The position numbers were made by a program, and so were the translations under genes. A model generated the notes under the pieces. The model worked only from the letters and a program-made list of their open reading frames with translations. It had not been told where the DNA came from and did not search any database. Shown here piece after piece: positions 1 to 64,000 of a DNA stretch of 64,000 nt. Each line of letters starts with the position of its first letter. The stretch's first letter is position 1. Origin of the DNA: Prinia subflava (taxonomy: Eukaryota; Chordata; Aves; Passeriformes; Cisticolidae); contig NW_026961078.1 in the NCBI RefSeq assembly GCF_021018805.1, forward strand, positions 77,001-141,000, given 5' to 3'.

Positions 1-410
1 GGAAAAAATTAGAAAGGAAAACATTAAAAAGGAGAAAAATTAAAAAGAGAAAAATAAAAAATAAAAAATTAAAAAGGAAAAAATTATAGTGGAAAAAATT
101 ATAGAGGAAAAAATGACAAAGGAAAAAATGACAAAGGAAAAATTACTAAGGAAACATTAAAAAATACAAAACAACCGCAAACATAAAAATAAAACATAAA
201 TCTAAATAAAAATTTAAAAGGTATTGAAAATAAAATAAAAAGTGAAATCATAACTATAAAATATAAAAGTAAACTAAAAATCGAAAAATTAAAAATTTGA
301 GGAAACATTAAAATATTTTTTAAAAGTCAAAATAAAAAAACATGAAAATCTAAAACACAATAAAATAAAATAGCATGAAAAAATACAACAATAACAACAA
401 CAAAGGAATT
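1..410. repeat. AT-rich microsatellite-like tract, first of the unit
   Basis: Degenerate GGAAAAAATTA / AAAAAGGA units of 11-13 bp at the start, grading into A-rich sequence with AATAAAA and AACAACAA. The + strand is strongly purine-rich. It follows the YY1 promoter region in every junction (8247, 16530, 24797, 33083, 55090, 63455). Not coding: translations are low-complexity Phe/Ile/Leu strings. Confidence 0.85.
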
Positions 411-594
411 CAATAAATGCAGCTCTCCCCTCCTTCCACTGCCTAACACAGCTCCAGGAGTGTTCTTGACTGTGATGCAGGGATAGGGAAAACAAACCCA
501 GTGCCTCCCACAAATTCAGGTTTTCTAGACAACCCCCAGTTTTACTGGGAAACCAATTCTAGCCAAGCCAGCAACTCCCCTGGGATGAACATCT

Positions 595-731
595 GCAGTA
601 CCGCGCTGTGTCCACAGGGCGGCAGCACTGGGACGGGCACGGGGCAGAGCTGCAGCACCGCGCTGTGTCCACAAGGCGGCAGCACTGGGACGGGCCCGGG
701 GCAGAGCTGCAGTACCGCGCTGTGTCCACAG
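595..731. repeat. 57-bp minisatellite, 2.4 copies (copy A)
   Basis: Period 57 bp, beginning GCAGTACCGCGCTGTGTCCA; full repeats at 595-651 and 652-708, partial at 709-731. Equivalent blocks: 8864-9000, 17147-17283, 25415-25551 and 33704-33840, all 2.4 copies. Because 57 is divisible by 3, frames stay open through it and give repetitive peptides on both strands. I do not treat these as proteins. Confidence 0.9.
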
Positions 732-734
732 CAG

Positions 735-1640
735 ACAGGGACCCCCGAAGAGAACGTGCACAGAAACCCCCTAAAAGAAACGCCCCGAAAGACACCCGGC
801 CGCCGCTTAAAAGAGAACCCCTGCCACCAAGCAAATTCAAACCAAAAAACCCCCTCTGTTTTAAGCTCTATTCCATTATTTCTTTACATTTATTATTTTA
901 ATATTGATAATTACCATGTCTTTTTTCTAGTCATATCTATGGATGTAATATATAGACTACTGTATATAATATAAGTAATGAGAAATATTATAGATTGCAT
1001 TTACTTACGATATTATTTTTCATATTTATATTTGTTTTATTATATATATTCATATTTTTGTACTTAGTTTTTAAAATTCGTGTTTATTGCTGTATGTTTT
1101 AAACTCTATTAATTCAGTAACCTAAACACGACAGCACCCCAATTAAGCAGAATTACATTAGCCTGGTTTTCTAAGGGAGAAAGTGGTTTTAAATTAAAAT
1201 AATATTGGTATAATTTCTCTTTCTCTGTTCTTTTGTGGGGTTGGTGGATTTTTTTTTTTTTTTTATGTTGTTTGTTTTGTTTTGGATTTCTTTGTTACTA
1301 AACAATGAGAGTTACAAGATCAAGTCTACTTTGTTTTCTCGCTACCTGTGAAATACACCTCGACTTCAAGGTAATGTTCCTGATCCTGTAAATGGCTACA
1401 ATGAGAATTGTTCGGGGGAAAAAGGAAAAAGAAAAAAGAAGGCCCCTTGGTCTTTAGAGCTTTCTCTGTTCAGGATTTCTAATTTAGCAGAAAATACAGA
1501 GATTTCTCTAGCTGCACTCTCAATTCTATCCGGACGTGGACTGGACATGGATTTCATTTGTCACCTCCTCTGTTCCCACCAGCCAAACTTCTACATACTT
1601 GGGCTATAAAAAAGTAGATAAAAGAGTAGAGAGAGAGGAA
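735..1640. other. No gene recognised (unit left part)
   Basis: AT-rich sequence with a T-run (about 1249-1264) that differs in length between copies (longest in G, near 56420). Short open frames here have no recognisable domain. Equivalent stretches in B-E and G are the same; copy F holds a diverged version at about 53810-54465. Confidence 0.6.
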
Positions 1641-1642
1641 AA

Positions 1643-1700
1643 AACCAAACCAAACCAAACCAAACCAAACCAAACCAGACCAAACCAAACCAAACCAAAA
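1643..1700. repeat. CCAAA pentanucleotide microsatellite
   Basis: About eleven AACCA/CCAAA units with one interruption (CCAGA). Equivalent tracts lie at about 9912, 18195, 26464, 34750 (shortened, copy E) and 56824 (expanded, copy G). It is length-polymorphic between units. Confidence 0.9.
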
Positions 1701-1769
1701 CACACCAACACAAAGAAAACATGAAGAAAAAAAAAAAGTTTTCAAATAAAATTTCAAGTAAAACACAGA

Positions 1770-2215
1770 AAAAAATAAAATTAAAAAGTTAAAAAGGAAA
1801 AATTAGAAAGAAAGAAAATAAAAAGCAAAAATTAAAAGGAAAAAAATAAAAAGGAAAAAAGTAAAAAGGAAAAAAATAAAAAGGAAAAAATAAAAAGGAA
1901 AAAATAAAAAGAAAAAAATTAAAAAGGAAAAAATTAAAAAGGAAAAAAATAAAAAGGAAAAAATTAAAAAGGAAAAAATTAAAAAGGAAAAAAATAAAAA
2001 GGAAAAAATTAAAAAGGAAAAAGTTAAAGAGAGAAAAAAAGAGGAAAAAATAAAAAGGAAAAAAATAAAAAGGAAAAAAGTAAAAAGGAAAAAATAAAAT
2101 AGGAAAATTACAAAGGAAAAATTACAAAGGAAAAATTACAAAGGAAAAATTAAAATAGAAAATTTCTTAAAAGAAAAAATTTAAAAATACAAAAAGACAT
2201 CACTTATTAAAAAAA
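1770..2215. repeat. AT-rich microsatellite-like tract, second of the unit
   Basis: Tandem AAAAAGGAAAAAATT / AAAAAGGAAAAAATA units of 12-14 bp. It accounts for most of the length difference between units: B and D are longer, E is much shorter. The monomer resembles that of the first AT-rich tract 1.4 kb upstream. Confidence 0.88.
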
Positions 2216-2219
2216 AACC

Positions 2220-2836
2220 CTACATAAAAAATTCAAAGTAATTAAAAATAAAGAAAAAAGTATAATCAACTTTACAAAGAGATTCATTATGGCAATTCAA
2301 CACTTAGCAAGTTTCCCTGGAAATTTACAGACTTGTGGGCATATGGTGCTGAACAATGCCTGATTTACCAACATGAAATTGGTACATTTCCTTGGCAATG
2401 TGCCCTGAGCAGTACAAAAATTCCAATCAGCATGGAAAATATGAAAAAAAAAAAATTCTTTACTAAAATGAGAGAGAGGAAAACCAGCAAATCCAAGGAA
2501 CAAAGAACATCTAAATCCCAGCTTGCCTGGAAAACAAGCTCAGGAATTTCTAACAAGGAAAACTTTTGCAGCTTTGGAGGAATTTGGTGCAAGTTCATGG
2601 AATGATGATTTCAAATCTGCTTCCCCTGCTCTGATTTTAAAGGGAAGCGGCATTAAACACGTCAAGTTACTCCTGTCCAAGAAGGATCCCTATTTTGTGT
2701 GAGTAACAATCCCAAGAAACTCCAGTCTTACTTGTATTTGACATCTCAAAGTCTCAGCAGAGTTGGGAAGTTTCAATGAAACAAAAGAGCCACAATGCCT
2801 GGAACAACAAAATTCTACTTGGCCAAAATCAGGACA
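2220..2836. other. Unrecognised unique sequence downstream of the MIS18A-like gene
   Basis: Conserved between units. It contains a short + strand open frame (2333-2605, 90 codons) with no recognisable domain and an internal Lys-rich stretch made by an A-run. It probably is intergenic sequence. Confidence 0.4.
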
Positions 2837-2912
2837 TTTATTTACAAATCCAGGGAGGAGGAGGAGGAGGATAACACCAGGAACACACTCCAGCTGAAAG
2901 TCACCGTTTATT
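2837..2912 (-). terminator. PolyA signals of the MIS18A-like gene (copy A)
   Basis: Two AATAAA hexamers lie on the minus strand at 2907-2912 and 2837-2842, about 445 and 515 bp downstream of the proposed stop codon (3359-3357). Either could end the transcript. The nearer one recurs at 11190, 19459, 27743, 35858 (orphaned, copy E) and 58122. The stretch 2913-3356 would be 3' UTR. Confidence 0.55.
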
Positions 2913-3464
2913 GGAAAAGGCAGGAAATAAAATGGACACTCTCTGGTTCTGCTCCAGCAATTCTCCGGGAGTCGGAGATAAAAGTGGGAACCTCAGACCA
3001 GGACAGGGCGTTCCAGGGGCTCTGCCTCGCAGGGGCTCTCTCCTCTTTTGCCAGCTGCCTGCAAGAGGAAAAACAACGGGAGTCAAGTGTCAAACCTGGG
3101 CAGGATGTCCTCGGTTGAGGCAGATGGAACAGGCCCCCCCACAGAGTGAGTCCAGGCCGGGTGCCGGGGAGCTCCGGCAATCGGGGGCCGCCCGTGGCAC
3201 CAAAGGGCTGGAAAAGCAGCCCCGGCTGCCCGGGTTTGGTGCCGGCACACGGCAAGGTCTGGCCACAGGGGCAGCACTCAGTGCTGGGACCGCAGGAGAA
3301 CGGCCCAAAGCCGGGTCCAACATCCAGCAGTGCAGGCAGCACACCCCGGGAGAAACTCAGGGGGGAGAAGCCCCCCGGATGCTCCCTGCACACTCCACGT
3401 TCCCGGCCTTTGGCAGCTGTGCCAGGGCCTCCCTCAGAACACCGACCTCACCGTGCAGCTCCTG

Positions 3465-5249
3465 CTAAATAGGAGAACCTGGGGAAACCACGCAGAAATC
3501 CAGGCATTTCCAGTTCTTGAGAGCCAAAGCGGCAGCAAAATGCGTGCAAACTTCGTGCTGCCGCACGAAGGGAAAACAAACCCAGTGCCTCCCACAAATT
3601 CAGGTTTATTAAAATAATCCCGGTATATTTTCTCTTTCTTTGTTCTCTTAGGCAGTGGGGTTTGGGGCTTTTTAGTGGTTTTTATGGTTGTTTTGTTTTC
3701 AGACCCTGAGTCTGAAGGTACTGGTTCTGCTCAGAACAGTTCATTTCCAAAAAGCAGTGAAACTAGGAAAGGTGCTTCCAAGAAAAACGTGGCCTAGGAG
3801 ACACATGCAGCTGGGTTCCACAGTCCCAGTCCCCCTCCCAAAGGCTCAAGATATTTCTGTACTTGCAGCACAGGACTAGGAATCGGGGTGAACGCAAACT
3901 GGTTTGCTGGCTTTTCTTCTGCCAGAGATACAGAGCGGAGCTTTCCTGTTCCTCGGTTTCTTTTGTGTGGTAGCAGGGGTAATTGCAAGTGCTAAGAAAG
4001 TGATCAAAAATATCCATAAGCCTTCTTATAGTGATTAAAAATATCCATAAGCCTTACCATAAGGTAAACTCAAGACAATTGCTGCTGCCTCTATTTATCT
4101 GTCTTTTGAGTTGCTCACAAGGTGATCCTTCGCAAATGCTGGCGCTGACAAATCCAGCAGATAGATACAGCAGCCCCAGAAGTATGTGTGGGCATTTGTG
4201 AGGAGTGATGTGGGCACTTGCCCCCCAGATTCTCATCCGCATGGGAAATAGATGGTTTGACAGGAACAGATCCTGTCTCAGCTTGGCCAGTCCCAGCTGT
4301 CTCTTACTAAAGAGTCACAGAGACCAGGAATGCTCAGGCAAGAGGTAATTCCTCAGATTTGCTGGATGTAAATTTGGGAGAAACATGGTAACTCATAGCT
4401 TGTACTGCTGGAACTCCCTCAAGATCCAAACCACAGGCTCTGTTCTCCTGTGTGCTGCTACCAGTGGGGCAGAGTGGGGAAATTCATTCTGAGTTTTTGG
4501 AGAAAACTTCAAATCTCACAGTAAGTAAGTAAGTAAGTGCTAGGTAGTGTTAGGTAACAAAAAAACCACAAACAAATCCCAAACCCAAAGAAAGGGCTCA
4601 AACCTGATCTCAGCAATTCTTTCCATTCGATTCTCTCCTCGCTTCTTTCATCCTGTGAAAGCTCACCCGGCTCTAACATTCTCTGTCCACACAGTAACTC
4701 TTTCCAGCCTTGGTCAGTGTCAGAGCCACACACTCAGCTTTGGCTGGACAACCTTCAGCTTCCACAGTCCACTTCCTCAGACTGTTTGCTCCCAACTCTT
4801 CCTACCTGCAGTCACAAGATTTTAGTAGAGCAAAACATCAACCTGATTTACCATGATTCATTTATGATTACTATTTCAAGATAAAGTTACAGCAAAAGCA
4901 TTAAGTCCATTTCCACAGGAGGCAGAAGAAACATGGCTAAAAGTTAAATGAAGATCTGGAGAAGTGAATCAGAACGAACTAGAAACAACTGATCCAATTT
5001 CTGAGACAGCCAGAGGAACCTAATGCTGTGCTTGATAAACAGAAAATGCTAACTACCAAGAAAACTGAAGGAAAAGTGGCTAAAAGTCTTGCAGAGCACG
5101 ACGACAGCAATTACAGGAAGCAGTCCAGTACATGTTACAATGCACTGAATTGCTCTGAGTGGAATAAGCTGTTCTGCAGAAACCATTGAAGCATATTAAG
5201 ACTTCTCAGAGGTGATTTCAACAAAGAATGATGTAAGGTTAAAACTCAC
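3465..5249. other. Intron 3 of the MIS18A-like gene
   Basis: Lies between exons 3 and 4 on the minus strand. It contains a 19-bp direct repeat (AAAAATATCCATAAGCCTT at 4007 and 4038), a TAAG tetranucleotide run near 4521, and a + strand stretch ending at a stop (3703-3797) that follows a good acceptor-like pyrimidine tract. No recognisable coding exon was found besides those listed. Confidence 0.5.
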
Positions 5250-6731
5250 CCTGTGCGGCACCTCTTGCAAGACAGCTGGGCTTTCAAGAGTAAGCGGCTC
5301 CTCGTGAATGCGAGCTTGCTTTTCCAGGGTTCCTGGCCTACAGCTGAGATGCCACAGGTTACATCAGGTTACAGAGCACTTCCCACTCTGAAGCCAAAAA
5401 TCCAAACACAGCACTCCTTTAGAACCCTGAGAGACAGCCGTGGATTCTGGGGATACGGGATACAGTGGAAAATGGCACCAAGACACCAAGAACAGTGCAG
5501 TGCTGGCAGGCAGAAGCAGCATCCCTTTGCCAGAAAATGCCATTCTGCAGCCAAGTTAGTGCATGAGAGAATTTTACTGCCATGCAATAAAAAAAGTACT
5601 CTAGCAGTGGAATGAAGAAAAAAATCTCCAAACCCTGTCCAGAGTACCAAGGGGAATATCCACAGCAATACAGCAAAATAAATGGGAACTTCAGAAAAAA
5701 AAAAGAGACATTAAAACCAGTCCAGATGAACAACCACTGTCTATTAGGACAATGCCTGCACAAAAGGACTCTGGTGCGGAGCCTTAATTGAGGATACAGT
5801 TTTTAATAACCCCTTTGAAGTGCTATAAACCAACTAAACCCGAGCACACTTTCATTTTCCAGACAGATTTTAAGACAGCTGAGTGAGAGTCTCAAGCACG
5901 TACTCAGTTGTCAGAGTTGCCTTTGCCCATCTTAGCAAGGACAGAGCAGATGTGGCCAGCACAGGGCAGAGCCACCCCAAGTCCTGCCCGAGCCCCTCTG
6001 GCCACACTCCCTGCTGATCATGCGGACCCCTAACAGGCTCCAGCCAGGCCTCTTTGGTGCTTGGTTTGTGAACTCTTCCAATCAAATGCGAAGGAACCCT
6101 CCAGTGCCCTGGACCTGGTGATATTTTCTGGGCTGGAATGCAACTTCCCACACAAAAGGCAGGCCAGGTTGGTTTGTTTTGGTTCTTTTTCTAGGATGTG
6201 CCTTACACAGGTGATGTTCCCTACAGCTGAGCACTGGGATGCCAACAGCACCAATACAGAAAACCACCGTGGGACAGAGCAGCAGAAGACGCTCCCTCCA
6301 GCCTTGCCAGAGATGTAACAGGAGCACCCTCAGTGCCATGCCTGGTGAGTGCAGTGGAGCTGGCAGGCTGACCCATAAACATTCTGCACTTACCTTTCAA
6401 CAGAGTCAGTACGGACACAGAACAAATCCCTCTTGCAGTCGAGATGCCTTGAGGCGTGCATGTATCTGCTGCCAAGGGTCCTGGAGCAGCCAGAGCAGAG
6501 TAGGGTTTCTACCATGCTGCAAGCAAGGAATAACATTTATTCAGAAGAAAATAAAAGGAGGCACCTCTCCCCATCCCTTTTCTTAAAAATAAAAAAAAAA
6601 TTTTAAATCATGCATTAGAACTTTTTTAACCTTTCATTCATGCTTTACACAGTGTAAATGATGAGCACTCATCTTTTAGCCTGAATTTGCATCAGCTCCT
6701 CAGGCTGGCTAACCTCAGCAAGACCAAGACC

Positions 6732-7080
6732 ATCAGAATCGCTGAATTGTGGAAGGGGCCTTCAAGCTCACCCCATTCCACCCCCGGCCCTGGGCAGGGA
6801 CAGCTTCCACTATCCCAGGGCGTTCCAAGCCCCGTCCAACCTGGCCTTGGGCACTTCCAGGGACACAGGGGCAGCCACAGCTTCTCTGGGGAACCTGTAC
6901 CACGGCCTCACCGCCCTCGCAGGGAAAAATTTCTTCCCGACATTTAATCTAAAGCTGCCTCCCTTGTCCATCACTACATGTCCTTGTGAGAAATCCCTCT
7001 CCCTTAGGCCATACGCGGCTTGTACAGCCCACCCCAGATAAGTGCTCCAGGGGCTCTCGGGCCACACGAGCGCTCCGGGC
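6732..7080 (-). mobile_element. CR1 LINE 3' fragment in MIS18A intron 1 (copy A)
   Basis: The + strand reads GAATTGTGGAAGGGGCC, then CCTGGGCAGGGACAGCTTCC, GTCCAACCTGGCCTTGGGCA, TTCTCTGGGGAACCTGT and AATTTCTTCCCGACATTTAA: the complement of the avian CR1 3' region in its usual order. The degenerate 3'-terminal octamers (ATTCTGTG type) lie at the 6732 end, so the element runs on the minus strand, the same as the gene. The 7045-7080 end (GTGCTCCAGGGGCTCTCGGG) is less certain. Confidence 0.85.
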
Positions 7081-7632
7081 CCTTTGCCGGTCCCCAGCGC
7101 CGGGAACCCCGACTCCCCCGGGACTGTGTCCAGCCAGGCCCGGCCCTCACCATCCGCACTCTCCGGGGAGCTCGGAGCCCTTCCGCCCCGGGTCCGCGGC
7201 GACGCTGGCGGCCGCAGCTGCGGCGGGAGGCAGGGCAGGAGGCACGGCGGCAGCGACCGCGGCGGCACGGGGGTGGCAGCGCTGGTACTCACTGCGCAGC
7301 AGGATGGGGCCGCTGTCCTCGACACTGAACCCCAGGTGCGGGTGTCGCCCACGGGGCGCCCGCAGCCGGCGCACATGAACACCATGGGCGTGGGGGCCGC
7401 GTCCGCCCGCCGCTCCTGCTGCTGCTGGGCCCGGTCGGCGCCCGGCTGCAGCAGCGACAGCGAGCGCTCCAGCTCCGGGCACAGCGCCATCGCGTCCCGG
7501 CCGCCCGCCCGCCGACCGGCCGGCAGAGAGCCCGACAGCGCCTTGGAATCGCCCGCCGAGAAGGCGGCAGTGACGGCGCACACCGCCCCGGGACCGCCCC
7601 GGGACCGCCCCGGAACTGCTCCCGTTTTTTCT

Positions 7633-7637
<5 letters not shown>

Positions 7638-7665
<28 letters not shown>
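7638..7665. repeat. Poly-T run upstream of MIS18A exon 1
   Basis: 28 T residues in copy A, of varying length in other copies (near 15921, 24190, 32475, 53055, 62852; shortest in G). On the minus strand it is an A-run about 150 bp 5' of the ATG. In-frame translation through it gives a spurious poly-Lys leader. Confidence 0.9.
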
Positions 7666-7789
7666 CCCCTCTTCCTTCTGTCAAACAAAGAGGAAAGATG
7701 TCTCGAATACACCTGCAGCAGAGCCTTGGTTCGGCCGCGGCTATAGGGTCCAAACCCTATATAAACCCTATATAAACGTTACTTCCGCC

Positions 7790-8230
7790 CGTTGTAGCCG
7801 CCATCTTGGTTGTGGTGAAGACACATCCGGTAGAGCCGCCATCTTTTTTGTGGCACCCCCGAAGGCCCCGGGTAGCTGGTTACTCAGGCGCCTCACCAAA
7901 ATGGCTGCCGCAACCGCACCGCGGCGCGGCACAGCGGGCACACAGCTCCCTCGCGCCGGGAAGCGACGCTGAAAATTGTTCCTGAGCGGCGCCGTTTTCG
8001 GGGTCGGGCGCAGGCAGTTGGGTCGACGCCCATGGGTGGTCCTTGTGTTTTCCCGCCTTTTTTGGCCGCCGTCTTTGGAAGGTCGAAGGCGGCTCGACGA
8101 GCCGCCATCTTGAGCGGGGCATTAGGTGGCTGCCCATACTTCCGGCTGCCATCTTGTTTGTGGCTGAAACCATTTCCTGTTGGGCCGCCATCTTTGTTGT
8201 GGCACGGCCGAAGGCACCCCGGTTTTAAAG
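7790..8230. promoter_or_regulatory. GC-rich promoter region with a YY1-motif cluster (copy A)
   Basis: YY1-like cores (GCCGCCATCTT or close): + strand at 7797, 7835, 8101, 8144 (GCTGCCATCTTG) and 8184; minus strand near 7898-7908 (AAAATGGCTGCC); plus a near match GCCGCCGTCTT at about 8070. Two modules of about 78 bp (7801-7878 and 8150-8228) are diverged copies of each other, each with CATCTT-TTGTGG twice followed by GTGGCAC..CCGAAGGC. The region lies 300-740 bp upstream of the MIS18A-like ATG and could act in either direction. Upstream of exon 1, 7742-7778 has a doubled CCCTATATAAA. Confidence 0.6.
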
Positions 8231-11200
8231 GGGGGTGCCTGACAAAATCGAGAAAGGAGAAATCAGAAAGGAAAAAATTAGAAAGGAAAACATTAAAAAG
8301 GAGAAAAATTAAAAAGAGAAAAATAAAAAATAAAAAATTAAAAAGGAAAAAATTATAGTGGAAAAAATTATAGAGGAAAAAATGACAAAGGAAAAAATGA
8401 CAAAGGAAAAATTACTAAGGAAACATTAAAAAATACAAAACAACCGCAAACATAAAAATAAAACATAAATCTAAATAAAAATTTAAAAGGTATTGAAAAT
8501 AAAATAAAAAGTGAAATCATAACTATAAAATATAAAAGTAAACTAAAAATCGAAAAATTAAAAATTTGAGGAAACATTAAAATATTTTTTAAAAGTCAAA
8601 ATAAAAAAACATGAAAATCTAAAACACAATAAAATAAAATAGCATGAAAAAATACAACAATAACAACAACAAAGGAATTCAATAAATGCAGCTCTCCCCT
8701 CCTTCCACTGCCTAACACAGCTCCAGGAGTGTTCTTGACTGTGATGCAGGGATAGGGAAAACAAACCCAGTGCCTCCCACAAATTCAGGTTTTCTAGACA
8801 ACCCCCAGTTTTACTGGGAAACCAATTCTAGCCAAGCCAGCAACTCCCCTGGGATGAACATCTGCAGTACCGCGCTGTGTCCACAGGGCGGCAGCACTGG
8901 GACGGGCACGGGGCAGAGCTGCAGCACCGCGCTGTGTCCACAAGGCGGCAGCACTGGGACGGGCCCGGGGCAGAGCTGCAGTACCGCGCTGTGTCCACAG
9001 CAGACAGGGACCCCCGAAGAGAACGTGCACAGAAACCCCCTAAAAGAAACGCCCCGAAAGACACCCGGCCGCCGCTTAAAAGAGAACCCCTGCCACCAAG
9101 CAAATTCAAACCAAAAAACCCCCTCTGTTTTAAGCTCTATTCCATTATTTCTTTACATTTATTATTTTAATATTGATAATTACCATGTCTTTTTTCTAGT
9201 CATATCTATGGATGTAATATATAGACTACTGTATATAATATAAGTAATGAGAAATATTATAGATTGCATTTACTTACGATATTATTTTTCATATTTATAT
9301 TTGTTTTATTATATATATTCATATTTTTGTACTTAGTTTTTAAAATTCGTGTTTATTGCTGTATGTTTTAAACTCTATTAATTCAGTAACCTAAACACGA
9401 CAGCACCCCAATTAAGCAGAATTACATTAGCCTGGTTTTCTAAGGGAGAAAGTGGTTTTAAATTAAAATAATATTGGTATAATTTCTCTTTCTCTGTTCT
9501 TTTGTGGGGTTGGTGGATTTTTTTTTTTTTTTTATGTTGTTTGTTTTGTTTTGGATTTCTTTGTTACTAAACAATGAGAGTTACAAGATCAAGTCTACTT
9601 TGTTTTCTCGCTACCTGTGAAATACACCTCGACTTCAAGGTAATGTTCCTGATCCTGTAAATGGCTACAATGAGAATTGTTCGGGGGAAAAAGGAAAAAG
9701 AAAAAAGAAGGCCCCTTGGTCTTTAGAGCTTTCTCTGTTCAGGATTTCTAATTTAGCAGAAAATACAGAGATTTCTCTAGCTGCACTCTCAATTCTATCC
9801 GGACGTGGACTGGACATGGATTTCATTTGTCACCTCCTCTGTTCCCACCAGCCAAACTTCTACATACTTGGGCTATAAAAAAGTAGATAAAAGAGTAGAG
9901 AGAGAGGAAAAAACCAAACCAAACCAAACCAAACCAAACCAAACCAGACCAAACCAAACCAAACCAAAACACACCAACACAAAGAAAACATGAAGAAAAA
10001 AAAAAAGTTTTCAAATAAAATTTCAAGTAAAACACAGAAAAAAATAAAATTAAAAAGTTAAAAAGGAAAAATTAGAAAGAAAGAAAATAAAAAGCAAAAA
10101 TTAAAAGGAAAAAAATAAAAAGGAAAAAAGTAAAAAGGAAAAAAATAAAAAGGAAAAAATAAAAAGGAAAAAATAAAAAGAAAAAAATTAAAAAGGAAAA
10201 AATTAAAAAGGAAAAAAATAAAAAGGAAAAAATTAAAAAGGAAAAAATTAAAAAGGAAAAAAATAAAAAGGAAAAAATTAAAAAGGAAAAAGTTAAAGAG
10301 AGAAAAAAAGAGGAAAAAATAAAAAGGAAAAAAATAAAAAGGAAAAAATAAAAAGGAAAAAAGTAAAAAGGAAAAAATAAAATAGGAAAATTACAAAGGA
10401 AAAATTACAAAGGAAAAATTACAAAGGAAAAATTAAAATAGAAAATTTCTTAAAAGAAAAAATTTAAAAATACAAAAAGACATCACTTATTAAAAAAAAA
10501 CCCTACATAAAAAATTCAAAGTAATTAAAAATAAAGAAAAAAGTATAATCAACTTTACAAAGAGATTCATTATGGCAATTCAACACTTAGCAAGTTTCCC
10601 TGGAAATTTACAGACTTGTGGGCATATGGTGCTGAACAATGCCTGATTTACCAACATGAAATTGGTACATTTCCTTGGCAATGTGCCCTGAGCAGTACAA
10701 AAATTCCAATCAGCATGGAAAATATGAAAAAAAAAAAATTCTTTACTAAAATGAGAGAGAGGAAAACCAGCAAATCCAAGGAACAAAGAACATCTAAATC
10801 CCAGCTTGCCTGGAAAACAAGCTCAGGAATTTCTAACAAGGAAAACTTTTGCAGCTTTGGAGGAATTTGGTGCAAGTTCATGGAATGATGATTTCAAATC
10901 TGCTTCCCCTGCTCTGATTTTAAAGGGAAGCGGCATTAAACACGTCAAGTTACTCCTGTCCAAGAAGGATCCCTATTTTGTGTGAGTAACAATCCCAAGA
11001 AACTCCAGTCTTACTTGTATTTGACATCTCAAAGTCTCAGCAGAGTTGGGAAGTTTCAATGAAACAAAAGAGCCACAATGCCTGGAACAACAAAATTCTA
11101 CTTGGCCAAAATCAGGACATTTATTTACAAATCCAGGGAGGAGGAGGAGGAGGATAACACCAGGAACACACTCCAGCTGAAAGTCACCGTTTATTGGAAA

Positions 11201-11639
11201 AGGCAGGAAATAAAATGGACACTCTCTGGTTCTGCTCCAGCAATTCTCCGGGAGTCGGAGATAAAAGTGGGAACCTCAGACCAGGACAGGGCATTCCAGG
11301 GGCTCTGCCTCGCAGGAGCTCTCTCCTCTTTTGCCAGCTGCCTGCAAGAGGAAAAACAACGGGAGTCAAGTGTCAAACCTGGGCAGGATGTCCTCGGTTG
11401 AGGCAGATGGAACAGGCCCCCCCACAGAGTGAGTCCAGGCCGGGTGCCGGGGAGCTCCGGCAATCGGGGGCCGCCCGTGGCACCAAAGGGCTGGAAAAGC
11501 AGCCCCGGCTGCCCGGGTTTGGTGCCGGCACACGGCAAGGTCTGGCCACAGGGGCAGCACTCAGTGCTGGGACCGCAGGAGAACGGCCCAAAGCCGGGTC
11601 CAACATCCAGCAGTGCAGGCAGCACACCCCGGGAGAAAC

Positions 11640-14600
11640 TCAGGGGGGAGAAGCCCCCCGGATGCTCCCTGCACACTCCACGTTCCCGGCCTTTGGCAGC
11701 TGTGCCAGGGCCTCCCTCAGAACACCGACCTCACCGTGCAGCTCCTGCTAAATAGGAGAACCTGGGGAAACCACGCAGAAATCCAGGCATTTCCAGTTCT
11801 TGAGAGCCAAAGCGGCAGCAAAATGCGTGCAAACTTCGTGCTGCCGCACGAAGGGAAAACAAACCCAGTGCCTCCCACAAATTCAGGTTTATTAAAATAA
11901 TCCCGGTATATTTTCTCTTTCTTTGTTCTCTTAGGCAGTGGGGTTTGGGGCTTTTTAGTGGTTTTTATGGTTGTTTTGTTTTCAGACCCTGAGTCTGAAG
12001 GTACTGGTTCTGCTCAGAACAGTTCATTTCCAAAAAGCAGTGAAACTAGGAAAGGTGCTTCCAAGAAAAACGTGGCCTAGGAGACACATGCAGCTGGGTT
12101 CCACAGTCCCAGTCCCCCTCCCAAAGGCTCAAGATATTTCTGTACTTGCAGCACAGGACTAGGAATCGGGGTGAACGCAAACTGGTTTGCTGGCTTTTCT
12201 TCTGCCAGAGATACAGAGCGGAGCTTTCCTGTTCCTCGGTTTCTTTTGTGTGGTAGCAGGGGTAATTGCAAGTGCTAAGAAAGTGATCAAAAATATCCAT
12301 AAGCCTTCTTATAGTGATTAAAAATATCCATAAGCCTTACCATAAGGTAAACTCAAGACAATTGCTGCTGCCTCTATTTATCTGTCTTTTGAGTTGCTCA
12401 CAAGGTGATCCTTCGCAAATGCTGGCGCTGACAAATCCAGCAGATAGATACAGCAGCCCCAGAAGTATGTGTGGGCATTTGTGAGGAGTGATGTGGGCAC
12501 TTGCCCCCCAGATTCTCATCCGCATGGGAAATAGATGGTTTGACAGGAACAGATCCTGTCTCAGCTTGGCCAGTCCCAGCTGTCTCTTACTAAAGAGTCA
12601 CAGAGACCAGGAATGCTCAGGCAAGAGGTAATTCCTCAGATTTGCTGGATGTAAATTTGGGAGAAACATGGTAACTCATAGCTTGTACTGCTGGAACTCC
12701 CTCAAGATCCAAACCACAGGCTCTGTTCTCCTGTGTGCTGCTACCAGTGGGGCAGAGTGGGGAAATTCATTCTGAGTTTTTGGAGAAAACTTCAAATCTC
12801 ACAGTAAGTAAGTAAGTAAGTGCTAGGTAGTGTTAGGTAACAAAAAAACCACAAACAAATCCCAAACCCAAAGAAAGGGCTCAAACCTGATCTCAGCAAT
12901 TCTTTCCATTCGATTCTCTCCTCGCTTCTTTCATCCTGTGAAAGCTCACCCGGCTCTAACATTCTCTGTCCACACAGTAACTCTTTCCAGCCTTGGTCAG
13001 TGTCAGAGCCACACACTCAGCTTTGGCTGGACAACCTTCAGCTTCCACAGTCCACTTCCTCAGACTGTTCGCTCCCAACTCTTCCTACCTGCAGTCACAA
13101 GATTTTAGTAGAGCAAAACATCAACCTGATTTACCATGATTCATTTATGATTACTATTTCAAGATAAAGTTACAGCAAAAGCATTAAGTCCATTTCCACA
13201 GGAGGCAGAAGAAACATGGCTAAAAGTTAAATGAAGATCTGGAGAAGTGAATCAGAACGAACTAGAAACAACTGATCCAATTTCTGAGACAGCCAGAGGA
13301 ACCTAATGCTGTGCTTGATAAACAGAAAATGCTAACTACCAAGAAAACTGAAGGAAAAGTGGCTAAAAGTCTTGCAGAGCACGACGACAGCAATTACAGG
13401 AAGCAGTCCAGTACATGTTACAATGCACTGAATTGCTCTGAGTGGAATAAGCTGTTCTGCAGAAACCATTGAAGCATATTAAGACTTCTCAGAGGTGATT
13501 TCAACAAAGAATGATGTAAGGTTAAAACTCACCCTGTGCGGCACCTCTTGCAAGACAGCTGGGCTTTCAAGAGTAAGCGGCTCCTCGTGAATGCGAGCTT
13601 GCTTTTCCAGGGTTCCTGGCCTACAGCTGAGATGCCACAGGTTACATCAGGTTACAGAGCACTTCCCACTCTGAAGCCAAAAATCCAAACACAGCACTCC
13701 TTTAGAACCCTGAGAGACAGCCGTGGATTCTGGGGATACGGGATACAGTGGAAAATGGCACCAAGACACCAAGAACAGTGCAGTGCTGGCAGGCAGAAGC
13801 AGCATCCCTTTGCCAGAAAATGCCATTCTGCAGCCAAGTTAGTGCATGAGAGAATTTTACTGCCATGCAATAAAAAAAGTACTCTAGCAGTGGAATGAAG
13901 AAAAAAATCTCCAAACCCTGTCCAGAGTACCAAGGGGAATATCCACAGCAATACAGCAAAATAAATGGGAACTTCAGAAAAAAAAAAGAGACATTAAAAC
14001 CAGTCCAGATGAACAACCACTGTCTATTAGGACAATGCCTGCACAAAAGGACTCTGGTGCGGAGCCTTAATTGAGGATACAGTTTTTAATAACCCCTTTG
14101 AAGTGCTATAAACCAACTAAACCCGAGCACACTTTCATTTTCCAGACAGATTTTAAGACAGCTGAGTGAGAGTCTCAAGCACGTACTCAGTTGTCAGAGT
14201 TGCCTTTGCCCATCTTAGCAAGGACAGAGCAGATGTGGCCAGCACAGGGCAGAGCCACCCCAAGTCCTGCCCGAGCCCCTCTGGCCACACTCCCTGCTGA
14301 TCATGCGGACCCCTAACAGGCTCCAGCCAGGCCTCTTTGGTGCTTGGTTTGTGAACTCTTCCAATCAAATGCGAAGGAACCCTCCAGTGCCCTGGACCTG
14401 GTGATATTTTCTGGGCTGGAATGCAACTTCCCACACAAAAGGCAGGCCAGGTTGGTTTGTTTTGGTTCTTTTTCTAGGATGTGCCTTACACAGGTGATGT
14501 TCCCTACAGCTGAGCACTGGGATGCCAACAGCACCAATACAGAAAACCACCGTGGGACAGAGCAGCAGAAGACGCTCCCTCCAGCCTTGCCAGAGATGTA

Positions 14601-15773
14601 ACAGGAGCACCCTCAGTGCCATGCCTGGTGAGTGCAGTGGAGCTGGCAGGCTGACCCATAAACATTCTGCACTTACCTTTCAACAGAGTCAGTACGGACA
14701 CAGAACAAATCCCTCTTGCAGTCGAGATGCCTTGAGGCGTGCATGTATCTGCTGCCAAGGGTCCTGGAGCAGCCAGAGCAGAGTAGGGTTTCTACCATGC
14801 TGCAAGCAAGGAATAACATTTATTCAGAAGAAAATAAAAGGAGGCACCTCTCCCCATCCCTTTTCTTAAAAATAAAAAAAAAATTTTAAATCATGCATTA
14901 GAACTTTTTTAACCTTTCATTCATGCTTTACACAGTGTAAATGATGAGCACTCATCTTTTAGCCTGAATTTGCATCAGCTCCTCAGGCTGGCTAACCTCA
15001 GCAAGACCAAGACCATCAGAATCGCTGAATTGTGGAAGGGGCCTTCAAGCTCACCCCATTCCACCCCCGGCCCTGGGCAGGGACAGCTTCCACTATCCCA
15101 GGGTGTTCCAAGCCCCGTCCAACCTGGCCTTGGGCACTTCCAGGGACACAGGGGCAGCCACAGCTTCTCTGGGGAACCTGTACCACGGCCTCACCGCCCT
15201 CGCAGGGAAAAATTTCTTCCCGACATTTAATCTAAAGCTGCCTCCCTTGTCCATCACTACATGTCCTTGTGAGAAATCCCTCTCCCTTAGGCCATACGCG
15301 GCTTGTACAGCCCACCCCAGATAAGTGCTCCAGGGGCTCTCGGGCCACACGAGCGCTCCGGGCCCTTTGCCGGTCCCCAGCGCCGGGAACCCCGACTCCC
15401 CCGGGACTGTGTCCAGCCAGGCCCGGCCCTCACCATCCGCACTCTCCGGGGAGCTCGGAGCCCTTCCGCCCCGGGTCCGCGGCGACGCTGGCGGCCGCAG
15501 CTGCGGCGGGAGGCAGGGCAGGAGGCACGGCGGCAGCGACCGCGGCGGCACGGGGGTGGCAGCGCTGGTACTCACTGCGCAGCAGGATGGGGCCGCTGTC
15601 CTCGACACTGAACCCCAGGTGCGGGTGTCGCCCACGGGGCGCCCGCAGCCGGCGCACATGAACACCATGGGCGTGGGGGCCGCGTCCGCCCGCCGCTCCT
15701 GCTGCTGCTGGGCCCGGTCGGCGCCCGGCTGCAGCAGCGACAGCGAGCGCTCCAGCTCCGGGCACAGCGCCAT
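11640..15773 (-). pseudogene. MIS18A: MIS18A-like gene, frameshifted (copy B)
   Basis: Exons: 1 = 15773-15434, 2 = 14799-14677, 3 = 13620-13533, 4 = 11747-11640 (tentative). Splice sites, CxxC motifs and the exon-1 -1 frameshift (about 15610-15617) are the same as in copy A. Exons 2-4 look identical to copy A by eye. PolyA signal at 11190-11195 (minus). Confidence 0.84.
15015..15363 (-). mobile_element. CR1 fragment (copy B)
   Basis: Same insertion as in copy A, within intron 1 of the MIS18A-like gene. It has GGGTGTTCC where A has GGGCGTTCC; B, C, D, F and G agree against A. Confidence 0.84.
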
Positions 15774-15915
15774 CGCGTCCCGGCCGCCCGCCCGCCGACC
15801 GGCCGGCAGAGAGCCCGACAGCGCCTTGGAATCGCCCGCCGAGAAGGCGGCAGTGACGGCGCACACCGCCCCGGGACCGCCCCGGGACCGCCCCGGAACT
15901 GCTCCCGTTTTTTCT

Positions 15916-15948
<33 letters not shown>

Positions 15949-16072
15949 CCCCTCTTCCTTCTGTCAAACAAAGAGGAAAGATGTCTCGAATACACCTGCA
16001 GCAGAGCCTTGGTTCGGCCGCGGCTATAGGGTCCAAACCCTATATAAACCCTATATAAACGTTACTTCCGCC

Positions 16073-16513
16073 CGTTGTAGCCGCCATCTTGGTTGTGGTG
16101 AAGACACATCCGGTAGAGCCGCCATCTTTTTTGTGGCACCCCCGAAGGCCCCGGGTAGCTGGTTACTCAGGCGCCTCACCAAAATGGCTGCCGCAACCGC
16201 ACCGCGGCGCGGCACAGCGGGCACACAGCTCCCTCGCGCCGGGAAGCGACGCTGAAAATTGTTCCTGAGCGGCGCCGTTTTCGGGGTCGGGCGCAGGCAG
16301 TTGGGTCGACGCCCATGGGTGGTCCTTGTGTTTTCCCGCCTTTTTTGGCCGCCGTCTTTGGAAGGTCGAAGGCGGCTCGACGAGCCGCCATCTTGAGCGG
16401 GGCATTAGGTGGCTGCCCATACTTCCGGCTGCCATCTTGTTTGTGGCTGAAACCATTTCCTGTTGGGCCGCCATCTTTGTTGTGGCACGGCCGAAGGCAC
16501 CCCGGTTTTAAAG
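16073..16513. promoter_or_regulatory. YY1-motif promoter region (copy B)
   Basis: Same motif set and duplicated modules as copy A; no difference noticed by eye. Confidence 0.58.
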
Positions 16514-19500
16514 GGGGGTGCCTGACAAAATCGAGAAAGGAGAAATCAGAAAGGAAAAAATTAGAAAGGAAAACATTAAAAAGGAGAAAAATTAAAAAGA
16601 GAAAAATAAAAAATAAAAAATTAAAAAGGAAAAAATTATAGTGGAAAAAATTATAGAGGAAAAAATGACAAAGGAAAAAATGACAAAGGAAAAATTACTA
16701 AGGAAACATTAAAAAATACAAAACAACCGCAAACATAAAAATAAAACATAAATCTAAATAAAAATTTAAAAGGTATTGAAAATAAAATAAAAAGTGAAAT
16801 CATAACTATAAAATATAAAAGTAAACTAAAAATCGAAAAATTAAAAATTTGAGGAAACATTAAAATATTTTTTAAAAGTCAAAATAAAAAAACATGAAAA
16901 TCTAAAACACAATAAAATAAAATAGCATGAAAAAATACAACAATAACAACAACAAAGGAATTCAATAAATGCAGCTCTCCCCTCCTTCCACTGCCTAACA
17001 CAGCTCCAGGAGTGTTCTTGACTGTGATGCAGGGATAGGGAAAACAAACCCAGTGCCTCCCACAAATTCAGGTTTTCTAGACAACCCCCAGTTTTACTGG
17101 GAAACCAATTCTAGCCAAGCCAGCAACTCCCCTGGGATGAACATCTGCAGTACCGCGCTGTGTCCACAGGGCGGCAGCACTGGGACGGGCACGGGGCAGA
17201 GCTGCAGCACCGCGCTGTGTCCACAAGGCGGCAGCACTGGGACGGGCCCGGGGCAGAGCTGCAGTACCGCGCTGTGTCCACAGCAGACAGGGACCCCCGA
17301 AGAGAACGTGCACAGAAACCCCCTAAAAGAAACGCCCCGAAAGACACCCGGCCGCCGCTTAAAAGAGAACCCCTGCCACCAAGCAAATTCAAACCAAAAA
17401 ACCCCCTCTGTTTTAAGCTCTATTCCATTATTTCTTTACATTTATTATTTTAATATTGATAATTACCATGTCTTTTTTCTAGTCATATCTATGGATGTAA
17501 TATATAGACTACTGTATATAATATAAGTAATGAGAAATATTATAGATTGCATTTACTTACGATATTATTTTTCATATTTATATTTGTTTTATTATATATA
17601 TTCATATTTTTGTACTTAGTTTTTAAAATTCGTGTTTATTGCTGTATGTTTTAAACTCTATTAATTCAGTAACCTAAACACGACAGCACCCCAATTAAGC
17701 AGAATTACATTAGCCTGGTTTTCTAAGGGAGAAAGTGGTTTTAAATTAAAATAATATTGGTATAATTTCTCTTTCTCTGTTCTTTTGTGGGGTTGGTGGA
17801 TTTTTTTTTTTTTTTTATGTTGTTTGTTTTGTTTTGGATTTCTTTGTTACTAAACAATGAGAGTTACAAGATCAAGTCTACTTTGTTTTCTCGCTACCTG
17901 TGAAATACACCTCGACTTCAAGGTAATGTTCCTGATCCTGTAAATGGCTACAATGAGAATTGTTCGGGGGAAAAAGGAAAAAGAAAAAAGAAGGCCCCTT
18001 GGTCTTTAGAGCTTTCTCTGTTCAGGATTTCTAATTTAGCAGAAAATACAGAGATTTCTCTAGCTGCACTCTCAATTCTATCCGGACGTGGACTGGACAT
18101 GGATTTCATTTGTCACCTCCTCTGTTCCCACCAGCCAAACTTCTACATACTTGGGCTATAAAAAAGTAGATAAAAGAGTAGAGAGAGAGGAAAAAACCAA
18201 ACCAAACCAAACCAAACCAAACCAAACCAGACCAAACCAAACCAAACCAAAACACACCAACACAAAGAAAACATGAAGAAAAAAAAAAAGTTTTCAAATA
18301 AAATTTCAAGTAAAACACAGAAAAAAATAAAATTAAAAAGTTAAAAAGGAAAAATTAGAAAGAAAGAAAATAAAAAGCAAAAATTAAAAGGAAAAAAATA
18401 AAAAGGAAAAAAGTAAAAAGGAAAAAAATAAAAAGGAAAAAATAAAAAGGAAAAAATAAAAAGAAAAAAATTAAAAAGGAAAAAATTAAAAAGGAAAAAA
18501 ATAAAAAGGAAAAAATTAAAAAGGAAAAAATTAAAAAGGAAAAAAATAAAAAGGAAAAAATTAAAAAGGAAAAAGTTAAAGAGAGAAAAAAAGAGGAAAA
18601 AATAAAAAGGAAAAAAATAAAAAGGAAAAAAGTAAAAAGGAAAAAATAAAATAGGAAAATTACAAAGGAAAAATTACAAAGGAAAAATTACAAAGGAAAA
18701 ATTAAAATAGAAAATTTCTTAAAAGAAAAAATTTAAAAATACAAAAAGACATCACTTATTAAAAAAAAACCCTACATAAAAAATTCAAAGTAATTAAAAA
18801 TAAAGAAAAAAGTATAATCAACTTTACAAAGAGATTCATTATGGCAATTCAACACTTAGCAAGTTTCCCTGGAAATTTACAGACTTGTGGGCATATGGTG
18901 CTGAACAATGCCTGATTTACCAACATGAAATTGGTACATTTCCTTGGCAATGTGCCCTGAGCAGTACAAAAATTCCAATCAGCATGGAAAATATGAAAAA
19001 AAAAAAATTCTTTACTAAAATGAGAGAGAGGAAAACCAGCAAATCCAAGGAACAAAGAACATCTAAATCCCAGCTTGCCTGGAAAACAAGCTCAGGAATT
19101 TCTAACAAGGAAAACTTTTGCAGCTTTGGAGGAATTTGGTGCAAGTTCATGGAATGATGATTTCAAATCTGCTTCCCCTGCTCTGATTTTAAAGGGAAGC
19201 GGCATTAAACACGTCAAGTTACTCCTGTCCAAGAAGGATCCCTATTTTGTGTGAGTAACAATCCCAAGAAACTCCAGTCTTACTTGTATTTGACATCTCA
19301 AAGTCTCAGCAGAGTTGGGAAGTTTCAATGAAACAAAAGAGCCACAATGCCTGGAACAACAAAATTCTACTTGGCCAAAATCAGGACATTTATTTACAAA
19401 TCCAGGGAGGAGGAGGAGGAGGATAACACCAGGAACACACTCCAGCTGAAAGTCACCGTTTATTGGAAAAGGCAGGAAATAAAATGGACACTCTCTGGTT

Positions 19501-19908
19501 CTGCTCCAGCAATTCTCCGGGAGTCGGAGATAAAAGTGGGAACCTCAGACCAGGACAGGGCGTTCCAGGGGCTCTGCCTCGCAGGGGCTCTCTCCTCTTT
19601 TGCCAGCTGCCTGCAAGAGGAAAAACAACGGGAGTCAAGTGTCAAACCTGGGCAGGATGTCCTCGGTTGAGGCAGATGGAACAGGCCCCCCCACAGAGTG
19701 AGTCCAGGCCGGGTGCCGGGGAGCTCCGGCAATCGGGGGCCGCCCGTGGCACCAAAGGGCTGGAAAAGCAGCCCCGGCTGCCCGGGTTTGGTGCCGGCAC
19801 ACGGCAAGGTCTGGCCACAGGGGCAGCACTCAGTGCTGGGACCGCAGGAGAACGGCCCAAAGCCGGGTCCAACATCCAGCAGTGCAGGCAGCACACCCCG
19901 GGAGAAAC

Positions 19909-22900
19909 TCAGGGGGGAGAAGCCCCCCGGATGCTCCCTGCACACTCCACGTTCCCGGCCTTTGGCAGCTGTGCCAGGGCCTCCCTCAGAACACCGACCT
20001 CACCGTGCAGCTCCTGCTAAATAGGAGAACCTGGGGAAACCACGCAGAAATCCAGGCATTTCCAGTTCTTGAGAGCCAAAGCGGCAGCAAAATGCGTGCA
20101 AACTTCGTGCTGCCGCACGAAGGGAAAACAAACCCAGTGCCTCCCACAAATTCAGGTTTATTAAAATAATCCCGGTATATTTTCTCTTTCTTTGTTCTCT
20201 TAGGCAGTGGGGTTTGGGGCTTTTTAGTGGTTTTTATGGTTGTTTTGTTTTCAGACCCTGAGTCTGAAGGTACTGGTTCTGCTCAGAACAGTTCATTTCC
20301 AAAAAGCAGTGAAACTAGGAAAGGTGCTTCCAAGAAAAACGTGGCCTAGGAGACACATGCAGCTGGGTTCCACAGTCCCAGTCCCCCTCCCAAAGGCTCA
20401 AGATATTTCTGTACTTGCAGCACAGGACTAGGAATCGGGGTGAACGCAAACTGGTTTGCTGGCTTTTCTTCTGCCAGAGATACAGAGCGGAGCTTTCCTG
20501 TTCCTCGGTTTCTTTTGTGTGGTAGCAGGGGTAATTGCAAGTGCTAAGAAAGTGATCAAAAATATCCATAAGCCTTCTTATAGTGATTAAAAATATCCAT
20601 AAGCCTTACCATAAGGTAAACTCAAGACAATTGCTGCTGCCTCTATTTATCTGTCTTTTGAGTTGCTCACAAGGTGATCCTTCGCAAATGCTGGCGCTGA
20701 CAAATCCAGCAGATAGATACAGCAGCCCCAGAAGTATGTGTGGGCATTTGTGAGGAGTGATGTGGGCACTTGCCCCCCAGATTCTCATCCGCATGGGAAA
20801 TAGATGGTTTGACAGGAACAGATCCTGTCTCAGCTTGGCCAGTCCCAGCTGTCTCTTACTAAAGAGTCACAGAGACCAGGAATGCTCAGGCAAGAGGTAA
20901 TTCCTCAGATTTGCTGGATGTAAATTTGGGAGAAACATGGTAACTCATAGCTTGTACTGCTGGAACTCCCTCAAGATCCAAACCACAGGCTCTGTTCTCC
21001 TGTGTGCTGCTACCAGTGGGGCAGAGTGGGGAAATTCATTCTGAGTTTTTGGAGAAAACTTCAAATCTCACAGTAAGTAAGTAAGTAAGTGCTAGGTAGT
21101 GTTAGGTAACAAAAAAACCACAAACAAATCCCAAACCCAAAGAAAGGGCTCAAACCTGATCTCAGCAATTCTTTCCATTCGATTCTCTCCTCGCTTCTTT
21201 CATCCTGTGAAAGCTCACCCGGCTCTAACATTCTCTGTCCACACAGTAACTCTTTCCAGCCTTGGTCAGTGTCAGAGCCACACACTCAGCTTTGGCTGGA
21301 CAACCTTCAGCTTCCACAGTCCACTTCCTCAGACTGTTCGCTCCCAACTCTTCCTACCTGCAGTCACAAGATTTTAGTAGAGCAAAACATCAACCTGATT
21401 TACCATGATTCATTTATGATTACTATTTCAAGATAAAGTTACAGCAAAAGCATTAAGTCCATTTCCACAGGAGGCAGAAGAAACATGGCTAAAAGTTAAA
21501 TGAAGATCTGGAGAAGTGAATCAGAACGAACTAGAAACAACTGATCCAATTTCTGAGACAGCCAGAGGAACCTAATGCTGTGCTTGATAAACAGAAAATG
21601 CTAACTACCAAGAAAACTGAAGGAAAAGTGGCTAAAAGTCTTGCAGAGCACGACGACAGCAATTACAGGAAGCAGTCCAGTACATGTTACAATGCACTGA
21701 ATTGCTCTGAGTGGAATAAGCTGTTCTGCAGAAACCATTGAAGCATATTAAGACTTCTCAGAGGTGATTTCAACAAAGAATGATGTAAGGTTAAAACTCA
21801 CCCTGTGCGGCACCTCTTGCAAGACAGCTGGGCTTTCAAGAGTAAGCGGCTCCTCGTGAATGCGAGCTTGCTTTTCCAGGGTTCCTGGCCTACAGCTGAG
21901 ATGCCACAGGTTACATCAGGTTACAGAGCACTTCCCACTCTGAAGCCAAAAATCCAAACACAGCACTCCTTTAGAACCCTGAGAGACAGCCGTGGATTCT
22001 GGGGATACGGGATACAGTGGAAAATGGCACCAAGACACCAAGAACAGTGCAGTGCTGGCAGGCAGAAGCAGCATCCCTTTGCCAGAAAATGCCATTCTGC
22101 AGCCAAGTTAGTGCATGAGAGAATTTTACTGCCATGCAATAAAAAAAGTACTCTAGCAGTGGAATGAAGAAAAAAATCTCCAAACCCTGTCCAGAGTACC
22201 AAGGGGAATATCCACAGCAATACAGCAAAATAAATGGGAACTTCAGAAAAAAAAAAGAGACATTAAAACCAGTCCAGATGAACAACCACTGTCTATTAGG
22301 ACAATGCCTGCACAAAAGGACTCTGGTGCGGAGCCTTAATTGAGGATACAGTTTTTAATAACCCCTTTGAAGTGCTATAAACCAACTAAACCCAAGCACA
22401 CTTTCATTTTCCAGACAGATTTTAAGACAGCTGAGTGAGAGTCTCAAGCACGTACTCAGTTGTCAGAGTTGCCTTTGCCCATCTTAGCAAGGACAGAGCA
22501 GATGTGGCCAGCACAGGGCAGAGCCACCCCAAGTCCTGCCCGAGCCCCTCTGGCCACACTCCCTGCTGATCATGCGGACCCCTAACAGGCTCCAGCCAGG
22601 CCTCTTTGGTGCTTGGTTTGTGAACTCTTCCAATCAAATGCGAAGGAACCCTCCAGTGCCCTGGACCTGGTGATATTTTCTGGGCTGGAATGCAACTTCC
22701 CACACAAAAGGCAGGCCAGGTTGGTTTGTTTTGGTTCTTTTTCTAGGATGTGCCTTACACAGGTGATGTTCCCTACAGCTGAGCACTGGGATGCCAACAG
22801 CACCAATACAGAAAACCACCGTGGGACAGAGCAGCAGAAGACGCTCCCTCCAGCCTTGCCAGAGATGTAACAGGAGCACCCTCAGTGCCATGCCTGGTGA

Positions 22901-24042
22901 GTGCAGTGGAGCTGGCAGGCTGACCCATAAACATTCTGCACTTACCTTTCAACAGAGTCAGTACGGACACAGAACAAATCCCTCTTGCAGTCGAGATGCC
23001 TTGAGGCGTGCATGTATCTGCTGCCAAGGGTCCTGGAGCAGCCAGAGCAGAGTAGGGTTTCTACCATGCTGCAAGCAAGGAATAACATTTATTCAGAAGA
23101 AAATAAAAGGAGGCACCTCTCCCCATCCCTTTTCTTAAAAATAAAAAAAAAATTTTAAATCATGCATTAGAACTTTTTTAACCTTTCATTCATGCTTTAC
23201 ACAGTGTAAATGATGAGCACTCATCTTTTAGCCTGAATTTGCATCAGCTCCTCAGGCTGGCTAACCTCAGCAAGACCAAGACCATCAGAATCGCTGAATT
23301 GTGGAAGGGGCCTTCAAGCTCACCCCATTCCACCCCCGGCCCTGGGCAGGGACAGCTTCCACTATCCCAGGGTGTTCCAAGCCCCGTCCAACCTGGCCTT
23401 GGGCACTTCCAGGGACACAGGGGCAGCCACAGCTTCTCTGGGGAACCTGTACCACGGCCTCACCGCCCTCGCAGGGAAAAATTTCTTCCCGACATTTAAT
23501 CTAAAGCTGCCTCCCTTGTCCATCACTACATGTCCTTGTGAGAAATCCCTCTCCCTTAGGCCATACGCGGCTTGTACAGCCCACCCCAGATAAGTGCTCC
23601 AGGGGCTCTCGGGCCACACGAGCGCTCCGGGCCCTTTGCCGGTCCCCAGCGCCGGGAACCCCGACTCCCCCGGGACTGTGTCCAGCCAGGCCCGGCCCTC
23701 ACCATCCGCACTCTCCGGGGAGCTCGGAGCCCTTCCGCCCCGGGTCCGCGGCGACGCTGGCGGCCGCAGCTGCGGCGGGAGGCAGGGCAGGAGGCACGGC
23801 GGCAGCGACCGCGGCGGCACGGGGGTGGCAGCGCTGGTACTCACTGCGCAGCAGGATGGGGCCGCTGTCCTCGACACTGAACCCCAGGTGCGGGTGTCGC
23901 CCACGGGGCGCCCGCAGCCGGCGCACATGAACACCATGGGCGTGGGGGCCGCGTCCGCCCGCCGCTCCTGCTGCTGCTGGGCCCGGTCGGCGCCCGGCTG
24001 CAGCAGCGACAGCGAGCGCTCCAGCTCCGGGCACAGCGCCAT
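19909..24042 (-). pseudogene. MIS18A: MIS18A-like gene, frameshifted (copy C)
   Basis: Exons: 1 = 24042-23703, 2 = 23068-22946, 3 = 21889-21802, 4 = 20016-19909 (tentative). Splice sites and the exon-1 frameshift (about 23879-23886) match copies A and B. PolyA signal at 19459-19464 (minus). No copy-specific lesion was seen in the exons. Confidence 0.84.
23284..23632 (-). mobile_element. CR1 fragment (copy C)
   Basis: Same element at the same intron-1 position, so the insertion predates the amplification. Confidence 0.84.
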
Positions 24043-24184
24043 CGCGTCCCGGCCGCCCGCCCGCCGACCGGCCGGCAGAGAGCCCGACAGCGCCTTGGAA
24101 TCGCCCGCCGAGAAGGCGGCAGTGACGGCGCACACCGCCCCGGGACCGCCCCGGGACCGCCCCGGAACTGCTCCCGTTTTTTCT

Positions 24185-24216
<32 letters not shown>

Positions 24217-24340
24217 CCCCTCTTCCTTCTGTCAAACAAAGAGGAAAGATGTCTCGAATACACCTGCAGCAGAGCCTTGGTTCGGCCGCGGCTATAGGGT
24301 CCAAACCCTATATAAACCCTATATAAACGTTACTTCCGCC

Positions 24341-24781
24341 CGTTGTAGCCGCCATCTTGGTTGTGGTGAAGACACATCCGGTAGAGCCGCCATCTTTTTT
24401 GTGGCACCCCCGAAGGCCCCGGGTAGCTGGTTACTCAGGCGCCTCACCAAAATGGCTGCCGCAACCGCACCGCGGCGCGGCACAGCGGGCACACAGCTCC
24501 CTCGCGCCGGGAAGCGACGCTGAAAATTGTTCCTGAGCGGCGCCGTTTTCGGGGTCGGGCGCAGGCAGTTGGGTCGACGCCCATGGGTGGTCCTTGTGTT
24601 TTCCCGCCTTTTTTGGCCGCCGTCTTTGGAAGGTCGAAGGCGGCTCGACGAGCCGCCATCTTGAGCGGGGCATTAGGTGGCTGCCCATACTTCCGGCTGC
24701 CATCTTGTTTGTGGCTGAAACCATTTCCTGTTGGGCCGCCATCTTTGTTGTGGCACGGCCGAAGGCACCCCGGTTTTAAAG
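24341..24781. promoter_or_regulatory. YY1-motif promoter region (copy C)
   Basis: Same motif set and duplicated modules as copy A. Confidence 0.58.
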
Positions 24782-27700
24782 GGGGGTGCCTGACAAAATC
24801 GAGAAAGGAGAAATCAGAAAGGAAAAAATTAGAAAGGAAAACATTAAAAAGGAGAAAAATTAAAAAGAGAAAAATAAAAAATAAAAAATTAAAAAGGAAA
24901 AAATTATAGTGGAAAAAATTATAGAGGAAAAAATGACAAAGGAAAAAATGACAAAGGAAAAATTACTAAGGAAACATTAAAAAATACAAAACAACCGCAA
25001 ACATAAAAATAAAACATAAATCTAAATAAAAATTTAAAAGGTATTGAAAATAAAATAAAAAGTGAAATCATAACTATAAAATATAAAAGTAAACTAAAAA
25101 TCGAAAAATTAAAAATTTGAGGAAACATTAAAATATTTTTTAAAAGTCAAAATAAAAAAACATGAAAATCTAAAACACAATAAAATAAAATAGCATGAAA
25201 AAATACAACAATAACAACAACAAAGGAATTCAATAAATGCAGCTCTACCCTCCTTCCACTGCCTAACACAGCTCCAGGAGTGTTCTTGACTGTGATGCAG
25301 GGATAGGGAAAACAAACCCAGTGCCTCCCACAAATTCAGGTTTTCTAGACAACCCCCAGTTTTACTGGGAAACCAATTCTAGCCAAGCCAGCAACTCCCC
25401 TGGGATGAACATCTGCAGTACCGCGCTGTGTCCACAGGGCGGCAGCACTGGGACGGGCACGGGGCAGAGCTGCAGCACCGCGCTGTGTCCACAAGGCGGC
25501 AGCACTGGGACGGGCCCGGGGCAGAGCTGCAGTACCGCGCTGTGTCCACAGCAGACAGGGACCCCCGAAGAGAACGTGCACAGAAACCCCCTAAAAGAAA
25601 CGCCCCGAAAGACACCCGGCCGCCGCTTAAAAGAGAACCCCTGCCACCAAGCAAATTCAAACCAAAAAACCCCCTCTGTTTTAAGCTCTATTCCATTATT
25701 TCTTTACATTTATTATTTTAATATTGATAATTACCATGTCTTTTTTCTAGTCATATCTATGGATGTAATATATAGACTACTGTATATAATATAAGTAATG
25801 AGAAATATTATAGATTGCATTTACTTACGATATTATTTTTCATATTTATATTTGTTTTATTATATATATTCATATTTTTGTACTTAGTTTTTAAAATTCG
25901 TGTTTATTGCTGTATGTTTTAAACTCTATTAATTCAGTAACCTAAACACGACAGCACCCCAATTAAGCAGAATTACATTAGCCTGGTTTTCTAAGGGAGA
26001 AAGTGGTTTTAAATTAAAATAATATTGGTATAATTTCTCTTTCTCTGTTCTTTTGTGGGGTTGGTGGATTTTTTTTTTTTTTTTTATGTTGTTTGTTTTG
26101 TTTTGGATTTCTTTGTTACTAAACAATGAGAGTTACAAGATCAAGTCTACTTTGTTTTCTCGCTACCTGTGAAATACACCTCGACTTCAAGGTAATGTTC
26201 CTGATCCTGTAAATGGCTACAATGAGAATTGTTCGGGGGAAAAAGGAAAAAGAAAAAAGAAGGCCCCTTGGTCTTTAGAGCTTTCTCTGTTCAGGATTTC
26301 TAATTTAGCAGAAAATACAGAGATTTCTCTAGCTGCACTCTCAATTCTATCCGGACGTGGAGTGGACATGGATTTCATTTGTCACCTCCTCTGTTCCCAC
26401 CAGCCAAACTTCTACATACTTGGGCTATAAAAAAGTAGATAAAAGAGTAGAGAGAGAGGAAAAAACCAAACCAAACCAAACCAAACCAAACCAAACCAGA
26501 CCAAACCAAACCAAACCAAAACACACCAACACAAAGAAAACATGAAGAAAAAAAAAAAGTTTTCAAATAAAATTTCAAGTAAAACACAGAAAAAAATAAA
26601 ATTAAAAAGTTAAAAAGGAAAAATTAGAAAGAAAGAAAATAAAAAGCAAAAATTAAAAGGAAAAAAATAAAAAGGAAAAAAGTAAAAAGGAAAAAAATAA
26701 AAAGGAAAAAATAAAAAGGAAAAAATAAAAAGAAAAAAATTAAAAAGGAAAAAAATAAAAAGGAAAAAATTAAAAAGGAAAAAATTAAAAAGGAAAAAAT
26801 TAAAAAGGAAAAAAATAAAAAGGAAAAAATTAAAAAGGAAAAAGTTAAAGAGAGAAAAAAAGAGGAAAAAATAAAAAGGAAAAAAATAAAAAGGAAAAAA
26901 ATAAAAAGGAAAAAAGTAAAAAGGAAAAAATAAAATAGGAAAATTACAAAGGAAAAATTACAAAGGAAAAATTACAAAGGAAAAATTAAAATAGAAAATT
27001 TCTTAAAAGAAAAAATTTAAAAATACAAAAAGACATCACTTATTAAAAAAAAACCCTACATAAAAAATTCAAAGTAATTAAAAATAAAGAAAAAAGTATA
27101 ATCAACTTTACAAAGAGATTCATTATGGCAATTCAACACTTAGCAAGTTTCCCTGGAAATTTACAGACTTGTGGGCATATGGTGCTGAACAATGCCTGAT
27201 TTACCAACATGAAATTGGTACATTTCCTTGGCAATGTGCCCTGAGCAGTACAAAAATTCCAATCAGCATGGAAAATATGAAAAAAAAAAAATTCTTTACT
27301 AAAATGAGAGAGAGGAAAACCAGCAAATCCAAGGAACAAAGAACATCTAAATCCCAGCTTGCCTGGAAAACAAGCTCAGGAATTTCTAACAAGGAAAACT
27401 TTTGCAGCTTTGGAGGAATTTGGTGCAAGTTCATGGAATGATGATTTCAAATCTGCTTCCCCTGCTCTGATTTTAAAGGGAAGCGGCATTAAACACGTCA
27501 AGTTACTCCTGTCCAAGAAGGATCCCTATTTTGTGTGAGTAACAATCCCAAGAAACTCCAGTCTTACTTGTATTTGACATCTCAAAGTCTCAGCAGAGTT
27601 GGGAAGTTTCAATGAAACAAAAGAGCCACAATGCCTGGAACAACAAAATTCTACTTGGCCAAAATCAGGACATTTATTTACAAATCCAGGGAGGAGGAGG

Positions 27701-28192
27701 AGGAGGATAACACCAGGAACACACTCCAGCTGAAAGTCACCGTTTATTGGAAAAGGCAGGAAATAAAATGGACACTCTCTGGTTCTGCTCCAGCAATTCT
27801 CCGGGAGTCGGAGATAAAAGTGGGAACCTCAGACCAGGACAGGGCGTTCCAGGGGCTCTGCCTCGCAGGGGCTCTCTCCTCTTTTGCCAGCTGCCTGCAA
27901 GAGGAAAAACAACGGGAGTCAAGTGTCAAACCTGGGCAGGATGTCCTCGGTTGAGGCAGATGGAACAGGCCCCCCCACAGAGTGAGTCCAGGCCGGGTGC
28001 CGGGGAGCTCCGGCAATCGGGGGCCGCCCGTGGCACCAAAGGGCTGGAAAAGCAGCCCCGGCTGCCCGGGTTTGGTGCCGGCACACGGCAAGGTCTGGCC
28101 ACAGGGGCAGCACTCAGTGCTGGGACCGCAGGAGAACGGCCCAAAGCCGGGTCCAACATCCAGCAGTGCAGGCAGCACACCCCGGGAGAAAC

Positions 28193-31100
28193 TCAGGGGG
28201 GAGAAGCCCCCCGGATGCTCCCTGCACACTCCACGTTCCCGGCCTTTGGCAGCTGTGCCAGGGCCTCCCTCAGAACACCGACCTCACCGTGCAGCTCCTG
28301 CTAAATAGGAGAACCTGGGGAAACCACGCAGAAATCCAGGCATTTCCAGTTCTTGAGAGCCAAAGCGGCAGCAAAATGCGTGCAAACTTCGTGCTGCCGC
28401 ACGAAGGGAAAACAAACCCAGTGCCTCCCACAAATTCAGGTTTATTAAAATAATCCCGGTATATTTTCTCTTTCTTTGTTCTCTTAGGCAGTGGGGTTTG
28501 GGGCTTTTTAGTGGTTTTTATGGTTGTTTTGTTTTCAGACCCTGAGTCTGAAGGTACTGGTTCTGCTCAGAACAGTTCATTTCCAAAAAGCAGTGAAACT
28601 AGGAAAGGTGCTTCCAAGAAAAACGTGGCCTAGGAGACACATGCAGCTGGGTTCCACAGTCCCAGTCCCCCTCCCAAAGGCTCAAGATATTTCTGTACTT
28701 GCAGCACAGGACTAGGAATCGGGGTGAACGCAAACTGGTTTGCTGGCTTTTCTTCTGCCAGAGATACAGAGCGGAGCTTTCCTGTTCCTCGGTTTCTTTT
28801 GTGTGGTAGCAGGGGTAATTGCAAGTGCTAAGAAAGTGATCAAAAATATCCATAAGCCTTCTTATAGTGATTAAAAATATCCATAAGCCTTACCATAAGG
28901 TAAACTCAAGACAATTGCTGCTGCCTCTATTTATCTGTCTTTTGAGTTGCTCACAAGGTGATCCTTCGCAAATGCTGGCGCTGACAAATCCAGCAGATAG
29001 ATACAGCAGCCCCAGAAGTATGTGTGGGCATTTGTGAGGAGTGATGTGGGCACTTGCCCCCCAGATTCTCATCCGCATGGGAAATAGATGGTTTGACAGG
29101 AACAGATCCTGTCTCAGCTTGGCCAGTCCCAGCTGTCTCTTACTAAAGAGTCACAGAGACCAGGAATGCTCAGGCAAGAGGTAATTCCTCAGATTTGCTG
29201 GATGTAAATTTGGGAGAAACATGGTAACTCATAGCTTGTACTGCTGGAACTCCCTCAAGATCCAAACCACAGGCTCTGTTCTCCTGTGTGCTGCTACCAG
29301 TGGGGCAGAGTGGGGAAATTCATTCTGAGTTTTTGGAGAAAACTTCAAATCTCACAGTAAGTAAGTAAGTAAGTGCTAGGTAGTGTTAGGTAACAAAAAA
29401 ACCACAAACAAATCCCAAACCCAAAGAAAGGGCTCAAACCTGATCTCAGCAATTCTTTCCATTCGATTCTCTCCTCGCTTCTTTCATCCTGTGAAAGCTC
29501 ACCCGGCTCTAACATTCTCTGTCCACACAGTAACTCTTTCCAGCCTTGGTCAGTGTCAGAGCCACACACTCAGCTTTGGCTGGACAACCTTCAGCTTCCA
29601 CAGTCCACTTCCTCAGACTGTTCGCTCCCAACTCTTCCTACCTGCAGTCACAAGATTTTAGTAGAGCAAAACATCAACCTGATTTACCATGATTCATTTA
29701 TGATTACTATTTCAAGATAAAGTTACAGCAAAAGCATTAAGTCCATTTCCACAGGAGGCAGAAGAAACATGGCTAAAAGTTAAATGAAGATCTGGAGAAG
29801 TGAATCAGAACGAACTAGAAACAACTGATCCAATTTCTGAGACAGCCAGAGGAACCTAATGCTGTGCTTGATAAACAGAAAATGCTAACTACCAAGAAAA
29901 CTGAAGGAAAAGTGGCTAAAAGTCTTGCAGAGCACGACGACAGCAATTACAGGAAGCAGTCCAGTACATGTTACAATGCACTGAATTGCTCTGAGTGGAA
30001 TAAGCTGTTCTGCAGAAACCATTGAAGCATATTAAGACTTCTCAGAGGTGATTTCAACAAAGAATGATGTAAGGTTAAAACTCACCCTGTGCGGCACCTC
30101 TTGCAAGACAGCTGGGCTTTCAAGAGTAAGCGGCTCCTCGTGAATGCGAGCTTGCTTTTCCAGGGTTCCTGGCCTACAGCTGAGATGCCACAGGTTACAT
30201 CAGGTTACAGAGCACTTCCCACTCTGAAGCCAAAAATCCAAACACAGCACTCCTTTAGAACCCTGAGAGACAGCCGTGGATTCTGGGGATACGGGATACA
30301 GTGGAAAATGGCACCAAGACACCAAGAACAGTGCAGTGCTGGCAGGCAGAAGCAGCATCCCTTTGCCAGAAAATGCCATTCTGCAGCCAAGTTAGTGCAT
30401 GAGAGAATTTTACTGCCATGCAATAAAAAAAGTACTCTAGCAGTGGAATGAAGAAAAAAATCTCCAAACCCTGTCCAGAGTACCAAGGGGAATATCCACA
30501 GCAATACAGCAAAATAAATGGGAACTTCAGAAAAAAAAAAGAGACATTAAAACCAGTCCAGATGAACAACCACTGTCTATTAGGACAATGCCTGCACAAA
30601 AGGACTCTGGTGCGGAGCCTTAATTGAGGATACAGTTTTTAATAACCCCTTTGAAGTGCTATAAACCAACTAAACCCAAGCACACTTTCATTTTCCAGAC
30701 AGATTTTAAGACAGCTGAGTGAGAGTCTCAAGCACGTACTCAGTTGTCAGAGTTGCCTTTGCCCATCTTAGCAAGGACAGAGCAGATGTGGCCAGCACAG
30801 GGCAGAGCCACCCCAAGTCCTGCCCGAGCCCCTCTGGCCACACTCCCTGCTGATCATGCGGACCCCTAACAGGCTCCAGCCAGGCCTCTTTGGTGCTTGG
30901 TTTGTGAACTCTTCCAATCAAATGCGAAGGAACCCTCCAGTGCCCTGGACCTGGTGATATTTTCTGGGCTGGAATGCAACTTCCCACACAAAAGGCAGGC
31001 CAGGTTGGTTTGTTTTGGTTCTTTTTCTAGGATGTGCCTTACACAGGTGATGTTCCCTACAGCTGAGCACTGGGATGCCAACAGCACCAATACAGAAAAC

Positions 31101-32326
31101 CACCGTGGGACAGAGCAGCAGAAGACGCTCCCTCCAGCCTTGCCAGAGATGTAACAGGAGCACCCTCAGTGCCATGCCTGGTGAGTGCAGTGGAGCTGGC
31201 AGGCTGACCCATAAACATTCTGCACTTACCTTTCAACAGAGTCAGTACGGACACAGAACAAATCCCTCTTGCAGTCGAGATGCCTTGAGGCGTGCATGTA
31301 TCTGCTGCCAAGGGTCCTGGAGCAGCCAGAGCAGAGTAGGGTTTCTACCATGCTGCAAGCAAGGAATAACATTTATTCAGAATAAAATAAAAGGAGGCAC
31401 CTCTCCCCATCCCTTTTCTTAAAAATAAAAAAAAAATTTTAAATCATGCATTAGAACTTTTTTAACCTTTCATTCATGCTTTACACAGTGTAAATGATGA
31501 GCACTCATCTTTTAGCCTGAATTTGCATCAGCTCCTCAGGCTGGCTAACCTCAGCAAGACCAAGACCATCAGAATCGCTGAATTGTGGAAGGGGCCTTCA
31601 AGCTCACCCCATTCCACCCCCGGCCCTGGGCAGGGACAGCTTCCACTATCCCAGGGTGTTCCAAGCCCCGTCCAACCTGGCCTTGGGCACTTCCAGGGAC
31701 ACAGGGGCAGCCACAGCTTCTCTGGGGAACCTGTACCACGGCCTCACCGCCCTCGCAGGGAAAAATTTCTTCCCGACATTTAATCTAAAGCTGCCTCCCT
31801 TGTCCATCACTACATGTCCTTGTGAGAAATCCCTCTCCCTTAGGCCATACGCGGCTTGTACAGCCCACCCCAGATAAGTGCTCCAGGGGCTCTCGGGCCA
31901 CACGAGCGCTCCGGGCCCTTTGCCGGTCCCCAGCGCCGGGAACCCCGACTCCCCCGGGACTGTGTCCAGCCAGGCCCGGCCCTCACCATCCGCACTCTCC
32001 GGGGAGCTCGGAGCCCTTCCGCCCCGGGTCCGCGGCGACGCTGGCGGCCGCAGCTGCGGCGGGAGGCAGGGCAGGAGGCACGGCGGCAGCGACCGCGGCG
32101 GCACGGGGGTGGCAGCGCTGGTACTCACTGCGCAGCAGGATGGGACCGCTGTCCTCGACACTGAACCCCAGGTGCGGGTGTCGCCCACGGGGCGCCCGCA
32201 GCCGGCGCACATGAACACCATGGGCGTGGGGGCCGCGTCCGCCCGCCGCTCCTGCTGCTGCTGGGCCCGGTCGGCGCCCGGCTGCAGCAGCGACAGCGAG
32301 CGCTCCAGCTCCGGGCACAGCGCCAT
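28193..32326 (-). pseudogene. MIS18A: MIS18A-like gene, frameshifted (copy D)
   Basis: Exons: 1 = 32326-31987, 2 = 31352-31230, 3 = 30173-30086, 4 = 28300-28193 (tentative). The -1 shift is at about 32163-32170. A substitution near 32150 (GGGACC for GGGGCC) is silent (Gly GGC to GGT) in the frame that matches the family and would be Ala to Val in the frame of the ATG. Its upstream promoter is more diverged than in A-C. PolyA signal at 27743-27748 (minus). Confidence 0.84.
31568..31916 (-). mobile_element. CR1 fragment (copy D)
   Basis: Same element at the same intron-1 position. Confidence 0.84.
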
Positions 32327-32468
32327 CGCGTCCCGGCCGCCCGCCCGCCGACCGGCCGGCAGAGAGCCCGACAGCGCCTTGGAATCGCCCGCCGAGAAGG
32401 CGGCAGTGACGGCGCACACCGCCCCGGGACCGCCCCGGGACCGCCCCGGAACTGCTCCCGTTTTTTCT

Positions 32469-32499
<31 letters not shown>

Positions 32500-32623
32500 C
32501 CCCTCTTCCTTCTGTCAAACAAAGAGGAAAGATGTCTCGAATACACCTGCAGCAGAGCCTTGGTTCGGCCGCGGCTATAGGGTCCAAACCCTATATAAAC
32601 CCTATATAAATGTTACTTCCGCC

Positions 32624-33064
32624 CGTTGTCGCCGCCATCTTGGTTGTGGTGAAGCCACATCCGGTAGAGCCGCCATCTTTTTTGTGGCACCCCCGAAGGC
32701 CCCGGGTAGCTGGTTACTCAGGCGCCTCACCAAAATGGCAGCCGCAACCGCACCGCGGCGCGGCACAGCGGGCACACAGCTCCCTCGCGCCGAGAAGCGA
32801 CGCGGAAAATTGTTCCCGAGCGGCGCCGTTTTCAGGGTCGGGCGCAGGCAGTTGGATCGACGCTCATGGGTGGTCCTTTTGTTTTCCCGCCTTTTTTGGC
32901 CGCCGTCTTTGGAAGGTCGAAGGCGGCTCGCCGAGCAGCCATCTTGAGCGGGGCATTAGGTGACTGCCCATACTTCCGGCTGCCATCTTGTTTGTGGCTG
33001 AAACCATTTCCTGTTGGGCCGCCATCTTTGTTGTGGCACGGCCGAAGGCACCCCGGTTTTAAAG
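32624..33064. promoter_or_regulatory. YY1-motif promoter region, diverged (copy D)
   Basis: Same layout, but more than ten substitutions from A-C. For example, one motif near 32935 reads GCAGCCATCTT, and AAAATGGCAGCC (near 32735) replaces AAAATGGCTGCC. The YY1-type cores are mostly kept while the intervening sequence changes. Confidence 0.55.
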
Positions 33065-33103
33065 GGGGGTGCCTGACAAAATCGAGAAAGGAGAAATTAG
33101 AAA

Positions 33104-36100
33104 GGAAAAAATTAGAAAGGAAAACATTAAAAAGGAGAAAAATTAAAAAGAGAAAAATAAAAAAATAAAAAATTAAAAAAGAAAAAATTATAGAGGTAAA
33201 AATGACAAAGGAAAAAATGACAAAGGAAAAAATGACAAAGGAAAAATTAAACAATTAAGGAAACATTAAAAAATACAAAACAACTGCAAACATAAAAATA
33301 AAACATAAATCTAAATAAAAATTTAAAAGTTATTGAAAATAAAATAAAAAGTGAAATCATAACTATAAAATATAAAAGTAAACTAAAAATCGAAAAATTA
33401 AAAATTTGAGGAAACATTAAAATATTTTTTAAAAGTCAAAATAAAAAAACATGAAAATCTAAAACACAATAAAATAAAATAGCATGAAAAAATACAACAA
33501 TAACAACAACAAAGGAATTCAATAAATGCAGCTCTCCCCTCCTTCCACTGCCTAACACAGCTCCAGGAGTGTTCTTGACTGTGATGCAGGGATAGGGAAA
33601 ACAAACCCAGTGCCTCCCACAAATTCAGGTTTTCTAGACAACCCCCAGTTTTACTGGGAAACCAATTCTAGCCAAGCCAGCAACTCCCCTGGGATGAACA
33701 TCTGCAGTACCGCGCTGTGTCCACAGGGCGGCAGCACTGGGACGGGCCCGGGGCAGAGCTGCAGTACCGCGCTGTGTCCACAAGGCGGCAGCACTGGGAC
33801 GGGCCCGGGGCAGAGCTGCAGTACCGCGCTGTGTCCACAGCAGACAGGGACCCCCGAAGAGAACGTGCACAGAAACCCCCTAAAAGAAACGCCCCGAAAG
33901 ACATCCGGCCGCCGCTTAAAAGAGAACCCCTGCCAACAAGCAAATTCAAACCAAAAAACTCCCTCTGTTTTAAGCTCTATTCCATTATTTCTTTACATTT
34001 AGTATTTTGATATTGATCATTACCATGTCGTTTTTCTAGTCATATCTATGGATATAATATATAGACTACTGTATATAATATAAGTAATGAGAAATATTAT
34101 AGATTGCATTTACTTACGATATTATTTTTCATATTTATATTTGTTTTATTATATATATTCATATTTTTGTACTTAGTTTTTAAAATTCGTGTTTATTGCT
34201 GTATGTTTTAAACTCTATTAATTCAGTAACCTAAACACGACAGCACCCCAATTAAGCAGAATTACAGTAGCCTGGTTTTCTAAGGGGGAAAGTGGTTTTA
34301 AATTAAAATAATATTGGTATAATTTCTCTTTCTCTGTTCTTTTGTGGGGTTGGTGGATTTTTTTTTTTTTTAAATGTTTGTTTTGTTTTGGATTTCTTTG
34401 TTACTAAACAATGAGAGTTACAAGATCAAGTCTACTTTGTTTTCTCGCTACCTGTGAAATACACCTCGATTTCAAGGTAATGTTCCTGATCCTGTAAATG
34501 GCTACAATGAGAATTGTTCGGGGGAAAAAGGAAAAAGAAAAAAGAAGGCCCCTTGGTCTTTAGAGCTTTCTCTGTTCAGGATTTCTAATTTAGCAGAAAA
34601 TACAGAGATTTCTCTAGCTGCACTCTCAATTCTATCCGGACGTGGACTGGACATGGATTTCATTTGTCACCTCCTCTGTTCCCACCAGCCAAACTTCTAC
34701 ATACTTGGGCTATAAAAAAGTAGATAAAAGAGTAGAGAGAGAGCAAAAAACCAAACCAAACCAAACCAAAGCAAAACAAAACACACCAACACAAAGAAAA
34801 CATGAAGAAAAAAAAAAAAGTTTTCAAATAAAATTTCAAGTAAAACACAGAAACAAATAAAATTAAAAAGTTAAAAAGGAAAAATTAGAAATAAAAAGCA
34901 AAAATAAAAAGGAAAAAATTAAAAAAGAAAAAATTAAAAAGGAAAAAAATAAAAAGGAAAAAATTAAAAAGGAAAAAGTTAAAGAGAGAAAAAAAGAGGA
35001 AAAAATAAACAGGAAAAAAATAAAAAGGAAAAAAATAAAAAGGAAAAAATAAAAAGGAAAAAATAAAAAGGAGAAAAATTACAAAGGAAAAATTACAAAG
35101 GAAAAATTACAAAGGAAAATTTTTGAAAGAAAAAATTTAAAAATACAAAAAGACCTCACTTATTAAAAAAAAACCCTACATAAAAAATTCAAAGTAATTA
35201 AAAATAAAAAAGTATAATCAACTTTACAAAGAGATTCATTATGGCAATTCAACACTTAGCAAGTTTCCCTGGGAATTTACAGACTTGTGGGCATATGGTG
35301 CTGAACAATGCCTGATTTACCAACATGAAATTGGTACATTTCCTTGGCAATGTGCCCTGAGCAGTACAAAAATTCCAATCAGCATGGAAAATATGAAAAA
35401 AAAAAATCCTTTACTAAAATGAGAGAGAGGAAAACCAGCAAATCCAAGGAACAAAGAACATCTAAATCCCAGCTTGCCTGGAAAACAAGCTCAGGAATTT
35501 CTAACAAGGAAAACTTTTGCAGCTTTGGAGGAATTTGGTGCAAGTTCATGGAATGATGATTTCAAATCTGCTTCCCCTGCTCTGATTTTAAAGGGAAGCG
35601 GCATTAAACACGTCAAGTTACTCCTGTCCAAGAAGGATCCCTATTTTGTGTGAGTAACAATCCCAAGAAACTCCAGTCTTACTTGTATTTGACATCTCAA
35701 AGTCTCAGCAGAGTTGGGAAGTTTCAATGAAACAAAAGAGCCACAATGCCTGGAACAACAAAATTCTCCTTGGCCAAAATCAGGACATTTATTTACAAAT
35801 CCAGGGAGGAGGAGGAGGAGGATGACACCAGGAACACACTCCAGCTGAAAGTCACCGTTTATTGGAAAAGGCAGGAAATAAAATGGACTCTCTCTGGTTC
35901 TGCTCCAGCAATTCTCCGGGAGTTGGAGAGAAAAGTGGGAACCTCAGACCGGGACAGGGCATTCCAGGGGCTCTGCCTCGCAGGGGCTCTCTCCTCTTTT
36001 GCCAGCTGCCTGCAAGAGGAAAAACAACGGGAGTCAAGTGTCAAACCTGGGCAGGATGTCCTTGGTTCAGGCAGATGGAACAGGCCCCCCCACAGAGCAA

Positions 36101-36120
36101 GTCCAGGCTGGGCGCTGGAG
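33104..36120. repeat. Truncated array unit, copy E
   Basis: Covers unit positions 1 to about 3170 and then stops abruptly in the 3'-UTR region of the MIS18A-like gene, where GA-rich satellite begins. It is more diverged than A-D: the CCAAA run and AT-rich arrays are shorter, both full 57-bp repeats are of the GGGCCC type, and there are many substitutions. The MIS18A polyA signal (35858-35863, minus) remains but no coding exon does. E and F probably were one unit, split by the 13.8-kb block. Confidence 0.93.
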
Positions 36121-36830
36121 AAGGAGAAATAAAGTTAGAGAGAGAACTAGAAATAGAGAGAACGAGAAATAAAGTTAGAGAGAGAACTAGAAATAGAGAG
36201 AAATAAAGTTAAAGTTAGAGAGAGAACTAGAAATAGAGAGAAATAAAGTTAAAGTTAGAGAGAGAACTAGAAATAGAGAGAAATAAAGTTAAAGTTAGAG
36301 AGAGAACTAGAAATAGAGAGAAATAAAGTTAAAGTTAGAGAGAGAACTAGAAATAGAGAGAAATAAAGTTAAAGTTAGAGAGAGAACGAGAAATAGAGAG
36401 AAATAAAGTTAGAGAGAGAACGAGAAATAGAGGGAACGAGAAATAAAGTTAGAGAGAGAACGAGAAATAGAGAGAACGAGAAATAAAGTTAGAGAGAGAA
36501 CGAGAAATAGAGAGAACGAGAAATAAAGTTAGAGAGAGAACGAGAAATAGAGAGAACTAGAAATAGAGTTAGAGAGAGAACGAGAACTAAAGTTAGAGAG
36601 AGAACTAGAAATAGAGAGAACGAGAACTAAAGTTAGAGAGAGAACTAGAAATAGAGAGAACGAGAACTAAAGTTAGAGAGAGAACTACGAGAACTAAAGT
36701 TAGAGAGAGAACTAGAAATAGAGAGAACGAGAACTAAAGTTAGAGAGAGAACTAGAAATAGAGAGAACGAGAACTAAAGTTAGAGAGAGAACTAGAAATA
36801 AAGTGAGAGAGAGAGAAACTGAAATGAAGT

Positions 36831-36864
<34 letters not shown>

Positions 36865-38040
36865 GAAAGTTAGAGAGAGAGAGAGAAAGAGAGCGAAAGG
36901 GAAAGAAGAGAGAGAAAGAGAGCGAAAGGGAAAGAAGTGAGAGTGAGAGCGAAAGGGAAAGAAGTGAGAGTGAGAGCGAAAGAGAAAAAGAGGGAGAGTG
37001 AGAGCGAAAGAGAAAAAGAGGGAGAGTGAGAGAGAAATAAAGTTAAAGTTAGAGAGAGAACTAGAAATAAAGTGAGAGAGAGAAATAAAGTTAGAGAGAG
37101 AACTAGAAATAGACAGAAACAGAAATGAAGTTAGAGAGAGAGAGAAAGAGAGCGAAAGGGAAAGAAGAGAGAGAAAGAGAGCGAAAGGGAAAGAAGTGAG
37201 AGAAAGAGAGCGAAAGGGAAAGAAGTGAGAGTGAGAGCGAAAGGGAAAGAAGTGAGAGTGAGAGCGAAAGGGAAAGAAGTGAGAGTGAGAGCGAAAGGGA
37301 AAGAAGTGAGAGTGAGAGCGAAAGGGAAAGAAGTGAGAGTGAGAGCGAAAGGGAAAGAAGTGAGAGTGAGAGCGAAAGAGAAAAAGAGGGAGAGTGAGAG
37401 CGAAAGAGAAAAAGAGGGAGAGTGAGAGCGAAAGAGAAAAAGAGGGAGAGTGAGAGCGAAAGAGAAAAAGAGGGAGAGTGAGAGAGAAATAAAGTTAGAG
37501 AGAGAACTAGAAATAGAGAGAAATAAAGTTAAAGTTAGAGAGAGAACTAGAAATAGAGAGAAAGAGAAATAAAGTTAGAGAGAGAACTAGAAATAGAGAG
37601 AAAGAGAAATAAAGTTAGAGAGAGAACTAGAAATAGAGAGAAAGAGAAATAAAGTTAGAGAGAGAGAGAGAGAGAGAGAAACAGAAAGTTAGAGAGAGAG
37701 AGAAAGAGAGCGAAAGGGAAAGAAGTGAGAGTGAGAGCGAAAGGGAAAGAAGTGAGAGTGAGAGCGAAAGGGAAAGAAGTGAGAGTGAGAGCGAAAGGGA
37801 AAGAAGTGAGAGTGAGAGCGAAAGGGAAAGAAGTGAGAGTGAGAGCGAAAGGGAAAGAAGTGAGAGTGAGAGCGAAAGGGAAAGAAGTGAGAGTGAGAGC
37901 GAAAGGGAAAGAAGTGAGAGTGAGAGCGAAAGGGAAAGAAGTGAGAGTGAGAGCGAAAGGGAAAGAAGTGAGAGTGAGAGCGAAAGGGAAAGAAGTGAGA
38001 GTGAGAGCGAAAGGGAAAGACGTGAGAGTGAGAGCAAAAG
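36121..38040. repeat. GA-rich satellite block at the array breakpoint
   Basis: Almost pure purine on the + strand. The first part is built of GAGAGAACTAGAAATAGAGA and AAATAAAGTTA modules. Two arrays of an exact or near-exact 27-bp repeat (AGTGAGAGTGAGAGCGAAAGGGAAAGA) lie at about 37195-37377 (6-7 copies) and 37724-38034 (11-12 copies). Their 27-bp period leaves all frames open, giving Val-Arg-Val-Arg-Ala-Lys-Gly-Lys-Glu on + and Ser-Leu strings on -. These are not genes. Confidence 0.93.
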
Positions 38041-38269
38041 TCAGCAAAAAAGGAAAGTCTCAAAAACAAAATAGAAGCCTCACAGATATTCAAAAAAGTT
38101 GACTTTGTTATGTATAACTTGGCAGCCAACCCGTTTTCAGTCCTTACCATTAAATTCTAACAAGCTCATATTTAAAACCTTGTAGAAAATTTTAAAAAAC
38201 CCCAAAATCCAGGACAAAGCTACACATTTTCCAAGGTACCTTCAGTGTGCAAGTCTCTCACCCACAACC
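38041..38269. other. Unrecognised spacer
   Basis: AT-rich sequence between the satellite and repeat R1. No gene or repeat family was recognised. Confidence 0.4.
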
Positions 38270-39391
38270 GTTTCCTCCTTGGGGTGCTCTGCCAGGGAAA
38301 AATCCATCCGCATCTGAAAAAAATTTAGGACAAAAGTCAGAGCGCTGCAGGATAACTTAAAAGCTCCAGGCATCTTGTGCCCACCTAAAAATACCCTCTA
38401 CGCTCCCACTACACCCTACACTGCAAACTTCAAGTCCCCGGGACATGTCCTATTACCCCTACACCCAGGTTATGCAGCAGGGCAGAGCAGCGCAGGGCCA
38501 AACGCACACCAACACCCGTGATGCAGGACACCACAAACGAGAAGGACGCAACAGCGAGAGAAAAGGCTCGGCAAGAAGAAGGACCCTGAGGGCCGAGAGA
38601 ATGCGGAAGGAGATGACCGAGATAAGACCGATGTAGAGCCGATGAGGCTCAAAGAACCCGGCAGCAAGAAGATGCCAGCAGAACTGCTTCGTCCGAGAAC
38701 CGCAAAGATGGATGCCCGAGAACCCTACGGTCAGATACCTCGACCTATCTCGGCATTCTTACAATGCCTACTCCGCCACAATGGATCATTGCGGTGCACA
38801 GCTGTCAGTACAGCTCAGAACAAGACCTGAAAAGACCTGGGACCGGATGCTTCTGAAGAGAGATGTGATTCTGATGTGCGTGCGAGGTCCCGAGTCAAAG
38901 CCACCGAGCTGAGGAACGCAGAGATTACAAATGCTAAGACACAAGCCAGGGTTTCCAAAAGGCCCCTTGTAGGGACAACGACACGAAAGGCAAGACACGC
39001 AAAAGACACAGAGTGCACAACAGACAAGTGACTCCACATGGCCTGGGACTGCTCTGCCCTGCACAGTTCAGCACTGCTATCAAAAGTGAGACTTTACCTT
39101 TTAGTAGGCCAAGGGGCCACATCTTGGCCATCCCAGACTGCAAATCTGACTCAAAAAACCCAACCGGCCACCCCGCTTTCAACTCCTCTGTGGCTCACAG
39201 CCCTCCACTTATCTCTTTGATGTCTGGGAACGCCAATCGGCATCGGGTGCAAAACAAGGCCGCCTCGCCCTTGAGGAATTTCCCGCTGGTACCGGGCTGT
39301 CGTCTCTCAGGCGGCTAGAATAAAGGAAACCAAACGTGAACACGTGGCCTTGGCAGCACTACTGCCAACACCTGACAATTCTGCTACTCAC
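38270..39391. repeat. Repeat R, copy 1 (~1.1 kb, unknown family)
   Basis: Shares long stretches with 39955-41071 and 43183-44275, including GTCCTATTACCCCTACACCC, AACGAGAAGGACGCAACAGC and AAGATGGATGCCCGAGAA. It ends near an AATAAA (39319-39324) followed by GGAAACCAAACG. Short open frames recur between copies, but indels and stops break them and no domain is recognisable. It could be a decayed LTR-element portion or a segmental duplication. Confidence 0.8.
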
Positions 39392-39699
39392 CATCTCCCG
39401 AAAAGGCCCGGATCCTTGAGCCCCACGCCAAGGTCACAGGGTATACCTGGCTTAAGAGGAGACGAGGTGATGCGGCACGGCTGAAACTTGAGTGGACCCT
39501 CGCTCCTCCTCCCTACCTCCCCGACCCACCGCAACGCCTCGGCCCTTACCGCAGTCCGGACGGCACCTTCAAACGGAGAAGATGGAGGCTTCATCACGGA
39601 GTCCTGTCGTGCTCCCCGACGGCTCACGAGAGAGGCGAAGCAGCTCCGTCGTCCGGTCGCTGAGCGGAGTTCGGCGTGATGCGAGTGGACCCCCTAAAA
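39392..39699. other. Spacer between R1 and S1, CpG-bearing
   Basis: Moderately GC- and CpG-rich. It has open frames on both strands (+39492 onward, minus 39627-39388) without recognisable domains. A donor-like CTGCGGTAAGG on the minus strand near 39550 is the only splice-like signal noted. Confidence 0.3.
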
Positions 39700-39905
39700 C
39701 ACACCATAATGGACACTTACAGTTACACCATCAAGAGAGACTTGAGCAACAGCAACTGATTCTGTCCACCAATCAACGCTCACCTTGTTTGCTTCACCTT
39801 GGCTGCCGCTATCCAGCCATGCTTCCTAAAAACAAATGCAAAGAACAGCGCTGTAACACAGCCACCATTTACGCTGCCCCTCTGAAGACAAACGGTGACT
39901 GACCT
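39700..39905. repeat. Repeat S, copy 1
   Basis: About 200 bp, similar to 42905-43115 (shared order: CTGATTCTGTCCACC / CTGCTTCTATCCACC, GCTCACCTTG, AAAGAACA, GCCACCATT). It directly precedes R2, as S2 precedes R3. Confidence 0.7.
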
Positions 39906-39954
39906 GCATGGGGCAGAGCCCCTCACCTGGAATGGGGCCCTCTGCCATGGATCT

Positions 39955-41071
39955 AATCCATCCGCAGCTTAAAGAGAGTTAGCACAAAAGTCAGAGCGCT
40001 GCAGGATAACTTAAAAGCTCCAGGCATCTTGTGCTCATCTAGAAATACCCTCTACGCTCCAACTACACCCTACACTGCAAAATTCAAGTCCCCAAGACAT
40101 GTCCTATTACTCCTACACCCAGGCTACGCAGCAGGGCAGAGCAGCGCAGGGCCAAACACACACCAACACCCGTGACACAGGACACCACAAACGAGAAGGA
40201 CGCAACAGCGAGAGAAAAGGCTCGGCAAGATGAATGATCCAGAATGACTAAGGATCAAGAAAATGTGAAAGCAGGCGATCGAGGTAAGACCGATGGTGAG
40301 CCGATGAGGCTCGAAGAACCCAGCAGCAAGAAGACGCCAGCAGAACTGCTTCGTCCGAGAACCGCAAAGATGGATGCCCGAGAACCCTACGGTCAGATAC
40401 CTCGACCTAGCTCGGCCTTCTTACGAGGCCTAATCCGCCATAAGGGATCACTGCTGTGCACAGCTGCCAGTACAGCTCAGAACAAGACCTGAAAAGACCT
40501 GGGACCGGATGCTTCTGAAGAGAGATGCGATTCTGATGTGCGTGCGAGGTCCCGAGTGTCAAAGGTGCCGAGCTGAGGAATAGGGAGGTATTAAGAACGA
40601 TGCCTGGTGTTTCCAAGAGGCTCCTTGAAGAGCTAAGGCAGAAGACATTGCATGTGAGACGCCCAAAAGACACAGAGTGCACAACAGACAAGTGACTCCA
40701 CATGGCCTGGGACTGCTCTGCCCTACACAGTTCAGCACTTCGATCAAGTGAGACTTTACCTTTAGGTCCCTAAGGGGCCACATCTTGGCCATCCCAGACT
40801 GCAAATCTGACTCAAAAAACCCTCCTGCTGACTCCTGACCGGCCACCCCGCTTTCAGCCCCCTCTGTGGCTCACAGCCCTCCACTTATCTCTTTGATGTC
40901 TGGGAACGCCAATCGGCATCGGGTGCAAAACGAGGCCGCCTCGCCCTTGAGGAATTTCCCACTGGTACCGGGCTGTCGTCTCTCAGGCGGCTACAATAAA
41001 GGAAACCAAATGTGAACACAAGGCCTTGGCAGCACAATTACCAACACCTGCCCCTTTGCTACTCACTGTCT
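39955..41071. repeat. Repeat R, copy 2
   Basis: Collinear with R1. It differs by small indels (for example around 40230-40300) and has its own AATAAA near 40995. The frame of the R1 peptide is broken here, which argues against a conserved protein. Confidence 0.8.
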
Positions 41072-41235
41072 TCTATGAATGCCTGGGTCATTGAATAATA
41101 GATTTAGCAACGCTCAGAGGCTCAAACTTGCAGAGCCAAAGTCCTCATCGCGTTTTTGGGGCAGTGACCACTCACCAGAGCAGGACACAGATCCCATGGT
41201 GGGCATATCCTGTTAATAAAAAACCCAGGGGAATC
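41072..41235. other. Unrecognised spacer
   Basis: No gene or repeat family recognised. Confidence 0.3.
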
Positions 41236-41525
41236 CACAACCCCACTGCTGCTTTCTGCCTCGCCTAGCCTTCAGCTTACTGCCTGCACCTCTCAGGAGT
41301 TCTGGCACTGTCCTGCATTAGGGTTGCTGCCGGCACCTACTCTCAGAAAAACAGGGGTGTTGGGAGGGATGCTGTGAGGGCAGGTATATCTGTATTCTAA
41401 CTTGTATCCCTGGCTATAGCCCTTATTTTCACTCTGTGCTCTCTAGCCCTTGAGTCCTTTCCCTCTCAAGTCCTCCCTCAGGCTCTGTGTGTCACTATCA
41501 AGTGCCCCTGCTGAACCCTACTTCT
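41236..41525. repeat. Direct repeat T, copy 1
   Basis: About 270 bp, repeated at 41822-42090, sharing CCTGCATTAGGGTTGCTGCC, ATATCTGTATTCTAACTTGT and CTCTAGCCCTTGAGTCCTTT. Copy 2 has small deletions. Confidence 0.85.
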
Positions 41526-41821
41526 CGAGAACCCTACGCTTGCAGCCGAGGACGCGCCTTTACCGTTAGGGTCCCAAGAGTTGTCCCGCAAGCGAGACAC
41601 ATCATCCACAGTTTGCCCTTCCTATCCGAAGCGTGGCCCTGAGTCAGGGCAGAGGCTGACAGAGCTGAAGAGCTCTTTGCGGTGGCAATGGCCACGAAGC
41701 CCAGCCGACCGTCGCCTTGAGCGGGGACAGGCAGCAATCCCCGGCTGCGGAGAGACAGACGATCGCAGGGTGGGCTGGGGCGGGAAACCCCCGGTTATAC
41801 TCAACCCTGTCGGATGCTGCT

Positions 41822-42090
41822 CCCCACTATCACTTCCTGCCTCACCCTAGCCTTAGGGTTACTGCCTGCACTTCTCACGAGTTCTGGCATTGTCCTGCAT
41901 TAGGGTTGCTGCCAGCACCTACTCTCAGAACAACAAGGGTTGGGAGGGGCTGCTGTGAGGGCTGATATATCTGTATTCTAACTTGTAGCCCTTATTTTCA
42001 CTCTGTGCTCTCTAGCCCTTGAGTCCTTTCCCTCTCAAGCCCTCCCTCAGCCTCTGTGTGTCACTGTCAAGTGCCCCTGCTGAACCGTAC
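41822..42090. repeat. Direct repeat T, copy 2
   Basis: Second copy, 586 bp downstream of the first. The sequence between holds no recognised gene. Confidence 0.85.
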
Positions 42091-42904
42091 AACCTGCAAC
42101 TTGGGTTCCTCCTAGGACACGGATCCCAGGGTGGGCCAGGCATCCCCTGGTGCACCCTAACCCTGTGCACTCCTGAAGATGGCTGACACCACAAAGCTCG
42201 CTAGAACACGGAGAGGGGTCAGAACTGTCCTGGCCAGGGAAGGCTCCAACGAGGCTGAGGAGAAATGCTCTCCCTTTACTTCCAAATGGTCCATCCCTCT
42301 ACAGCCCTCTCGTCTCAGCTAACTTTAAATTGCCTCCTAGAACAGAAAAAGTTTTTCCTCTGCTCCTGACCACCAGCCCCAACACTTATCTTTCAGGAGA
42401 TGAGTAGACAAAATCCATTCTTGATTGAAAAGAACGCATCAGGACCGTCAACATCGAGACATTCTCTGTGTCCGCTTCGGTGCTGCCGTATCCAAAATCA
42501 GCTCTGCACCTCCACAGGGCACCTAGGACCATGAAAATGAAAATGTGACGATCCCCTCCAGAAGAATAATCCCCAGGTCTCCTCCACACTGCTGTCCTGG
42601 CTCATCTTAGATCTACATTCGACTCCAGAGGCTGCCCGGAGGATACCTGCAAAATGAAAAGGTACATGCTTAACCCCTTGCCCAGGAGCGACCCTGCCTA
42701 AATGCCCCCTCACCTGCTCTCCTCCGTTCCTTGGCATGCCTAGGGCAGCAGCAGCACCTGCAAAGAAATCAAGCAAAAATGCATGCTGAAACAGTGTGAA
42801 ACAGCAACCTCCCCAGTCCAACTAAGGTATGCCACAAGTGTACCTTAAGCTTACACCCATCTGGCCTCTGGCATCCAGGGCTGGGACATCCAGCAAGTGA
42901 ACCA
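42091..42904. other. Unrecognised sequence
   Basis: Intermediate GC. Minus-strand open frames of up to 107 codons (42821-42498) have no recognisable domain. Confidence 0.3.
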
Positions 42905-43115
42905 ACTAAAATAAAAAAACAACAGTGGATGCTTAGAGCTGCACCAGAAATTAAGACCTGAGCAATAAAAACTGCTTCTATCCACCAGTCACTGCTCACC
43001 TTGCTTCATTGACCTTTACTGCCAATACCCAGCTTTAGTACCTAAAAATAAACACAAAGAACAATGCTGCAATGTAGCCACCATTCACACCTCCCCTGCC
43101 AAGACCAACACCAAC
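42905..43115. repeat. Repeat S, copy 2
   Basis: Diverged copy of 39700-39905, immediately upstream of R3. The S1-S2 and R2-R3 spacings are both about 3.2 kb, so this is a tandem duplication of a larger segment. A third S start lies at about 44310-44345 (CAATGGATGCTTAGAGTTAC). Confidence 0.7.
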
Positions 43116-43182
43116 CAACCTTCTTCTTCAGGCAGTGGAGGAGGAGAACACCCTCACCCAGGATGGGGCCCTCTGCCACAGA

Positions 43183-44275
43183 TTTAATCCATCTGCATCT
43201 GAAAGTCAGTACAAAAGTCAGAGCACTGCAGGATAACTTAAAACCTCCAGGCATCTTGTGCCCACCTAAAAATACCCTCTACGCTCCCACTACACCCTAC
43301 ACTGCAAACTTCAAGTCCCCGGGACATGCCCTATTACCCCTACACCCAGGCTACGCAGCAGGGCAGAGCAGCGCAGGGCCAAACGCACACCAACACCCGT
43401 GACACAGGACACCACAAACGAGAAGGACGCAACAGCGAGAGAAAAGGCTTGGCAAGAAGAAGGACCCTGAGGGCCGAGAGAATGCGGAAGGAGATGACCG
43501 AGGTAAGACCGATGTAGAGCCGATGACGCTCAAAGAACCCGGCAGCAAGAAGACGCCAGCAGAACTGCTTCGTCCGAGAACCGCAAAGATGGATGCCCGA
43601 GAAACCTACGGTCAGATACCTCGACCTATCTCGGCATTCTTACAATGCCTACTCCGCCACAATGGATCATTGCGGTGCACAGCTGTCAGTACAGCTCAGA
43701 ACAAGACCTGAAAAGACCTGGGACCGGATGCTTCTGAAGAGAGATGTGATTCTGATGTGCGTGCGAGGTCCCAAGTCAAAGCCACCGAGCTGAGGAATAG
43801 GGAGGTATTAAGAACGATGCCTGGTGTTTCCGAGAGGCTCCTCGAAGGGCTAAGGCAGAAGATATTGCATGTGAGACGCCCAAAAGACACAGAGTGCACA
43901 ACAGACAAGTGACTCCACATGGCCTGGGACTGCTCTGCCCTGCACACCTCAGCACTGTGATCAAAACGGAGACTTTCCCTCGATGTGGCCTAAAGGGTCA
44001 CATCTGGGCCATCCCGGTCTGCAGAGCTGACTCCAGACCCCTCTCCGCGAGTTCCCACCCGGCACCCTGCTTTCATCCCCTCTGTGGCTCATAGCCCTCC
44101 ACTTATCTCTGGGACTTCCGGGAACGAGAATCTGCGTCGGGTGCAAAGGAAGGCCGTCCTGCCCTTGGGGAATTCCCTGCTGTCCCCGGGCTGCTGTGTC
44201 TCAGTCAGCTCTCACAAAGAAAACCAAACATCAGGGCACGGTCTCAGCAGAGCTGTTTGCCGCTCTGTAAGGGGG
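43183..44275. repeat. Repeat R, copy 3
   Basis: Collinear with R1 and very similar to it over the first 600 bp. The 3' part is more diverged and lacks the AATAAA seen in R1 and R2 (AAGAAAACC instead). Confidence 0.8.
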
Positions 44276-44339
44276 TCTCAATGTAATACGAGCAGAGCAG
44301 CTGGAACACACAAACAACAATGGATGCTTAGAGTTACAC

Positions 44340-45301
44340 CAGAAACACCACTGCCCTAACCACACAAATACATGAACTTTGAAAAAGAAAACTCAAAAAA
44401 AATTGCACCAAAAAAAGCCAACTCTGATGACCCATAATCAAACTACTAAATATAATGAAAATAATACCTCGTCCAATTCCTTTAAAAAAACTCAAATATA
44501 CATCCAGAACCTCCCCAAACTTAAAAAGGCCTGTCTCTAACCAAACAAAAAGCAAAATCCCATGTGTTTTGAAATACATAAACATATTAACCTAACACAT
44601 CAGAACCACAGAAATTTAAATCCCAGTCAACACTAGTATGCCATATACAATAATCCCATCACTACATACAAAATCAAAATCCACTTCTATTACTAACACA
44701 GCAAAAAAAATCACAACTGTTAACTGTAATAAAACCTAAAAAAACTAACTAAAAATAAAATTTAAAAGTCCCACTGTAACTAAAGTGCCAAAACCCCTCA
44801 AACATTTAAAATAACTACTACAAAAAGGCCCTCTACCCACCACACCACCAACATCACATAAAACAAATAAATTACTCTCTTCATACAGCACACCCACATA
44901 AAAAAGCCTAAATGTCCCTAAAATCTTTCAAGTAATCACAAATTAACCCCCCAAAAAATCTTTATTACCATTAACAAAAAAAAACCAAAAAATGAACACA
45001 AACTAAAAAACTCCACCATACAAACAAAGAACACTAGAGTCTTTTCACTAACAATTCTTATCACATCATAAAAATAGAACAAAAACTGGAAACAACCATA
45101 GAGAATTCCACACAGCAAATCACAAAAACTAGCAGAAGATATAAATCAATCCAACTTGCTGAACTCAAAACTGACCTACAACTGACCCTAAACACAACTA
45201 AAAAAACCTACACTAACTCATAAATAATAACCACTACTCTATAAAATAACTAAAAAACCCAAACTAATTAACAACATGAAAAAATCTAAACTAGTAAACA
45301 G
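44340..45301 (+). mobile_element. G-depleted A/C-rich block, left part (possible hypermutated retroelement)
   Basis: Many 60-bp lines contain only 1-5 G but 10-22 C on the + strand, for example 44821-44880 with 2 G. The change from normal composition at about 44340 is abrupt. In 44701-44940 nearly all remaining G precede T or C. This could reflect G-to-A editing of a + sense retroelement by APOBEC-type enzymes, as known for avian LTR elements. No gag, pol or env frame is recognisable. The composition is seen; the cause is inference. Confidence 0.5.
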
Positions 45302-45742
45302 TGTCGCTGTGCGTGTTTTCCTAAACCCCAGGGCACGCAGCGACATTCAGGGGTGCGACACCTTCCCCCGGGGAGCTCTCACTTCCCCACCGGGACTCTG
45401 GTTCAGCCAGTCTATGCGCGCAGAGACAAAGTGAAGACGAGACGGGTCTTGGGGTAAACTAAGGAGATTTATTACAGGTATAACTGAAGCATAACAACTA
45501 AAAGCTGGACCCCAAAGACCGGGGGCACGTGTCCTCCCGTGCGTTTTATAGACAGGGCAATACAAAGCAAGCAACCAATGAAAATGCACTCAGGGAGGGG
45601 TTTAGGGCAGGGAGTACAGAACAAAATCCAATGGGAATAGCAGAAGCAGTGTGATGATATGAAACAGCAAATGATATATCGATTTAAAAAAGACTGGCAG
45701 GGAAAGCTCTAGAAATAGAGGCAGGGGCACAGAGGATTGACA
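45302..45742 (-). mobile_element. Solo LTR-like element (441 bp)
   Basis: On the minus strand it begins TGTCAATCC and ends GCGACA, giving TGTC...GACA terminal inverted ends. In order it has an ATTGG box, a TATA box (CTATAAAACGC, 45551-45541), AATAAA (45473-45468) and a GC-richer U5, as in retroviral LTRs. No primer-binding site or polypurine tract flanks it. AACAG occurs at 45297-45301 and 45746-45750, a possible imperfect target duplication if the end is at 45745. Composition is normal, so it was not subject to the G depletion of its flanks. Confidence 0.65.
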
Positions 45743-46862
45743 CCTAACAGTATGTATAATTTAAATCATAACACACAAATGAAATAGAAAGCTAGCTTGA
45801 AAACTTAGAGTAGAAAATCCACACCGCAACAAAACAGGAATGTCACTACCCCAAAAAACTACCTAAAAAATCCACCATATCACTGCCATGTTTGCAAAAA
45901 TAAAACAAATAAGACCCACCAAAACAACAAACAAATCATGCCGCAAATATAAAAATATCACAAATAAACTTAACAACACCAAAAATATTATTCCTAATTC
46001 AATAAACCCATAATGCCTCAAACCATCCAAACAAAAAAATCACCTATATATACACACAAAACCAAAAGATCAATTTAACCATGAACAGTATCTCCCAAAT
46101 TATCTGAACCTATCAAACATATACTGCAACCAAATAAACCAAATGAATAAACCCTTGCAATAAAAGAAACAATAATCCAACCACATGTATTAGAAAATCC
46201 TAACAAATTAACTACATCACACTACCTCAAACCAACCAAAACACTACATACTCACCGCAATAACAATAAACACCACTAAATGACTGAAAGCAGACCCTGT
46301 ACCTCATATTACATCCCATTACACCATGGTAAGCCTTAGAAAGCATATCCTTTAACATATCATACCCCATAAAAAAAAACAAACAACAAAACCCAGTCTA
46401 AAAAAAAACACATGATCAACACCTGAAGTAAGAAATACAACATTAAATAAATAGACCGTATCCCTTATCATACACCATCAACAAACAAAATAAATCTACA
46501 CAGTGAAATAGTAAAAACCACCTTAAAAAAACTAAACAGAAAAAACTTTTAAATATTAAAAGCTGCATCCAACAAAACACCCAAATCTCCATCACCCAAG
46601 CCAGCCCTACCCAATCTGAATCCCTACATACAATAAATAAAAACAAAACCTCAATAACATTTATCAGAAGTCTATTTAAAAAGCTACTCGAATTAATTCT
46701 ATCTCAAATACAAACAAACTCATCCATTAAGTTATCTTCACTCAAAAACTAAATTACATCTAATAAATACAACCAAAAAATAAAGCAAAACACTATATAC
46801 CACCAAAAACCATAATATTTAATAAAAACCACATTTAAATACTACTATTCATTAAAATCCTA
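45743..46862 (+). mobile_element. G-depleted A/C-rich block, right part
   Basis: Continues the composition of 44340-45301 on the other side of the LTR; 45961-46080, for example, has 2 G in 120 bases. Minus-strand open frames here (46646-46443 and others) are rich in Phe, Leu, Trp and Val only because C is scarce on that strand. The first 100 bp are less extreme. Confidence 0.5.
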
Positions 46863-47916
46863 GGCAAAGGGGGTTTTTCACCAATTTAAACACAGACAAT
46901 AACAAAACAGGAGTTTCTTCCCTCAATTTAAACTTCCTTTGTCCTCATAACCCCCATTTTTTTCAGGGGCAGCAGGGAGGGATTAGCAAGATAAAATTGA
47001 AAAGCAAAAGGTGAAAGTCCCCTGTACAAACCCACACTGGCTCACCGGCTGCTGCCCCGTCTAGCACAAAGGTTTGCCCCCCAGCACCTCCTTCAAGCAA
47101 AGCCCCACACCCAAGTGCATCCAGTTGCTCCCCCAGACCCAATGAGAGGCTCTCACCATCACTCCATGAGACATGCCTGGGAGGCCACCATAAGCCTCTC
47201 TCTTCCAGCAGCTCCATGCGGAACTGAGCTGAGGCACCCCCTCTTAAAGCAGCCTCGGGAGGACCCGCCCCCTCATCATCGTTACAGCACCCAGCTGTCT
47301 TTGTTCCCTGTCCTCATCATTCTCATAGCTGACACCTGTGGCTGCTGCCGCTCTGAGTGTGAGGGCAGGGGGGACTTGCTGCTCATTCCCTAGACAGTTC
47401 ACTGTCAGCACTTGACACACTGGGGCACCAGACTTTCCTTGCTATGGATAAGGATCCCTCTTCTCCTGCAAGTGCCCAAGGCTGAAATTTGGATTCCACC
47501 TCCAAAATTCTGTGTGTGAAGTTCATCATTCCTAAGGAAGTTCCTAAGGAAATTCCCCAGCAATCATTAGCCTTCATTTACAATTTTTCCTTTGGAATCA
47601 TTACTAGCTTGTCTGTCTGTAGAAGCATTTCATTGAGAGTTCAGGAGCTGGGTTGGCTTGTTTATGATCTAGCTGATAAGCCCAGGCTAAATCCAAACAG
47701 CCAGAATGACAGGGAAATATGGAGACAGTTTATAAATACTGCTCCCCTCGCGTGCAACTTAGTTCTTCATTGCACAAGGGGCAAGTATGGAATTCAGATG
47801 TTCTCTGCATATCTCCAGCTCAGACACTTCCACATCTGCAGCAGTGCCTCACAGAGCCCCGGCCCCACCCCGAGCCCTCCCCGCCCTGCCCGAGTTGTAG
47901 GTGGGACCATCGCCCG
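46863..47916. other. Unrecognised sequence
   Basis: Composition returns to normal at about 46865. Contains GGGGCAGCAGGGAGGGATTA and Cys/His-poor open frames without domains. Nothing identifiable. Confidence 0.35.
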
Positions 47917-48093
47917 CGGCCCCGCCCCTCTCCTCCGGGCCGGCCCCGCCCCTCTCTTCCGAGCGGGCCCCGCCCCTCTCCTCCGGGCCGGCCCCGCCCC
48001 TCTCCTCCGGGCCGGCCCCGCCCCTCTCCCCCGAGCCGGCCCCGCCCCTCTCCCCCGAGCCGGCCCCGCCCCTCTCCCCCGGGCCGGCCCCCC
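47917..48093. repeat. 24-bp GC-box minisatellite, ~7 copies
   Basis: Repeats of GGCCCCGCCCCTCTCCTCCG with a short spacer, period 24 bp. Every repeat carries CCCCGCCCC, an Sp1-type GC box. The multiple-of-3 period keeps frames open (Ala-Gly-Pro-Ala-Pro-Leu strings), so the long open frames here are not evidence of a gene. Confidence 0.88.
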
Positions 48094-48540
48094 CTCACAC
48101 TGGAGCCCAGCCCGGGCTGCTCCCGGGCTGGGCGGAGCTCGGGGCACTGAGGCAGAGCCGGGAGTGGGACTGGGGGTTTCTCGTTCGGCTCCTCTCGGTG
48201 TCGGCTGGGGGTCCCGAGAGCAGCCGCCTCTCCCCCGGCGGGCGGGCTGTGCGTCTGGGGGCCGGAGCACCGGGGCGGCGTTGGGGCCGGGACTGGGACC
48301 GGGATGGCGGCGGGCGGCAGGAGCCGCTCCGGGCCGGGCACTGGGGCCGAGCCGCTCTTGATCCGCCCGCAGCCGGGGCTGTGCTGGGGCATTGGGGAAA
48401 AAGAAATCTGTGGCACAGCTCATTTCCTCTCCCAGCTTGGCTTCTGTGTGATCGTCTGCGACTCCACCTGCTCCCCTGGGCTTTTCAACCCGTGCAGCTG
48501 GAATGACCTGCCCGCTTCTAAGCACGACAAACAATAATGG
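48094..48540 (+). promoter_or_regulatory. CpG island with possible first exon
   Basis: GC- and CpG-rich sequence directly 3' of the GC-box minisatellite. An ATG in good context (48304, CCGGGATGGCGGC) opens a frame of 77 codons to 48537. Its first part is Gly/Arg-rich, as in many vertebrate first exons. No family is recognised and no clear donor was chosen. It could be the promoter of an unidentified gene or a relic. Confidence 0.35.
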
Positions 48541-49893
48541 GACAGCTCTCTGCATCAGGCAGTGGAGCCTCGCTGCAGTGTCCCAAAGGTGCAGCAGTGC
48601 CCAGCATCTCTGGCTGCAATTTGAGGCGTCCCAGCGTAGCCCCTCTCTGGTGTTCCTCTGGAGCTGACACTTCCCAGCCTCCCTGACCAGGGTTTGGGGG
48701 TCTCAGCACAGGCCCCTAGCACATCCTGCTGCTTCTTCAAGTCCTGTTGAACCAGGAGGATTTTTGGGAGGTAGAGGCACCCAAAGCCAGCAGAACTGGC
48801 CTAAACCCCTTTTTGGGGAAATCTCTCTTCTTTCTTCCTCACCGAATTCCCACTGTCAAAACCCAGCCTGAGGCTCAGCTCCCCATCCCCTCAATCTCTC
48901 CAAGGAATTGGGCTTGGATTTCCCAATCCAGCAGAGTGGGAATGCTGCTGTCCTTACTGGATATCCAAATTGCAGTAATTGCTTAAGAAATAATTGAACG
49001 ACATTAAAGGAATGAAGAGAAAATAAATCAGAGCTGCCAGCCCCAAGGGCCGTCCAAGGGATTCTCAAACCCCTTATCAATGATATGCTTTAATTAAACA
49101 ACTCAAACCAAGTAACATCACATTGATACAGTAAGATTCTTTTTCATTGACTTATAGATCAATATTGCACAGGGTAAAACCCTTCTAAAGCCGGAAACTC
49201 TTTTAAGAGATATGCAGGGCACAGCTGCAGAGAGTGTCATGGGATTCAGGGGAAAAACCCCAAAGTTTTCAGTCTTTAGCATCTTCCACTGGGTTGTCAT
49301 TGACAGCAAACACGGCTTCAGCCTTGGGAAGACATGGAGAGTCAGAGATTTTGCAGATCCTGGTCTCACCTCAGCCTTTTAGCAGCTACAGTCTGCAAGG
49401 AGAGAGAAGAAAATGGGTCAGAATGGACAGCCTACTTCCAGAAAATCATCCCAATTCAGAAAGCGTTAAGTAGAGCTGTAACAATCTCTCCAAGGTCCAT
49501 TTCCCTGCCCACTGAGGGCTCTAAGTTGAAGCACAGGCTGGACCTGCTGTGGGCAGACTTGCAAAGCCCACAAGTAAAAGCTACTGGGCCAATTCCATTA
49601 AACATTCCAAAATCAAGCTCCTGGGATGCGACCATCTCTTCTGTCACCTTCAAACATCCAGAAGGAGCTCTCTTGCAGTTGAGCAGCATTCAAAAACTTG
49701 TTAGAGCAGAAACTGCCTCACAAATTACACTGGAGTAATGTAGGCTCCTCTGGCAGATATGTCAATAACAAAATGGTGTAGTTACCTGAACAGAAAGGGA
49801 TGTAAGACCCATTACTACGGGCTAAACTGGAGCACTACTTCAAACTGGGGCAGTGAAGATGGTGGGTAGGAGCTTTTCTAAGAGATGCGGTGC
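48541..49893. other. Unrecognised sequence up to the array
   Basis: Mixed composition. The longest open frame is +49334-49738 (134 codons), with no recognisable domain and no convincing splice sites. Copy F of the array starts at 49894. Confidence 0.35.
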
Positions 49894-50673
49894 CTACCAG
49901 TGGGGCAGAGTGGGGAAATTAATTCTGAGTTTTTGGAGAAAACTTTAAATCTCACAGTAGTAATGCTAAGCAGTGTTGGGTAACAAAAAAACCAAAACAA
50001 ATCCCAAACCCAAAGAAAGGGCTCAAACCTGATCTCAGCAATTCTTTCCATTCGATTCTCTCCTCGCTCCTTTCATCCTGTGAAAGCTCACCTGGCTCTA
50101 ACATTCTCTGTCCACACAGTAACTCTTTCCAGCCTTGGTCAGTGTCAGAGCCACACACTCAGCTTTGGCTGGACAACCTTCAGCTTCCACAGTCCACTTC
50201 CTCAGGCTGTTCGCTCCCAACTCTTCCTACCTGCAGTCACAAGATTTTAGTAGAGCAAAACATCAACTTGATTTACCATGATTAATTTGTGATTAATATT
50301 TCAAGATAAAGTTACAGCAAAAGCATTAAGTCCATTTCCACAGGAGGCAGAAGAAACATGGCTAAAAGTTAAATGAAGATCTAGAGAAGTGAATCGGAAC
50401 TAACTAGAAACATCATATCAAATTTCTGAGACAGAAATAGGAACCTAATGCTGTGCTTGATAAACAGAAAATGCTAACTACCAAGAAAACTGAAGGAAAA
50501 GTGGCTAAAAGTCTTGCAGAGCACAAGACAGCAATTACAGGAAGCAGTCCAGTACATGTTACAATGCACTGAATTGCTCTGGGTGGAATAAGCTGTTCTG
50601 CAGAAACCATTGAAGCATATTAAGATTTCTCAGAGGTGATTTCAACAAAGAATGATGTAAGGTTAAATCTCAC

Positions 50674-52906
50674 CCTGTGCGGCACCTCTTGCAAGACAGC
50701 TGGGCTTTCAAGAGTAAGCGGCTCCTCGTGAATGAGAGATTGCTTTTCCAGGGTTCCTGGCCTAGAGCTGAGATGCCACAGGTTACATCATGCACTTCCC
50801 ACACTGAAGCCAAAAATCCAAATACAGCACTCCTTTAGAACCCTGAGAGACAGCCGTGGATTCTGGGGATACGGGATACAGTGGAAAATGGCACCAAGAC
50901 ACCAAGAACAGTGCAGTGCTGGCTGGCAGAAGCAGCATCCCTTTGCCAGAAAATGCCATTCTGCAGCCAAGTTAGTGCATGAGAGAATTTTACTGCCATG
51001 CAATAAAAAAAGTACTCTAGCAGTGGAATGAAGAAAAAAATCTCCAAACCCTGTCCAGAGTACCAAGGGGAATATCCACAGCAATACAGCAAAATAAATG
51101 GGAACTTCAGAAAAAAAAAGAGACATTAAAACCAGTCCAGATGAACAACCACTGTCTATTAGGACAATGCCTGCACAAAAGGACTCTGGTGCGGAGCCTT
51201 AATTGAGGATACAGTTTTTAATAACCCCTTTGAAGTGCTATAAACCAACTAAACCCAAGCACACTTTCATTTTCTAGACAGATTTTAAGACAGCTGAGTG
51301 AGAGTCTCAAGCACGTACTCAGTTGTCAGAGTTGCCTTTGCCCATCTTAGCAAGGACAGAGCAGATGTGGCCAGCACAGGGCAGAGCCACCCCAAGTCCT
51401 GCCCGAGCCCCTCTGGCCACACTCCCTGCTGATCATGCGGACCCCTAACAGGCTCCAGCCAGGCCTCTTTGGTGCTTGGTTTGTGAACTCTTCCAATCAA
51501 ATGCGAAGGAACCCTCTAGTGCCCTGGACCTGGTGATATTTTCTGGGCTGGAATGCAACTTCCCACACAAAAGGCAGGCCAGGTTGGTTTGTTTTGGTTC
51601 TTTTTCTAGGATGTGCCTTACACAGGTGATGTTCCCTACAGCTGAGCACTGGGATGCCAACAGCACCAATACAGAAAACCACCGTGGGACAGAGCAGCAG
51701 AGGACGCTCCCTCCAGCCTTGCCAGAGATGTAACAGGAGCACCCTCAGTGCCATGCCTGGTGAGTGCAGTGGAGCTGGCAGGCTGACCCATAAACATTCT
51801 GCACTTACCTTTCAACAGAGTCAGTACGGACACAGAACAAATCCCTCTTGCAGTCGAGATGCCTTGAGGCGTGCATGTATCTGCTGCCAAGGGTCCTGGA
51901 GCAGCCAGAGCAGAGTAGGGTTTCTACCATGCTGCAAGCAAGGAATAACATTTATTCAGAAGAAAATAAAAGGAGGCACCTCTCCCCATCCCTTTTCTTA
52001 AAAATAAAAAAAAAAATTTTAAATCATGCATTAGAACTTTTTTAACCTTTCATTCATGCTTTACACAGTATAAATGATGAGCACTCATCTTTTAGCCTGA
52101 ATTTGCATCAGCTCCTCAGGCTGGCTAACCTCAGCAAGACCAAGACCATCAGAATCGCTGAATTGTGGAAGGGGCCTTCAAGCTCACCCCATTCCACCCC
52201 CGGCCCTGGGCAGGGACAGCTTCCACTATCCCAGGGTGTTCCAAGCCCCGTCCAACCTGGCCTTGGGCACTTCCAGGGACACAGGGGCAGCCACAGCTTC
52301 TCTGGGGAACCTGTACCACGGCCTCACCGCCCTCGCAGGGAAAAATTTCTTCCCGACATTTAATCTAAAGCTGCCTCCCTTGTCCATCACTACATGTCCT
52401 TGTGAGAAATCCCTCTCCCTTAGGCCATACGCGGCTTGTACAGCCCACCCCAGATAAGTGCTCCAGGGGCTCTCGGGCCACACGAGCGCTCCGGGCCCTT
52501 TGCCGGTCCCCAGCGCCGGGAACCCCGACTCCCCCGGGACTGTGTCCAGCCAGGCCCGGCCCTCACCATCCGCACTCTCCGGGGAGCTCGGAGCCCTTCC
52601 GCCCCGGGTCCGCGGCGACGCTGGCGGCCGCAGCTGCGGCGGGAGGCAGGGCAGGAGGCACGGCGGCAGCGACCGCGGCGGCACGGGGGTGGCAGCGCTG
52701 GTACTCACTGCGCAGCAGGATGGGACCGCTGTCCTCGACACTGAACCCCAGGTGCGGGTGTCGCCCACGGGGCGCCCGCAGCCGGCGCACATGAACACCA
52801 TGGGCGTGGGGGCCGCGTCCGCCCGCCGCTCCTGCTGCTGCTGGGCCCGGTCGGCGCCCGGCTGCAGCAGCGACAGCGAGCGCTCCAGCTCCGGGCACAG
52901 CGCCAT
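50674..52906 (-). pseudogene. MIS18A: MIS18A-like gene, exon 4 missing, frameshifted (copy F)
   Basis: Exons: 1 = 52906-52567, 2 = 51931-51809, 3 = 50761-50674. Exon 4 and the 3' end are absent because unit positions 3171-4457 are replaced by the 13.8-kb block; only the 3' UTR remnant in copy E survives, 14 kb away. Exon 3 is diverged (KQSLIHEE instead of KQARIHEE) and its donor is GTGAGA instead of GTGAGT. The exon-1 frameshift is shared. The sequence upstream of 53169 differs from all other copies, so this copy has lost its usual immediate promoter sequence. Confidence 0.83.
52148..52496 (-). mobile_element. CR1 fragment (copy F)
   Basis: Same element at the same intron-1 position, although other parts of copy F are rearranged. 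Confidence 0.84.
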
Positions 52907-53048
52907 CGCGTCCCGGCCGCCCGCCCGCCGACCGGCCGGCAGAGAGCCCGACAGCGCCTTGGAATCGCCCGCCGAGAAGGCGGCAGTGACGGCGCACACC
53001 GCCCCGGGACCGCCCCGGGACCGCCCCGGAACTGCTCCCGTTTTTTCT

Positions 53049-53080
<32 letters not shown>

Positions 53081-53169
53081 CCCTCTTCCTTCTGTCAAAC
53101 AAAGAGGAAAGATGTCTCGAATACACCTGCAGCAGAGCCTTGGTTCGGCCGCGGCTATAGGGTCCAAAC

Positions 53170-53690
53170 CGGGCGAACTCGGCGAGGTTCGGCGGAGCTT
53201 GTTCGGTTCGACTCCGTTCCAGTCGGCTAAACGCGGTTGGGTTCGGCTGTTATCGGTTGCACTCGGCCATTTTCGGCCCTTCAGCTTAACTCGGCCGATC
53301 TCGGCAATGCTCGGCTCTTTTCGGCTGTTCGGAAATCCTCGGGTGTTTTCGGCTCTTCGGCCACACTCGGATCTAACCGGCACAGCTCGGCTATGCAGTC
53401 GCTTAGATTCCGCTCTTCGGGACAGCTCGGCACGGTCGAACCGCACTCGGTGCCGCTCCCCGCGCTCCCGCAGCTCCGCTCGGCTCCATGAGGGCGGCGC
53501 GGGCCGGGCCGAGGCGCCGCACGGGCAAGCGGGGCCGGCTCCCTTTAAACACGCAGCGCTCGGTGTTTTCCTGCTGCCGAGTCCCGCGGGCGGCCCGGCC
53601 ATCGCACGGACACGGCCGGGAGCGCGGAATCGAACAGGAGCTCCCGGGCAGTGACCGCACTCGGGCACTAAGAACCAGCTTCCAGCCCGG
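53170..53690. repeat. CCGA-motif-rich degenerate repeat block upstream of MIS18A copy F
   Basis: From 53170 to about 53430, CTCGGC/TTCGGC (minus: GCCGAG/GCCGAA) recurs roughly every 10-18 bp, about twenty times, with no fixed period. The rest (53430-53690) is GC- and CpG-rich. It replaces the CCCTATATAAA sequence found at this point in all other units. A 557-codon minus-strand open frame (53899-52226) runs through it into exon 1 and intron 1; I judge that fortuitous. Confidence 0.75.
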
Positions 53691-53696
53691 GGCCCC

Positions 53697-54465
53697 TTGG
53701 GGCCGGGCACGGGGCAGAGCTGCAGTACCGCGCTGTGTCCACAGGGCGGCAGCACCGCGGCCCGGCCCGGGGCTCCCCGCCCGTCGGGGACACGCAGAAA
53801 GGGACCCCCCAAAGAGAACGTGCACAGAAATCCCCTAAGAGAAACGCCCCGAAAGACACCCGGCCACCGCTTCAAAGACAACCCCTGCCACCAAGCCAAT
53901 TCAAACCAAAAAAACCCCCTCTGTTCTAAGCTCTATTCCATGATTTCTTTACATTCATTAGTTTTATATTGATCATTACCCTGTCTTTTTTCTAGTCATA
54001 TCTATGGATATAATATATAGACTACTGTAATAATATAAGTAATGAGTAATATTATAGATTGTATTTATGTCTATTCATGATATCATTTTTCATATTTATA
54101 TTTCTGCTGTTATTATATCTATTCATATTTTTATATTTCTGTACTTATTTTTCAAAATTCGTGTCTATTTCTGTATGTTTAAAACTCTGCTAATTCATTA
54201 ACCTAACACGTCAGCACCACAATTAAGCAGAATTACATTAGCCTGGTTTTCTAAGGGGGAAAGTGGTTTGAAATTAAAATAATATTGGTCTATTTTCTCT
54301 TTCTCTGTTATTTAGGGTGGGTTTTTTAATAATATTATTTGTTTTGTTTTCGATTTCTTTGTTAGTAAACAATGAGAGCTACAAAATCAAAAGTCTACTT
54401 TGTTTTCTTGCTACCTGTGAAATACACCTCGACTTCAAGGTACTGCTGCTGATCCTGTAAAAGGA
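53697..54465. repeat. Diverged fragment of the array unit (unit ~640-1410)
   Basis: Follows the unit from the 57-bp minisatellite (a single copy here) through the AT-rich region to GATCCTGTAAA, but with far more substitutions and indels than any pair of full units. It therefore separated earlier. It then joins directly to unit position about 7970. Confidence 0.88.
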
Positions 54466-54633
54466 TAAAAAGTTGTTCCCGGGCGGCGCTATTTTCGGGG
54501 TCGGGTGCAGGCAGTTGGGTCGACGCCCATGGGTGGTCCTTGTGTTTTCCCGCCTTTTTGGCCGCCATCTTTGGAAGGTCGAAAGCAGCTCGCTGAGCCG
54601 CCATCTTGAGAGTGGTGTCACGTTCCTTCCGCC
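54466..54633. repeat. Diverged fragment of the YY1 promoter region (unit ~7970-8120)
   Basis: Reads TTGTTCCCGGGCGGCGCTAT, then CAGTTGGGTCGACGCCCATG and GCCGCCATCTTTGG, like unit 7970-8120 with substitutions. It is followed at 54634 by unit position 7790, so part of the promoter region is present twice in copy F. Confidence 0.88.
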
Positions 54634-55074
54634 CGTTGTAGCCGCCATCTTGGTTGTGGTGAAGACACATCCGGTAGAGCCGCCATCTTTTTTGTGGCAC
54701 CCCCGAAGGCCCCGGGTAGCTGGTTACTCAGGCGCCTCACCAAAATGGCTGCCGCAACCGCACCGCGGCGCGGCACAGCGGGCACACAGCTCCCTCGCGC
54801 CGGGAAGCGACGCTGAAAATTGTTCCTGAGCGGCGCCGTTTTCGGGGTCGGGCGCAGGCAGTTGGGTCGACGCCCATGGGTGGTCCTTGTGTTTTCCCGC
54901 CTTTTTTGGCCGCCGTCTTTGGAAGGTCGAAGGCGGCTCGACAAGCCGCCATCTTGAGCGGGGCATTAGGTGACTGCCCATACTTCCGGCTGCCATCTTG
55001 TTTGTGGCTGAAACCATTTCCTGTTGGGCCGCCATCTTTGTTGTGGCACGGCCGAAGGCACCCCGGTTTTAAAG
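54634..55074. promoter_or_regulatory. YY1-motif promoter region (copy F)
   Basis: Normal promoter sequence as in A-C, but here separated from MIS18A exon 1 (52906) by 1.46 kb of foreign and diverged sequence. A second, older copy of part of the region lies just before it (54466-54633), with GCCGCCATCTT at about 54561 and 54597. Confidence 0.55.
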
Positions 55075-55707
55075 GGGGGTGCCTGACAAAATCGAGAAAG
55101 GAGAAATCAGAAAGGAAAAAATTAGAAAGGAAAACATTAAAAAGGAGAAAAATTAAAAAGAGAAAAATAAAAAATAAAAAATTAAAAAGGAAAAAATTAT
55201 AGTGGAAAAAATTAGAGAGGAAAAAATGACAAAGGAAAAAATTACAAAGGAAAAATTACTAAGGAAACATTAAAAAATACAAAACAACCGCAAACATAAA
55301 AATAAAACATAAATCTAAATAAAAATTTAAAAGTTATTGAAAATAAAATAAAAAGTGAAATCATAACTATAAAATATAAAAGTAAACTAAAAATCGAAAA
55401 ATTAAAAATTTGAGGAAACATTAAAATATTTTTTAAAAGTCAAAATAAAAAAACATGAAAATCTAAAACACAATAAAATAAAATAGCATGAAAAAATACA
55501 ACAATAACAACAACAAAGGAATTCAATAAATGCAGCTCTCCCCTCCTTCCACTGCCTAACACAGCTCCAGGAGTGTTCTTGACTGTGATGCAGGGATAGG
55601 GAAAACAAACCCAGTGCCTCCCACAAATTCAGGTTTTCTAGACAACCCCCAGTTTTACTGGGAAACCAATTCTAGCCAAGCCAGCAACTCCCCTGGGATG
55701 AACATCT

Positions 55708-55901
55708 GCAGTACCGCGCTGTGTCCACAGGGCGGCAGCACTGGGACGGGCACGGGGCAGAGCTGCAGCACCGCGCTGTGTCCACAAGGCGGCAGCACTG
55801 GGACGGGCCCGGGGCAGAGCTGCAGTACCGCGCTGTGTCCACAAGGCGGCAGCACTGGGACGGGCCCGGGGCAGAGCTGCAGTACCGCGCTGTGTCCACA
55901 G
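55708..55901. repeat. 57-bp minisatellite, expanded to 3.4 copies (copy G)
   Basis: Same minisatellite as in the other units with exactly one additional repeat, a copy of the GGGCCC-type second repeat. Confidence 0.9.
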
Positions 55902-56418
55902 CAGACAGGGACCCCCGAAGAGAACGTGCACAGAAACCCCCTAAAAGAAACGCCCCGAAAGACACCCGGCCGCCGCTTAAAAGAGAACCCCTGCCACCAA
56001 GCAAATTCAAACCAAAAAACCCCCTCTGTTTTAAGCTCTATTCCATTATTTCTTTACATTTATTATTTTAATATTGATAATTACCATGTCTTTTTTCTAG
56101 TCATATCTATGGATATAATATATAGACTACTGTATATAATATAAGTAATGAGAAATATTATAGATTGCATTTACTTACGATATTATTTTTCATATTTATA
56201 TTTGTTTTATTATATATATTCATATTTTTGTACTTAGTTTTTAAAATTCGTGTTTATTGCTGTATGTTTTAAACTCTATTAATTCAGTAACCTAAACACG
56301 ACAGCACCCCAATTAAGCAGAATTACATTAGCCTGGTTTTCTAAGGGAGAAAGTGGTTTTAAATTAAAATAATATTGGTATAATTTCTCTTTCTCTGTTC
56401 TTTTGTGGGGTTGGTGGA

Positions 56419-56449
<31 letters not shown>

Positions 56450-58571
56450 GTTTGTTTTGTTTCGGATTTCTTTGTTACTAAACAATGAGAGTTACAAGAT
56501 CAAGTCTACTTTGTTTTCTCGCTACCTGTGAAATACACCTCGACTTCAAGGTAATGTTCCTGATCCTGTAAATGGCTACAATGAGAATTGTTCGGGGGAA
56601 AAAGGAAAAAGAAAAAAGAAGGCCCCTTGGTCTTTAGAGCTTTCTCTGTTCAGGATTTCTAATTTAGCAGAAAATACAGAGATTTCTCTAGCTGCACTCT
56701 CAATTCTATCCGGACGTGGAGTGGACATGGATTTCATTTGTCACCTCCTCTGTTCCCACCAGCCAAACTTCTACATACTTGGGCTATAAAAAAGTAGATA
56801 AAAGAGTAGAGAGAGAGGAAAAAACCAAACCAAACCAAACCAAACCAAACCAAACCAAACCAAACCAGACCAAACCAAACCAAACCAAACCAAACCAAAA
56901 CACACCAACACAAAGAAAACATGAAGAAAAAAAAAAAGTTTTCAAATAAAATTTCAAGTAAAACACAGAAAAAAATAAAATTAAAAAGTTAAAAAGGAAA
57001 AATTAGAAAGAAAGAAAATAAAAAGCAAAAATTAAAAGGAAAAAAATAAAAAGGAAAAAAGTAAAAAGGAAAAAATAAAAAGGAAAAAATAAAAAGGAAA
57101 AAATAAAAAGAAAAAAATTAAAAAGGAAAAAATTAAAAAGGAAAAAATTAAAAAGGAAAAAAAATAAAAAGGAAAAAATTAAAAAGGAAAAAATTAAAAA
57201 GGAAAAAAATAAAAAGGAAAAAATTAAAAAGGAAAAAGTTAAAGAGAGAAAAAAAGAGGAAAAAATAAAAAGGAAAAAAATAAAAAGGAAAAAATAAAAA
57301 GGAAAAAAATAAAAAGGAAAAAATAAAATAGGAAAATTACAAAGGAAAAATTACAAAGGAAAAATTAAAATAGAAAATTTTTTAAAAGAAAAAATTTAAA
57401 AATACAAAAAGACATCACTTATTAAAAAAAAACCCTACATAAAAAATTCAAAGTAATTAAAAATAAAGAAAAAAGTATAATCAACTTTACAAAGAGATTC
57501 ATTATGGCAATTCAACACTTAGCAAGTTTCCCTGGAAATTTACAGACTTGTGGGCATATGGTGCTGAACAATGCCTGATTTACCAACATGAAATTGGTAC
57601 ATTTCCTTGGCAATGTGCCCTGAGCAGTACAAAAATTCCAATCAGCATGGAAAATATGAAAAAAAAAAAATCCTTTACTAAAATGAGAGAGAGGAAAACC
57701 AGCAAATCCAAGGAACAAAGAACATCTAAATCCCAGCTTGCCTGGAAAACAAGCTCAGGAATTTCTAACAAGGAAAACTTTTGCAGCTTTGGAGGAATTT
57801 GGTGCAAGTTCATGGAATGATGATTTCAAATCTGCTTCCCCTGCTCTGATTTTAAAGGGAAGCGGCATTAAACACGTCAAGTTACTCCTGTCCAAGAAGG
57901 ATCCCTATTTTGTGTGAGTAACAATCCCAAGAAACTCCAGTCTTACTTGTATTTGACATCTCAAAGTCTCAGCAGAGTTGGGAAGTTTCAATGAAACAAA
58001 AGAGCCACAATGCCTGGAACAACAAAATTCTACTTGGCCAAAATCAGGACATTTATTTACAAATCCAGGGAGGAGGAGGAGGAGGATAACACCAGGAACA
58101 CACTCCAGCTGAAAGTCACCGTTTATTGGAAAAGGCAGGAAATAAAATGGACACTCTCTGGTTCTGCTCCAGCAATTCTCCGGGAGTCGGAGATAAAAGT
58201 GGGAACCTCAGACCGGGACAGGGCATTCCAGGGGCTCTGCCTCGCAGGGGCTCTCTCCTCTTTTGCCAGCTGCCTGCAAGAGGAAAAACAACGGGAGTCA
58301 AGTGTCAAACCTGGGCAGGATGTCCTCGGTTGAGGCAGATGGAACAGGCCCCCCCACAGAGTGAGTCCAGGCCGGGTGCCGGGGAGCTCCGGCAATCGGG
58401 GGCCGCCCGTGGCACCAAAGGGCTGGAAAAGCAGCCCCGGCTGCCCGGGTTTGGTGCCGGCACACGGCAAGGTCTGGCCACAGGGGCAGCACTCAGTGCT
58501 GGGACCGCAGGAGAACGGCCCAAAGCCGGGTCCAACATCCAGCAGTGCAGGCAGCACACCCCGGGAGAAAC

Positions 58572-61500
58572 TCAGGGGGGAGAAGCCCCCCGGATGCTCC
58601 CTGCACACTCCACGTTCCCGGCCTTTGGCAGCTGTGCCAGGGCCTCCCTCAGAACACCGACCTCACCGTGCAGCTCCTGCTAAATAGGAGAACCTGGGGA
58701 AACCACGCAGAAATCCAGGCATTTCCAGTTCTTGAGAGCCAAAGCGGCAGCAAAATGCGTGCAAACTTCGTGCTGCCGCACGAAGGGAAAACAAACCCAG
58801 TGCCTCCCACAAATTCAGGTTTATTAAAAGAATCCCGGTATATTTTCTCTTTCTTTGTTCTCTTAGGCAGTGGGTTTTGGGGCTTTTTAGTGGTTTTTAT
58901 GGTTGTTTTGTTTTCAGACCCTGAGTCTGAAGGTACTGGTTCTGCTCAGAACAGTTCATTTCCAAAAAGCAGTGAAACTAGGAAAGGTGCTTCCAAGAAA
59001 AACGTGGCCTAGGAGACACATGCAGCTGGGTTCCACAGTCCCAGTCCCCCTCCCAAAGGCTCAAGATATTTCTGTACTTGCAGCACAGGACTAGGAATCG
59101 GGGTGAACGCAAACTGGTTTGCTGGCTTTTCTTCTGCCAGAGATACAGAGCGGAGCTTTCCTGTTCCTCGGTTTCTTTTGTGTGGTAGCAGGGGTAATTG
59201 CAAGTGCTAAGAAAGTGATCAAAAATATCCATAAGCCTTCTTATAGTGATTAAAAATATCCATAAGCCTTACCATAAGGTAAACTCAAGACAATTGCTGC
59301 TGCCTCTATTTATCTGTCTTTTGAGTTGCTCACAAGGTGATCCTTCGCAAATGCTGGCGCTGACAAATCCAGCAGATAGATACAGCAGCCCCAGAAGTAT
59401 GTGTGGGCATTTGTGAGGAGTGATGTGGGCACTTGCCCCCCAGATTCTCATCCGCATGGGAAATAGATGGTTTGACAGGAACAGATCCTGTCTCAGCTTG
59501 GCCAGTCCCAGCTGTCTCTTACTAAAGAGTCACAGAGACCAGGAATGCTCAGGCAAGAGGTAATTCCTCAGATTTGCTGGATGTAAATTTGGGAGAAACA
59601 TGGTAACTCATAGCTTGTACTGCTGGAACTCCCTCAAGATCCAAACCACAGGCTCTGTTCTCCTGTGTGCTGCTACCAGTGGGGCAGAGTGGGGAAATTC
59701 ATTCTGAGTTTTTGGAGAAAACTTCAAATCTCACAGTAAGTAAGTAAGTAAGTGCTAGGTAGTGTTAGGTAACAAAAAAACCACAAACAAATCCCAAACC
59801 CAAAGAAAGGGCTCAAACCTGATCTCAGCAATTCTTTCCATTCGATTCTCTCCTCGCTTCTTTCATCCTGTGAAAGCTCACCCGGCTCTAACATTCTCTG
59901 TCCACACAGTAACTCTTTCCAGCCTTGGTCAGTGTCAGAGCCACACACTCAGCTTTGGCTGGACAACCTTCAGCTTCCACAGTCCACTTCCTCAGACTGT
60001 TCGCTCCCAACTCTTCCTACCTGCAGTCACAAGATTTTAGTAGAGCAAAACATCAACCTGATTTACCATGATTCATTTATGATTACTATTTCAAGATAAA
60101 GTTACAGCAAAAGCATTAAGTCCATTTCCACAGGAGGCAGAAGAAACATGGCTAAAAGTTAAATGAAGATCTGGAGAAGTGAATCAGAACGAACTAGAAA
60201 CAACTGATCCAATTTCTGAGACAGCCAGAGGAACCTAATGCTGTGCTTGATAAACAGAAAATGCTAACTACCAAGAAAACTGAAGGAAAAGTGGCTAAAG
60301 GTCTTGCAGAGCACAAGACAGCAATTACAGGAAGCAGTCCAGTACATGTTACAATGCACTGAATTGCTCTGAGTGGAATAAGCTGTTCTGCAGAAACCAT
60401 TGAAGCATATTAAGACTTCTCAGAGGTGATTTCAACAAAGAATGATGTAAGGTTAAAACTCACCCTGTGCGGCACCTCTTGCAAGACAGCTGGGCTTTCA
60501 AGAGTAAGCGGCTCCTCGTGAATGCGAGCTTGCTTTTCCAGGGTTCCTGGCCTACAGCTGAGATGCCACAGGTTACATCAGGTTACAGAACACTTCCCAC
60601 TCTGAAGCCAAAAATCCAAACACAGCACTCCTTTAGAACCCTGAGAGACAGCCGTGGATTCTGGGGATACGGGATACAGTGGAAAATGGCACCAAGACAC
60701 CAAGAACAGTGCAGTGCTGGCAGGCAGAAGCAGCATCCCTTTGCCAGAAAATGCCATTCTGCAGCCAAGTTAGTGCATGAGAGAATTTTACTGCCATGCA
60801 ATAAAAAAAGTACTCTAGCAGTGGAATGAAGAAAAAAATCTCCAAACCCTGTCCAGAGTACCAAGGGGAATATCCACAGCAATACAGCAAAATAAATGGG
60901 AACTTCAGAAAAAAAAAGAGACATTAAAACCAGTCCAGATGAACAACCACTGTCTATTAGGACAATGCCTGCACAAAAGGACTCTGGTGCGGAGCCTTAA
61001 TTGAGGATACAGTTTTTAATAACCCCTTTGAAGTGCTATAAACCAACTAAACCCAAGCACACTTTCATTTTCTAGACAGATTTTAAGACAGCTGAGTGAG
61101 AGTCTCAAGCACGTACTCAGTTGTCAGAGTTGCCTTTGCCCATCTTAGCAAGGACAGAGCAGATGTGGCCAGCACAGGGCAGAGCCACCCCGAGTCCTGC
61201 CCGAGCCCCTCTGGCCACACTCCCTGCTGATCATGCGGACCCCTAACAGGCTCCAGCCAGGCCTCTTTGGTGCTTGGTTTGTGAACTCTTCCAATCAAAT
61301 GCGAAGGAACCCTCTAGTGCCCTGGACCTGGTGATATTTTCTGGGCTGGAATGCAACTTCCCACACAAAAGGCAGGCCAGGTTGGTTTGTTTTGGTTCTT
61401 TTTCTAGGATGTGCCTTACACAGGTGATGTTCCCTACAGCTGAGCACTGGGATGCCAACAGCACCAATACAGAAAACCACCGTGGGACAGAGCAGCAGAA

Positions 61501-62704
61501 GACGCTCCCTCCAGCCTTGCCAGAGATGTAACAGGAGCACCCTCAGTGCCATGCCTGGTGAGTGCAGTGGAGCTGGCAGGCTGACCCATAAACATTCTGC
61601 ACTTACCTTTCAACAGAGTCAGTACGGACACAGAACAAATCCCTCTTGCAGTCGAGATGCCTTGAGGCGTGCATGTATCTGCTGCCAAGGGTCCTGGAGC
61701 AGCCAGAGCAGAGTAGGGTTTCTACCATGCTGCAAGCAAGGAATAACATTTATTCAGAAGAAAATAAAAGGAGGCACCTCTCCCCATCCCTTTTCTTAAA
61801 AATAAAAAAAAAAAATTTAAATCATGCATTAGAACTTTTTTAACCTTTCATTCATGCTTTACTCAGTATAAATGATGAGCACTCATCTTTTAGCCTGAAT
61901 TTGCATCAGCTCCTCAGGGTGGCTAACCTCAGCAAGACCAAGACCATCAGAATCGCTGAATTGTGGAAGGGGCCTTCAAGCTCACCCCATTCCACCCCCG
62001 GCCCTGGGCAGGGACAGCTTCCACTATCCCAGGGTGTTCCAAGCCCCGTCCAACCTGGCCTTGGGCACTTCCAGGGACACAGGGGCAGCCACAGCTTCTC
62101 TGGGGAACCTGTACCACGGCCTCACCGCCCTCGCAGGGAAAAATTTCTTCCCGACATTTAATCTAAAGCTGCCTCCCTTGTCCATCACTACATGTCCTTG
62201 TGAGAAATCCCTCTCCCTTAGGCCATACGCGGCTTGTACAGCCCACCCCAGATAAGTGCTCCAGGGGCTCTCGGGCCACACGAGCGCTCCGGGCCCTTTG
62301 CCGGTCCCCAGCGCCGGGAACCCCGACTCCCCCGGGACTGTGTCCAGCCAGGCCCGGCCCTCACCATCCGCACTCTCCGGGGAGCTCGGAGCCCTTCCGC
62401 CCCGGGTCCGCGGCGACGCTGGCGGCCGCAGCTGCGGCGGGAGGCAGGGCAGGAGGCACGGCGGCAGCGACCGCGGCGGCACGGGGGTGGCAGCGCTGGT
62501 ACTCACTGCGCAGCAGGATGGGACCGCTGTCCTCGACACTGAACCCCAGGTGCGGGTGTCGCCCACGGGGCGCCCGCAGCCGGCGCACATGAACACCATG
62601 GGCGTGGGGGCCGCGTCCGCCCGCCGCTCCTGCTGCTGCTGGGCCCGGTCGGCGCCCGGCTGCAGCAGCGACAGCGAGCGCTCCAGCTCCGGGCACAGCG
62701 CCAT
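58572..62704 (-). pseudogene. MIS18A: MIS18A-like gene, frameshifted (copy G)
   Basis: Exons: 1 = 62704-62365, 2 = 61729-61607, 3 = 60551-60464, 4 = 58679-58572 (tentative). Splice sites are as in copy A. The exon-1 -1 shift is at about 62541-62548. It shares the silent-in-restored-frame variant with D and F. PolyA signal at 58122-58127 (minus). Confidence 0.84.
61946..62294 (-). mobile_element. CR1 fragment (copy G)
   Basis: Same element at the same intron-1 position. Confidence 0.84.
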
Positions 62705-62998
62705 CGCGTCCCGGCCGCCCGCCCGCCGACCGGCCGGCAGAGAGCCCGACAGCGCCTTGGAATCGCCCGCCGAGAAGGCGGCAGTGACGGCGCACACCGC
62801 CCCGGGACCGCCCCGGGACCGCCCCGGAACTGCTCCCGTTTTTTCTTCCTCTTTTTTTTTTTTTTTTTTTTTTTCCCCTCTTCCTTCTGTCAAACAAAAA
62901 GGAAAGATGTCTCGAATACACCTGCAGCAGAGCCTTGGTTCGGCCGCGGCTATAGGGTCCAAACCCTACATAAACCCTATATAAACGTTACTTCCGCC

Positions 62999-63439
62999 CG
63001 TTGTAGCCGCCATCTTGGTTGTGGTGAAGACACATCCGGTAGAGCCGCCATCTTTTTTGTGGCACCCCCGAAGGCCCCGGGTAGCTGGTTACTCAGGCGC
63101 CTCACCAAAATGGCTGCCGCAACCGCACCGCGGCGCGGCACAGCGGGCACACAGCTCCCTCGCGCCGGGAAGCGACGCTGAAAATTGTTCCTGAGCGGCG
63201 CCGTTTTCGGGGTCGGGCGCAGGCAGTTGGGTCGACGCCCATGGGTGGTCCTTGTGTTTTCCCGCCTTTTTTGGCCGCCGTCTTTGGAAGGTCGAAGGCG
63301 GCTCGACGAGCCGCCATCTTGAGCGGGGCATTAGGTGACTGCCCATACTTCCGGCTGCCATCTTGTTTGTGGCTGAAACCATTTCCTGTTGGGCCGCCAT
63401 CTTTGTTGTGGCACGGCCGAAGGCACCCCGGTTTTAAAG
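62999..63439. promoter_or_regulatory. YY1-motif promoter region (copy G)
   Basis: Same motif set and modules as copy A. One CCCTATATAAA just upstream reads CCCTACATAAA here (near 62965). Confidence 0.58.
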
Positions 63440-63478
63440 GGGGGTGCCTGACAAAATCGAGAAAGGAGAAATCAGAAA

Positions 63479-64000
63479 GGAAAAAATTAGAAAGGAAAAC
63501 ATTAAAAAGGAGAAAAATTAAAAAGAGAAAAATAAAAAATAAAAAATTAAAAAGGAAAAAATTATAGTGGAAAAAATTAGAGAGGAAAAAATGACAAAGG
63601 AAAAAATTACAAAGGAAAAATTACTAAGGAAACATTAAAAAATACAAAACAACCGCAAACATAAAAATAAAACATAAATCTAAATAAAAATTTAAAAGTT
63701 ATTGAAAATAAAATAAAAAGTGAAATCATAACTATAAAATATAAAAGTAAACTAAAAATCGAAAAATTAAAAATTTGAGGAAACATTAAAATATTTTTTA
63801 AAAGTCAAAATAAAAAAACATGAAAATCTAAAACACAATAAAATAAAATAGCATGAAAAAATACAACAATAACAACAACAAAGGAATTCAATAAATGCAG
63901 CTCTCCCCTCCTTCCACTGCCTAACACAGCTCCAGGAGTGTTCTTGACTGTGATGCAGGGATAGGGAAAACAAACCCAGTGCCTCCCACAAATTCAGGTT
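63479..64000. repeat. Start of array unit, copy H (cut by window end)
   Basis: First 522 bp of a further unit, matching the AT-rich start of copies A-G and most like G (for example AATTAGAGAGG in place of AATTATAGAGG). The array therefore continues beyond the window on this side. At the left edge the window also begins inside the repeating sequence. Confidence 0.95.

Follow-up and report, generated by a model that had tools for sequence, protein, structure and literature searches.

The window analysed here, a stretch of 64,000 nucleotides of Prinia subflava DNA, is filled mostly by one repeat, which self-comparison resolved into five complete units, one apparently split unit and the start of another. 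The complete units measure 8269, 8283, 8268, 8283 and 8365 bp, in line with the length of 8.28 kb given in the initial annotation; their phase is arbitrary, being set at the window start, and the left window edge falls inside the repeat phase. Unit 1 (1–8269), delimited by self-comparison and alignment, is directly followed by units 2 (8270–16552, 99.95% identical to unit 1), 3 (16553–24820, 99.96%) and 4 (24821–33103, 99.71%). The fifth complete unit, unit 7 (55114–63478, 99.62%), is followed by the start of unit 8 (63479–64000, 99.43% to unit 1 and 100% to unit 7), which is cut by the window end, so that the array continues beyond the window on the right, as had been annotated.

Units 1–3 differ pairwise at only 3–4 positions per approximately 8,268 aligned bases, while 21–44 differences were counted in pairs involving units 4 or 7. 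Relative to units 1–3, unit 4 carries 21–25 substitutions, unit 7 carries 28–31 and the incomplete unit 5 carries 57–58 (about 1.9%). Chance is excluded as the source of this likeness. Among the 50 variable sites across the five complete units, a few are common to non-neighbour units, namely unit positions 3010 and 5842, to which a 14–15-bp length variant at 2059 is added, and 14 of the 18 substitutions private to unit 4 fall within unit positions 7777–8264. Both the sharing between non-neighbours and this clustered tract fit a history of unequal exchange and gene conversion.

Interruption of the array

The tandem order of the units stands, but the array is not continuous: 13.8 kb of other DNA (36,122–49,893, delimited by self-comparison) interrupt it at unit positions of about 3,171–4,457. 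To the left of this block lies the left part only of unit 5 (33104–36121, unit positions 1 to about 3170, 98.1% identical to unit 1), which lacks exons 1–4 but retains the poly(A) signal and candidate last exon described below. To its right lies the right part of unit 6 (49894–53170, unit positions 4458–7756, placed by alignment), which carries exons 1–4 and differs from unit 1 by 37 substitutions in 3,175 aligned bases. A variant upstream stretch (53171–54619) and the upstream part of a unit (54620–55113, unit positions 7776–8269), both recognized by self-comparison, complete the sequence up to unit 7. Parts 5 and 6 thus look like one unit with the 13.8 kb placed inside and about 1.3 kb of the unit (approximately 3171–4457) missing.

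Within the block, a GA-rich satellite with periods of 27, 40 and 54 bp occupies the left edge (36118–38041), and a 1.1-kb repeat is present in three diverged copies (38280–39419, 39933–41094 and 43164–44229; 83–87% alike), one frame of which matches a single 66-residue unnamed protein. The region 44300–46850 holds A/C-rich, very G-poor stretches (G about 6%), and the piece breaking this G-poor DNA at about 45.3–45.7 kb looks by eye like a solitary LTR, while the CpG-rich and GC-rich segment 47900–48420, with its 24-bp repeat, resembles by eye the CpG-island promoter of another gene. No Pfam match was obtained at E 0.1 for the 10 of 32 listed reading frames of the block that were searched, and neither structural RNAs, at Rfam gathering scores, nor tRNA genes were found in the whole window.

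The MIS18A-like gene in each unit

MIS18A, encoding Mis18-alpha, is a centromere-licensing gene. As initially annotated, six MIS18A-like copies lie head to tail: exons 1–4 were found six times, all on the minus strand and in the same orientation, with GT-AG splice sites and start codons at 7490, 15773, 24042, 32326, 52906 and 62704. In unit 1, exon 1 spans 7293–7490 with a frameshift near 7332, exon 2 spans 7151–7217, exon 3 spans 6394–6516 and exon 4 spans 5250–5343, the acceptor of the last being chosen so as to agree with the full-length protein (alternative 5337). The corresponding first exons of units 2, 3, 4, 6 and 7 are located at 15576–15773, 23845–24042, 32129–32326, 52709–52906 and 62507–62704. 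Between exons 2 and 3 lies a minus-strand piece resembling bird reverse-transcriptase proteins (6720–7045 in unit 1, bounds approximate), which we take to be CR1 and which all six copies share at 99.7–100% over 326 bp. A candidate last exon with AATAAA (2898–3058 in unit 1, minus strand), proposed from splice and poly(A) signals and likewise present in every complete unit, is the weakest part of the model: it gave no tblastn match at E 1, while by eye its predicted AAGKRGES is similar to GAGKKGESR at the ends of the Hirundo proteins P0016 and P0096. Since introns are kept and at least four exons have splice sites, a processed pseudogene or retrocopy is ruled out.

The joined exons match the Yippee-Mis18 domain (PF03226) at 8.6e-19, with an X placed at the frameshift, Mis18-alpha (chain B of structure 7sfz) at 1.8e-25, and bird MIS18A-like proteins, P. 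subflava ranking first in a search that listed 109 proteins. By these sequence comparisons the likeness of the array exons to MIS18A is far beyond chance, and the gene identity proposed initially is thereby upheld. The closest match in detail is P0001 ('protein Mis18-alpha-like', from a 134,000-bp P. subflava contig), which aligns to the copy at 50.6–52.9 kb in four pieces, two at 100%, one of these being 49 residues that run beyond the exon-4 splice site, and the other two at 97.9 and 98.6%, running beyond an annotated joint. Of the six copies, only that of unit 6 has the exon-4 variant of P0001 (QSLIHEEP, VRFNL). By these protein matches the window very probably belongs to P. subflava and is taken to be part of the P0001 contig.

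Upstream of exon 1, unit 1 shows a CpG-rich region on the minus strand (7750–8250), delineated by motif count and composition, with four GCCGCCATCTT motifs. In the window 25 such motifs occur against 0.04 expected, on one strand only, most of them being copies of the same four; they presumably resemble YY1 sites and may make the upstream region transcribable. CpG is little depleted, with an observed/expected ratio of 0.84 in exon 1 and its surroundings and 0.97 in the upstream region. CENP-B-box-like and telomere motifs were each counted zero times in the window, a weak test at chance expectations of 0.08 and 0.23, and to our knowledge bird centromeres need no CENP-B box.

The claim that every copy has the same CR1 insertion and promoter holds for CR1, but not for the upstream region, since 1,449 bp (53,171–54,619) are set into that of the unit 6 copy with its ATG at 52,906. 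Parts of this inset are 84–92% like other unit positions. The reading frame that spans the left portion of this inset together with exon 1 (53602–52709) agrees at 95% over 298 columns with P0110, a P. subflava gene model from a 39.2-Mb contig, and since the junction recurs there it is not an assembly error.

Exon 1 is frameshifted at an identical site, after VGDTRTW, in all six copies, and the P0001 gene model steps around this shift. The predicted spliced product has 90 residues, ends at a stop in exon 3 and is identical across the six copies except for one A/V difference. In the five-exon model of unit 1 this stop ends at nt 273, with downstream junctions at 388 and 482. As a rule, a stop upstream of exon junctions leads to nonsense-mediated decay, which is consequently expected here. 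Were exon 2 skipped, which is the arrangement modelled in P0104 and P0110, the predicted product would have 102 residues, and an unspliced frame of 226 codons, comprising exon 1, introns and the CR1 end, is open in all six copies and has a 230-residue relative, P0109, at 85% identity.

Setting aside the frameshift and the shortened C-terminus, no stop occurs in exons 1–4 when they are read in the original frame; as only 3.5% of one-step changes in 122 codons give a stop, this absence is too weak as a test of neutrality. Exon 4 read on ends in ...VEITSEKS in all six copies, while the end of P0002, the full-length protein of 189 residues, is longer. With the invariance of columns judged on 16 other birds, and only columns ungapped in all of these used, the array differs from P0002 in 34 of 153 compared residues, of which 13 fall on 69 invariant and 21 on 84 variable columns (Fisher p 0.44), a test at the protein level only and with small numbers. 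The partial Hirundo record P0024, in comparison, differs from P0002 at 0 of 54 invariant and 8 of 49 variable columns. Judged from these protein alignments, the substitution pattern of the array is that of lost constraint. The copies retain the similarity to the Yippee-Mis18 domain expected of a functional MIS18A and lack its continuous frame through the domain, its full C-terminal region and, by this protein-level pattern, its purifying selection. Amplification of a working MIS18A locus is rejected on account of the common frameshift and the site pattern, and the full-length gene lies on another contig.

Dispersed relatives in Prinia subflava and other songbirds

The full-length gene, represented by P0002, is located on a 153.9-Mb contig of P. 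subflava. Ten P. subflava proteins were compared, and in six of them, from six contigs, the shifted frame is directly visible: P0008 (18.3 Mb), P0009 (20.2 Mb), P0104 (74.0 Mb), P0106 (88.1 kb), P0109 (63.5 Mb) and P0110 (39.2 Mb), with exon 1 joined to exon 3 in P0104 and P0110. P0081 and P0088 (21.4 Mb) are without exon 1, and in P0001 and P0002 the shifted frame is absent. A tree of 34 proteins, with manual trimming or masking of four rows, unites the array with three dispersed copies in a single clade (99/100), whose stem of 0.22 compares with a branch of 0.061 for P0002. The frameshifted relatives on six more contigs thus point to a dead paralogue that was dispersed and amplified in tandem. 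Models of the dispersed copies bear isoform labels, which may reflect transcription. In the gene model P0106, MIS18A-like frames are fused with a portion of an MSH4-like protein, a hint that an MSH4 fragment lies next to another MIS18A-like copy outside the window; a search of the window with this MSH4 portion gave nothing credible (best E 0.47).

The premise that MIS18A is normally single-copy holds only roughly for songbirds, where two or three MIS18A-like proteins on different contigs were also found in Oenanthe melanoleuca (P0011 and P0032), Parus major (P0006 and P0078) and Hirundo rustica (P0016, P0096 and P0024). MIS18A may therefore duplicate often in songbirds, some records perhaps stemming from different assemblies. 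Hirundo rustica P0016 and P0096 and Chamaea fasciata P0103 are likewise odd or degenerate extra MIS18A-like copies, which, unlike the array, fall outside the Prinia clade in trees. The FSVE-ESG-ILLR of P0096 corresponds by eye to a 12-letter stretch of the array, but P0096 stays in frame where the array is shifted.

Origin of the array and relation to known systems

We propose that the array is a gene-bearing macrosatellite around a MIS18A pseudogene, kept uniform via unequal exchange and conversion and without a required job, a reading that we consider highly probable; kilobase-sized, near-identical units in head-to-tail order, one mark of such repeats, are what the window contains. In P. subflava ancestry, an unprocessed MIS18A duplicate with its introns and CR1 piece would have gained the frameshift in exon 1, and protein selection on it would have been lost, as the common frameshift and the substitution pattern suggest. 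The dead paralogue would then have spread to several chromosomes, probably by segmental duplication, as indicated by predicted proteins on different contigs. On a single scaffold, the 8.3-kb segment around one copy would have turned into a tandem array, whose growth and uniformity under unequal exchange and gene conversion would account for the near identity and the mosaic variants. Any spliced transcript would meet a stop early and would probably be degraded by nonsense-mediated decay. The centromere work would be done by the full-length gene on the large chromosome. Of the options raised initially, it is the satellite that captured the gene which the evidence favours. The kept splice sites, the little depleted CpG, the original frame free of stops other than through the frameshift and the shorter C-terminus, the isoform labels and the open 226-codon frame count against the pseudogene reading.

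Some of these features would suit an array acting as a source of MIS18A-homologous RNA (antisense, siRNA/piRNA or decoy) that alters MIS18A level and centromere licensing, for example in the germ line: several near-identical copies are available, the upstream region is CpG-rich, splice sites are kept and gene models of relatives bear isoform labels. We nevertheless regard this role as very unlikely, since six copies head to tail on one strand would not be expected to yield hairpin RNA, and array exons that have drifted in 34 of 153 residues from the full-length protein would be weakened as agents of perfect-match silencing. Little probability likewise attaches to the broader view that dispersed and tandem copies together are a transcribed, fast-evolving family feeding back on MIS18A dosage and CENP-A loading in a centromere conflict, be it by small RNA, decoy RNA or a truncated domain.

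It is also quite improbable that the array makes a new short protein, whether the spliced one of 90 residues, the exon-2-skipping one of 102 or the read-through of 226. In its favour, none of the six copies interrupts the 226-codon frame, P0109 keeps a 230-residue version of it, and exon 1 is joined directly to exon 3 in models P0104 and P0110. Against it, such a product would retain no more than the first half of the Yippee-Mis18 domain, long open frames are presumably common in GC-rich DNA (0.71 GC over 6800–7620), and the copies, belonging to one young array, do not provide independent evidence. Least probable is an assembly artefact in which one or two real units were duplicated by the assembler, for although the 3–4 substitutions among units 1–3 are within reach of errors, these units differ from unit 4, unit 7 and the unit 5 part by 21–25, 28–31 and 57–58 substitutions, some variants are common to non-neighbour units, a gene model from a different contig contains the unit 6 upstream stretch as well, and relatives lie on six other contigs.

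The macrosatellite around a MIS18A pseudogene is thus most likely a striking but non-functional repeat family; a centromere role is not supported, and the initial observation is confirmed with an ordinary mechanism behind it. It shows that, in a single songbird, a gene that licenses centromeres has given rise to both a dispersed family of repeats and a young tandem array. Several P. subflava gene models named 'Mis18-alpha-like' or 'uncharacterized' look like pseudogene copies, which should serve as a warning. If copies were active, they would bear on centromere evolution, and nothing in the analysis requires such activity.

The literature searched, with longer result lists covered in part, reports no MIS18A tandem array, and no paper in it was found to combine MIS18A with the germline-restricted chromosome, nor any on a genome assembly of P. 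subflava. Among the matches listed on the germline-restricted chromosome in songbirds, on the W chromosome and multicopy genes, or on avian gene duplication, none had MIS18A in it, nothing was on point by title for Mis18 with pseudogene and tandem, and nothing by title and start of abstract for MIS18A with bird and tandem. Compared with MIS18A itself (Yippee-Mis18, PF03226), the array matches in exon order and domain and differs in its frameshift and shorter C-terminus.

In D4Z4 and DXZ4, nearly identical units of kilobase size, carrying an open frame or promoter, follow one another head to tail. The array is like them in unit size, near identity and head-to-tail order, while its sequence differs; this likeness is one of unit architecture alone and implies no chromatin or disease role for the array. 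Both are examples of human gene-bearing macrosatellites, as far as the excerpted sources describe them (PMC3018141, PMC6985041). Going by the excerpted text of its report, the nearest precedent is the FAM118A amplification on great tit chromosome 1A, where homozygotes carry about 40 copies of the locus and heterozygotes about 400, the count of a nested 630-bp repeat reaching about 50,000 (PMC12786263). According to the same text, the consensus gene there has a full coding sequence and part of the copies carry a premature stop (PMC12786263). On this description, a conserved vertebrate gene locus has been amplified in a songbird in both cases, and with the present array a further gene locus joins that of the great tit in having grown into a large array by amplification. 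Here, in contrast to FAM118A, every copy in the window is frameshifted and the unit of 8.3 kb comprises the whole locus.
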